DNA from: Zygnema cylindricum
Lineage: Eukaryota; Streptophyta; Zygnematophyceae; Zygnematales; Zygnemataceae
NCBI GenBank assembly: GCA_037447655.1
Contig: JBBHKE010000488.1
Span: forward strand, 197,556-261,555
Length of the DNA stretch: 64,000 nt
Reading direction: 5' to 3'
Both the position numbers and the translations under genes were made by a program. The notes under the pieces are model-generated. The model was not told the origin of the DNA, ran no database searches, and was given only the letters and a program-made list of their open reading frames with translations. Shown in pieces: positions 1-64,000 of this stretch. Position 1 is the stretch's first letter, and each line of letters opens with the position of its first letter.

Positions 1-2315
1 CTTTCGGCTACTCCATTCGATTTTGGAGAATAAGGTGAAATAAACTATTGGGTAATTCCTTTCTCTTTACAATACCTCTCAAATGCGATAAATTTGCCTC
101 CATTATCCGAACGAATGGCTTTCAATTTTCGTTCGCACTGTCTTTCGGCAAATGCATGCCACTCAATAAAAGTTTCAAGAGCATCCGATTTCCTCTTCAA
201 TAATCAAACCCACGAAAATCTCGAATAATCATCAATGATGACCATAATATATCTATTTTCTCCAAGGCTCTCCGGCTTAATTTGTCCATATCGATCGACA
301 TGGACAAGCTCTAATGGATGTTGAGCCCAAAATTTCACATCGTTCGTAGCATGTGGTTTCCGAATTTGTCGTCCTTGACTACATCCATCGCATCCATTTA
401 CTTTTTCACCGGTAGCAAGATCTAATCCTTTTACACATGCCGTTTTTATCATTCTCCTCAAATTTCCTTCGGATGTATAACACATCCAATGGTGCCATAA
501 CGTTAAATCTCCCTTTAATTCCAAGATTTGATTTAGAATGCCCGTGGAAGAAGCATTCTTCCTCGGTCGCTTCCATAAAAGTCGACTATGCATTGAATTG
601 GTGACTTCGCCATCGCCAATTAATTTGCCGTCGGCGCGATATATGCGAATCGTCGAATCACCTCTAGCGACTACGCTTCCACCGGCATGCTGAATTTGAG
701 GTACGCTTAATAGATTCACTGAACCATCCGGAATATATAGGACATTCAATAGACGCGCCTCCGAAATAGTTTCATTTCCAAAACGACCCCGTGTAGGTAA
801 ATTTAATCGAACGGTACCCACTTTACCAACCGTAATCGTTTGTCCACTTGCGACCGTAATTAATTTTGGTACGGTAAGTGAACGCATGTCGTCAAACAAT
901 GTAGCGTCCGTACACACGTGGTGAGACGCTCCCGTGTCAATAATCCATTCCTTTTCGCGTGCGTCACTTGGTTCACTTAATGAATCAATAGAGAGGTGAA
1001 GACAAGTGAACGTTTGTCCTCCTTCGTCTCCTTCAAAATTTCCCAAGTCAACAAAATTTCCATGACTTCCACCATGACCGCCATAGCGGTCGCCTCTATC
1101 ACCTCCTCTACCTCCTCTTCCACTTCCAGAATCTCCACTCTTTGCATAACATTGAGAAATCGTATGCCCCCACTTACCACAAAAATGACATTGCTTGTCT
1201 TTATCCGGAAAAGAGGATGACAAGTGTCCAAGCCGGTTACTGCGGTAGCATGTCACATTGGAAAGATCCGAAGGGGTCTTCGGTGGACGACCTTGCTCCT
1301 TCTTGTTTACCTCGGCCTCCACCACCACCTCTCGGGCCACCTCCTCTACCACCTCCTTCACCACCGGCATAGTTAAGATCCGGGGTTTGGTGAGTAGTAG
1401 AGTTTAGAACTCCTCCTCCTCCAATTGAAGAAGCCGATGGAGTTTCCTCCAACATTTTGATAAAATTAACGGTGAATCCGAAAGTATTATCCGCCTTCGC
1501 TCGTAAAATAGCCTTAAGATGCGAAAGCTTGTCCAGCAAAGCGTTAAGAAAAACGCTTAATTTATCCGCATCCAAAATAACTGGACCATTGTTGAGTAAT
1601 TGCTCGAGTATAATATTGAAGCGCTTCACGGCATCATCCATCACTTCATTTGATTTGATTTTAAAATTCATAAAATCGGTATAAACATATTGACCCTTGT
1701 TCTCAACACCTTTCTCATATTGCTCCTCAAGTGCTTGCCAACACTCATGGGCCGTGCCGTGAGCGAGGAAATGATCAAGCACGGAAGAAGTGCATTTTAT
1801 CATCAAACCGGTCGTTGCCGCAATATCTTTTAACCTCCATTGGGCACGCGCCTTGCTCTCGATTGGCATTTTCTCCTCTCCGTTGACAATCCTCCAAAGC
1901 TTTTTGAGAATAAGTTGGCCTGAAATGAACTTCTTGCAAACGGCATAATTGGTGCCGTTAAAGGCCACGGATTTCCCTGATATACAAAAAAATTCTTGGT
2001 TTTCCAATCCTTCGCCAAAATCAGACTCTTTTTCTTCTATCTTCGCCTTTCCCTTCCTAATTCTCTTTTTTCTCTCACTCTTTTTAACTCCAATGAATGG
2101 ATCGCTAGCCGGAAAGGAAGTATTTTCTTTTTTCTCTCTCGGTTGAGTTTGAAAACGGGAATCTACATATCTCATAAGTGTATCAAACATTTCCTCGAAT
2201 TTTCTCCTGTATCTCGGGTCTCCTCAAATTGAGATCCCAAAAAACTGAACTCTCGGGTCTCCTCAAATTGAGATCCCAAAAAACTGAACTCTCTTGCTCT
2301 CTCTGAAGTTGACAT
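1..2315 (-). pseudogene. gag-pol of copia element, frameshifted
   Basis: Gag starts at the ATG at 2315 (MSTSERARE). It continues through a UBN2-type gag core, a Gly/Arg-rich stretch and two CCHC-like knuckles near 1250-1150, then the aspartic protease motif DTGASHHVCTD (about 950), a GAG-pre-integrase segment (LWHHWMCYT, about 490) and the integrase start (DDYSRFSWV, about 210). Compared with its relative at 26209-24635, one extra base near 1305-1310 shifts gag out of the protease frame. A further frame break lies near 204, and an in-frame TAG follows in the integrase near 55. The first knuckle has lost a Cys (CYRSNRLGHLSSSF). The element is not autonomous. Confidence 0.85.
2213..2290. repeat. 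39-bp perfect tandem duplication in the gag leader
   Basis: Two exact 39-bp units (2213-2251 and 2252-2290) lie end to end in the N-terminal gag codons. Because 39 is a multiple of three, the duplication adds 13 residues without a frameshift. The related element near 26160 has one unit. Confidence 0.9.
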
Positions 2316-2393
2316 GGGGGGAGGAATTTTTCAATTTTTCTTCCTCCCCATGCGCGCTCTCTATAACTCCGAAGCACTAGCGCCGATACCAAT

Positions 2394-2917
2394 TGATGGA
2401 TCTTAATCAAATGACATTTACTCAAAATAAATTCACAAAACTTAAAACATTACACAGCAGAAGCTCAAAATAGACCAGAGGTATAACGGCCAAAAGAATT
2501 ATAAGTGTTCTTGGTCGAAGCCTCTTTACATCATCTCTTTTCTCTCTCTTCTCTCTCTCTTAAATAATCTCTACTCCGAATATTAATACTCCAAGGTTAA
2601 TACTCTGCTGCTGTACACTGCTGCCTATTTACCCTGCGACTCTACACTAACAGACAACAAAGAAAGACAAGCAAGACTAGGATGGCGACAAACTCTGTCC
2701 CATACGCACGAAATAAAGTACTTGTACACAAAACACGAACACCTATCCAAAAGTAAAAGTCACGCGAAACGAAATAGTACCTTTCGTTCGCGGACGTCTG
2801 AAATAGTGCCACGAAACGACATCTCACATTTCGTATGATGACGCGGCACAAAACTTCAATCAAATATAATTGGTATACCGCTTCGCGTTAAAGTGGCGAT
2901 TCGGCGATATCCCAACA
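2394..2917 (-). repeat. 5' LTR of the copia element at 1-2917
   Basis: On the minus strand it begins TGTTGGGATATCGCC and ends ATCCATCA, directly before the tRNA-complementary TGGTATC primer site. It contains CT-rich runs and cuts off where the gag leader begins. The length of 524 bp is inferred from the TG/CA borders; the partner LTR is outside the window. Confidence 0.8.
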
Positions 2918-4573
2918 CTTAGCAAATGGACACAAAATTCCAACATTTATCACGTCTTAATTAGCATATTACGATGTCTTTTGTACATTTCTTTTTAAAA
3001 ATTATATTCAACCTCCATATACCCATATAAAGAAACTTTGCTTTTGCAAGTTGCATGGTACCTTAAGATAACGTTTGGATTCAAAATTTGTCGTGTGTGT
3101 ACAAAGTTACCAAAAATGTTTGTTAGAGTAAATTATAATACTTCACAAACATTTTTAGAAGCGATTAAATGGAATACTACTAATGACTACTTACTATTGG
3201 AATAACTGTCAGTTATTTGACCATCTTTATTAACAGACAGTTTTGGAAACAATTTGAAGTCAAGTTTGGTTGGATATTCTAGAATTAACCTTTAGACAAA
3301 AGGAGATCAACCATTACTTGTTCAAAAAGGTACAAAAACAAAAGCCAAGGGAAGTGATGGGCGCCGGAGAAGCCATACGTCCTACACAGTACTGCGCATC
3401 ACTTCAACTAACGGAGGAGGGCCAGCAAGATAAGCTCACAAGTATAGTTGGAGAGCCGTGTGATTGGTGATTATCTCACACGGTTCGGGGAGGACTTGAG
3501 GGACGCACTTGTTTTTAGCGCACCACATTTCACTTTTTCCGTTGGGTATCAATGCATACTTTACCGAATCACTTTCATTTCTTTCGTTTAGTTATCTAAA
3601 CACTTTTTTAAGAAGCAAACTTCCACAATTTTAGTGTGGAAAGTAGATTGTTGAAAGAAGCAGGTTCTTAAAAAGTCGAAGTAAAATTAAAAGTACAGAG
3701 GACAGAAAATGGAATATAATTTAATTAAGCTTATAGATCCAGACTAGTTCATCCGTAAGAAAAACTGGAAGTTAACCTGAAAAGCTAAATAGTGTCTTTT
3801 CACTCTATAGATGGAAATCGGAGAGGGCAAAATAGTTAAATTTGATCTGAACGAAATAAGGACACAGAAACAGTGTTAATAAATGAATAGTGTTAGAACT
3901 ACATAAATAAAGCAATTGAAATAGAAGATTCTGATTAAAGAAATAGTAATAAGACATGCTAAACAACTAAAACAATGTTATTTAAATAATGGTGGTAAAA
4001 CAACAGAAAAACTGTATGAAACAACTGAATAAAATAACAGGACAATAAGGCAAAAGTTAGGACAGTATAAAGGGTTTCTGTTTTTTCTATTTTTTTCATT
4101 TTTGTATGTAAGGTTCTAATGATTTGTTTAGTGTCTGATTTCTTTATCTATTCTTTTAAATTTCGATTTTACTGATATTTACTGGACTTGATTTCATATC
4201 GCGGATTGATTTAAAAAAAAAAGGAAAACATTTTTTTTCTTATTTTGATGATTAAGACGGCTGTATATAGTGAGATAATTAGAAAGGAATGTGTAGACTT
4301 TTTTCTTTGTTTTGTAAGAGTGACACATTTATATGTTTGAAACACAGAAAAGTACAGACCTCCTTTTATGTAATAAAAATACTACGCACAAAGTAAAAGC
4401 TACGATTGTCAAAACAGAGGATAATTTTATAGCAAACATACAGAAAGAGAAGGAGAGTGGGGAAATGAGGGAAAGGACAGAGAGGGAGAGGGATTGGGAG
4501 ACGAATTGGGAGAGCAGTCCATTTGAAAAAGTACAAAAAAGAAACAAAAACCAAACTTGAGGAGAAGCGAGAT
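2918..4573. other. Intergenic AT-rich DNA
   Basis: I see no gene. Only short chance reading frames occur. The one structured item is the group II intron domain V near 3453-3486 with flanking intron-like sequence (about 3340-3530), annotated separately. Confidence 0.6.
3453..3486 (+). ncRNA. Group II intron domain V (remnant of an organelle-type group II intron)
   Basis: The 34-nt segment starts GAGCCGTGTG and ends CTCACACGGTTC. It shows the features of group II domain V: the canonical 34-nt length, the AGC catalytic triad at the base of the lower helix, an 11-bp basal stem (GAGC with GTTC, CGTGTGA with TCACACG) and a GNRA-type loop (GTGA). The flanks (about 3340-3530) also look intron-like, with a possible domain VI hairpin after it. 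No intact maturase is visible: the 66-codon frame at 3270-3470 ends inside domain V. Most likely this is mitochondrial or plastid DNA inserted into the nuclear genome; an assembly chimera is the alternative. Confidence 0.75.
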
Positions 4574-4578
4574 AGTTC

Positions 4579-4800
4579 TGTTGACGTACGTGAAACGTGC
4601 GCTCGATATCCGGAATTGTGGTAATATCCACACTAAAAACCTATATAAAAATGGACCCACCAGCATAACATCCGAGCTGGTGGCACAGTGGTAGTGCGTT
4701 CGCAGCTTAAGTGAAAGGTCCCAGGTTCAAATCCTGGCCGGCTCATCAATCCCTTTATTGGGATCGTCCATTCTATCCCCCGATTCTAGGAATCTTAACA
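4579..4800 (+). repeat. 5' LTR of the TRIM
   Basis: 222 bp, TG...CA ended, base-for-base the same as 4867-5088 as far as I can read. It holds a TATA-like box near 4650 and the tRNA-like cloverleaf at 4674-4745, then a small hairpin (AATCCC..GGGATT type) near 4749-4765. Confidence 0.93.
4674..4745 (+). tRNA. tRNA-like cloverleaf (Lys-CTT-like) inside the TRIM 5' LTR
   Basis: A full cloverleaf can be drawn: acceptor GAGCTGG/CCGGCTC (7 bp), D stem GCAC/GTGC with loop AGTGGTA, anticodon stem TTCGC/GTGAA, 5-nt variable loop, T stem CCAGG/CCTGG with loop TTCAAAT, and discriminator A. The A box (TGGCACAGTGG) and B box (GGTTCAAATCC) look usable by RNA polymerase III. The anticodon loop is AGCTTAA, so the triplet would be CTT, but the universal U33 is G. 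It is therefore more likely a tRNA-derived promoter/structure than a decoding tRNA. Confidence 0.7.
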
Positions 4801-4866
4801 TGGTATCAAAGCCAGGGGGACCAGGTTTACATGGACTATTATGACCGGCTACCTCTCGAGGGGGGG

Positions 4867-5088
4867 TGTTGACGTACGTGAAACGTGCGCTCGATATCCG
4901 GAATTGTGGTAATATCCACACTAAAAACCTATATAAAAATGGACCCACCAGCATAACATCCGAGCTGGTGGCACAGTGGTAGTGCGTTCGCAGCTTAAGT
5001 GAAAGGTCCCAGGTTCAAATCCTGGCCGGCTCATCAATCCCTTTATTGGGATCGTCCATTCTATCCCCCGATTCTAGGAATCTTAACA
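4867..5088 (+). repeat. 3' LTR of the TRIM
   Basis: Second 222-bp copy, preceded by a polypurine tract (CTCGAGGGGGG) and followed by the AGTTC target duplication. Confidence 0.93.
4962..5033 (+). tRNA. tRNA-like cloverleaf inside the TRIM 3' LTR
   Basis: Exact repeat of the cloverleaf at 4674-4745, offset by 288 bp, with the same U33-to-G deviation and intact A and B boxes. Confidence 0.7.
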
Positions 5089-5093
5089 AGTTC

Positions 5094-5977
5094 AAGTGCC
5101 AAAAGGCACGAAAATGAATAAAACATGGAAAAATAAATTTCAAAATTTTAATACTAAGAAAACGTGACAAAAATAAACTAATACTAAAGGAATTTTCAGT
5201 GAAAATTAGTCGCCTAAGAAAATGTACTAAGAAAATAGTCGCCTCTATCCTTTCTAAGAAAATGTATTAACTTTTTCAAAAAGCTAATTTTAGTGTGGTT
5301 TCTGTAAAAAATCCATGTCTTTAAAAGTCAGGAATCTAATTATTGTACATTTTCTTTCTTAAAGTTAAGTTCACCAATAGTGAACTTTGATAAAAAAAAT
5401 TGAAAGCAAAAAAACTAAAATGAACATAATAACGTAATAACACCTCTGAAAAATTAAGTTCCTGGAAAACAAACAAAGTGGAAAAATCATTCTCAATGTT
5501 TTTTTTTTTTTTTGTTTGCCGAAGTCTCTTCCTCACTTCTGTTACACATAAAAAGTTGAAATTTTAAGACCCTGGATACAAAAACAGCCAGAAAAGAAAG
5601 GGAACAAAAAAAATTAGAAAAGATCAGAAACCTCTCCATGACCGAAAGAGCAAAAAGAACTACTTTTCCAAAATACTAAAAAAAACTGTTAATATATTGT
5701 CTAATGTTAATTGTATTACAACTTACCATAAGAAAACTAGTTTTTGAATTCAAAATTCTCTTGTACCATCCAAAGTAAAAACAACAACAAAAAAGCAAAT
5801 CCCGAAAATGCAAATCACTCCCAAAGAAAGAATCCTCCAAAACATAAAAACAAAAAACAAATCTCTGAACATAAAATATAACGCAAATCCTAATAAAATC
5901 CTAACAAAATCAAAATCCCAACAAAATACAAATCCTATACAAAGACCGAATCTAAACAAACTCCCAGTAAGAGAAAA
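5094..5977. other. AT-rich region downstream of the GH9 gene
   Basis: No gene recognised. It may contain the 3' UTR of the endoglucanase: the last coding exon could instead splice at a good donor (GTAAGTATTT, near 5993) into an unseen exon here. A poly-T run lies near 5500. Confidence 0.4.
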
Positions 5978-6333
5978 TCAAACATAAAAATACTTACTCT
6001 TTGTCTTTTTTTTGGGCCATGCTCCAAGATCAGTTGTGTAGGACTGTACGGTAAAATTTGCCACGTAACCAATTTGAATATACCCAAAAGAACCCTTTCT
6101 CGTTTCTCCGTCTCTAAGTAGAAAGCGATCCCAAGCCGGAAAAGTGTATTGATTTCTTTGTGAAGTCGGAAAAATATTCCAACTGCTTTCAGGATGGAAG
6201 TTATTCGAATAAAGTATTAGGGTTTTAACATTTCCTGGACCTTTATTAAATAAGACGAGTTCAACTCGATAATAAGTTTTTCCGTTGTCTCTCCAAGAGT
6301 CGATTTGGGACGTGACAGTCACTTGGGGACCAT
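5978..6333 (-). other. GH9 exon 10: second CBM49-like module
   Basis: Encodes [20 protein letters not shown] followed by [18 protein letters not shown], then [19 protein letters not shown] and FGYIQIGY: the alternating beta-strand pattern with conserved Trp/Tyr of CBM49. It is better conserved than the first module. It ends with a basic tail (PKKKTKSKY) and TGA. Confidence 0.8.
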
Positions 6334-9300
6334 CTGTCAAAGATTAAAAAAAAAAAGGAAAAAAATAAGTTTCGTTTCTTTTTTTGAGTTTTCCGTGGTT
6401 TTTCTAAAGTGTCGTGGTCTTCTGGTGAGCCTTGTGAATTTTGTAGCAAGAATTGTTTTTTCTGGAGTTTTCAAGATTATTTTTTATGGTTCTTATGGGA
6501 GGTTTTAATTCAGACCCAGGAAATTGAAAGTTCGAGAATTAGAGATTGTGGAGGGAATGGTTTGGAACTCCAAAATTGGCTGCCGTGAAATTTTGGTTAC
6601 AGCACCAAAGAAGAGAAAAAAACTGCACCGAAATATGTTAATAATGAGAAGGGGTCATGAAGTCCATGAAATTTTAAGACAGGCAATTCCTCAAACGGAT
6701 GCAATAGGGGTGCAAGCCAATGTGTTTAATCCCTTACTGGAAGGAGAGGATGGAGGAGGAGATGATGGAGGTGGAGAAGTCACTGAAAGAAGGGGCGGCG
6801 TTCCTGTTGGAGGGAAAGGAGGAGTCGATTTGGGAAGAGGAGGGTTCTTGGGGGGCAGTGGAGATTTTAGAGGTGGAGGGAGAGGGGAGATCTTCAAAGG
6901 TGGGGGAGAGATTTTGGAGGGAGGTAATCTTGCAGGGGGTGGTTGAGGAGATTTGAGGGGCGGTGCAGGGGTAGAGGCCATAGGAGGGGAAGTAGAGCGC
7001 TTGGAAGGGGGAGGTGGGGAAACCTTTGGAGGTGGTGGAGCTTTCATTGGAGGAGGAAGAGAAGATTTCAGTGGGGGAGGGGAAGCTTTTGAGGGAGGAG
7101 AGGAGATAGGTGGTCCTCCCGAATAAGAGAGAACTTTAAAAACAGGAGCTTTCCCTTGTTGAATAAGACCAAAATTGTGGCCTTTACCAGGAGAAAGTTC
7201 TTGCTTATAGGAGGGAAGGGTGACAGTTTTTGTAGAGCTATTGTAAAATATTTCCCAAAATTCACGTGGACTAAATCCGGTTACGGAAAGTATAATGTTG
7301 GAAAGTTTGTATGTAGGAGAAATATTCAAAACCGTACAATTTAGTTCTTGGAAATTTTCCCACGAGTTTTTTACGACACATCCGATAGTTACAAGATCAC
7401 CTGTGTAAAAAAAAAAAAAAAAAAAAATGGTGTTATAAAAAAGTAAAAGTGGTCCGATATCTGGAAGGAAATTCTTATGAGAATAAATACAAAATCAACA
7501 CTGTAAGAAATAAAGAAAAATACTGCAACAAATGAGCACAAATAATACAGTCCATTCTCTTTTATTATTTTATTTTGATAAAAAATCTTACTGCTACAAA
7601 GGATCAAACTCACCTTGGAAGGGAGGTGGGGGAGGAGGAGAGGGCGGAGGTGGTGGGGAAGGAGGCGGGGAAGGAGGAGGAGGAGGAGAGGGTGGAGGGG
7701 GAGGAGAGGGAGGAGGAGAGGGAGGTGAGGGAGGAGAAGGAGGAGGTGGTGGTCCTACTGGTTGACTGATTGCAAATAATTTGGCTAATACCCCTATTGA
7801 ACCCGCATTTGTATAGGTGGTTGGTTCGGCTTGGTTGTAATTTCCGCGATCGTCTCTATATTGGTCATCCATCTGTTTCCCCATATAAAACGTAGTTCCC
7901 AATTCAATTTCTAGCTTTTAGGCTGAAAATGTTCAATTTAATGAAAGTTTCTCAATTGGTGTTTGGCTCTCGAGTGTTTTTTTCTTTTCTTACTAAACAA
8001 CCTAAGATTTAAAGAAAGTTAACATTTTAGCGTTAAAAATGGATATTTGGAAATATAGATATAGCTAATAAGTAAATATTTGTGTGATGTGAACCATAGC
8101 CATTTTCTCATCCAAATTAACCGTCCACGCTATTCATATTAGACATAGCGTCTACACTAGTTATAGGTCCCACACAAATGACGGCACACCACATGAGTGA
8201 TGGTGAGGGTCTCCACTTCTCATTGGCACACAGGTAACGGTGGGAAACCACACCAATTATGTGGGAATCCACATTCATTATGATGGAAAGTGTACAGGAA
8301 GACATGACTCACATCGCTGGGTCCTCCCACAAAAGCTCCATAGAGAATGTTGGGATTTGGATTGGGAGAGTTGTAATAGGCCCCATATCCATCAGTGGGT
8401 CCTCCAGTTCCACAAGTAATTTTTGTCGGAAAAGTGTTGAAATTTGGAAGGGAAGAAGATCTGTGATGGGGTCGAAGAGGGTATTTGGACCCAAATCCAA
8501 CCATGTACGAGTAGCCGGCCTTATTCTTTCCGAGGAGGTAGTCCATCTGTCCAGGAATTTCACCGATAAAGAATAAGCATAAATATAACATCGAAAAAAA
8601 AAAAAAACTAAGAAAAGCATTCTGTTTTTAGATTGATGATGTAATGGTTTCTCAATTTAACTTTTTGCATTTTTTTCCGATAATTATGAGACAGGGAATT
8701 GGCTTTACTTGTGATCTGGAAAAGGCGAAGATTTGGGCTGGGGTTATTGTTGCACTGTTTCCTCCATCCGAACAAACCAAATTTTTATTAACACTTGCAA
8801 GAGCATCGCTGTATACCAAAGTGAGAAACGCAATGTTGATGACGTATTGGCTATTCACAACATTGAATTGAACCAAACCCTCTGCGATAAATTTAACGCC
8901 ACCATCAAAACAGGGACAAAACAAAATTTTCGTCAGTGTGTGTGAGCCTTGATGCGAGATTTCGTTTCAAGTTGAAAACAAATTTTCAATGATGACGCTA
9001 TACGAGTGATAGAGCCCTTGCCATTACTAGTGTGGCTCGTGTTGGCAAGAGTATGATCAATTTTGTATCCCACACAAATGTTGGTTAAATTTTCAAAAAC
9101 AAAAGGTTTTGCATTCTAACTCGCGTTTTGAAATAAAAAATACTATAAAAATTAGTGTGGTCCACACTAATAGGAACAAGCGGTAGGAGTGAAATCACAT
9201 GTCCAATAAGCTTGATTTGATACTGACAAGAAAATCTTACAATGACGAAAATGACAATTAGATGGGCACTGATACAAAACACTGATATCCAGATGAGTTA

Positions 9301-12300
9301 GGTATTTCAAAGGTGATATTTTCTAGAAACAATATTTAAATCAGTTGTCATAAATGATGCTAACCTGGTGTAGTCCGAACTCGTCGAGTGGGGCTTCCAG
9401 GGACGTGATAGCACACATAGGCCTCCCCCTGTTTTCTGTATCCCTCAAAAAGGATCCGAGCAGCAGGCGAGGGGACTTTCCCAGCAAATAGCATCTGCAA
9501 AATTTTCAAAAAAAAATAGAAATAACATTCTTGGGGGAAAAGAAAATTTGGCTGGAAATAAGGTTTCAATGGGAGAAAAGGGATGTCCGGCAAGCAGCAT
9601 CGTCAGAATTCTTATCAAATAGCTTTGGAAAAGGAGAAAACTACAAAAGAAATGAAACAAAAAAGGTTGCATAACACCACCTTTTTTGAAATTTCAAAAA
9701 ATCGAAAGAGCCATAGAAAACTGATTCACAAAAAAAGATGCTTAATGAGAAGGATGATTTGTTAAGTTGAATTCTAGAATGTCGTTACCTTTGCAAGAAG
9801 GACATTTGCTCCAGCCCTTTTATCGTCCCAACTGAAACTTTGTCCAAAACGTGTGGTGCCTCCCCAAGCGTTATCATTTGTAATTAGATAATTTAAATAT
9901 AAAGGCTCTTGAGTGGCTTTGTATAACCATACTGCTCCCCACATTAACTCGTCCTGTAATAAAACACAAAAAAAAATCAAAAAACACTGTAATTTCATAT
10001 AAATGAGAGGAATAAACCTTTTCTTTATGGTTCTCCTACGACGTATGCAAGTTCCACATTTCTGATGAGCTAAACTCTAAATTTCAGTCGACATTCATTG
10101 TTACACCATTTTCTGGCCATGTGAAAAATAGCACAGATCTCATTCTTAAATTTCGATGTGCAAAAAGACACTACTTTGACTACTCAAGAAATAACTTACA
10201 ATAAATTTTAAATTTTATTGACTGGTAATCAATTAGTATTAAATTCTGGCTAGGTTCATTGATGACCATTCTAAGTCTCTATTCCATAAAGCGTTGCCAG
10301 TAATCGTGCAGACACGTTTACTGGCAATCATAATTTGACCAATTTTCCATCAAGTCGTGCCAGTAAATTAACTCTCGCCTACTGCTTTATTTTGGTTTGT
10401 ACCACGTTGGCTTTTGTTTACATCTTGAAAATCGTCAAAGACTCTTCAAGCCCAAAATCTTAATGTAACATTTCTACGTGCGTACTATATCATTGTACGA
10501 ACGGTGTTGTAATGTTTTAAAACCCGAAATTGCTTTCACGGATATCAATGGATGGTAAAGGGGGTGTGAGAGGATATCCTCCGGCAAAGAAATTCAAGTG
10601 GCTTTTTTTTTTTCACGTTTGAGCGTTTCCACATTTTTGCGTTTTCTCGTTTCACCCTTCCACCTTCTCCACCTTTATTTGCGACACGTAAACGGTGGTC
10701 GCTTCGTTAACGGCTAAAAATCCAACGGCCATCGTTACGAAGACGGCACTGCTAGAGTTTTGCTAACATTCACAGCCGTCAAAGGACAAGCAGTTCAAAT
10801 TTGATTGTGTTTTCGTAATGTACTGCAATGTATCGTCCATACTGTTTCGTTTCGAAGCGTGTGCGTGTTATGAATTCGTCCACGCAAAATGCGCTCAAGG
10901 ATTTTATTTTTTTTCTAAAATCTATATATATATTTTTAAGGCAAACGTGCATGAGCTAAAATGGCTAGCCAAGAATTGAGCTATTCACAAGCATAATGTT
11001 AATTTTCGACAATTAGTGTAATAGGAAACGGAAAATCAAATATAGAAACTTACACTGTACTGGCTATACGATGGATAAAAACCTCGAACATCCGGAATTG
11101 AGTCATCATATCTCCCTTGACAAGTGTAAGCAAAATCGTACAGCTGCACGTCATGAAACAGAAATTAAAAGAAACAACGACTTAGGGGCCGGGGGAGGAG
11201 AATATCGACATCATATAACTTCTTTCATTGTAGGCAATCACTTCCCAAATCACTTAATCAAACGTGCTCGTAATTTCACAAAACCTCCCTCTAGCTCTTT
11301 CCTCCAGAAGCATTTCCCCTACCAGCTTTTCCCTTACTTCCTTCACAATTTCTTGGAAATGTTTCAAGAAATTGTCAGCCATACGTTCTCATTAAGAAAA
11401 ACATACACCAATTAGTTTTACATTCTCATGTCTCAATGGCATTTGAATCCCTTGCTGCTCACACACTTCGCTTTAATGTAAGAAACTAAAAAAATTAAAA
11501 ATAGAAAAAAAATCTCTAAAGTCACTTCTACAACTACTTTTCTCCATTATTTTCCAGTGTGTTTCTTTGGCCACTTACCTCTCGGGAGTGAACCAGAAGC
11601 TCTGCCGAATAAGTGGGATCCGCCGTTTTAAAAACGAGGGAAGCGGCAGCCAATCCAGCAGCAGCTTCAGCTGTGACTTCTGTCCCACATTTCCCCTCCG
11701 CCTTTGAGACTTTATAACCCGGTCGAGGGACGTCGGTGTCTTCCGGATGCTGCCAACATCGGTGGTCCGAATTGCCCTCGCCAACCTGATAAAGACCAAG
11801 AAGACATTTGTGAGATTCGTCGGAATTTCGAGTGACAAATTGGAATTGAGAATTAGGTAATAGGAAACGAGAAATGAGGGAGTAGACGATTGAAGCAGGA
11901 GAAAATGGTAAATGAAAAAAATTGAGAAACGGGTAACTGCGGAGTCATTAGGAAATGTAAAATGGGAAAAAGTGGGAAGTAGGAAATGGGAAACGGGAAA
12001 CGGGAAATGGGAAATGGGAAATGCGAAATGGGAAATGTGAAATGGGAAATGGAAATGGGAAATGGGAAATGGGATGGGAAATTGAAAATGGGGGAGGAAA
12101 ATACTTGAAATAATGAGGAAATATGACATGATTTTGTGTGGCGTCTGACCAGGTTCGTATGGCTTACTTGTGCCCAGTAGACATTTGGTTCTGGATGACA
12201 GAGCATCATATAGTCCGTTCCCCATTTAATCGCTTCCAAAGCGTATCTATACTGTCCAGCGGCCTTGATTTCTGATTCGTACTCCAAAACGGACCACGAG

Positions 12301-12593
12301 AGAAGGGTGATGGTGAAGGCCATCGGGAACCCGAATTTGACATTGTCTCCAGCGTCGAGGTAGCCACCAATAAGAGGATATCCGGCCTCCTTCTCTCCGT
12401 CGTGGAGACCGGAATCGTTGCGCCATCGGACCCGTTGGGTCGGAGGAAGCTTCCCGGAACGCTGCGCTTCATAGAACAGGAGGGACTTGGCGAGGGCGTC
12501 CCGGTAGTCCAATTTGGAGGCCCGGATTCTGGGGAGGGAGATGGAGAGAGAGAGGAGGGAAACCAGGGTGAGGGCGAGCACAGACAAACCCAT
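5978..12593 (-). CDS. Secreted GH9 endo-beta-1,4-glucanase with two CBM49-like modules
   Basis: Ten exons join with consistent phases into 900 codons: 12593-12168, 11785-11579, 11143-11054, 9953-9789, 9494-9365, 8881-8709, 8546-8313, 7872-7614, 7400-6738, 6333-5978. Residues 1-25 are a signal peptide ([20 protein letters not shown]). The GH9 catalytic domain spans about 26-515. Visible active-site residues are Asp80/Asp83 ([15 protein letters not shown]), His425 (RPHHRSSS), Asp482 or 483 and acid Glu491 ([14 protein letters not shown]). A proline-rich linker (about 516-561) leads to a CBM49-like beta-sandwich (562-656), a second Pro/Ser/Lys linker (657-782) and a second CBM49-like module (784-890). 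Family enzymes cut beta-1,4-glucans in the cell wall. Plant GH9C enzymes normally carry one CBM49, so the tandem pair is unusual. The last exon may continue past a donor near 5993. Confidence 0.92.
6738..7400 (-). other. GH9 exon 9: first CBM49-like module plus long Pro-rich linker
   Basis: The acceptor follows a poly-T tract (TTTTACACAG). The 5' half encodes a hydrophobic beta-rich module with CBM49-style spacing ([20 protein letters not shown] ... WEIF ... [19 protein letters not shown]). The 3' half is about 125 residues of PPP/SPP/KSP repeats, likely O-glycosylated. The donor is CCA|GTAAGG. Phases are 1 in and 1 out, matching exons 8 and 10. Confidence 0.8.
9954..11053 (-). other. GH9 intron 3 (1.1 kb)
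   Basis: The longest intron of the gene, bounded by donor AGT|GTAAGT and acceptor TTATTACAG. It is AT-rich with no gene or element recognised. A short AT-repeat lies near 10925. Confidence 0.7.
11960..12095 (-). repeat. GGGAAAT-type minisatellite in GH9 intron 1
   Basis: Degenerate tandem 6-8 bp units (AAATGGG, GGGAAACG) fill the middle of intron 1 (11786-12167). This creates a chance Pro/Phe/Ser-rich minus-strand reading frame that is not coding. Confidence 0.8.
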
Positions 12594-13863
12594 GGCTGAG
12601 AACGGAAGGAATTAAACTGGAGATGGCGAGGAGAGGTGAGAAGAGAAGATTTGAGAAAAGGAAAAAGTACGGGGAGAGGCTGAAACTGAAATGTGGGGAG
12701 GGAGAAGAGCAATTGGAATTAACTAGGCAACAAAGACTGGAGAGGAACAAAATATGTCATTATGAATGTGTGTATGAGAGAGAGAGGAAGAGAGAGAAAA
12801 AGGGAAGTGAAAGATAGAGCAAGAGGATTGAGTAAAGTGGAAAAAGGGAAATAAAAAAGAGTTGTATCTTCCCACCCTCTCTCCCCGTCTTTTGTATTTG
12901 CCAGAAAAAAAGCCAATGTCCTTTGGCCGTCCTTTTTTCCGTACAATGACACCTTAGTGCTTATTTAAGAAGGTCTATCGTTTAATACAGCTAATTATTG
13001 GAAAGGGCTGTCGTATCCTCGTGTGAAAGAAAAACAAAAAAAACAAAGATTTTAATATTTAATACAAGAAAGAGTCCTTCAAAGACAAATTGAAGTTAAC
13101 CCATCTTAACTCGACTTGACGTCGAGTTAACTCTGGAGACAACTCGAGTCAATTTTATGATTTAACTGCAGTTAGCTCCGGGGTAAAAGAGAGGCAGATG
13201 CGCTTCCTGGAGTAGAATCGACGGTCGGAAGAAGGGCGTGTTCGGCTTGTCATTCCGTACTCGTCCGGTGAGTACGGAGGAATAAAAATTATCCGTACAG
13301 AATCTATTTCATGTACGGTAGGTGAATTCACGACAGAATATGTCTGAACTATTATGGTAGTTTGTGATTGGCCGGAGATGACCAATCTTCGTTGGAGTAG
13401 CATTAACTGCAGCTTGTACTTTCTGCCACCGTCAGAACATGTCACCGCCTTTATTCTAGATACAAATCTTTTTCTTGGCGTCACATTTTCGTGTCGTGGC
13501 GAGAAAAGTACAGAATTTTACTGTGCGCACAAAATCTGGCAAGGCATGTCGGTAGCTAAAAAGTTTGAAAACGTTTCACCAGCACCGACTGCGGCTACGT
13601 AAGATTCCGTACAAGCACATTTGCAGAAGAACTAAACAGTCAAAAGTCGTTTCCCGACGTGGAATTCATTTGACGACTCGTAACTGTCGATTCAAGATTG
13701 TTGGACTGTCGTAAAAATTAAATATTGTCGTAAACTTAGGATCCGGCCCAATAAATAATGAAATAACGGTACCGTATAGTTGTATACCTACTGATGCGCC
13801 TCGACTTGACACGTAGTCGATTTTATGTTGCAAAATACAACGTGCAATACGCTAACAGTACAG
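12594..13863. other. GH9 5' region and intergenic DNA
   Basis: Bases 12594-12900 are purine-rich on the plus strand (pyrimidine-rich 5' leader in the sense of the GH9 gene). A palindrome-rich stretch (TCGACTTGACGTCGAGTTAA) lies near 13110-13130. No gene seen. Confidence 0.5.
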
Positions 13864-13865
13864 TA

Positions 13866-14080
13866 CACCGAGTATCGCCATGGGTTAATGTTTTTTTCGT
13901 CTCTTAAAACAACTTTTCTCCGTACACACTTGTCGGCTTGTAATTCTGATGGTTGCGATTGAAAGGTAAGGTTTTCAGCTTCCGATTGGCGGTCTCAAAC
14001 TGAAAATCGGAAAGGTGCGTACGGAGATAAGATGTTTTAAGTGGCAAAAAAAATGTTAAGTCTAATAGCGATTCACGGTG
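13866..14080. mobile_element. MITE, CACCGTG family, copy 1
   Basis: 215 bp with inverted ends (CACCGAGTATCGCCAT ... AATAGCGATTCACGGTG), flanked by TA on both sides (13864-13865 and 14081-14082), as for Tc1/mariner-type MITEs. Closely related copies lie at 47369-47585 and 48127-48343; internal inverted blocks (TTTTCTCCGTACACACTTGTCGG and its complement) are shared. Confidence 0.8.
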
Positions 14081-14220
14081 TACTGGACTGTAGTGCAGTA
14101 CTGTAGCACTGCGGACGGTTTCCGGAACGGCGTACTGACAGGGGCGCCGATCAATGCATGGTATGCTAATATGATGCATACTGCGGTATTTCAGAAACAC
14201 CGTACAAACTCTAGATAAAC

Positions 14221-14481
14221 CATAGTTCAAAAGTAGGTGAAAGTAGGCCCATACAATATGCCTATTGTATGTAAAACATACAATATGACCTTAAGACCCA
14301 TATTGTATTCGGACCTATTCGGACCAATTAAACAAAATATTAACACCGTCAGATTCGGACGATCGGACGGTCGTTGATCCAAGTAGCGATATAAGAAGAT
14401 CACATGAAAAGCCCATAACACAACTTACGATAAAGGCGCCGACCAAAGGCCTACCGTAAAAACGCCTACTTTTGAACTATG
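14221..14481. mobile_element. hAT-like MITE with 8-bp target duplication
   Basis: 261 bp, ends CATAGTTCAAAAGTAGG / CCTACTTTTGAACTATG, with a perfect 8-bp duplication AGATAAAC at 14213-14220 and 14482-14489. Eight-bp duplications are typical of hAT transposons. A larger relative is at 28335-29187. Confidence 0.88.
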
Positions 14482-14645
14482 AGATAAACCGTATAAAGTG
14501 GCTTAAAGGCAACCGTCGAGTGTTCTATTGGCTGTCTTGGGAATAAGGCGCTTGTTTTCAGGACGTATGTGCCATGTAAAGGTGACTTAACGATGAAACG
14601 GTATTTTTTAGTAAATCATCGCCAATTAGTTTTATGGGTGCTATA

Positions 14646-14675
14646 CACCGTGAAGAACTATTAGCGTTAAGAAAC
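14646..14675. mobile_element. Truncated CACCGTG MITE end
   Basis: Starts CACCGTGAAGAACTATTAGC after TA and stops abruptly at the LTR border at 14676, so the copia element (or a later rearrangement) cut it. The rest is not found at the other border (26937 on). Confidence 0.55.
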
Positions 14676-15321
14676 TGTAGGATCTTGAGCAAAAGACATT
14701 CACTCGAAATAATTCACAAAGCATAAATCATTTACACAGCGGAAGCTCATAATAGACAAGAGGAATATTCAGCCAAAAAGATTTATAAGTGTTCTTGGCC
14801 GAAGCCTCTTTACATCATCTCTTCTCTCTTCTCTCTCTTCTTTAAATAATCTCTACTCCGAGATTAATCCTCTATGATTAAATCATATAAGATTCAATAA
14901 TAGAATACTCTGCACATGTACACTGGTGTCTCTATACTCGCTACTCTACACTAAGAGACAACAAGGTAAGACAAGCAGGACTTAGCGTAGCGACGAAGTC
15001 TGTCCCTAGCTGACTGTGCACTCTTCAATGAAAGTTCCACGAAGAAAGGTGCACGCGCTTTCTTCTTTCGAAACATCTTACTCCAAACATTGAATTTACA
15101 CGTGTCACTTCACGAACACACCTGCACGCAAATTGAAACACCTGCGCACGAAAACAAAAAAGTGACTTGAAATGAAATAGAACATTTCGTTCGCGGACAT
15201 CAGAAGTACCGTCGCGAAACGACGTAGTACTTTTTGTATGATGACGCGACACTTCGCGTCAAGAAAACAAATGTTGGTATGACGCTTCGCGAAATGTCGC
15301 GAAAACGATAATAACCCAACA
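14676..15321 (-). repeat. 3' LTR of the outer copia element
   Basis: 646 bp, preceded (minus strand) by the polypurine tract AAGAGGGGGAT. Homologous to 26281-26936. Confidence 0.88.
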
Positions 15322-15329
15322 ATCCCCCT

Positions 15330-17763
15330 CTTATTGTCGAAATCGCCAAACTTTTCAAAATAATCCAAGTTTTGGTCGCCCCCTCTCAAATACATCATGC
15401 GTAGCTGCTTTCGTCAGCAAATTTGTTGCCTCCTCTTTTGTCGGTACGTACGAAAATACAATCTCGTTCGACGTAACCAAATCTCTTACAAAATGCCATT
15501 GGATCCTGATGTGTTTCGTCCTCTTGTTAAACACAGGATTTTTTGCCAACGCCATTGAACTCATGTTGTCAAAATAAATCGTCATTCAACCAATAGGAAT
15601 GCTTAACTCACGTAACATCTCCTTAATCCAAATCGAAGCCTTAGTTGCATGACACGCTGCCATATACTCAAATTCTGTGGAACTCAACGCAACCGTAGGT
15701 TGTAGCCTAGAACTCCACGAGATCGCGGCACCTCCAAAAATAAATGCGTACCCTGATGTGGACTTACTTGAATTAAAATCGCCGCCCCAACCGCGTCACA
15801 ATAACCAACACAATTCAAATAAATATTGTCTGAAGTAAATATAAGTCCAAGATTAATAGTTCCAACCAAATATCGAAATATACGTCGTACGGCCTCCCAA
15901 TGCGCCTTCTTTGGCTCGTGACAATAATGGCTGACGATGGAAACCGCGGCCGAAATATCTAGACGAGTATCAACGCTAAGGTATATAAGTGAACCAACCG
16001 CCTCTCGATATGGTACATCGACAGAATCTTCTTTCTCAAACTTGCAAATGTGTAGATTTGCATCTAACGGCGTAGAAAGCGGTTTTGCGTCGGTCATACC
16101 AAATCTCTCCAAAATCTCCTTACAATATTGAGCTTGACTCAATTTAATGTTCCCCTTTTTGTCGCGTATCACTTCAATCCCCAAAATATATCGTACCTCT
16201 CCAAGATCCGTTACTTTGAAATGCAATCTAAGGTAACGTTTCAACTCATCAATGCGCTCCAACTTGTCGCATGCCATCAAGATATCATCCATATAAACGG
16301 AAAAGACGATTTGGTCAACTCCTTCACCTTTTACCTAAACTCGAAAATCGGACGTAATCCGTACAAATGCAAACTTTAATAGTATTTGATGAAGTCTCAA
16401 ATACCAAGTGCGTGGCGCTTGTTTCAAACCATATAAAGACTTTCTCAAATGCCATACATTTTCTTTCTGCAAAGCAGAGACACCTTCCAATACCTTCATG
16501 TATACCTCTTCCTCCAACTCACCATTTAAAAACGCGGTCTCCACGTCCATTTGATGGACGTGCTTTTTCCCCATTGCTGCAAGCGCAATAATAATCCGTA
16601 GTGAGTCCAACTTTACCACGAAAGCAGAAGTCTCCGTAAAATCAATCCCCTCACGTTGTTGGAAGCCCTTACAAACAAGCCTTGCCTTATACTTAATAAT
16701 TTCACCCTAAGCTCCAGTTTTGGTCTTAAAGACCCACTTTGCATCAATCGCCTTTTTCCCCTTCGGTAATTTCACTTCCTCAAATGTTCGATTATCAACC
16801 ACCGATTTAAATTCTTTCTCCCACGCCGGTTTCCACTTACTCTCCCAATTGGTCGAACTCCTTGCCTCGACATAAGATTGGGGGTCGCCGGTCATGTTCT
16901 CCGTAAGTGATTGCTACAAAAGAAACTCTGTCTCCTTAGCATCGGAAAGAAAATAATGCAAATTTGATGCATTTTCCCCTTTTCGATCGTAAGTGAGTTT
17001 CTCCGGTTTCTTCCCCTTTGAATCCGAGAGCTCCTCCTAATAACTTGCTCCTCCTTCTTTTTCTCTTTCTCTTTCTCGGATTCAATTTCAATTTCCTTCT
17101 CGCTCGATTTATAACACAATTTATAACTTTGAGATTTTTGAATGTTCGAATGCACTCGGGAATCCAAAGATCCGTTACTCTTTCTTTCAAATTCAACTTC
17201 AACCAATTTCCCCAAATTTTTTTTCTGACTTTTTATATTCAGTTCCTCATCGGATTCTGAATCCCTAATGAACGGAAAATTCTCAATTTCATTCTCCTCG
17301 TAAAAATCCAAATTCTCTTGAAATATCCCCACAAAATTTATGGCGAATTTGAGATCCTCGTGAAAATCCACATTCCGAGATTCCTCCACGGTGTGACGAG
17401 CCGGATCATACACTCGGTACAAATTCCCCTTCGCGCTATAACCAACAAAAATTCCCGGCCAACACCTTGGAGCAAATTTCCCCTTCCTCTTAATTGATTC
17501 CACATAGACCATAGCATGACATCCCCAAATTCTCAAATGATGAACCGTGGGCTTTCTTTCACTCCATTACTCCTCCGGTGTTTTACTTCTGGAAACCGAA
17601 GTGAGTCTTCGGTTACATATAAAATTCGCCGTAAGAATCGCATCTCCCCACAAAAACATCTCTCGTCCGGAGCTATGAACCATCGCACGGACCATTTTTT
17701 GTAAGGTACGATTCTTCCTCTCGGCCACTTCATTTGACCCCGGAGAATAAGGCGCCTTGAATT
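15330..17763 (-). pseudogene. Integrase C-part, reverse transcriptase and RNase H of the outer element
   Basis: Reading down from 17763: integrase (PYSPGSNEVAER, RIWGCHAMVY), linker, RT (VETAFLNGELEEEVYMKV, SLYGLKQAPRTW, YMDDILMA) and RNase H (VALSSTEFEYMA, YFDNMSSMALAKN). Several frameshifts and stops interrupt it, including a TAG where a tyrosine is expected just before the YMDD block (about 16336), a TGA before MTIYFDN (about 15587), and frame changes near 17000 and 15740. It is not functional. Confidence 0.88.
17759..17763. repeat. Target-site duplication GAATT (left); right copy at 23962-23966
   Basis: Exact 5-bp direct repeat flanking the inner LTR pair, as expected for copia integrase. 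Confidence 0.95.
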
Positions 17764-18647
17764 TGTTGAAAAAAGGTAATTAATAGTTCACTTCCCTATT
17801 TTAGTTTTGTTTTAAGAAAGAGAGTAAGGATCAAAGGCGCGCCATGGCTGCCGCCATATTTAGAAAGTGGCAGTTTTTGCAGTTAAGGGTATTTTGGCTA
17901 AAATTATGCCTAGGTCTAGATTTGAACCTGTGACCCCTGAGTTCAGCCTACGCCTTAACCATTAAGGCGTTACGAAACGATACACCTGACGGGTTTCCTA
18001 AATATATAAATATTTACGAAACAGCTAATTAACAGTAGACTAACCAAAATGAGCAATTTCTGCATGTACGCGAATCTGAACCATGTAAAATATGTTTTGA
18101 TCGGACGGCCGGCATTATAGCCGCCACGCGAAGTGAGCTTTTCGGCGGCATACGGATATAGCGTCACGCGGTGCCACGTGGCGCCACATTATTTGATATC
18201 GGAGAAGATGGGAGGAGGAACCATGGCTTCCGATATGACAGGTGTCACCTTGTAGACCTTGTCGTACAATAGTTGTACAATAAGTACATCGCCTATTGTA
18301 CCTTCTTGTACTTTATAGTGTTCCTATTGGAATAGGGTTTAATAGTAAGTAGTCGTGAGTAGGCAGACCGAGACTTAGTAATATTTAGGTACCTCTCGCT
18401 CTAAGAGAGCTTGTAACTATAAAGGTCATCTTTGACCAGCCATAACTTACTGCTCGGGTGAGCAAATTCAGTGATTCTTTTTGCGTTTGACTCAGGGGAG
18501 TCTTTTCCTCACAAGGGTGAGAGTGGTCAGAATATTTGTGTGCCTGGGCGGCGCTTATTCAGCGGGAAAGTAGAAGGGGCAAATATTATCCTAGAGGCTT
18601 TACATAGGCTGCTCATTCTGTGGGTCAATGGAGACCACAGAATTTCA
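17764..18647 (+). repeat. 5' LTR of the inner element
   Basis: 884 bp, TGTTGAAAAAAGG ... GAATTTCA. It contains an antisense tRNA-like segment (17909-17975). A promoter-like TAATATTTAGG near 18380 is only a guess. Confidence 0.95.
17909..17975 (-). other. tRNA-like (SINE-head-like) segment in the inner LTR; repeated at 23223-23289
   Basis: On the minus strand it reads CGCCTTAATGGTTAAGGCG (a perfect 8-bp D-arm-like hairpin with A-box character, TGGTTAAGGCGTAGG), then 34 nt later a B-box-like GGTTCAAATC. T-stem pairing is weak and no anticodon arm is convincing, so it is a degenerate tRNA-derived promoter at best. The same block occurs in the 3' LTR. Confidence 0.5.
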
Positions 18648-18662
18648 GGTTATGGGCCCACC
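18648..18662 (+). other. Primer-binding site complementary to the anticodon arm of initiator tRNA-Met
   Basis: GGTTATGGGCCCACC begins one base after the 5' LTR. Its complement GGTGGGCCCATAACC is, as I recall it, the anticodon stem-loop of plant initiator tRNA-Met (anticodon CAT), not its 3' acceptor end. This is the half-tRNA priming arrangement known for Drosophila copia, yeast Ty5 and Volvox Osser (genus Hemivirus). Confidence 0.8.
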
Positions 18663-21600
18663 CTCTAGGGTCCCCATATTTGATGGATCAGACTTTCTTT
18701 ATTGGGAAATGATGATGGAGGGAGAACTATTTGAGAAGCATTTATGGGGCATAGTGTCTGGACAAATTCGATGCCCACCTCCACCTGGGTTTGGAGGGAC
18801 ACGTTTTTCTGGCACCTCCGCCTCTACAGTTGGTAGAACAGTTGCCACCATCACCGAGGATGAAGATGAGGAAGGAGAAGAGATTGTCATGGAAGGAGAA
18901 AAGGAAGGAGTTGCAACTCAAGTAACACCATTGCCGAAGGCGATACCGGCAGCAGCACCACCAGCAACAACGACAAGGGTTCAGACCGAAAGATCAGAGT
19001 ATGAAAAGTGGAACTACAAAGACAAGGTTGCTAAGCTCTTAATTCTTAAAAGTGTAGCAAAGGGCATTGCCATTCCCCTTATGCATGTCAAATCTTCATC
19101 TCAGATTTGGATATCACTAGTTAACAAATATAAGAGTGGATCATTGCAGCAGCAACAGTTGGCAGAAAATAAGATTGCAGCTTATACTTATAAGGGAGGA
19201 AGTATGGATAATTATTGCAATGGTTTAGGAGCATTGTTTGGAGAGTTAGAGAGTGCAGGTAACTCATGGTCTGAGAGACAAAGAGTGAACACATTAATGA
19301 TGAAACTACCTGAATAGTATGAGAATATCATTAACCGATTGCAGGACATAGGAGATAGCAATTGGAATTGGGATGACACTGTGGGAATGATTTTAGTGAA
19401 AGAAAACACCATAGAACTTAGGAGAGGGAGTCCAAGTGTTCAAGCATTGTCTGCAGGAGCTGATTGGCGGAAGCGTGATGAGGAGAGAGGGAAAGATCCT
19501 TATCGAAACTTTGGTGGAAGAGGACAAGGAGGTGGCAGATTTGATAGACAGGGGAGAGGAACTTCTCGAGGAGGATTATGTCACTTCTGCAAGAAACCGG
19601 GACACTATATGGCAGATTGTGTCATATTTGCAGATCTTCGACTGAAAGATGGTCAAGGAACCTCAAAGGACGGAGGAAAGAAAAAGGCTTTCCTGACTCA
19701 AGTTCTTGATGAGGAAGTGGAAGATAAAACTGAACCTGAAGAGGAGCTTGAGGAGCTTCTCCTTAATCCGAAAAACACTGAAAAGCATGTCGACATTCCA
19801 CGGAGACAAAAGTGTGCTTTCGGAGGTAAGAGGGATCCACCCGAGGATGGGTGGATCATAGACTCAGGGGCTTCAATGCATATGTGCAAAGATAAGCGGT
19901 GGTTCACTAAAGTGAGAAAGATCCCAACAGTTGAGATAGAGTACGGAGATGGTAGAGTAGAAACCACAAGTCTTGTTGGAACTGTTGACTTGAAGGTTCT
20001 AGTTGATGGAAAGGCCTCAATTGTAACACTCTCAGACGTTCTTTACATTCCACAACTTAGCAAGAACCTAGTCTAAACAGCTGTCCTAGATGAAAAGGAG
20101 TTTGAAACAGGAACTAGGAAAGGAATCTTCACAGCAAGCTTTGATAATGAGGTTTATTTCATAGCTGAGAAGGGCAGTCAAGGAATGTTCAGAATTGTAC
20201 TTTGCAATGAAAAGAGTGTTCTCTACTCGTGTGCAAATGAGATGATGTTTTGGCATAAAAGGTTGGGGCATGTGCATCTAGATAGATTAAAGAAAATGAA
20301 GAAAAATGGAATAGTGGAGGGTATTACTTTTGAAGATGATGAGACCTTTGATGATTGTAGTGGATGTGCCCAAGGGAAGATTCATAGACTTCCATTTCCA
20401 AAGGCAACCACATTTAGGAGAGAGAAAGTATTAGATCTAGTTCACACTGATGTTTGGGGACCTGCTAGGTATGCCTCACATGGGGGGAAAAGATGGATGT
20501 TAACTATCACAGCTGATTGGTCTAGATACACGAAGGTATACTTTCTCAGACATAAGTCAGAGGTATTAAGATGTTTCAAAGAGTATAAAGTATGGAGTGA
20601 AAAGCTACTTGAAACCTCAATAAAAGAGATAAGAAGTGATAATGGGAAAGAATACACCTCAAGGGATTTTGAAGAATATCTTAAAGAAGAAGGAATTCAT
20701 CATGAGAAAACTGTTCCCTATAATCCGGAACAAAATGGAGTAGCAGAAAGAGTGAATAGAACTTTAGGAGATATGTCCAAAAGTATGTTAAGTGATAAGA
20801 GGATAGGGTTGCAGTTTTGGGCTGAGTCTATGAACTATGCTAATTTCATCAAAAATAAAGTCCTAACTTCAGCAAATAAGGAGGAAACTCCGTATGAGAG
20901 GTGGACAGGAAGAAAGCCTGATTTGTCTAGTTTGAGAGTGTTCGGAAGTCAAGTCTACAGTTTGGATTCCGATAAGACTAAATGGAAGTTAGAGGGAAGA
21001 GGGAAACCAGGATATCTTGTAGGATATGATGAGAGCACAAAAGGATACCGAGTGTATGACTTGAAAAAGAGAGATATAATTTTGGTAAAACACATAGTGG
21101 TGATGAATGAAGAGAAGTCCATTGATCCATTCAAATATAATAAGGAAGTCAAAATCAGATTTGAAACGGATCAGTTTTCTGACTTTGACTTTGAAAATGA
21201 AGAGAAGGAAGAGGGAGAAAAAGAAAAATCTGCAGATCTACCAAAGGAGAAGGAGGAAAGGACAACATCCGAGGCAATGCCACAATACGAAGTGGAAACC
21301 GATGAGGAACTTGATGAGACACCGGAATTGGAAGATAGGGAAGCTGAAAATTTCCCAAAACAAAACCAAAGGATGCCTTCCATACCGGCGTCCGATTTTG
21401 AAGGGGGAAGAAGAAGTAGTAAACGACTTCAAGAAAGACAAGTAAATAACCAACTCACAAAGATGTCTCACCCAGATGAACCTCAAACATACTTAGAGGC
21501 CATAAACACTCCAGAAAGTAGCCGGTGGATCACAGCTATAAATGAAGAAATGGCCTCTATCATGGAAGCCAATACATGGGAGTTGGTAGATTGTCCACCG

Positions 21601-23064
21601 GACCGAAAACCGATCGGATGTAAGTGGGTGTTTAAACTTAAATTAAACCCGGATAATACCATTGAGAGGTACAAAGCTAGGTTAGTTGCAAAAGGTTATA
21701 CACAGAAAGAGGGGATAGACTACGAAGAAACCTTTGCACCTGTAGTCAGATTTCCTTCTGTTAGAATCCTTTTAAGTATAGCCGCAGCGGAGGATATGGA
21801 AATCCACCAGATGGATATTAAAACTGCCTTTTTGCACGGAGAGTTGGAAGAAGAAATTTACATGAGGCAACCGGAAGGATTCGTGGAAAGTGGGGAAGAA
21901 AACAAAGTTTGCAAACTGATAAAATCACTCTATGGGCTTAAGCAAGCCCCGCGACAGTGGAATATAAAGCTCGACGAATTTCTGACCGGTTTGGGGTATA
22001 TCAGAATTAGTTCAGATCACTCTATATATTTATTTGAGGATGAGAATGGAGTGATATTTATTGCTATTTATGTGGATGATTTGTTGGTCTTAAGCAAGTC
22101 CTTAGATAAAATTAACAAACTAAAACGGGATCTTAGAAGCAGTTTTGATATGAAAGATCTTGGCGAAGCAAAGTACATTTTGGGAATTCAGATGGAGAGA
22201 GATAGAGGGAATAGAATTATAAGACTCACTCAAAAAAAAGCAATCGGTAATATGCTAGAAAAATTTCAAATGGAGAAAGCAAACGGATGTACTACTCCCA
22301 TGGATTTGAAGAAAGTGAGTGAGGGGAGTGAAGAGGGAGGAATATTCATCATTAATGATGAGATGGACGAGATAGAAAGAAAATTTATGGAAAATATCCC
22401 TTATCGGCAGATTGTAGGCAGTTTAATTTATTTTATGAACTGTACCCGTCCGGATATAGCTGCAGCTGTAGGTGTCCTTAGTAGAAATCTAAATGAACCA
22501 AGAAAGAGAGATTGGGAGGCTGCCAAAAGGGTGATGAGGTATCTGGTGGGGACAAGGGAATTATGGTTGCATTTGGGAGGGGAGCACACTGACATCACCA
22601 CTTGGAGTGATGCCAGTTATGGAGATGTGCCTTTAAGGAGGTGTACGACTGGATATGTGTTGCAAATTGGATCCGGTGCATGTTGTTGGAGTAGCAAGCA
22701 ACAAAAAGTTGTTGCTCAGTCCACTATGGAGGCTGAATACATGGCTTCCTGTGCTGCCACCAAATAATTAATGTGGGTTAAATCTCTTCTTGAAGAACTT
22801 GGGTTCATGACGTCTCGAACTCAAAATGTTTTTTGTGATAATCAAGCTGCTATCTCAATTGCAGCTAATCCGAAACATCACTTCAAAGCTAAGCATATGG
22901 ATATTAGACTAAGCTTTGTCAGAGAGAAGGTAGAAAATAAAATTATTAAACTGGTTCATAAAACTGATAGAGAAATGATTGCAGACATGATGACAAAAGC
23001 AGTGCCTTCCCCTAAGTTGATTTATTGCAGAGAAAACTGTGGATTAAAATTGAAAAGTGACTAA
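18652..23064 (+). pseudogene. Single-frame gag-pol polyprotein of the inner copia element with three nonsense codons
   Basis: One frame of 1470 codons runs from an ATG that lies inside the PBS (18652) to TGA/TAA-type termination at 23064. An upstream in-frame ATG at 18628 is within the LTR. Order: gag, CCHC knuckle CHFCKKPGHYMADC (19579-19620), protease WIIDSGASMHMC (about 19850), pre-integrase FWHKRLGHVHLDRL, integrase (SDNGKEYTS, PEQNGVAERVNRTL), RT (MDIKTAFLHGELEEEIYM, SLYGLKQAPRQW, YVDDLLVLS) and RNase H (STMEAEYMAS). In-frame stops: TAG at 19315, TAA at 20074 and TAA at 22765, each where glutamine is expected. Without them the frame would be open throughout; the separate open parts are 18652-19317, 19339-20076, 20185-22767 and 22771-23064. 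Confidence 0.93.
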
Positions 23065-23077
23065 GAATTAAGGGGAG

Positions 23078-23961
23078 TGTTAAAAAGAGGTAATGAATAG
23101 TTCACTTCCCTATTTTAGTTTTGTTTTAAGAAAGAGAGTAAGGATCAAAGGCGCGCCATGGCTGCCGCCATATTTAGAAAGTGGCAGTTTTTGCAGTTAA
23201 GGGTATTTTGGCTAAAATTATGCCTAGGTCTAGATTTGAACCTGTGACCCCTGAGTTCAGCCTACGCCTTAACCATTAAGGCGTTACGAAACGATACACC
23301 TGACGGGTTTCCTAAATATATAAATATTTACGAAACAGCTAATTAACAGTAGACTAACCAAAATGAGCAATTTCTGCATGTACGCGAATCTGAACCATGT
23401 AAAATATGTTTTGATCGGACGGCCGGCATTATAGCCGCCACGCGAAGTGAGCTTTTCGGCGGCATACGGATATAGCGTCACGCGGTGCCACGCGGCGCCA
23501 CATTATTTGATATCGGAGAAGATGGGAGGAGGAACCATGGCTTCCGATATGACAGGTGTCACCTTGTAGACCTTGTCGTACAATAGTTGTACAATAAGTA
23601 CATCGCCCATTGTACCTTCTTGTACTTTATAGTGTTCCTATTGGACTAGGGTTTAATAGTAGGTAGTCGTGAGTAGGCAGACCGAGACTTAGTAATATTT
23701 AGGTACCTCTCTCTCTAAGAGAGCTTGTAACTATAAAGGTCATCTTTGACCAGCCATAACTTACTGCTCGGGTGAGCAAATTCAGTGATTCTTTTTGCGT
23801 TTGACTCAGGGGAGTCTTGTCCTCACAAGGGTGAGAGTGGTCAGAATATTTGTGTGCCTGGGCGGCGCTTATTCAGCGGGAAAGTAGAAGGGGCAAATAT
23901 TATCCTAGAGGCTTTACATAGGCTGCTCATTCTGTGGGTCAATGGAGACCACAGAATTTCA
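23078..23961 (+). repeat. 3' LTR of the inner element
   Basis: 884 bp, same length as the 5' LTR; preceded by the polypurine tract and followed by GAATT. Confidence 0.95.
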
Positions 23962-23966
23962 GAATT

Positions 23967-24438
23967 GATGCCTTATCCCCCAATTCTTACAATACCCCTC
24001 AAAAACAACAAACTCCCCTCCATTGTCCGAACGAATGGACTTAAGCTTCTTATCAATTTGCCTATCGGCCATCACATGCCATTTTTTATATTTTTCAAAT
24101 GCATCCGATTTCTTTTTCAATTAATACACCCATGACTTCTGAGAGAAGTCATCAACAATTTCCAAAGTATACTTATTACCTCCAATTGTCTCGGGTTTAA
24201 TGTGTCCACAAAGATCGATGTGGAGAACCTCCAAATGACTTTGAGCTCGATGCTTGATGTCTTTATTCGGATGGGATTTCCGAATTTGACGTCCTTTGCT
24301 ACATCCTCCGCATCCGTTCACCTTCTCACCGGATGCAAGGTCCAAACCCCTCACCGAAGAATGACGAATCATCTTCTTCAAACTTACCTCGGATGTGTGA
24401 CACATCCGATGATGCCATAAGGTAAGATCACCTTTCAA
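23967..24438 (-). pseudogene. Integrase N-terminal part of the outer element (5' side of the nested insertion)
   Basis: Contains LTLWHHRMCHTSE and the zinc-binding GCGGCSKGRQ, then the integrase core start (DDFSQKSW) and RSDNGGEF, ending at the GAATT target site inside the codons for the HQF motif. A frame break lies near 24121. Confidence 0.85.
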
Positions 24439-24634
24439 CTCTCAAATTTGATGTGAAATTCCTTCGGTGGGAACTTTAGATTTCGGCCTCCTCCATAAGA
24501 GCCGACTATGATTTGCATCCGTTACAACTCCTTCTCCAATAACATTCCCCTTCTCATTCCAAATATCGATAGATTGATCACCTCTCGCAAGTAAGCTTCC
24601 ACCACTCTTTTGGATTTGTGGAACGCTTAACAAA

Positions 24635-26209
24635 TTAACCCAAACCGTCCCGAATATAAAGTGTATTTTGAAGACGATACTCTGTGGATTTCTCTTTCCA
24701 ATTATTATCCCATGAAAGAAGATCAAGCCGAACCGTGCCGACCGTACCAACCGAAATGACATGGTCGCTTGCAACCGTAATAAACTTTGGAACCGTGAGT
24801 TCCCTCATATCATTGAACAAGGTAGCATCCGTGCAAACATGGTGAGATGCCCCCGTATCAATAATCCACTCTTTCTCCAAATTTCCTCCACTACTTACCG
24901 AATCAAAGGTAAGGTTAAGAACCGGAAAATCATCATTGGTTTCATTACCATAATCAAAGTAATTTGCATTATCATAACCACAACCTCCACCGCGGCCTCC
25001 TCCTCGGCCGCCACCTCGGGCGCCTCTATCACCTCGTCTACCCCCTCTTCCACTTCCGGAATCTCCACTCCTTGCATAACATTGAGGGATCGTATGCCCC
25101 CAGTTACCTAAAAAATGACATTGATTATCCTTATTTAGACAAGATGAAGACAAATGTCCAAGCCGGTTACACTGGAAGCATGTCACACTGGAAAGATCCA
25201 AAGGGACCTTCGGTGGACGACCTTGATCCCTCTTGTTGCCTCGGCCGCCACCACCACCTCTCGCGCCACCTCCTCTACCACCTCCTCTACCACCGGCATA
25301 GTTAAGATCCGGGGTTTCGAGAGTAGTAGAGTTGAGAACTCCTTCTCCTCCACTTGAAGAAGCCGATGGAGTTCCCTCCGACATTTTGATAAAATTGACA
25401 GTGAATCCGAAGGTGTTATCCGCCTTCACTCGTAAAATGGCTTTAAGATGCGAAAGCCTCTCCGGTAAATCATTAAGAAAACCGCTTAACTTATCCGCAT
25501 CCAAGATAACTCGGCCATTGTTGATTAATTGCTCGAGTATAATATTGAAACACTTCACGGCATCATCCATCAATTCATTTGACTTGATTTTAAAATTCAT
25601 AAAGTCCGTATAAACATATTGACCCTTGTTCTCAACGCCTTTCTCATATTGCTCCTCAAGTGCTTGCCAACACTCATGGGCCGTGCTGTGAGCAAGGAAA
25701 TGATCAAGCACGGAAGAAGTGCAATTTTTCATCAAACTGGTTGTTGCCGCAATATCCTTCAACCTCCATTGAGCACGTGCCTTACTCTCGAGTGGCATTT
25801 TCTCTTCTCCGTTGACAATTCTCCAAAGCTTCTTGAGAATAAGTTGGCCTGAAATAAACTTCTTCCAAACGGCATAATTGGAACCATTAAAGGCCACGGA
25901 TTTCCCCGACATATTATAATTTTCTTCGTTTTCCAATCCTTTGTCAAACTCAGACTCTTCTTCTTCTATCTTCGACTTTCCCTTCCTAATCCTCTCTTTT
26001 CTCTCACTCTCATTAGCTCCTCCAATAAATGGATCGGTAGCCGAAAAGGAAGTGTTTTCTTTGCTCTCACTCGGTTGAGTTTGAAAACGGGAATCTACAT
26101 ATCTCATAAGTGTATCAAGCATTTCTTCAAATTTTCTCTCTGTATTTCGAGTCTCCTCAAATTGAGAATCCGAAAAACTGAACTCTCTTGCTCTCTCCAA
26201 AGTCGACAT
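24635..26209 (-). pseudogene. gag-protease of the outer copia element
   Basis: An open frame of 524 codons from MSTLERARE. Order: gag core (WRLKDIAATTSLM, HECWQALEEQYE), Gly/Arg-rich hinge, knuckles CFQCNRLGHLSSSC and a damaged second one (CHFLGNWGHTIPQC, Cys replaced by Leu), then the protease motif DTGASHHVCTD. The frame breaks in the pre-integrase region near 24640 and again by a TGA near 24440. Kept as a pseudogene because the downstream pol is broken. Confidence 0.85.
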
Positions 26210-26280
26210 GGGGGAAGGAGTATTTTTTTCCTCCCCATGTGCTCTCTCTCTATCTCCGAAGCACTAGGTCCGATACCAAT

Positions 26281-26936
26281 TGTAAGATCTTGAGCAAAAG
26301 ACATTCACTCGAAATAATTCACAAAACAAAAATCATTTACACAGCGGAAGCCCATAAAAGGCAAGAGGAATATTCAGCCAAAAAGATTTATAAGTGTTCT
26401 GGGCCGAAGCCTCTTTACATCATCTCTCTTCTCTGTTCTCTCTCTTCTCTCTCCTCTTTAAATTATCTCTTACACCAAGATTAATCCTCTATGATTCAAT
26501 CATATAAGATTCAATATCGAATACCTTGCAGATGTACATTGCTGCCTATATACTCGTTACTCTGCACTAAGAGACAACAAGGTAAGACAAGCAGAACTTA
26601 GCGTAGCGACGAAGTCTGTCCCGAGCTGATTGTGCACTCTTCAATGAAAGTTCCACGAAAGAAGGCGCACGCGCTTTCTTCCTTCGAAACATCTAACTCC
26701 AAACATTGACTTTACACGTGTTACTTCACGAACACACCTGCACGCAAATTGAAACACCAGCGCTCTAAAACAAAAAGTGACGCGAAACGAAATATAACAT
26801 TTCGTTCGCGGATATCAAAAGTACCGTCGCGAAACGACGTAGTACTTTTTCTATGATGATGCGACACTTCGCGTCAAGCAAACAAATGTTGGTATGACGC
26901 TTCGCGAAATGTCGCGAAAACGACAATAACCCAACA
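26281..26936 (-). repeat. 5' LTR of the outer copia element
   Basis: 656 bp. On the minus strand it runs TGTTGGGTTATTGTCG ... AAGATCTTACA. It is clearly homologous to 14676-15321 with scattered substitutions and small indels, more than separate the inner LTRs. Confidence 0.88.
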
Positions 26937-26974
26937 TTTCTTTGATTGTAGTTCAGCGGCTTAATATTTGATAG

Positions 26975-28055
26975 TCAATATTAAAAGGGAATTGATCATG
27001 ATAGTGAGTGTTTTGGTTGCGCACAGTCACTTACGTCACTTTGTCAAAATTTGTACGTTTGAAGAATATATTAGTACAAATAAAGTACTGTTGAGTACAA
27101 ATTTGACGGTCAATCGGTTGGATGACTTTCAAAATATTGTTTCAACCGCTTAAAATTTTGCCGCGCTTGCAGACGTCGACCGTCATAATAAAATTAGCAA
27201 TTCACACGCCAACGAACGTTTACGGTAACAAAACTGCGGTAACCACATGTAAATAAAAGTGTTGCACACAGTCACTTTTTGTCTTTACGTGAGTTTCACG
27301 GTGAAAGCTGCAAAATTGAAATTTAATTGTCTAAGTGTGTCTTTGAACTTAGAGGCAAAGTGAAACGAAACCTCTTTAAACTAAAGTATTGTAAGTCTTG
27401 TACATAAATATTAAAACGCACGAAACGAAATAAAATTTGTATACTATAATAAAACGAACCGGCTTAAAAATATCAATTGAAATTAAATGAAAAAAATGGG
27501 CGTCGTCACATGCAACGTAATCGAGCCACACTATCTACGAATCAACATTATTAAATAAACAGCATAATTTTGTTTCATGCGTTTTAATACTTCCTTACAA
27601 AACTTACAGTATTTCAGTTTAGTTTAAAGAGGTTTCGTTTCAATTTGCGTCTAAGTTCAATGTAACGCTTAAACGATTAAATTTCAATTTTGTGGCTAAG
27701 TGCTCTCACCGTGGAGCTCACGTAAAGACAAAACGTGACTGTCTGCAACACTTTTATTTACATGTGGTTGCCGCACTTTCATTTACATGTGGTTGCCGCA
27801 GTTTTGTTACCGTAAACGTTCGTCGGCGTGTGAATTGCTAATTTTATTATGACGGTCGACCTCCGCAAGCGTGGCAAAATTTTAAGCGGTTGAAACAATA
27901 TTTTGAAAGTCATCCAACTGATTAACCGTCAAATTTGTACTCAACGGTACTTTATTTGTATTAGTATGTACTTCAAACGTACAATTTTTGACAAAGTGAC
28001 GTAAGTGACTGTGCGCAACCAAAAGAGTCAGAGTCATGATCAATTCCGTATTAAA
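26975..28055. repeat. 1.1-kb foldback (long inverted repeat)
   Basis: The left arm (about 26975-27440) and right arm (about 27570-28055) are inverted copies with moderate divergence, separated by a loop of about 130 bp. Shared blocks include GTTGCGCACAGTCACTTACG, CCGTAAACGTTCG and TTTAAAGAGGTTTCGTTTC. The two 60-codon frames read from opposite arms (both with VAHSHLRHFVK) merely reflect the palindrome. It resembles foldback-type elements; no transposase present and no target duplication established. Confidence 0.85.
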
Positions 28056-28144
28056 ATCACATTTTCGGTTAATCATTAAATAACGTATAAATTATTTACG
28101 GAATTGTAGTCGAAGACGAGAATCCCAGTACGATATAGCGTGTA

Positions 28145-28300
28145 TCGCTAACAGCGTTATTGGCGAAAATACACGGCAGAGATACACGAAGTAGCGTACA
28201 ATACGTGCCAATAAACACGGCAGAGATGCACGAAGTACCGTACAATAAGTGCCAATAAACACGGCAACGGTAGAGATGGAAGAATTATCCTACAATACGT
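28145..28300 (+). repeat. About 43-bp degenerate tandem repeat
   Basis: Three units of the type ACACGGCAGAGATACACGAA...GTACAATACGTGCCAATAA, the third with a small insertion, lie between the foldback and the hAT-like element. Confidence 0.75.
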
Positions 28301-28334
28301 CATAGTCAAACGCAAAACGGTTAGGACTTAGGAG

Positions 28335-29187
28335 CATAGTTCAAAAACATAGTTGTTCACGGCGTTTAGTGCGAACGATTTAATCGCGACGAATTATACG
28401 TAACAAACGCATTGAACCTTTTGAAAAAATCTTAAAAATCGTTAATGAATTTTCGTCCGTACTATCCCGTACATGTAAACAAAAATAGATTTCACATATA
28501 CCGCAGTTTGTACCATTTTCGTACATTTTCCGTATCTTTTCGTAATAGTCCGTACATTTTTGGTACAATTTCGTACATTTACGTAAAATTCTGTTCAGTT
28601 TACCGGACAGAAAGTACTACGAAGTGCAACGTTTCTTTTCGTCAGATTTCGTACATTTACCGTACAAAACCGTACAGCTATCGTAAAATAGTGTACAGTT
28701 TCCGTGAATTAGCCGTTCAGTTTACCGGACAGAAAGTACTTCGCGTTTTTTTCCGATTTATTTAAAAGTCACGAATTATACGTTTTAATCGGAAAAAAGG
28801 AAAAAATAGCGCGATTTGAACAACTATGTCCAAAAGTAGGTAACCGTACGCCCATACAATATGCCTATTGTATGCAAAACATACAATATGGCCTTACGAC
28901 CCATATTGTATTAGCGGCAAAATGAAATAATATAGTAACACGGTTGAGTTGCACATGGATCGATAGAGAATTAAACGTCATGTCTTTATTTAAAAAAAAA
29001 ATCGGACAAAAAAATATTTTTCTGTGAGTTTTGAGCGACTTTTTATTTAAACTGTCAGATTCGGAAGATCGGACGGTCGCTGATGAAAGTAGCGATCTAA
29101 GAAGATCACATGGAAAGCCCGTAACACAACTTACGCTAAAGGCGACCTACAAAAGGCCTACCAAAAAACGCCTACTTTTGAACTATG
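28335..29187. mobile_element. hAT-like non-autonomous element, 853 bp
   Basis: Starts CATAGTTCAAAAAC and ends CCTACTTTTGAACTATG, the same termini as the MITE at 14221-14481, with an 8-bp imperfect target duplication (CTTAGGAG 28327-28334, GTTAGGAG 29188-29195). The right part (from about 28832) matches the smaller MITE; the left part adds a block rich in TTCGTACATTT motifs. No transposase. Confidence 0.75.
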
Positions 29188-29800
29188 GTTAGGAGCTCTA
29201 TATCGTGTTATACGCAATAAGAACATTTACCTAATAATACGCTTATAGTATGGAGTATCATCATTTAGTGTTTCTATACCTTTTCGTACATTAAAACAAT
29301 GCAATGCGTACGATACGGAGAACGCACTAATATATGGTGTATGAAATCTGGTCCATATTGAGAGCTGTCCCCTTCCCTCCTGTTTCCTCTTTCCAATTCT
29401 GCCGTAGAACGCGGTAAGTGTTTCGCACTTTATGTAGATACGCAGTCTATTCTCTTTCTCAGTGTTTACTTTGAGTGAAATGCTCGCCCTGAATTTGTTC
29501 AAAAAGTTGTATGTACATTTATACATAACATTTATACTCTTCCTCTCCCTATATTTCTCCTTCTCCTTCTCCTTCTTCTTCCTCCTCCTGCTCTTTCTAC
29601 CTTCATAATTCGCGCCCAATTCTCATTTTTGTGCGCTCTATGGCTGCCTCTCCTCCTCTCTTCCGAAGGATTTCCTTAGTTTCGTAGGATTTTTTAGGAC
29701 ACACAACGAAAAACAAATTAAAAATAATAATTATATAATGACCTAGTAATTTTCTTTAAAAGACCGCTGACAGCCTGACAGTTGACAATGTTTTGCTGCT

Positions 29801-29803
<3 letters not shown>

Positions 29804-29885
<82 letters not shown>

Positions 29886-30216
29886 TCCCTCTCCCTCTCC
29901 CTCTCCCTCTCCCCCCTCTCCCCCCTCTCCCTCTCCCCCCTCTCCCTCCCCCCCCCCTCCCCCTCACCCCCCCCTCTCCCTCCCCCTCCCCCTCCCCCTC
30001 ACCCCCCCTCTCCCTCCCCCTCCCCCCCCCTCCCCCCCCTCCCCCTCCCCCTCCCCCTCCCCCCCCTCCCCCTCCCCCTCCCCCTCCCCCCCCTCCCCCT
30101 CCCCCCCCCCTCCCCCTCCCCCTCCCCCTCCCCCTCTCCCTCTCCCTCTCCCTCTCCCTCTCCCTCTCCCTCTCCCTCTCCCTCTCCCTCTCCCTCTCCC
30201 TCTCCCTCTCCCTCTC
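29804..30216 (+). repeat. (CT)n, (CCCTCT)n and C-rich polypyrimidine tract
   Basis: About 75 bp of pure (CT)n, then hexamer CCCTCT repeats, then runs of C4-C10 with T, then CCCTCT again. Strand-asymmetric and mirror-symmetric, so triplex (H-DNA) and, on the G strand, quadruplex formation are plausible. All long reading frames here (Leu-Ser, Pro-Ser, Arg-Glu, Gly repeats) are artefacts of the repeat. Confidence 0.95.
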
Positions 30217-30655
30217 TCGTTTTCTTTTTTTGCAGCAGCACTGTTCCACTTTCTTCCTTTTTCAGATTTTCTTATAGTTTTCAGTTTCAATTATCCTCAG
30301 TTTAATCATCCAATGCTCAATTTTCCCCCTTACCCTCCAACTCTCCCTTTTTCTTCCTTTACTGCTTAACTACTTTCTCCTTTACTTCTTCTTGTTATGT
30401 TTGAATCCTCTCCTTCTTTATTGCTATCTCTCCTCTCCCTACCCCTCTCCCCATCCTTCGCGCTTACGCGTCTTCCTTCTTCCTTTTTCCTCTCCTTCTC
30501 CTTCTCCTTCTCCCTTTCCTTCTCCTTCTCCTTCTCCTTCTCCTTTTCCTCTTCCTTCTCCTACCATTCTCATTCCTACTCGTTTCCGCATCTTCCCTCT
30601 CTTCTCTCTCTACTTTCCTACCTTCCTCCTTGCAGAAATTTTCAGCAAATGGAAG
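30217..30655 (+). other. Pyrimidine-rich leader before the divergent CG-1 gene
   Basis: CTTCTC/TTTCC-rich DNA, about 440 bp, with no recognisable gene. It could be 5' UTR or intron of the unit starting at 30656. Confidence 0.4.
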
Positions 30656-32716
30656 ATGAACTTCAATGTTCCTCCTCTCCAGGTCGGCACTCAAAAATCT
30701 TCCAAATCAAATTTGTGCGACAAAGCAAAATCAAAAAGGCTGGATAACGAGGAGATTTTATACGCATTAAAGAATTTCAAAAATCTTGGTTTTGTGTTGA
30801 ATACGACTACATCTGTAGTTCCAGAAAGTAAGTCTTGTAAATGAAGAAAATATATTTCTTGCGTACCGTTATGTTTCACCACTATTAGTGTCGCATACTC
30901 TTTATGTTTATAATTTTCTAAGAATAATTAGTTGCTTGTTTCATAGCCATTGACTATCATTGAATTTATTTAATTTCAAGAAATTGCACCAATATTTGTG
31001 TGGACTAGCTTTTTATAAGAGCAAATAGAACTGGCAGACACAAACTACACTAAAAATGGTGGTAGCTATATATTTCAGACTCCTGATTGTTAAATCCACT
31101 TTTATGTGAAAGTTCTGTCAACTTTTTATATGCACTACACGGTGAATCGCTTTTAGCAATAAGAAGTAATTAGCATTAGGACTGTTTTAGAGTTCCATGA
31201 TTTTCTTTCCGGTTCAAATGACGTTGAAAATTTTGAACCGCTTAAAAGTTAGCGTTAAGAACAAAAATATTAGTGTTATTAACGCTACTTTATGTTCAGA
31301 GACCAAAAAGAACCGGGACCGAATTAGTGTTGTCAAAGCTAATGACTTTCAACCTCACTATTGATGGTAAACATAGTGGTGTTGATCAGCAGTTGCAGAA
31401 CGATTGTATCAATTGAGAAATATGTAGTGTTGTTTGCTAGAAAGTGTGATTCACTATTACCATTTTCTTAATAAGTAGATCTGGACAGTGTCAGCTGATT
31501 GTTCTGCTTGAGAAATTTGACAAGTGTCAAGTTGACAAAAAAACATGAAGTTTTGAGGGAATTTAAAAGTCAAGGCTGGTGTTGCAGGCGGAAAGCTTTA
31601 TTTTTATGACGCGAACTGTACTTCATTTTGCAACGAGCCTGTTTGGAAAGAGACTCGGGAAACACAAATTCACCATCCACCTCATCGGAATATTGAGGCA
31701 AGCGATTCCAAGGCAAGTTTCCTTAACATAATTACTTCAAACTAGACGGGGCACCACTTGTTGCCCACTGTTGTCTGCAAATGTTTTGTGTTTACCAGAC
31801 CTTCGAAGTTTTGCCCTCTGTTTTGTGCTTATAAGCTTTTGCTTTTTGTCCGTGGTGGTTTCAAAGTGATGCACATTTTCAATCTCCAAATATATTGTTT
31901 TGATATTCAGTTGAACGAGTTCGCACTTGGCCGTTCTATTGAGTTGTCAGCAATTATTCAAGGGCAGTGTAGTTATTTCCAGTTGATAATGCGCGAATAC
32001 TGGTCTTTTAATTGTTGTTTCTTGTTGGTTTTTTTGCTGGTCAGATCTTTGGAACAAAAGTGATTGAAAGCTGTTTATGGAACGGAAAAGAAATGACGGC
32101 TGGTTGCACCAACAATATCAATTCTGGTTGCCGGCAGATAATTCAACTGGAGAGTATGTGTGAAATAACTTGTTACGCATGGTTTTTTTTGTTAGTTTAC
32201 TGATGATGTTTCCCTTCCAAATTTGAATTTAACTTTTCGATAAGGTTTGTGAACAATTTATGGTATCAACAGTGTCCTCTTAAAAATGTATGAAAAGAAC
32301 AAGCTGAGAAGGTCAGGAAGGAGGATTATAGATGGCACCAGAATCACAATGGTGGTAAAACAAGAAGTTTGTTGCAGTAGAAAAGAATAGGTACTGTGAA
32401 CTAGAAAAACATTTCAAATTCAAAGAAAACATGACGTGAAATAGAAGAGTCAACAATCGGATAGGTGATGACAAAAAGGAAAGTAGGGATTTTAGGAAAG
32501 ACGGGAGAACCTGTGAAAATTATGAGCCACACATTTTCGTTTCCGATGTTTTCTTCTTGTAAATAAACTGATCAAGATTTTATGAAAAGCTATTTCATAT
32601 TGAAGGCAAACTTTAGTTCATACATGTAAAACACTGAACTTTTGCTAAAATTTAAGTTGTGTACGTATTGCAGGTGCACGGTCGTACTCGTTCATTACCT
32701 CAAAACACCTTTGGAG
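30656..32716 (+). CDS. Divergent CG-1 (CAMTA-like) domain gene, plus-strand unit
   Basis: Four exons match the exon pattern of a CG-1 domain: 30656-30827 (MNFNVPPLQ..., ends PE|S), 31588-31712 (SGKLYFYDANCTSF...VWKE, GC donor AAG|GCAAGT), 32045-32157 and 32674-32716 (TVVLVHYLK). Phases fit (1, 0, 2, 0). The last motif is the VLVHY strand that closes CAMTA CG-1 domains. It aligns almost gaplessly with the second domain of the 47-kb gene (first exon 172 nt in both). The basic DNA-contact block and FQRR motif of canonical CG-1 are lost. The Met used as start directly follows an AG, so it may be an acceptor instead and a 5' exon may be missing. Later exons may join at 33151 (phase 0). Confidence 0.65.
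31138..31360. mobile_element. CACCGTG-type MITE (second subfamily) in intron 1
   Basis: Left end CACGGTGAATCGCTTTTAGC after TA; internal blocks GAACCGCTTAAAAGTTAGCG and ATTAACGCTACTTTA are shared with 38712-38937 and 59069-59290. The right border is eroded and only approximate. Confidence 0.55.
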
Positions 32717-33150
32717 GTAAGAAAGAGTTATACAGAGTCCGATTGGTTTCCGTTGAAAATTTCCATTTTGCCTTAATTTGACATAGAAATGCTTGAGTGC
32801 AGTTAAGAACAAACTCAGAGAAAATTGTCTTGTCAAATGTATGGAGACTGTATGGGAATAATGATGCTATTGATTCTTACCATCTAATGGAAGCTCAAAG
32901 ACACAATCTTTTACTTTTTGGTAAGGGCTTGTAAAATCGGATGCTTCTGAATTTTGATGTTTATCAAATCGAGGGTAAATTTGATAGTGTAATTCCCCAA
33001 TGAGTTGGAAGCATGGAGGAGGAAAATATACTTCGGATTATCTTGTGTAATCTTTTTCAAACTTGCCACGTGTGCGTTTAAATTTCCAACTTTGCCGCTC
33101 TTTTTTGTTTTCTTCCCTCTGTATCTCACTTGCTCAATCTTGCTCTCCAG

Positions 33151-33285
33151 CCCTCTACCCTCAACATTAATGCCTTGGTCAAAAAAGCGGAAACGGAGTG
33201 GTTATCGAGAGTGAAATTCTGTTCTTAAATTCTTTTTCATCTATTGGCTTTCCATTTGCGACAATGCCACCTGGATTGCCAAACA
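33151..33285 (+). pseudogene. Orphan CG-1 first exon with frameshift
   Basis: Acceptor CTCTCCAG, then PSTLNINALVKKAETEWL, the CG-1 entry motif. A missing base after it shifts the frame, and the conserved remainder (SEILFLN ... PPGLPN|S) is found one frame over, ending at a GTAAGT donor in the family's phase 1. The length of 135 nt against 139-142 nt in sister exons confirms a 1-bp loss. No second CG-1 exon follows: the inverted duplication begins at 33598. The phase-0 acceptor fits exon 4 of the unit just upstream. Confidence 0.65.
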
Positions 33286-33669
33286 GTAAGTTCTCTTAAT
33301 CGATGTTACTTTCTCTAATAGTTGGAAGTGTTTCTCCACGTGTTTGTGAAAGGTATTCATTAGAAATAAAGGACCTTATGGTTTCATTTGTTAAAGAATG
33401 TAGATTGACGTTTCTGCTGTAACGAGACGTTGAAAGAGTGAGGGCGAAAACTGAACAAACTCGATATTCACAAGACTAGGATTTGAAAAGATAAGAAAAG
33501 CATTGTTAACGTAGGACATATTGATGCCAGTGGTCAAAGTAAACACTAGGCATTAATGATGTGAGACAAACTAATATTTGTGGTTTCTCAAGGTATCTTA
33601 TTGAGACAGTCAAAACTGCTTATATATGACCGCTCAGATGAACAGGCGTCTTCATGTGCACAGGTGGGA

Positions 33670-34110
33670 CATATACTGGGGCTTGATTGAGTTGAAGGAA
33701 TGTACGGCTTTAAAGTTATTAAAACGTGTGGGATTGAGTTGAAGGAAAGTTTTCAGAATGTCTGGGATAGAGTCAAAGGAGTGTGTGGGAATGAGAAGAG
33801 GGGATTTGTGGGATTTGAGTCGAACGAGTGCGTGGGATTGAGTTTAGAGAATGTGTGGGATTGTGTTGGACAAATGTGTACAATAAGTCAAAGGAATGTG
33901 TTGAACTGAATTGAAAGGACGTGTGGGATAGAGTTTTAGAAGCATGTGGGATTGAGTTGGAAAAATTTGTGGGATTGAGTGGGAAGGATTGAGGTGGACT
34001 TTGTGCGATTGAGTTAAGGAATGTCCGGCTTAGAGTTTTTTAAATATATAGGATTGAGGTAAAGGACTATCTGGCTTTTAGAGTTTTTAGATGGTGTTGG
34101 ATTGAGTCGC
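33670..34110 (+). repeat. GGGATTGAGTTGAA minisatellite upstream of the broken CG-1 copy
   Basis: About fifteen degenerate units of 25-30 bp around GTGTGGGATTGAGTTGAAGG. The reverse-complement array is at 62930-63360, in the same promoter-proximal position upstream of the intact gene. Confidence 0.85.
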
Positions 34111-34397
34111 AGAAATGTGTGGTTTTGACATGGAGTTTTTGCGTGGGAGGACAGAAACTATGTTTGTTGAGATGTGAGTTGCCCCTTCTGAAACTAACCA
34201 AGTGCATAATTTGACGATTGATATTTGCCATCCTTCCCTGTTTCTTTTGATTTGATTTGCCGTAATTATTCTGCTGATTTTTTTTTCTTTCCTTCCCTCT
34301 TTTTCGCTCTCTCCCAAACCCTTTTTGTCCTCCTCTTCCTTTCCGCTTTGACCTATCCCTCTCTGTCATACTTCAGTCGCCCTTTGCCTCGGAGACT

Positions 34398-34961
34398 ATG
34401 GAGAGCGATAGTTTCTTGTTTCGATTGGTAAAAAAAGCTAAAAAGAATGGTTACCAGCAAATGAAGTTGCGGTATTTTTGAAGAATGGTCAAAGATGCAA
34501 CCATCTTATTATGGAGACACCCCCTCAAAAGCCAAACAGTATGTTTTCAACCTTTTCTTATAGTGTATCTCTGTTCTTGATATGCTACCCTGCATACTAG
34601 CCTACATTGTTGCATTTTATGAAAGTAGTATAATAAGAGTCTTTTAAGATGTCTTTCACGAACATTGCCTTTTTAGATGAAGTGAGTAGATTTGCTCTTC
34701 AGTTTTGAGACCATACTATTGTTTGTTTCCATTTGGAAGAATGGTTCTAACGTCTGATTGTAATATTAGTAGTTTCCTGTGCATAAAGTTCCAGTTAATA
34801 TGAAGTTAAATTTTCAATTTTGTTTTTGTCTACTTAGCGGTTTAAAGTTTAAGACTAGTTTTGCAGGTGGAACGCTCTGGCTCTATGATAAGAGGGAAAC
34901 ACTGTTCTTTCGCAATGTTAGCCACACTTGGCAAAAAAGAACAAGTCATAAAAGTCTCACG
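34398..34961 (+). pseudogene. Broken duplicate of the CG-1+TIG gene (exons 1-2)
   Basis: Exon 1 34398-34538 (MESDSFLFRLVKKA) and exon 2 34867-34961 (GTLWLYDKRET). Against the source copy (62659-62069), exon 1 is 141 rather than 142 nt, a 1-bp deletion after KKA that destroys the frame. Exon 2 is 95 rather than 116 nt, an in-frame 21-bp deletion. Exons 3 onward were never copied. Splice sites remain good, so it may still be transcribed. Confidence 0.88.
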
Positions 34962-34999
34962 GTGAGTGGTGATACCCTTTTTTTGGTCACGGATAAAGT

Positions 35000-35577
35000 T
35001 CATCTGTGACGATACAATGGAGACAACCAATTGAGAGTGTGCCTCCTCACTGCGGGGTAACTAGGCAATTTTGGTAGTGGCATCGAAAAGTTCAACCTCA
35101 TTTTGGTGATAGCGGAGAAGAGTTTTTCCCATAAAAGTATTCAATTTGGAACTTTCATCCACAAAAGTTCGTGCCGTTATAATTCAACAACAATGCATTG
35201 GAAGGCCTATAACCGCTTGTAGCAGATGACATGGCAATGAACAAAAGTAAGAAGGAAAGAAATGTATAAAGACAACAGGTAATAAAAACAAGTAATCAAT
35301 ATATAAAAACTTAGGAACTTTAAATAAAAGGGAGAAAGTCAGGTGACTTTCTCCCTAATCTAAGGAGCTTGAGCGATTCTGTAAGGTCACTTGACTCATT
35401 GGCCGGATGGGCGAAAATAAATCCTTAATTTGACAACAGAAAATAAGGAACTAACTAAATAACGTACACTAGAATACTAAAGCTAACAAGATAATGTGAA
35501 CTGGAATGCTAGTTTACGTTATTAATAGAAACATAGAAAACTGAAATTAAACTTCTAACAAAGAAATAAACTCAACA
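35000..35577. other. Intergenic region
   Basis: No CG-1 exon 3 or other gene found. A short inverted pair (GGGAGAAAGTCAGGTGACTTTCTCCC, 35329-35354) can form a hairpin. Confidence 0.5.
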
Positions 35578-35795
35578 AGGGGGAAGGGGACGGGGACGAA
35601 GAGGGGGGTGGAAAGGGGAGGGGAGGGGAGGGGAGGAGGGAGGGAGAGGGAGTGGAAGGGAGGAGGGAGGGAGAGGGAGGGGGAGGGGGGGAGGGAGGGG
35701 AAGAGAGGAGGGAGGGAGGGGGAGGGGGAGGGGGAGGGGGAGAGGGGGAGAGGGGGAGTGAGGGGATGAAGGGTAGAGGGAGAGGGAGAGGAGCA
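35578..35795 (+). repeat. GGGGA/GAGGGA purine-rich tract
   Basis: Degenerate GGGGAGG and GGGAGA units, about 200 bp, polypurine on the plus strand. Reading frames across it are artefacts. Confidence 0.95.
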
Positions 35796-35988
35796 TCTAC
35801 TCTGTCACGCAGCTCAAAAGTTTTAACAGCTGCACAAATAGAAACAAAAAGAAAAAAATGCATTTGCAGCTCGCAAACTTTGCATTTTAAAAATCTTATC
35901 ATAAGGTAGGTAGATTACCCACTATAGTACATTTATCATATGAAAAAGGTAACAACTTATTCGATAGTAACCTTCAAAATTTTATATA

Positions 35989-37874
35989 TCACGCCATCTT
36001 AAGAACAGGTTCATTCCCGTCCCATATTACTATTTGATTACCCCTCCTACTGTCTTCCGAATGGGAATCTCTATTACATGCTTCTGCACGTGAAATAGAC
36101 GTTAAAAAGTCGGCTGTGACTAACGTTTGTTCAGAGTTAGACTTACTCCTTTCACTCTCTTCAGAGGTCGGTATTTCTTCTAAAGATCTCTCAAGGTTTA
36201 TCATTTTTTTCAATTTCGTCGAAACGTCCATCTGACCAACCAAAGCGGACAAACTTCCTTGTAGAGGATCCACATTATTTTTCCGCAACTGCGTCCGTCT
36301 ACTCCTCTGCAATTTCCATCCACACCATTCATTGTAGTCAGTACTGTCGTACAGTAATTACATTGAAGAAATTTGACCTAATGGTACATGGTGAACTGTA
36401 CGGTTTGCGGGTTCGGTAAACCGTACGTAAATGTGAAAAACTGTCCATACTGCACGATTCAAAAACGAGGATAAAAGTACAATACTGTAATATACCTCGC
36501 CACTAACAAGACGGACGCAAGGAAGACCTATTTCTAGTGAAACAAACGGAGAACTTTCTTTTCAAACATAAAAATAAGAAAAGGATAGTATGGCAGAATG
36601 CGATAAACAAAGGGAATGGCAGGTCAAGAGAACCGCACCCCTGATTGAAGATAGTGAACCAAAACAAATTTTTCCAATCCCGGGCTGCAAAATCGAGCAA
36701 TGTAGAAAAACTGTCAGAAAACTCTTCACCGTCGTCTATCGATAATTGCAAGACTTGTGTATCGAGGCAGAAATAGTGAAATAATTCAGGGTCGGACATT
36801 CTAATTTACTTACCGTATCAAAAAATGCAATACTGACTATAAAATATCAAAAAAGTTGCAGAAGTACATCAACAACCACAATGCCCGTGAATCATACCAT
36901 TTTCCATCGAATTTGAACAAATATACAAAATACTTGCACTTTCTGAAGTAAGGTGTATTAAACATCACGATACACATTGAGAATCGCAATTAAACGTTTT
37001 ACGTTACACTACTGCCCTACAATGCCCCTCAGTGTATCAAAAATCATCGTGAGTTTCGAATTTGACCCATCATTACAAAACGGCTTGTTGCAAATTGAGA
37101 ACTCAAAAAGAGAAGGGAAACATGATTGAATGTAACGTTTGTCACGCACTCTTCCGTTTTACTTTTTATCCAATAAGAACGTCTTTGAAAGGTGTCGTCG
37201 GTCTCCAAGTATGCATAGTAGCAAGCTATAAAGTTACCGCCTTCCGTCTGCCAGAGAACAAAACGCAAAACAGAAACAGAGCTTAGAAAGTGGGATTTAG
37301 ATTGTCGGAAAAGAACTCAAAAGTGATAAAAAAATGAAACGAAAGAGTCACAAACGCCCTTCAAAAAGGCGACACGGCTTACCTTCAAATCCGTGTGAGT
37401 TTCGTCGACGGTTTTATTATCCCCCTTCTTTTGCCAACTAAGGCCATCATTCCGGAAGCCCCGAACTTTAATTTTATCGTACACAAAAAGGGATCCACCT
37501 GCAAAAATTTCCAAAAAAGCCCAAAGTTCAACAGTGGAATCAAAACAGAACAAAAATAAGGTGCCAAAATTTATAATTTTTCATTTCGGCCTACAGCAAA
37601 CACAAACGAAAAAGGACGCAGTAATACTAAAACGCAATTCCAGTTCAATTTTGTTATTTCCCGCCTGGAAATGTTTGTTTAAAACACAGAATAACGTCAC
37701 TTTTAACAGTTGGGAGGGGATCCGATGGGACTTACTCTCTGGCTTTTTAGGCGGCGTCTCCATCAACGGGAAGTCAGAAATTTGAAAATTCTTCAAAAAG
37801 AACAGAATTTCGTTTGCAGACAACCACTCCTTTTTCCCCTTAAGGATTAAGAGACGGATGTCCGGAGAAGCGAG
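35989..37874 (-). CDS. CG-1 (CAMTA-like) unit, minus strand
   Basis: Exons seen: 37874-37736 (EWLSANEILFFLKNFQ ... PPKKPE|S), 37498-37383 (116 nt; SGSLFVYDK, FRNDGLSWQKKGDNKTVDET) and 37247-37150 (98 nt; IACYYAYLETDDTFQRRSYW). A probable short exon follows near 36940 (KYFVYLFK), then a region around 36799-36640 with an acidic frame (DDGEEFSDSFSTLLDF). A probable terminal exon is 36306-35989, ending in TGA. The CG-1 hallmarks FRNDG.W, KTV.E.H and CYY..FQRR.YW are intact, so DNA binding is likely. The first exon has no Met and starts at a good acceptor (CTCTTTCAG, phase 0), so this is probably the downstream part of the gene at 39332-47058. Middle exon borders are uncertain. Confidence 0.7.
36306..36640 (-). 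other. Intron or unresolved part of the CG-1 unit
   Basis: No exon border can be fixed here. The sequence contains paired GTACGG/CCGTAC motifs near 36345-36460. Confidence 0.3.
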
Positions 37875-38302
37875 CTGAAAGAGTCAGACAGACGAGAAAA
37901 AAGGAGGGATGAGAGAGAGGGCAAAGGTACGAGGGAACAAAACCCCCCCCGACTCTCCTCACTCCCTGTGATTGGGAGAAAAGTTTTTTTTTTTTAAATA
38001 ATACTCGAAACAAAACTAAACAGAAATGACTCAATAAGACGGGACATGAATAGACAACCAAGTCCATACCACATTTCAAAAAGTCACATAAAGCTTGAAC
38101 ATAGGTATTTTTTCTCGTTGCTAATAACTTTATCCGTGATATATTTCTCAAAATAAACCCCGCAATCCTCAATCTCGACCCAAACTTCCCTTCAAACCGT
38201 TGCCGGTCATAGATTTGCTCACCGGTATCGGGGAATTTGGGTGAGACATTGAGCTTCTCTCTAATGAGGACTTCAGAAATCGCGGATCTCTCCCTGCACA
38301 CC

Positions 38303-38614
38303 ACAAACCATCCATCTGTAAATAGCCTTCACCACACTCTTTTGAGTAGCAATCGTTTCTACACGAATTAGTATGGACCAAGGATCATGAAAACTCATAA
38401 TTTCAAAGCCTTTCACATAGGCTCTTATATTTAGACGGACCAAATTAGTTATCTGTCCTGGTACTATCACCAAAGGCTTTCCAGCGACTGCAACAGATGC
38501 AACTTCAAAGAATGCACTTTTGAATGCTGACAACATTTTCAGGTCAGTTTCATCAGAAAAACTTTCAAAGGAAAGTGATCTGAAATTTCTCATCAAAAAC
38601 TGTGAAAGTGGCCA
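38303..38614 (-). CDS. Possible exon of unknown function between CG-1 units
   Basis: A 100-codon frame follows a good acceptor (CACTTTCACAG at 38615): MRNFRSLSFESFSDETDLK, then KPLVIVPGQITNLVRLNI and DPWSILIRVET. Hydrophobic alternation suggests beta-strands, but I recognise no family. It could be an exon of the CG-1 gene upstream (39332-47058), whose exon 12 leaves phase 1 while this acceptor gives phase 0, so at least one exon would be missing between. The stop at about 38276 may be avoided by splicing. Confidence 0.35.
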
Positions 38615-38711
38615 ATGGGTAGTACATTATTGGCAATATTATAATAGTAAAACCGCTCGTTGATTATTAAGCATCCTTTTTAATCTCCTGCCATATTTTC
38701 ATTTGAAGCTA

Positions 38712-38937
38712 CACCGTGAATAGCTGTCAGCGTTAAGAAACATGCAGGGTTTACTTTACTTTTAATTCCTTTACTGCCTGGTTGCGGAGTGTTATTAATT
38801 CTTATTTAGGCTCGAGCCACAGGACAATATCCGACCGCTTACTACATTAGCGTTAAGAAAAAAACGAACAACATTATTACCGCTATTTTGTGTCCAGGGG
38901 CCAACTTAGTGTTAATAACGCTAATAGCGATTTGCGG
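38712..38937. mobile_element. CACCGTG-type MITE (second subfamily)
   Basis: Ends CACCGTGAATAGCTGTCAGC and TAACGCTAATAGCGATTTGCGG, flanked by TA on both sides. Shares TTAGCGTTAAGAAAAAAAC with 59069-59290. Confidence 0.75.
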
Positions 38938-39331
38938 TACTCTGAATTATTGTCGATTCGCTTACATCGACAAAGTCATGTAGAGCTTACACTAGATGAT
39001 GTCATCATGTACAGCGTCACATAAACACACTCAAATGTGAAAATATAAAAATCCTTGGCTAGTACTTAAGCACTTTTCCAACGGCTTCCTATAAAACCCC
39101 AGAAAAGACGGACCAATTTCTTTGTGGGACTGGGCTATTATAGTTTAACACACTAATCGGGATGGATGGTGCATGGCCAGATTCAATCTATTGACATCTC
39201 CTTTTGTAATACAGCAGAAAGAATTTGGATAGGCCCTGGTGATTCACAATTACTCATATTTCTAACCTACACTTGGGCTATGATGTATTAAGTTATTGAA
39301 AAATGACAACATCTACTTAACGACCACATAC

Positions 39332-42300
39332 CATTATCGCTGTCTTTTAAAATTTTCAGTGGCCTCTCATGGCTGCCATCGTGGTTGACATTTTCTCGAC
39401 TTTGGTTAGCCACAACATGCGAGAGTAAGTCCAATCCTGTAGACATTTTTCAGTAAGAAAATCAAAAACCGACTTATAGAGATTCTGCCAATGAGAAAAA
39501 AGTAATCAGACAGACATCTACAAGGTTTTCTCAAGTTGGGACGGATATCACCGCAGTCTAATGAAACAAAAGGTTTGTTTACAAGTCAGAACACTAGGAA
39601 TCAGCAAGAGATCTTCTGAGAAAACATGACCAGGAAGGCAAAGACTTCCAAAAGAATAAAAACACGTGAACCACCACTGAGTCAGTAAAGTGAAATAAAA
39701 TGATGATTGGGTTAAGGAATAAAGAGACACAGCAATGGCGACAAAACTCACACATTTTTGAAGCACATTTGGGTAAATATTAGGTCAGTGTGGACGAAAC
39801 ATCAAAAGTACATTTGACACAAAACAATATTGCAAAAAACAGGGTGCAAAAAAAATAAAAAATGTGTGCAGAATGTCCAAGAATGTCTAAATTCTGTAAA
39901 AGTTTAGTATAATGGACTTGAAACTATTTCCGGGAAAAATCCGTACAATTTGGTCCGAAATTTTCCAGTCTCAATTATTCAGGAAAATGCCAAAGCTTTC
40001 CCTGAGAAAAAAACTTACAAAAAAATACCTCAGAAGGAACTCGGCATTGTAACAAGATATTTGGGCAAGAAGTGGTGTTAAAAGAGTGAAAAACAACTTA
40101 CGGTTTGTATCAGTATTATCAGTAAGTTCTCCAATAACAGGTTTTTGGGTCACGCTCAACTGATCACTCTGATAACATCCAAACATCAAAAACCACAAAA
40201 ACCAAAAAAAACTGTTGAAATTTCATGTTAGAAATTTGGGAGGGTTCGACACGATTCAGTTCAACATGCTGTTTTATTCTCGCAATTCAATGTCTAATAA
40301 AGTTCTTTATTTGCTTGAGCAATTTTTTCGGTTGATAAAAACAAGTACATCATTTACTTACGTGTTTCTCATTGGTCACTTTTTTGTCTTAAATACCAAC
40401 AGGTTTTTAAGAAAATTATCATAGATCTCCTAGCATCCACTCATCCATGATAAGCAACAACAGTAGTTCCTTAAAAACATACTGTCCTCGATACAAAATT
40501 TCCACATCCAAACATTAAATGACAAATGAATAGGACAAACATTGAGATTGACCAGCCACTTACGGACATAACAGAACAACAATTAATTGCTTCCATTTCG
40601 TGACAGGATTATAATAGTCGTAAAATATTCGAGAAGCAATGTCGTTGATTGACTAACGTTTTGATTGAAATTTGTCCTCAGATGTCTATTGGCAATTTTG
40701 CGTGGAAAAAAAAAAGCATTTCATGGAAATTGAATGGCCTCTGGATAACTCATTGGCAGCTCACCTTCACACCCGACTTGAGGTAATGAACAAGTACAGC
40801 TTTGTTCCTGCAACATGTACAAAATTTGGAATTTAGTATTAGGCGATTTACGCGACTTATATATAAATATTTTCCGTAATTTCTCATATCCACTATCTTT
40901 GCCTTCAGCACCGACATAAACATTTTCGTTTCAATGGACGAACGGACAGATTTGAAATCACTCTAGTCAATGTTTAAATTCATACCATAACAACCAAAAA
41001 CTGAATACACCAAACAAAGGGACACATACATGTTTGTTGTTAACAAGAAAAACACTTTGGAGAAGAAGCCTCGGTAAAAGAAAAGCAGCTATAGAGAAAC
41101 CGACATTTCAAACATACATTTCTGTTGAACTCTCCGTCAGCAAACGGTAACAATATCGTTGGTGCAACACTCCGTCGTCAGATTTTCCTTCTATTAAACA
41201 TCTCTCCAGTACCCTCTTGTTAAGCATCTGCCCATAAAAAATGCAACAAAAAAACAGAAAAGTTCATCTTCAGCTACAGATAAAGTATAACTGCTCGACC
41301 GGTTTTATAAAACCGATAGAAAAACCATCAAATGCAAACTCATAACCCTGTAACAACTCTCCTACCAAAACAGCAGTAGAAAAAAGACCAAATTGAACAC
41401 AACTAACACATAAAAAGGAATGGAAGACAAAATAAAATCAATGTCACACATGGCATTAGTCATGCGCAGTGTGCCGCAAAAGTCCATAGTTTTAGAATAT
41501 GATACAAGAGAGTACTCCTGACATAAAAAAAACCATCGTGCTTCTGTTTTCTCCACTGCATGATACATATTGCAATACAGTAAGTACAGGGAATATGAAC
41601 TTCAGATACGTCAAATCTGAATGTCTGTAAAAGACTAGCTTCATCATTAACCTATATCTGTTTTTGTCTCTTTAGGCCAAAAAACTGTTCATACTGTTTG
41701 TCCTTTGTTTTTTGTTGCGCGCGAGTGCAGTTGTGATTAGCACAATATTCTGACGCTTCACTTCGGCCTTACATAATGTAGTTTATTAGGTTATTTGTAT
41801 TGGTCTTCTTTCATAGAACGCTTTCTGGATGTAAGTTTTTACTAAAGACTCTCTCAAAGTTAAGAGCCATTTTAAGCATCTTATTGACATTATTTTCCGT
41901 CTTTCGATACAATGTACATAATGTAAACATCAAACAAAAAATGGGAATTGACAGTCACACCACCTAATTAAACGTTTTGAGTGATGTTTTAGTTACTCAC
42001 GGTAATAGTCTCGTGGGGTGGATGGTTGACTTGTGAAGAGGGGAACGTTTGTTTCCAAACAGGCTCCGTACACAACGAGGAGCTGGAATTGGCACTACAA
42101 AGATGAATATTTTCACCTGCAAATGAAACCTTTTACATTATATTTAAATCAAAACTATGTTTCAGTTTGACATCTATAAAGCAAAACAATTCACGGATAT
42201 AGTTAAGCCCATACGGTAAGGAACATTACCTTGAAACAACTAATGATTTCTTGAAAAACCCAAATATAATTCTCTCAATTCAAATGCTTCTGCAGATAAT

Positions 42301-45300
42301 GAGACAGAAAGTCAAGAAAGTCAAGAAAGTCAAGCTTAAAATTTGACACAAGCTTTGACAAGACTACAGGCCAAAAGTTGAACCCGAACTAAGAAACAAC
42401 AACAGGCAAAAGACAGCTCAAGGAAATGAAAAGGAAAAAGATGTCCGACAGCTCAAGGAAATGAAAAGGAAAAAGATGTCCGAAGACTGGAAACTCAATA
42501 TATACAAGAAAAAGGCTATTTCTGCGAAGAAACTTACTTTCAGAAATGTCTGATGTTTTCGTATATACTGGAAAACCGAGTTGTTCATGATGATAAAAAA
42601 CAAACAAAACCTCCCAATCTTGCAACAGCTCTGATTTTCCTTTTTCACGCAAACTTGACTTGATGTCCTCCGCTTCAGAGGGGTCAGGAGGAGGAGGGCA
42701 GAGAGTCCACTGCAGTCGCCAAAAAAAGAAATAAAGAGACAGAAAATAAAAGAATCATTAGGTCATTCAGAACACAAGTTGAACAAATGCCAGTAGTAAC
42801 TGATGGAAAAGGGAATATGTTACTATACAAACGTCACTCTCCAAATCTTCCATAAACTATGGAAAGTGATGGACGTATTTTTCCAAAAAATATAGAGGTT
42901 TATGGTCTTTTACCCGAGAAGTTGGCAAAGGAGGTTTAGCAGGACCTGCGATAACGTTCAACACTTCAACGGGTTCACTCGCAATATTTTTGTTTAAATC
43001 AGAAACATGAGTAGGGCTTATATTGACATTCCCTTCGTCAAACTTGCGTTTTTGAGATCCACGTTGAACTGTATCATCTGAAACATGCATCACGAATCAT
43101 AGGTCGTCAGTTTATTAGACAAGGTCAGTAGAAAAAGGTGAAATAACTTCTTTTCTATGGTTCATCACCAGGAAATGTCAACAGTTTCTTGCAAAAGGAC
43201 AAAAACCACCTTAAACAAAAACTAGATCGTGTCTTAGAACTAAACATAGCGAACTCCAAGAACAACAAGGCAAATTAGAAAAAAGTCTGAGTATGAAACG
43301 CATCAAAAATAAACAAACCCGCTTTTCCTTTTCATTACGTAGTCTAGATCACAAGTTGACCATAAATTTGAGAAAGCGTCAATAAAAAACGACAATACTG
43401 CATCGTTCCAAATAATTGCAACTTAACAACATCTCTATGTATAAGCCATTCAGTTATAAAAAAAACCAATCAGTTTAAAACCTCCTATTCCATAACTTAC
43501 TCACAAACCCTCATCTGCCAATAGACACCTTAACCAAAATATCCATTTCAATATGTCTTTCAATCATTTACTTTCTTATCATTTCTCTCATAACAATCCT
43601 GTCAAATGATCGTTTGCCCCGATTACCTTCTTTTACAGAACCATTCTCGCTAACCGCATCCAGAGACTCCTTCGGTCTATCATGATATGAATCAATATCA
43701 AATTTACGATGATATCTATCAAATCCTTCACTCTCTTTCTTTTCCTTTCCAAAACGATTCATTCCATTGTCATGCTCACTCGTAATACAGGAGACAGGCT
43801 TCGAACTTCCGGAAAGGTTTGAATTCCTCCTATTTGCCTGCAATTGTCAATCTCAGATTGAATACAGGTTTCCATGCCAAATAAAATAAAATGACAAAAG
43901 ATTACCTCGGGTATGAAAAACCCAAAAAGAGGAAAGTCATTCTGACTAACCTACCGTCTGAAAAATAAAACTGATCGAGAAATGTGAATGCAAAGAGAGA
44001 AGTGATTGCACACCTTGGTCCTGAGGTAATGAACTAGGACAAAATCAGAACTGCCAAAGAGAAACACAGATTACAATGTCAGTCAAAATAGCCGACAATG
44101 AGCCCTTACTCGCCAATGCATGTAATGTCAAATGTATCCTTCTGCGGGTTACTAAAATATAAAGGTAATGGCGTAGAAAACCGTGGAAGGAAACGCAAGA
44201 AGAAATGGATAATTGACAGAGAAACTTACCGATGTTTGCGAACCAGGTAATAAATTTGCCTTTGAAAGTTTTCATCATCTTGACTGTGGGCGTAATAACA
44301 TGCCACAGCATCCTCATTATTAGCCTGCAAAATTAATTCATCGTCAGCATCTGACGGGCTAAAATTACAACATTTCACAATGATGGTTCCAAATAAACAA
44401 AATGAAAACTTTGTTATGCTTGCAGTATATTTAACGAAACGACATTTGCCAAAGACGAGTCAACAGAGGAATTCAAATCATAAAAAAAGTGAACTGACTT
44501 TAACCAAAAGATGATCGTGGACAGAAAAATTTTACCCCGACTCAGGATAAGTGCTAAGTGAGGACTCCGGCTCTACATAGGTTATGCTGAGAGGACAAGA
44601 TGAAACTAATACGAGGCTCAAAATAGGCAAGCTCCTTAAAAGTTGACAGAAAGAATATTACAAGTATGCATAATCCCTGTGAATCACATCGAGGAAGACA
44701 TACCTTGAAATTAACATGAGTTTCATTGACGGTATTTCCACTTTTCCTCTTTTTCCACAGATGGCCATCATTTCTGATGGGTCGAGTATTCTTCCTGTTG
44801 TAACGAAGAAGAGTTCCACCTGTCCAAATAACCAAAGTATTTTCATTATTGCTTTGCAACATCGGCATCAAGCTGGTAATTCGATGTAATTAAATGTAAA
44901 GAAATGTAGGTTATTCTCCACGTATTCACCAAGGTTAAGTATATAAAATAGAGACATAGGCCTTCCCCCAACCCTCTTAGTGTTTTTTTCCATTTTTATT
45001 TATTTATTTATTTGTTTTTTCTTTGTGTTTTTTTGTTGGCAAATCCTGGACATACAAAAGAATTATTGACAACCCAATTTGTTTAAATGAGGCTCGTCGC
45101 AAGTACAATATAAGTCAGTCGAACCCGAATCTGTAGCAACGGGAGTTAGAAAAGTGATACAGCGGTTAAAGGTAACACGGTATTTTGAAACACGGAAAAT
45201 TTGAAAACGCGGTAAAACTTGCGAAGTTATAAACAGACGTCTCGGTTTCGATTCGTTTTAGTAGACATAACACTACGTTTGTACGTGTTTCAGTATTTTT

Positions 45301-47058
45301 TACCTATGCACTTCAGTACAGTATTGTACGGTATCAAGTAAATCTGAAACGCACCAAATTTGAAACGCACTAAATTTATAACGCACTAAATTTGAAACGT
45401 ATCATATGTGCCCATTCGATTCGTTTCAATACCAAGCGACACGTCAATCTGAAAGGCGCTTCGATATCGTACGATAATTTTGAAAAGGACAATACGGTAC
45501 GTCTCCGTTTCAATTCTTATTTAATACCCGCCAAGTACATCTGAAACGCACTAAATCGAAACGTACAATCCACGAAACACGGAACGCGGTTCTTGAAACA
45601 CGGTAAATTTGAAACATACAAAAGAACATCAACGCACGTTCTCTCTAACACTCATACTCAGACTCGTTTCTCTTCTCTTTTCTCTTTTCTTTTCTCTTTT
45701 CTTTTCTCTTCTCGTTTCTCTTCTCTTTTCTCTTTTCTTTTCTCTTTTCTTTTCTCTTGTCTTTTCTCTTCTCTTTTCTCTTCTCTTTTCTCTTTTCTTT
45801 TCTCTTCTCTTTTCTCTTTTCTTTTCTCTTCTCTTTTCTCTTTTCTTTTAGGTATTATATACCTTGGAAAGAAAAAGGATGGATCTCCTTAAATAAGGCG
45901 GCGAAAAAAAAATAAAAAATAAACTATTACTCGGCCGACAGCCTAAGATACATAAACAAGGTACATTCATCCTCAAGTTCCTCTTTTCTTATAAAATGAT
46001 CTTAAACTTTCCCTTTTTCTACGAACACATTTCCCTCTGTTTCATAAACTCTGCCCCATTTTACATAAACTCATCTTAAACTCTTTCCCCTTTTTTTTTT
46101 TTTCTGTTATTTCTACGAACTCATATTTCGTCTTCACCCTTGCAATACAACAATTACTCCGGCCATATCCTGAGTAAAAATCAGCCTCAGCCTCTCCCTC
46201 TCCCTCTCCCTCTCCCTCTCCCTCTCCCTCTCCCTCTCCCTCCCCTCCCCTCCCCTCCCCCTCCACATCCCCCTCTCCGCTTCCCTCACCCTGCTTCCCT
46301 CACCCTCTTCCTCTTCCTCTCCTCTCCCTCTCCCTCTCCCTCTCCCTCTCCCCCTGACCCACTCCTCCCCCCCAAAAAACCAGTACTTCACAAAATAAAA
46401 GACAAACAAAGGAGGGAAGTTTGTCAAACTATTTTTTTGGCACCTCAAAACTTCAAATTCGTAAAAAAATCATTAAAAACTTATTAGAAAATCATCAAAA
46501 AATCATCAAAAATTAATCAGAAAATTACTAAAAAATCATTAAAAAATTATTAAAAAATCATTAAAAAAATCATTAAAAAATCATTAAAAAATCATTAAAA
46601 AATCATTAAAAAATTATCAAAAAATCATTAAAAAATCATTAAAAAATCATTAAAAATTATTTACATTTTTTTTTTTAATTAAAATTCAGAAACTCACTTC
46701 CTGGCTTAAAAGGCGGTTGTGTAACCAATGGGAAATCATTTTCTGGTAATTTCAATAAATGCGAAATCTCAATAGGGGTCAACCAATCGGATTCGGCCTT
46801 CTTAAAAAAGGGAGAAAGACGTGACGTAGGAGAGGGAGAGGGAGAGGCAGGGAGAGAGGGAGAGGGCGGTCGGCTGGAGAGTTGGGAGGAGGTGGGTCGA
46901 GGGGGTGAAGGAGAGGAAGGGAGCAGAGAGGGTGGGGTAGAGGGATGGGCAGAGATGACACTATCATCCGACTTAAAGGCCGGGTTGTTATGAGAGAGGA
47001 ACTGTACGGAAATTCGATTGCTTGCAAGAGAGAGATTCTGACAGGTTTTGTCCTCCAT
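39332..47058 (-). CDS. CAMTA-like gene with two CG-1 domains (canonical plus divergent)
   Basis: Twelve exons chain with matching phases: 47058-46698, 44819-44704, 44324-44230, 44050-44014, 43837-43627, 43077-42914, 42709-42538, 42116-42001, 41227-41118, 40807-40765, 40168-40102, 39436-39332. Start ATG at 47058 (MEDKTCQNLSL). Exons 1-4 encode a canonical CG-1 domain: WLTPIEISHLLKL, RNDGHLWKKRKSGNTVNETH, VACYYAHSQDDENFQRQIYY, FVLVHYLRTK. Exons 5-6 are a charged linker with KRKFDEG. Exons 7-10 repeat the CG-1 exon architecture (exon 8 is again 116 nt, phase 1 to 0; exon 10 gives AVLVHYLK) but with most DNA-contact residues lost. CAMTAs are nuclear calcium/calmodulin-linked regulators. No TIG, ankyrin or IQ part is seen; the gene probably continues beyond 39332. 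Confidence 0.78.
42412..42481. repeat. 35-bp perfect tandem duplication in an intron
   Basis: Two units of GACAGCTCAAGGAAATGAAA..., end to end, within intron 7 of the double-CG-1 gene. Confidence 0.85.
45655..45850 (+). repeat. TTTTCTCTTCTC polypyrimidine minisatellite
   Basis: Units of CTCTTTTCTCTTTTCTTTT with CTCTTCTC variants, about 195 bp; mirror-symmetric. The Phe-Leu-Ser frames across it are not coding. Confidence 0.93.
46193..46355 (+). repeat. CCCTCT/CCCCT polypyrimidine tract
   Basis: Regular CCCTCT hexamers, then CCCCT pentamers and variants; purine-rich on the coding (minus) strand of the surrounding intron. Confidence 0.92.
46460..46660 (+). repeat. AATCATTAAAA tandem repeat
   Basis: About eighteen near-perfect units of 11 bp (ATCATTAAAAA and variants), AT-rich. 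Confidence 0.9.
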
Positions 47059-47116
47059 GGTACTTGGGAATTAGGTTGACTTAAAATCCGTACAACTTAG
47101 GGTTTTCCGTACGAAT

Positions 47117-47235
47117 TTGATTGGTCCGTACGATTTAGTTCTGGACGGGAGGGAGAGGGGGAGGGAGGGTGGAGAGGGAGAGGGAGGGTGGAGAGGGAGA
47201 GGGAGGGGGGAGAGGGAGAGGGAGGGGGGCGAAGC
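47117..47235 (+). repeat. GGGAGA purine tract upstream of the double-CG-1 gene
   Basis: GAGGGAGAGGGGGAGGGTGG-type units just 5' of the start codon; could lie in the promoter or leader. Confidence 0.85.
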
Positions 47236-47368
47236 AAAGAAGGGAGAGGGTAGAAGAGCATGCTCGAGTGTGTTTTTGGCTTGTTGCGGTTCCTCGAAAA
47301 GCACGCTCAACACGCAAAAGGTACAAAAGTACATTACCAAACTCGTTTGCGTACAGTACAGTACACTG

Positions 47369-47585
47369 CACCGTGTATCGCTATTAGTGTTAATGTTTTT
47401 TTCGCCACTTAAAACATATTTTCTCCGTACACACTTGTCGGATTGTGGATCTGACGGTTGCGATTGAAAGCTAACGTTCTCTGCTTCCGATTGGCGGTCC
47501 CAAACTGAAAATCCGACAAGTGTGTACGGAGAAAAGATGTTTTAAGTGGCGAAAAAATGATTGACGCTAATAGCGATTCACGGTG
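47369..47585. mobile_element. MITE, CACCGTG family, copy 2
   Basis: 217 bp, CACCGTGTATCGCTATTAG ... CTAATAGCGATTCACGGTG, with long subterminal inverted blocks around CTCCGTACACACTTGTC. Near-identical in layout to copies 1 and 3. Confidence 0.85.
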
Positions 47586-47761
47586 AGCGTACTTTTTGCC
47601 ACCTAAATTTGTCCGCGTTTTTTGGGAAATTTAATCGACGGTTGCGATTGAGAGGCAGGATTCTCACCTTCAGAATGACGGTCTCCAATCGAAAATTGGA
47701 CGTGTGTGCACGTAGAAATTAAGTGTCGAAAAAAACATTATTGTAATTAGCGAAACACCGT
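47586..47761. mobile_element. Degenerate adjacent CACCGTG MITE copy
   Basis: Keeps the core (GACGGTTGCGATTGAGAGG, GACGGTCTCCAATCG) and a right end TAGCGAAACACCG. It is diverged and directly abuts copy 2. Confidence 0.55.
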
Positions 47762-48126
47762 ATACCGTATTATACACTTACACCTGCGATTCCCGCAGTG
47801 ATTGGTTCACACCGTGCGTGACTAAGCACTGTACGCAATGTGTCCCGTAGTCGTGACAGCACGCTGCGCACGGTGTACGGAAAGGTGAAGTGCGGATGCT
47901 ATCCGTACTTTGTACCTTTCACGAGGCAATTACAGGACAGCTTTGGGAGTAATACCGACCGTCCGATTTTAAATTCTCGATTTGTTAAAGACAGTACGCG
48001 TAACAAGATAATTGACTTGTAAAATATTGGGATACACGTGTCTTCAGATGGTTTATTTATTCAATTATTCCACAACGCCGCCAATCGTGAACCGTGTCAA
48101 GCGTGCCATTTTCGTAATTACAAGTA

Positions 48127-48343
48127 CACCGTGAATCGTTATTAGTGTTAATGTTTTTTTCGTCTCTTTAAACATCTTTTCTCCGTACACGCATGTCGGT
48201 TTTTAGATCTGACGGTTGCGATTGAAAGGTAGGATTCTCAGCTTCCGATTGGCGGTCTCAAATTGAAAATCGGACAAGTGTGTACGGAGAAAAGATGTTT
48301 TAAGTGGCGAAAAAGTTATTAACCCTAATAGCGAAACACGGTG
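48127..48343. mobile_element. MITE, CACCGTG family, copy 3
   Basis: 217 bp, CACCGTGAATCGTTATTAG ... CTAATAGCGAAACACGGTG, flanked by TA (48125-48126 and 48344-48345). Confidence 0.85.
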
Positions 48344-48494
48344 TAGCGCGTTGGCAATCGTTTGACGATTAGGAAAAGGCGCGCTAAGCACGCCAAAGAA
48401 TCAAAAAGATTCTCTACGCCGTACTGTACCATGTTGGCACTTTAAAAAAATGAAAGGAAGGCACGACGACACGTCAAAGTAGCAAAAACACTGA

Positions 48495-50995
48495 GGGGGG
48501 AGGGGGGGAGGGGGGAGGGGGGGAGGGGGGGAGGGGGGAGGGGGGAGGGGGGAGGGGGGAGGGGCGAGGGGGGAGGGGGAAGGGAAGGGGAGGGGAGGGG
48601 AGGGGGGAGGGGAGGGGAGAGGGGAGGGGAGGGGGGAAGGGAGGGGGAGGGGGGAGGGGGAGGGGAGAGGGGGGAGGGGGAGGGGGAGGGGGGAGGGGGG
48701 AGGGGAGGGGGGAGGGGGGAGGGGGGAGGGGGAAGGGGAGGGGAGGGGAGGGGGGAGGGGAGGGGAGGGGAGGGGAGGGGGGAGGGGAGGGGAGGGGGAG
48801 GGGGGAGGTAGGGGGATTTTTTTCATTTGTAACACTCGGGAGAGGGAGGAGGGGAAGAGGAGAAGGAGAGGAAGAGGGAGGGGGAGAGGGTAGAGGGAGG
48901 GGGAGAGGGAGTGGGAGGGGGGAGAGGTAGAGGGAGGGGGAGAGGGAGTGGGAGGGGGAGAGGTAGAGGGAGGGGGGAGAGGGAGGGGGAGAGGTAGAGG
49001 GAGGGGGGAGAGGGAGGGGGAGGGGGAGAGGGAGGGGGAGAGGAGGAGAGGGAGGGGGAGGAGGGAGAGGGAGAGGGAGAGGGAGAGGGAGAGGGAGAGG
49101 GAGGGGGAGAGGGAGAGGGAGGGGGAGAGGGAGGAGGGGAAGAGGAGAAGGAGAAGGAGATGGAGAGGGAGGGGGAGAGAGACGGGGAGAGAGACGGAAG
49201 GGGAGATGAAGAGGGAGACGGAAGGGGAGATGAAGAGGGAGGACGGAAGGGGAGATAGAGAGGGAGGGGGAGAGGGAGAGGGAGAGGGAGAGAACCAGAG
49301 AGATGGAGAGGGAGGGGGGAGGGGGAGGGGAGAGGGAGGGGGGAGGGGGAGGGGAGAGGGAGAGGGAGGGGAAGAGGAGAGGGAGAGGGAGGAGGGGAAT
49401 AGGAGGGGAATAGGAGGGGAATAGGAGAAGGAGAGGGAGATGGAGAGGGAGGGGGAGGGGGAGAGAGAGCGGGAGGGAGAGATGGAGAAGGAAAGGGAGA
49501 GGGAGGAGGGGAAGAGGAAGAGGGAGAGAGAGAGGGAGAGGGAGGGAGAGAAAAGGTAGGTGAGAAAGGGAGGGGGAGGGGGAGAGGTAGAGGGAGGAGA
49601 GGGAGAGGGAGGGAGGGACGGAGAGGGTGAGGGGGGTGGCGAGAGGGAGGGAGGAGGGAGGGAGGGATGGAGGGAGAGACATAGGGAAGCGAGGGAGAGG
49701 GAAGGGGATAGGGTGAGGGAGTGGGAGAGGCACGCGGAGAGGGGAGGGAGAAAAGTGGGGGGGAGGGGGGAAAGGAGGGGGAGGTAAAATGAGGGGAAGA
49801 GGGAGAGGGAGAGGGAGGTGGAGAGGGAGAGGGTTAGTAAAGAAGGAGAGGAAGAGGGAGGGAGAGAGGGAGTGGGAGGGAGAGATGGAGAGGGAGGGGG
49901 AGAGGAGGGGGAGAGGGAGAGGGAGAGGGAGGGGATAGATGGAGAGGGAGAGGGAGGGGAAGAGGAGAAGGAGAGGGAGAGGGATAGCAAGGAGGGGAAG
50001 AGGAGAAGGAGATGGAGAGGGAGGGGGAGAGGGAGAGGGGGAGAGGGAGAGGGAGGGGGAGAGGATGAGGGAGGGAGAGATGGAGAGGGGAGGGGGAGGA
50101 GGAGAGGGAGAGGGAGACGGAAGGGGAGATAGAGAGGGAGGGGGAGAGGGAGAGGGAGAGAAACAGAGAGATGGAGAGGGAGGGGGGAGGGGAGAGGGAG
50201 AGGGAGAGGGAGGGGAAGAGGAGAGGGAGAGGGAGGGGAAGAGGAGAGGGAGAGGGAGGGGAAGAGAGGGAGAGGGAGAGGGAGGAGGGGAATAGGAGGG
50301 GAATAGGAGAAGGAGAGGGAGATGGAGAGGGAGGGGGAGGGGGAGAGGGAGAGGGAGAGGGGGAGGGGGAGAGAGAGCGGGAGGGAGAGATGGAGAAGGA
50401 GCGGGAGAGGGAGGAGGGGAAGAGGAAGAGGGAGAGGGAGAGGGAGGGAGAGAAAAGGTAGGTGATAAAGGGAGGGGGAGGGGGAGAGGTAGAGGGAGGA
50501 GAGGGAGAGAGAGGGAGGGACGGAGAGGGTGAGGGGGGGGTGGCGGGAGGGTGGGAGGCGGGAGGGAGGGATGGAGGGATAGACATAGGGGAGCGAGGGA
50601 GAGGGAAGGGGATAGGGTGAGGGAGTGGGAGAGGCAGGCGGAGAGGGGAGGGAGAAAAGTGGGGGGAGGGGGAGGGAAAAGGGGAGAGGGAGAGGTAAAA
50701 GGAGGGGAAGAGGGAGAGGGAGAGGGTGGTGGAGAGGGAGAGGGGAAGTAGAGACGGAGAAGTAAAGGGAGAGGGAGACGGAGGGGGAGGAGGGAGCTTG
50801 AGAGGGAGAGGGAGGAGGGGGGTGAGGGAGAGGGAAGAAGGGGAGAGGGAGAGGGAGGGAGACAAAGAAGGTGAGAAAAAGAGGGGGAGAAGAGGGAGAG
50901 GGACGGAGAGAGGGAGGGGGAGGGTGGGGGAGTGGAGGTGGAGGGGGCACGTGGAGAGGGTGAGATGGGAAGGGACTGGGAGAGGGAGAGGGTGA
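48495..50995 (+). repeat. 2.5-kb purine-only satellite-like block
   Basis: Almost pure G/A on the plus strand. The left third (48495-48815) is G4-G6 runs separated by A. The rest is GGGAGA/GGAGGG units with higher-order structure: a segment around 49030-49760 recurs around 50080-50660 (shared GGGGAATAGGAGGGGAATAG, GGTGAGAAAGGGAGG and GGGACGGAGAGGGTGAGG), so a block of about 0.9 kb is tandemly duplicated. Long frames (Pro/Ser/Leu or Arg/Glu/Gly) on both strands are artefacts. Strong quadruplex, triplex and R-loop potential. Confidence 0.95.
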
Positions 50996-52600
50996 GTCTT
51001 TTTTTTCACAACTCTATTCATTTGTAATTGCAATTTGAAAGTTTTTTTTTCAAATAGTTATTATGAATTAATGTGTTTTGACGTTTATCCTTTTTAATAG
51101 TTAAGATTACATTTGGTTTCCTTTTTTTTGAATTTTAGAATCCTTAGATTTATTAACCCTAAGATAAATATCTTAAGATATAGCTAAGATTTAATCTTGT
51201 TCAATGGCACCATTCACATTTAGGGTTAAGACAATGTTTTAATCGGAAGCGTCACATATCAAAAAGAATGAAGAAGGATTTAAATGAAAACCCTTTTTGT
51301 TGATGGTCTCACCATTGAGTCAGTTTTACACTAACATTGTTCTAGCCATTACTCGATCTTTATGATGGTCTCAGCATTCAATCGATCTTTATGATGGTCT
51401 CGGCATTTAGTCAATTCTATATTGTGGTTGTTTAAGTCATCATCTCATTCCTATTGATAGTTTCACCATCGAGTCGATTCTATGCTAACGACGTTCAAGT
51501 CATTGTCTCGTATATCTTGACAGTCGTGAGGGTGTGGCGAGTATTTCACAAGAATATACCAATTCTCATGTGATTTTTTTTTTGAAATTCAACTCTCTTT
51601 ATTTTATTTTTCATTAAATTGAACCTAAGATCAAAAAGAATGTTGAACACGACAAATGCGAATGTTTTTTACTTCAGCCAGGGTGGCTTTCACAGGAGAT
51701 AGGAAGAGACGCGAAAACATTCACTCTTACACACCTCTCTCCAAAGAGTTTATACACCAATCACATTAAGTTAAGCTCTCACTACTATTTTAGTGCCCAT
51801 TGTTGCTAGAGTTAATAACACTACAGACAACTTTTTTTGGCCGAAAATCATATAATGGTGTTAACAACACTATTTAAGGAAGTGGACTAAAATATGCCAC
51901 ACCTCTTTGCACTAAGTTAGTATTGTATTCTAATTTCTCATCAGTATAATGCAAATGACGATGGGCAATGTTTTTTAGGACTCTATCCGGTTTGGGATGA
52001 GGCCGAAATGAATCCAAACAAATCGGACTTTTGTTTGTTCTGTTCGTCATATTCAATCCCGGTATAAAATTGGTATTGGTTTTTTTTTATGGTTCGGTTT
52101 GTCAAATTGAAACCCGGTTTACCATGTCATATTATCCACCTTGAATGTTACGCGTAGTTTGTTTCGGCTGTTTAATGGCGAATGTTTAAGTTCAATTTCC
52201 AGTTTCCAGTTTATACTTTTGGGATATTAGTAAGGGTATAGTTTTAGAATTTGAATTGCTCATTGGAATTTCCAAAAGTCCACGTGTACTATGAGCCTTG
52301 GCCTTTCGGGTTGTTGATTTTGCGAAATGTTGTACGCATTTTACCTTTGGAGTTAAAGTCAACATTTCACATGTAAACATCCTATATGGGACGAGGCGTC
52401 GCTAACTTCCTCTTATGTGTGACGTAAATTAAATGTGACACGAACACAAGCCGGTTGTTTTCCATTTCCTCGCTTCCAAAAAAAAAAAAAAAAAAAAAAA
52501 AATATGAAATGTATTGCGAGGATCTCATTGATAGCAATGGCAAATGGATCGCACGTGCCATCGACGCGTCCTTATTGGTTATTACACTCTTTCCAAGGCG
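50996..52600. other. AT-rich intergenic DNA
   Basis: No gene recognised. A degenerate tandem motif (GATGGTCTCACCATTGAGTC and variants) occurs about five times at 51300-51520. A poly-A run (about 25) lies at 52478-52502, compatible with an old retroposed 3' end. Confidence 0.5.
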
Positions 52601-52602
52601 TA

Positions 52603-52790
52603 TTGGCGAGAGGGAGGGGGAGGGGGAGAGGGAGGAGAGGGCGGAAGGGGGGGAGAGGAAGAGTGAGGAGAGGGCGGAAGGGGGGGAGAGGAAGAGTGAG
52701 GAGAGGGCGAGAGAGGGGGAGCGAGAAAGTGACGAGAGGGTGAAAGAGGGGGAGAGGGCGAGTGAGAAGGAGAAGGAGAGGTGCCACGGG
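52603..52790 (+). repeat. GAGGGA purine tract with two 45-bp repeats
   Basis: GGAGAGGGCGGAAGGGGGGAG occurs twice in tandem units, followed by GAGAGGG variants. Confidence 0.9.
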
Positions 52791-53244
52791 AGAAGGGAGA
52801 AGGTCACGGCTTATCATTACCACTTGTGACGTCAACATTAACACATATACAAACTCATTCCTGGTTTTCCCCTTACACCTCTGAATCTCCCTTTCCTTTC
52901 CTCGAAACCTCTAACATCTCACCAGAACCAGAATACTCCATTTGATCCTCTCACAACCCAATTATCCCCAACACTAAGTGTTATATCTAATCCGTTAAAA
53001 CCTTTTCCATCCGGAAATTTCGGTAGTTTTAACTCTTTGTTCGCAAAATCCAAATAAATAAGTTTATAAGTATGTAAGCCCGCCGCCCAACATTGTGGAC
53101 TTTATTTTCTAAATTTCCAACTAATTGTATCCTATTCTTCACTTCCATTAGTGCCAGTGTTGTGTACCGGTTCTTTGACGATATTTCCAATAACGGATAT
53201 TATCAGTTATCGAATGGCAAAGGGGCTTGATATATCATCCCAGG

Positions 53245-53745
53245 CATACATGTATTAGTGTTGTGTATCGGCAAGAAATTTATCGCGATAACACTGATAC
53301 CGATAGTTATCGGTTATCGAAAGGTCGAAGGGGTTTTGATATATCGCTTGGACAGCAACAAACAAATTCCTTGTCGGCGACAAGTGGAAAAAATATAGTA
53401 CGCTACATAATAGTACTTTATAATATACTGTATTATATTTTTCACTCCATGTAGTGTGGCATGTCACATGTAACAATCTGTTCCGTGTTCTGTGAACGGC
53501 ATAATGGCGGTCCAGAAAGATGGAATGATACGGTTATTGTACGGATAACCATACAATTGGACGGTAAAAACCGTACAATTATCGCCGATAGTTATCAGTA
53601 CCGGTGTTATTGCGATGAAAAACTGATATTATCGGCGATAACACCGGTGTCGATATATCGTGCCAATATATCGATAATCGGCAAGCCAAAAAAAGGTACA
53701 TATCGATTATCGACAAAACCTTGTCGTTGCACAACACTCATAAAT
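53245..53745. mobile_element. Probable MITE rich in TATCG inverted motifs
   Basis: The borders look like an inverted pair (TAGTGTTGTGTATCGGCAAG on the left; GCACAACACT on the right), with many internal GATAACACCGGTGTCGATAT and TATCGATAATCGGC blocks. A second partial left end (CAGTGTTGTGTACCGG) lies at 53153. No clear target duplication, so boundaries are approximate. Confidence 0.45.
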
Positions 53746-56424
53746 ATATAAATATATATATATGTATTATCATTGTATTGTATTACAGTACACCAGTACT
53801 ATGTATTATAAAGTATAATACAGCATCCAGTTTATAGTATGTCATGTCACTTTTCACAACTGGGTCCCCATTTTGTGCAACAAATGTAAAGAAATACAAA
53901 TGGGCAAGGCAGCAGTCATGTACAAAAAAATCATACTTAAAAAGACCAAGAGTACAAGACAAGCACTACAAGTGTACGGTATGCACTGTAGTTATCTTGC
54001 TGATTTTTTATCAACGAATCGGGGCGATATATTGGTAAATTATCGTAATAATTTCCTTATTAACATATTGAAAGGATATATCAACTATCGGTAGGTCAAT
54101 CTTAGTTTTGGACGATCATACAAGTCCATGGCCTCAACCGGTGTAGACATGTCCAAAACTTACACAAGGAATAGCGTCCTTTATGTAAGTCACAGAAGTA
54201 GATAAGAGTTGGGAGAAGGAATAGGCAAGCAGGTTTGACAACTTTAGGAATCAATTAAGTCAAAAGGGAAGCACAATATTTTCCGAACACTAATCTAATA
54301 AAGTTGGATTCTCCTCCTATTGTCTAATTGTCTATCTCTGTATATACAAAAGATATCTTGAATGATCGCATGGATATCTGTGTCTGATGCATTCCCTATT
54401 GCTTCTGTGTGACATGTATAATCAAATGCCTATCATGCCTTATCTAATGGAATGCTGCCATGTATCTCTTTCTGCCACGAACTGCTGTACGTCGCTTCAG
54501 TGCGTTCTGTACGTTGAATGTTTCATGGAATCATCGGTTAAATTCCCTACATGCCGATTCATCATACCGTACAAATGGATCGCCTGGTTCTGTCGATGTA
54601 GTAGTATCGTCCGAGATCGCACAATACCAAAAAACAGAAGAAAGTACCTCCGATTACTAGTAAAGGTCTACAGTACTATATAGACCACTAATTACTACAT
54701 ATCACAGCCGAACAAAGGGCTCTCCGTTACAAGAAACATTTGCCCTGCGCATCCAATATTAACGAGTCGCCTCCAACACTCTTTATTGAGGAAGCACCCG
54801 GAAAATTAGTGGCAACAGCATTAGTCACTTTTGACACTCTCATTGGGTAAAGGACCCGGGAAACTACGGGAAACTGCAAAAAAAAAACAGAATAAAGACA
54901 GCCATGGGAAACTGTAGTTCTCACAGCCAATGAAATTCTTAGCCACAGTGAAAGTGCGGCAAAATAAGAGATTTTATCTCCAAGATAAAATAGTGCGTTG
55001 GACGGTCAGGATGCTCTCAACAAAAGCATGAGGTACGTAACACACTAAAAGATATCTATTTTGAGCAAAAGTCATAAAGTAAAATCAGTCTCATAAGTCT
55101 AAGGGAGTTTTAGATTTCTCTGTAAGAATTACCCAGGTCATTTTGCGGAAGAAAGTGGAAGACCAGGTTTACTTTCACTAACAAATTAGTTAATTGCCGC
55201 GAAAATCAAGAAAAGAAAAAAAATCAATGTGGAAACAAACCGAACCGTCCAGAAGCAACCAAAAACTGTGACTGAAGTCGTCCCTTCCAAAAGCTGTAAA
55301 ATTTCATGATGTAATGATGATAATTGGATTGAAAGTAAAGAATCCGAACATTTGAACGTTTTATTTAATCATCATAAGCATCCGCACTATCATCGACATC
55401 TGCTTCTGCTCTCCCAAATGGTTTTTGAAGGCCTTTCTTTGTACAGAAATTTGTGATAAAATGATATAAAGCAAAACCTCGAGACCGATGTCAATGACAT
55501 GAATGGTGGTACAGGTTACAATTGAGCTAGTCATCATGACTAAAAAGAGCTCGAATTTACCGTGGATGGCGAGATAACCTGGAAAAAAAACATGGCACAC
55601 AAACATCTATTAGAACCTACGCTTAAAAATACGATCATACGGCACGAGTTTCCATTCGAGAGATTGATAAGTATCGAAAAGACAAAGTATGAAGAGAAGT
55701 CAAAGGATAAAAGTGAATGCGTATCAATCGAATTGTTTCGACAAAGCCTAACTAATTAAATTCCGAGAAAAAAAACGCCTCCAAGGTAAAACGACAAAGA
55801 TACGTACTTTCTAGGAATGCCATCAATGGCTTTAATCCACAGTTGAAAGGCGATCCTATTCGCTTAAACCTGATTTCTGAAAATTGTACATTGACTGCAC
55901 AACAAAAATTTGAAATGACCAATCAGCATCCGTTGTATTTACGGACCAGGGAACTATAATAGAGCAACGGCCAAAGATGGCTTCTGATTTGTTTGTACAA
56001 GATCTCGTATACTATGAGAAATCGTGCTTTTTAAACCATAACCAACGATTCATAGTATATACGTTTTTTGTACGTTTCCTACATTTCGAACATAGGTTAG
56101 AACTACCAAAAACGATAAATTGAAAGGAATCATACATCGTGAAAAGCCACACCCACTATTCGACCTTAACAGAGACAAAACATTTAAGGAACAGAACTCA
56201 CCATAAAAATAGACCAGCCGCAAAGAATTGAAACGTACGAGAAATCATAGACCTGTTCCATTGGCGAATAAGAAAGTGGAATGGTTCAAAGATCCGATTC
56301 TAATCCATTTGGTGTAGACAACTCTTTTTATTATTGCGGCCCGGGAGAGACTTTTTGTGTTGACAAGCAAAATTGCTAAAAATTGTAGTTCTTTTTTTAA
56401 GATTGACTGCGATATCGCCCTGCT
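53746..56424. other. Intergenic region downstream of the CG-1+TIG gene
   Basis: No gene I can support. Two weak coding-like fragments occur on the minus strand: a frame near 54880-54728 ending after KVTNAVATNFPGASS, and an acidic tail (GRAEADVDDSADAYDD, stop near 55368). Either could be an exon of an unrecognised gene, but start, partner exons and homology are lacking. Confidence 0.3.
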
Positions 56425-59400
56425 TCAAGGTTTCACAGATTTTCTTTCCGGTGGTTCTCCCCAAGCATTAACATCCTCTATTTCCCTAGGTTCACTGCGC
56501 ATTCGCTTTTTGGGCATTTTTGGGCTCAAATCATCGTTGAAAGAATTTGTCGCCTTTTTCGAAACACTTTCTGTCTGTTCAGAATCCATCAAAGGGAACT
56601 GCTTGTGTTTGCTCAAACTTCCGCCCCTTACCAACGTCTGTGTTCAATAAAGACAAAACCGAAACATTGACAAACAACAGAAGCAAAAAGAACAGTTAGT
56701 TTCCTTGCCGAAAAAAAAAAAGATCGAAGAGGCCTTAATACATCAAAAAAGCATACATGCAAACATTCTTCAAGGTAAACATATTGACTGTAAAAGAGTC
56801 GAACTCTTTAGGATCCTGGATTAATAATCGCTGAAGATTTACATACTGGAGGCTATTTTGTAGGACAAAATAGCTTTATGTATTAACATCAAAATTAAAT
56901 TGTTTTTGAAAACAAATGAGCCTACTATTCCATAATTTCATAAGCAATTGCCTTTTAACCAAATAATACATCGACAAACAGACTCTCCGCTTCACAAAAA
57001 TGAAACGTTGAGAAAATGAAAAAATCGACAATTAATTGACTTACATAATTGAAAGAAAGAACCACCAGTTCAAGTATTGCACACGTTGAGACAGACAAGC
57101 TTTTTCACCTCCCAAACATGCACTTGCAATATAATGACATGTGTCCCTATAACAATGTACGACGCATTTCAGACTAGACTGAAAACAACTCTTTTTCAAA
57201 AGAAAGATCTCAGCCGCAACCTGATTATGCCCTTCCTTAACAAACCAAAATGATACCTGAGTTTTTCGTACTGCAAAGAGCTTTGTTTGATTCACAAACT
57301 CTAGCTCTACACACTTTCTGTGTGCCATTTCATTTCCTATTGTCACCCAGACATGAAATTTGCTGCAAATCTCAGGGGGGATATCGCAACGGAGAACCCC
57401 CGGATGAATCATTTCAGCTTTCACTTCCATTTCGAACATTAGGCCCCACCAAAAATCCACTGCAGGTTTGAACTTTACGCCCCAATTTTCCGCTGCCGGT
57501 TCGAGCAAATCTATGTCTCCCATTATCAAGAGCTGCATTTTTAAAAACCATACTTCTATCAGAGGGCTTTTATACTTTTCAGCCAGACCCAAACTCAAAC
57601 AAAATTTATTTCCTCAATCGATGATGCATCCTTCTGATGGACAAGTACACAGATATAGAATGATCAAGGTAACCTCCGATTAGTGGGTAAAACTTTGCGT
57701 TATAATTCACTGCGTTGTTACTGATAACAACAAGTACAAACCTACTTTTTAACACATTTGGAGAGCTTCATGGCAGGAAAATCACAAATACCAGCCAGTC
57801 GAGTAAATAGCTTTTTCAAAAATAAACCTGTTTGGATTTTAGAAAATGTTTAACTTCAAGATTTGTCAGCTGTCTTCGTGCCATGCTTCTTAATCCATAA
57901 AACAACATGTTGGCTAAATTTTATAAGGCCCCTAATTCTCTTTCCCCTCTCCCAAACCGCCTTTTTCTCTCTCGTGTGAGGAACAAATTTTCTCTTTTTT
58001 TCTGTCGCTGTCACTGTCTGCATATGTACCTGTCTGTGTCTATCAAACTGTCTCTATCTGTTTGTATCCTTATCACCTTTTGCTGACTGTCAGGGTCTGT
58101 CTCTGTTTGTCCATATGCATGCCTTTCTCGGTTTCTGTTTGTATCCTTATCACCCTTTGGTGACTGTCAGGGTCTGTCTCTGTTTGTCCATATGTTTGTC
58201 TTTCTCGGTTTCATTATTTGGATATTTATATGTTTATATTATATGCCAGTACCTGTCCGTGTTCCCTCTCCTCTCTTCCTTCTTTGTCCCCCCCCCCCCC
58301 CCCTCTCACCTCCCCCTTCCTCTCCCTCCACCTTTCTCTTTCACTTTAAACTTGATTCAAAATCGACGTACCTGTGGTGCACCCATTTCAGAGTAGGTAA
58401 AGTAGCAATGTGTCACTTTAAACCTTTCGCTTAGCTTTGCATTGTTTGGTGAATTTACTTCGTCTTCTTCATTCATTTGGACAGCCTCATCGTTCCATTT
58501 TGTTCCTGGAGTCATTTTAAACAAAAGTGAGTGTAAGCTTTTTGGGTTCTCTTTGACAAACAAAACTGCAATGATTCCTTACTCTAAATATATGTTCAAA
58601 AAATGGTCAGGTCATTCAAAACCAAATCTGGAAAAATGGACATTTAAAAGAAACAGCCTACAAATCCTATCCGTGAATGACACTCCGTGATACCTACCTG
58701 TTGTTACTTCAAAAAATTCTGTAAGATAACCGCTTCATGCAGATGGAGTTTTTAAGAATAGGCGAAGGACAGTTAGATTTTTCACCTAAAGAGAAGTTGC
58801 TCCACAGCTTTTATCTTCCTGACAAATGGCAAACACTCTAAGGTTTCATATCGGTGGTCTTTTTCCAATACCAGGTAATCGGCTTTGTCGAGATACCCGA
58901 TATCTGATCATTGGTCCAATACCGTAGTGCCATGCAATTGTACCGCAATGCCTGGTTCAACATTTTTTCTTTTTATCCTTGATTTGTACAAGTTTTGGTC
59001 AAAGATTCTGGATTTTGTACTCTTAAGTTTGATAATTTTATGTGCATTGGCAACCCGCCTTTTAAGTACACTGCAGATTGCTATTAACGTTTAGGAAAAA
59101 ATAGTACGATAACTGTTTTAGTATTAACAATCCTAATTTTAGTCTGAATGATGTGGACAAATTTGAACCGCTTAAAGAATTAGCATTAAGAAAAAAACAA
59201 TCGATGGTATTAATAACGTTCTTTTACGTTCAGAGGGGAAAAAGTAAGAGACGGAATTAGAGCTATTAACGCTAATAGCGACTCACAGCTCAGATTTATA
59301 CTTTAATTTGTACTCCACGACCAAAAAAATTCCAGGCGTTTGTACACCCGCTGAAACTAGGTGATTCTCTTTGAAGACTCGGTCTGCCGCTACTTATTTT

Positions 59401-62400
59401 TGGTTCAATTAGCATGACACTGAGGTATTAATAAAATTTTGACGACCAATAAAATCAATAATTCCAAACTAAGAAATAGCACAAAGACGAAAAAGATTTT
59501 GGAGGATATGGATTACAGCTTTCGTGATCCTAGTAGGCACGATTTCTCTATGGCGACATCTTAGCCACATAAAATTTCGTCGTCTTCACACCGTAAGTCA
59601 TAGGCTGCACTACTTGGGAGTATCTTCCTGTGGTGTGTACTTTAGTCCACAGTAATTTCTACACATCGGTAGTAATCAAATTTATCGCGCACCTATTATC
59701 GCTTTAAAGGCAATAAGTGAATCATTTATCGGTCAACATGACAAATATTGTAATCATGGAATGACTGATAAAAGGTAAGATCCTTATCGCTGATTATTGG
59801 CATGACAACTGACACAATTCAAAACTCTTGAGCCTTTAACTGTGCTTTTACATGAATTGCACATAACATGCCTGCAGATAAATGGGAAGACGAAATAAAA
59901 AACCAAAACTGGTTCTAAGACAACCCAATAAAAAACGCGGAATTTTCTTGCCTGTATCTTCCCATTCAGGCAGTCGGTCCCATTCTGGTTCTTCAGGTAA
60001 TAAAAGTTGAAGTTCATTGAAAAATGATTCCAGTTCGGAATCCTGTTGGAAGGTACACAGGGTTTCATGTTTCAGAATCATTCAAATAAGACAGCAGCAT
60101 TCCTACAGTGAAATTACTTCAGTGTGAACTATGCCTAGCTGCCAAAATTTGTAAAAGATGCATTACAACAACCTTAACACCACAACAAATAGTGAAAAAA
60201 GAGTTATTCAACATCCACACCTTTGGTAAGGTTGGAGACGATTGTAGACTCAGCTCCACTTCTAGAGGGGAAGGTACAGGCCCTGGGTTAAAGGAGTCGA
60301 CTTTTGCTGAATCCCAGAGCCCAATTGTCACAGAATGAAAGTAAATTAGCAATAATTCTGCCCCGCAAGAAAGCTAAAAAAGTGATTGGCACAAATTGTA
60401 CTCAGCTTAACAACTCAAGATACAAGTTTTTCATTTAATATGTTGAAAATAATCACAAATTTTATGTGATGCTAAGAGTCCGATTTCTATTCATTAATTG
60501 GAAATCTCCCACATGTTTAAGACAAAAAATGTTACGATTGGCTGGATATTTCTCTTCGCACAAAACACCACCTAAGAAATACACCAAAATAGAAGTTGCC
60601 ATCAAATATTATTAGTGTTGTAGTGTGATGTGTTATTATTGTTGTGTTGGAGCTTTCCGATTAGCAAACAAGTGTTCTTAGCTTCAGCTAAAATTCAAAC
60701 ATTCTTCGCTGTGGAACAGGGTGTACCTGTAATTTCCCCTCCAACTGCGTGGTGATCCTCAAGAAACAATTCTCCAATTTCTTGACGTTGGGCTGGAAAA
60801 AAAGGAAAAAAACAACCATCAATTCTTCAGCAATTTCATGACTATGAAAAGTACAGACGACAGAACATACTCAACACATAGGATCCAATTCCTTCAGATG
60901 ACAACAATTTGCAAATGTTCCAAGAAAGTAATCACAGCTCTAAATACTTCTTTTTGAAATGCTTTCAATGAACTAGATTAAATTAGCAGTTAGAACCAAT
61001 TCCAATAACGCCATTGATATACTTCACTCGTGATAATATTTGTGGAAACCACGTTTGTTCAATCTACACATATAATCATCGTCAACAGTTATTATCTAAA
61101 ATGATTTACTGAAAGAGCTCATTCTTCCCACCATGGTTCAATTATTGTCAACATCTCCACAAAGAAACTTGCAAAAAACCACATGTTCAAACCAAATTAT
61201 TCTCGTTAGTCACTGATGTATAATATGAGAGCTTACTCTCCATATCTGCCGCAAACAGTTCCCAAAATGAGTTATCCATTTCTCCATTGGAAGGTGAATA
61301 ATGTTGCAAAACAGAGTAATTTCCAAGTGAAGATTCTTGAGAAACCATTACTTCCTGCATTTCCACTCATGACATCACTTCAGACTTAGATTTCGTTCAA
61401 AAAATCATCTTCCCGAAGAGTCGTTGCTTTGGAGAACAATTCAAAACAAATGAAAATAATGGAAGTAATGCACCTTCTTTTGAAGATAGTGAACTAAAAC
61501 AAAGTTTCCAATTTCTGACCTGCAAAATAAGAGAAAAAACAAGTTTTATACCCAAAAAGAATGGGCGAAAAAAAAATCTGGCACACTGCAGACGTCTTTG
61601 AAGCCGCGTAGTAAAATAGAATATGGAAAATGACTTAACCTTGCCAACATTCCCTACTTTCCTTTCTGACCTCATAAAGAGCATTATCACCGCAGCTTCA
61701 GAATCCTTTTTCTCTGATACAGTTGGGAGTTTTTTGATATCCACGTTCATACCAAAGATGTAGAATGAAATGAAGGAATTATTAATTGAAAACCAACCAG
61801 CACTATAAATTCTTGGAGATGTAAGAACAAGCAAAAAGAGGGCATCATTCTTTGAAGGGTTAGAAAACATACTCTTCAATGGAATTACGAATCCAATAAG
61901 AACGTCTCTGAAATTTATTATCACTTTCTAAGAAAGTATAATAGCATTGTACCTTTACACCATCCTTTGTCTGGTCAACAAAACAAAACAGAGGGACCGG
62001 CTTTTAGATTCAAGCAAAATAAAAACAGCAAAGTAGTAAAAAATAAAAAAAAGGGTATCACCACTCACCGTGAGACTTTTATGACTTTCATAAACGTTTT
62101 TATTCCCGTTTCTTTTTTGCCAAGTGTGGCCATCATTGCGAAAGAACGGTGTTTCCCTCCTATCATAGAGCCAGAGCGTTCCACCTGAAAACTTTAAATT
62201 GCTAAGTAGACAATAACAAAAACGAAAATTTAACTTGATATAAATTGGAACTTATGCACAGAAAACTACTACATATTACAATCAGACGTAAGAACCATCC
62301 TTCAAAATGGAAATAAAAAATGATATGGTCACAAAAACTGACAAGCAAATCATCTAAAAAGACACAGAAAGACTTCTTATAAGACTCTTATTATACTGCT

Positions 62401-62659
62401 TTCATAAAATGCAATAATAAACTAATCGACAGCGAATGCTTACTTTTCATGTGAGCTAGTATGCAGGATAGCCTATCAAGAACAGAGATACACTATAAGA
62501 AAAGGTTGAAAACATACTGTTTGGCTTTTGAGGGGGTGTCTCCACGATAAGATGGTTGTATCTGTGACCATTCTTCAAAAATACCGCAACTTCATTTGCC
62601 GGTAACCATTCTTTTTCAGCTTTTTTTACCAATTGAAACAAGAAACTATCGCTCTCCAT
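56425..62659 (-). CDS. CAMTA-like gene: CG-1 domain plus TIG/IPT domain, short basic C-terminus
   Basis: Exons: 62659-62518, 62184-62069, 61970-61873, an unresolved one near 61710-61660, then 61354-61237, 60792-60727, 60306-60221, 60042-59952, 58505-58372, 57532-57257 and 56637-56425. Phases agree from 61354 to the stop. CG-1 motifs: EWLPANEVAVFLKNG, SGTLWLYDRRETPFFRNDGH, YYTFLESDNKFQRRSYW. An acidic middle follows (LPEEPEWDRLPEWED). The 276-nt exon encodes a TIG-like fold with the CAMTA signature HPGVLRCDIPPE. The last exon has PKMPKKRMRSEPRE, a likely nuclear-localisation signal, then TGA. Plant CAMTAs continue with ankyrin repeats, IQ motifs and a calmodulin-binding site; here they are absent. 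One intron (59951-58506) uses a GC donor (CAG|GCAAGA). The exon 3/4 junction does not keep phase in my model, so either a border is wrong or the gene is damaged there. Confidence 0.75.
57257..57532 (-). other. TIG/IPT-like exon of the CG-1+TIG gene
   Basis: 92 codons, phase 0 to 0, acceptor ATGCAG, donor CAG|GTATCA. The segment WWGLMFEMEVKAEMIHPGVL followed by RCDIPPE matches the CAMTA TIG pattern (FG.VEVPAE...GVLRC..PP), and VTIGNEMAHRKCVELEFVN matches its last strands. Confidence 0.7.
59069..59290. mobile_element. CACCGTG-type MITE (second subfamily) in a CG-1 gene intron
   Basis: TA then CACTGCAGATTGCTATTAAC; right end TAACGCTAATAGCGACTCAC. It lies in the 1.4-kb GC-AG intron of the CG-1+TIG gene. 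Confidence 0.65.
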
Positions 62660-63443
62660 AGTCTCCGAGGCAAAGGGCGACTGAAGTATGACAGATAGGG
62701 ATAGGTCAAAGCGGGAAGAAAGAGGAGGACAAAAGGGTTTGGAAGAGAGTGAAAAAAGAGTGAAGGAAAGAAAAAAAAAAAGTCAAATCAAAAGAAACAG
62801 GGAAGGATGGCAAAGATCAATAGTCAAATTATGCACTTGGTTAGTTTCAGAAGGGGCAACTCACATCTCAACAAACATAATTTTTGTCCTCCCACTCAAA
62901 AACTCCATGTCAAAACCACACATTTCAGCGACTCAATCCACCACCATCTAAAAACTCTAAAGCCAGACAGCCCTTAACCTCAACCTTACATATTTAAAAA
63001 ACTCTAAGCCAGACATTCCTTTAACTCAATCTCACACAGTCCCCCTCAGTCCTTCCCACTCAATCTCACAAATTCTTCCAACTCAATCCCACATGCTTCT
63101 AACACTCTATCCCACACATCCTTTCAACTCGGTTCAACACATTCCTTTGACTCTATCGTACACATTCGTCCAACACAATCCCACACATTCTCTAAACTCA
63201 ATCCCACCCACTCGTTCGACTCAAATCCCACAAATCCCCTCTTCTCATTCCCACACACTCCTTTGACTCTATCCCAGACATTCTGAAAACTTTCCTTCAA
63301 CTCAATCCCACACGTTTTAAGAACTTTAAAGCCGTACATTCCTTCAACTCAATCAAACCCCAGTATGTGTCCCACCTGTGCACATGAAGACGCCTGTTCA
63401 TCTGAACGGCCACATTTATGCAGTTTTGACTGTCTCATTAACA
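62054..63443 (-). repeat. Source copy of the 1.4-kb inverted duplication
   Basis: Matches 33598-34983 in reverse complement. It contains the upstream minisatellite, leader, exon 1, intron 1 and exon 2 of the intact CG-1+TIG gene, so this side is the likely donor. Confidence 0.88.
62930..63360 (-). repeat. GGGATTGAGTTGAA minisatellite upstream of the CG-1+TIG gene
   Basis: Reverse-complement counterpart of 33670-34110 (plus-strand unit CAACTCAATCCCACACATTC). It lies 270-700 bp upstream of the start codon, so it may affect the promoter. Confidence 0.85.
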
Positions 63444-64000
63444 TCTTTGATTGAAGATAATGAACTAAAACGAGATGCCCATGCTCCCTGCAAGAAAATC
63501 AATGGTTTACAAAAAAGCACAAGAACAACAAGAACAACAAGAATAAAAAAGAATCAGAACCAGAAATCAAGAATCAGAATCAGTTGAATTAAGAACCAGT
63601 TGTTTTTTTTCTTTCATAAGACAACTGATCGATTAACCGACTATGATAGATCCCACTATCTGAAGTTTACTCATTTCCTTCAGCATCACTCTTCTTTTTC
63701 CTGACAAGATCAAATCACTCACATCTTACGAGACTCTTTTTCCTTTTATTTTACCTGTTTTTTCAACATCGTAACTCTTACTGCAGAGGAAGTAGAAAAA
63801 AGAAAGGACAAAGATACAAAACCATTCATTTAAAATCCGCCACCGTTGTAATTGGCTTGTTATTAACGCAAGAGGAAAAAAAAGAAAAATAATACCAATA
63901 ACATAAGCATTTACCCTTACTTTGTTTTCAACGAATAACAATGTCTTCGAAACGTATTTTCAGTCTCTAAGCAAGCATAATAGCATGAAATCCTCACGCC
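63444..64000. other. Window end, AT-rich DNA
   Basis: No feature seen beyond a short AGAACAACAAGAAC-type simple repeat near 63520-63585. Confidence 0.5.

Follow-up and report, generated by a model that had tools for sequence, protein, structure and literature searches.

A cluster of CG-1 units in Zygnema cylindricum within an expansion of shortened CAMTA-like genes

CG-1 units at the end of a contig

In plants, CAMTAs connect stress genes to calcium signals; the family takes its name from its calmodulin-binding half. The window analysed here, a stretch of 64,000 nucleotides from Zygnema cylindricum, occupies the right-hand end of C376 (contig positions 197556-261555), so that contig and window end together at position 64000. 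A sequence-only reading had reported at least six CG-1-derived units in it and listed six, every one of which was found in its place, and a seventh, cut by the contig end, was added. Three of them (the 37-kb, 62-kb and two-domain 44-kb genes, named by approximate position) look intact in their CG-1 exons, here called A to D, and the others are fragments. The features of the window are as follows.

4674-4745 and 4962-5033: two tRNA genes, 56.3 bits each, 288 bp apart
13851-14095, 47360-47593 and 48125-48345: MITE-like repeat of ~230 bp
19318-22764: Copia-type retrotransposon reading frames, family assigned by eye from protein motifs
30656-32716, plus strand: single divergent CG-1-like domain (CG-1L), exons 30656-30827, 31588-31712, 32045-32157 and 32674-32716
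32726-47742: segment with a C1828 counterpart close to that contig's end, in pieces of 76-93% identity (longest piece 6013 bases at 93.0%)
33151-33285, plus strand: orphan CG-1 A exon, its translation frameshifted
34398-34961, plus strand: broken copy of the 62-kb unit with a frameshift in its A exon; B exon 34867-34961
35989-37874, minus strand: compact CG-1 gene, exons 37874-37736, 37498-37383, 37247-37150 and 36684-36639
~36308-35989, minus strand: proposed terminal exon of the compact gene, its frame without support from codon pattern
39332-47058, minus strand: two-domain gene, both ends as proposed by the sequence-only reading
~46821-46698, 44819-44704, ~44324-44230 and ~44045-44011, minus strand: CG-1 exons of the two-domain gene
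43843-43571 and 43096-42893, minus strand: uncertain linker ORFs of the two-domain gene
42664-42536, 42116-42001, 41224-41126 and 40809-40768, minus strand: CG-1L exons of the two-domain gene, ends of the first, third and fourth approximate
48401-51013: purine-rich (GGGAGA)n array, 2.5 kb, between the 44- and 62-kb genes
56425-62659, minus strand: CG-1 + TIG gene, CG-1 exons 62659-62518, 62184-62069, 61964-61873 and 61519-61474
~57532-57296, minus strand: TIG exon of the 62-kb gene, by match to the genome's own TIG-ankyrin exon
56637-56425, minus strand: possible last exon of the 62-kb gene, with an NLS-like PKKRMR judged by eye
63445-64000, minus strand: unit truncated at the contig end, with C exon 64000-63919 and D exon 63495-63445

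When the joined exons were compared with Pfam CG-1 (PF03859, cut-off 23.5 bits), four window units matched above the cut-off: the 37-kb unit at 3.2e-34, the first domain of the 44-kb gene at 4.2e-34, the 62-kb unit at 1.6e-31 (with one residue mistyped in the query) and the 30-kb unit at 2.6e-6 (27.6 bits). The second domain of the 44-kb gene (3.4e-4, 20.8 bits) and that of locus L010 on contig C1313 (1.6e-4, 21.8 bits) fell below it, and such weak E-values are somewhat optimistic, as the exons to be joined were picked to fit. The reported second-exon lengths of 116 nt (four, both 44-kb domains counted), 95 nt and 125 nt were borne out together with their splice sites; A donors and C acceptors were checked, and the phases 1/0/2 were read off the sequence. 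The 125-nt exon (31588-31712), which has a GC donor, belongs to the 30-kb unit, whose subtype is that of the second domains in the 44-kb gene, L010 and L029. This unit probably corresponds to the latter half of a two-domain gene that lacks its first domain. The 95-nt exon lies in the 34-kb unit and has 21 nt missing; neither a C nor a D exon was found for that unit. The 34-kb unit duplicates the 62-kb unit in inverted orientation, 33595-34984 matching 63444-62046 at 86.5% over 1449 nt. The proposed terminal exon of the 37-kb gene showed no clear coding pattern when dN/dS was taken per frame (0.54 in the open frame vs 0.34 in a closed frame), and it holds a stop in L026. No solved CG-1 structure was found for the 37-kb domain, and of the best 60 of 299 structure matches to a plant CAMTA none spans the CG-1 part.

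The TIG part attributed to the 62-kb gene is probably right, although not via Pfam: Pfam TIG gave no match on the window and none at any CAMTA locus genome-wide (its sole match is on C2015), whereas the genome's own TIG-ankyrin exon matched at 57451-57299 (E 6.2e-4). TIG is present in most CAMTAs, not all. Used as a genome-wide query, the TIG-ankyrin exon of a full CAMTA found seven places, namely six full-type loci, one with a premature stop in this exon, and the window TIG. As its only window match spans the TIG part, ankyrin was not found in the window by this query, and no TIG was found in the 37- and 44-kb genes. The calmodulin-binding exon was found at five places genome-wide (E<=1), all within the six TIG-ankyrin loci, and the same query at the same threshold found nothing in the window; IQ, looked for by Pfam scans, was not found there. 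A candidate calmodulin-binding remnant at 57291-57199 was rejected, its resemblance being weak and in another frame, with no match in the genome-wide search.

Several other features of the window deserve mention. The two tRNA genes have the look of a tandem duplicate. The (GGGAGA)n array has extreme strand skew, and the long frames inside it are probably spurious. The ~230 bp repeat is self-inverted at 47.4 and 48.2 kb and has relatives in L010, L011, L016, L017, L019 and L032.

CG-1 copies across the genome and their duplication history

The genome searched comprises 353 Mb in 2689 contigs. Of 88 candidates, 36 exon matches to Pfam CG-1 at E<=1e-3 were obtained, on 21 contigs. Counting second (B) exons in the window and in 10 kb of sequence around each of the 24 places beyond it gave at least 30 (28 under a stricter rule, with the other two weak); close to each lies at least one other CG-1 exon. 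Against these 30 stand six TIG-ankyrin exons (plus the window TIG) and five calmodulin-binding exons, all three counts being lower bounds since only the best candidates were scored. This indicates that most copies seem to lack the calcium-sensing half; about 6 of the 30 units belong to full-type CAMTAs. B-exon density averages 0.003 per 32 kb, compared with four here (six with two CG-1L domains), and further clusters lie on C121 (three units), C178 (two) and C1313 (two). Assembly duplicates or haplotypes may account for some of the 30 units; between L014 and L015, the two CG-1 exons common to both show no differences, and identity is 98.6% over 1.4 kb.

On reversed DNA of the same stretches, no match reached threshold with the CG-1, A, C, A2, B2, C2, TIG-ankyrin and calmodulin-binding models; counts on real DNA are partly circular, as the exon models were trained on the window and related sequence. 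The model of the 14-residue D exon matched reversed DNA four times vs 33 times on real DNA, and D exons therefore rest also on position and frame. The full CAMTA L009 (exons hand-joined, without the D exon) had streptophyte CAMTAs as its best public matches, in the order of a EukProt transcript, then moss, flowering plants and others among the best 120 of 1142, and one match carries a gene identifier that seems to be from Spirogloea. No relatives of the compact forms were found among 1085 and 1529 public candidates, in a search that needs common 5-residue words, limits length and missed even ordinary CAMTAs for compact-form queries.

In a 35-row tree (from 40 rows, L010CG1L, L011, L015, L030 and L031 being dropped as short or gapped), the 27 own-genome rows group in a single clade apart from the eight rows of other plants (99/97). 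Together with the exon counts, this upholds the earlier proposal of a lineage-specific expansion of shortened CG-1 proteins. Within the clade, the 62-kb unit pairs with the 34-kb unit (100/100), the 37-kb unit with L026 on C307 (98/94), and the 44-kb gene with L029 on C1828 (99/94), joined next by L010 on C1313 (96/89). The four CG-1 rows of the window need at least three changes on the tree, in which several deeper branches have support <90 and the placement of CG-1L is unsure owing to long branches. On this topology the window units fall in at least three lineages, shuffled afterwards by segmental duplication.

Such blocks are seen directly. In its copy on C1828, the segment 32726-47742 has internal losses, the 37-kb CG-1 exons being among the parts missing. 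The interval 31921-34098, with part of the 30-kb unit, is copied on C2053 at 93%, and DNA around the orphan exon is copied on both C2053 (L034) and C1828 (L033). Introns are kept in the copies, which indicates copying at the DNA level. A whole-contig haplotype duplicate is disfavoured for C1828: homology ends at window position 32726, and what remains of L033 has no window match except to the retroelement at 19.8-23.8 kb (67-76%), with a diverged relative of the Copia-type element on C1828; C1828 might still be a divergent haplotype with rearrangements.

Copies outside the window show some further variation. Closely related full-type CAMTA copies lie on C121 (542-587 kb), C178 (21-52 kb) and C728, several pairs being 91-95% identical over 5-8 kb, and one of these copies has the premature stop in its TIG-ankyrin exon. 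In six copies of the full-CAMTA clade (L016, L017, L021, L022, L023 and L024), the 116-nt exon is followed by a GC donor (gcaagt); L018 and L009 have a GT donor there.

DNA-binding residues, the divergent second domain and selection

In Arabidopsis CAMTA3 mutants, W26, W75, H88, YY102/103 and Y132 are reported as required for DNA binding, and a W118 mutant as retaining weak binding (PMC10417383). All seven tested positions are kept in the 37- and 62-kb units, and all except W118 in the CG-1 domain of the 44-kb gene, so that these domains share the key residues of the CAMTA family (e.g. Arabidopsis CAMTA3/SR1). A compact group elsewhere in the genome (L013, L014, L015, L019, L025 and L028) has L at W26, for which CAMTA3 predicts weakened binding, and this counts against a simple CAMTA-like action there.

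CG-1L, which has the same exon plan, comes after a normal CG-1 domain in the 44-kb gene, its C1828 copy L029 and L010, making three two-domain loci here. It stands alone at 30 kb, a piece occurs on C2053, and L032 has an A2-like exon downstream of its CG-1 (15.3 bits). Relative to CAMTA3, W26 is replaced by R or L and YY by LW, CL or CF, and W75, H88 and, where covered, Y132 are retained. Judged by these positions, CG-1L has lost residues needed for CAMTA3 DNA binding, and it probably serves as a protein interface.

Codon comparisons indicate purifying selection in the compact group, with dN/dS of 0.11-0.43 in the 14 pairs that show differences (the 15th, L014-L015, is identical). The synonymous excess had p of 1.7e-4 (L014-L025) and 9.9e-5 (L013-L028), and the 37-kb unit against L026 gave dN/dS 0.20 with p 0.0017, all p-values being one-sided, uncorrected and from 7 hand-picked pairs. 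Exons C and D account for the last signal, exon B showing the opposite (0.5 synonymous, 4.5 nonsynonymous), and L026 is itself incomplete. Between the 44-kb gene and L029 no synonymous excess was seen (dN/dS 0.72, p 0.39), and no significant constraint was detected between the 62-kb unit and its only close relative, a broken copy (0.72, p 0.29). Some other pairs likewise gave little sign of constraint: dN/dS was 0.64 for L020-L031, and 1.02 and 1.25 for the full-type pairs L016-L024 and L022-L023. Compared with the C1828 copy, the 44-kb gene differs at 31 of 750 bases (4.1%) in its eight CG-1 and CG-1L exons and at 530 of 6853 (7.7%) in the remainder (p 9e-5); low-complexity intron sequence may inflate the value for the remainder.

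Origin and possible role of the shortened genes

The sequence-only reading had proposed one origin and local duplication for the cluster, citing the second-exon length and phases common to its units. Some pieces are indeed local, as the inverted 34-kb/62-kb pair attests, but the 116-nt length and the phase of the second exon occur in full CAMTAs too and are thus not evidence of local duplication; with at least three tree changes needed for the four window rows and the nearest relatives of the 37- and 44-kb units on other contigs (C307; C1828 and C1313), a single founder multiplied in tandem inside the window is most improbable. Just as little credence can be given to CG-1 exons travelling as passengers of a DNA transposon with captured pieces of host genes. 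The matches are scattered over 21 contigs with introns kept, and lie among repeats of which one is self-inverted near 47.4 and 48.2 kb, yet the ends of the observed duplicated blocks differ.

A more serious contender is that the window units are mostly dead debris, partial CAMTA copies strewn by segmental duplication and repeats, with working products only from the full CAMTAs. Much in the window has this appearance: the 34-kb unit, the orphan exon, the 30-kb unit and the contig-end unit are broken or partial, the terminal exon at 37 kb is without a clear coding pattern, and the 44-kb gene is without synonymous excess against L029, just as L026, L030, L031 and others elsewhere lack some exons or carry stops. 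Against it, three window units retain all four CG-1 exons, the splice sites where checked and the tested residues, the compact group is under purifying selection, and the CG-1 and CG-1L exons of the 44-kb gene have diverged at roughly half the rate of the DNA around them. On balance, we consider debris a rather unlikely account of the cluster.

We favour, as a probable overall explanation, a set of calmodulin-uncoupled CG-1 DNA-binding proteins that arose by birth-and-death evolution and compete with a few full CAMTAs, with CG-1L as an interface. Ancestral CAMTA genes (CG-1, TIG, ankyrin and calmodulin-binding parts) would have been repeatedly duplicated in the Zygnema cylindricum lineage, the majority of copies retaining the four-exon CG-1 DNA-binding domain alone. 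Spread would have occurred by DNA-level duplication, followed by shuffling of blocks from a few kb to ~15 kb, and the window cluster may be seen as a birth-and-death nursery of the CG-1 family. The compact genes whose CG-1 exons look intact (37 kb, 62 kb with TIG, and 44 kb with CG-1 + CG-1L), if expressed, most likely encode nuclear proteins, predicted to bind CAMTA-type CGCG sites without calmodulin control and thereby to compete with or offset the few full CAMTAs; CG-1L, its DNA-binding residues lost, would probably act through protein contacts. Other families of plant transcription factors include compact paralogues with an antagonist role. That a streptophyte lineage has made a large calcium-uncoupled transcription-factor family, with a two-domain form whose second CG-1 became a protein interface and members that antagonise calmodulin-responsive CAMTAs, can be put forward only tentatively.

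Six loci here resemble ordinary CAMTAs in having a TIG-ankyrin exon, five of them with a calmodulin-binding exon as well, and the 62-kb gene has a probable TIG; most copies, unlike CAMTAs, are without ankyrin and calmodulin-binding parts. Plant surveys report up to 15 CAMTAs (PMC8591267) or up to 18 (PMC4854897), and a single copy in 6 of 28 'chlorophyta' surveyed (PMC8591267), compared with the ~30 CG-1 units here. No report of a similar CAMTA expansion in algae stood out among the titles and abstract openings listed. Chlorophyte CAMTA-like proteins are described as having CG-1, TIG and ankyrin without an IQ or calmodulin-binding domain (PMC4770041), and the copies studied here are likewise CG-1 proteins without the calmodulin-binding part; those forms keep TIG and ankyrin, however, whereas here ankyrin and mostly TIG are lost, and full CAMTAs exist alongside. 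Two CG-1 domains in one predicted gene are also known from two Nicotiana benthamiana CAMTA gene models (PMC6037683), from which, going by their description, our two-domain loci are set apart by a second domain that is strongly divergent and has lost DNA-binding residues.

A genome in which most CG-1 genes lack the calmodulin half would offer a direct test of how the DNA-binding half acts in the absence of calcium control, and would also allow compact paralogues to be tested as antagonists. It further shows birth-and-death evolution within a family that is small in surveyed plants. In L011 the CG-1 C exon (2868-2952 onward) occurs three times in tandem at ~325-340 bp spacing, the last two peptides being identical.
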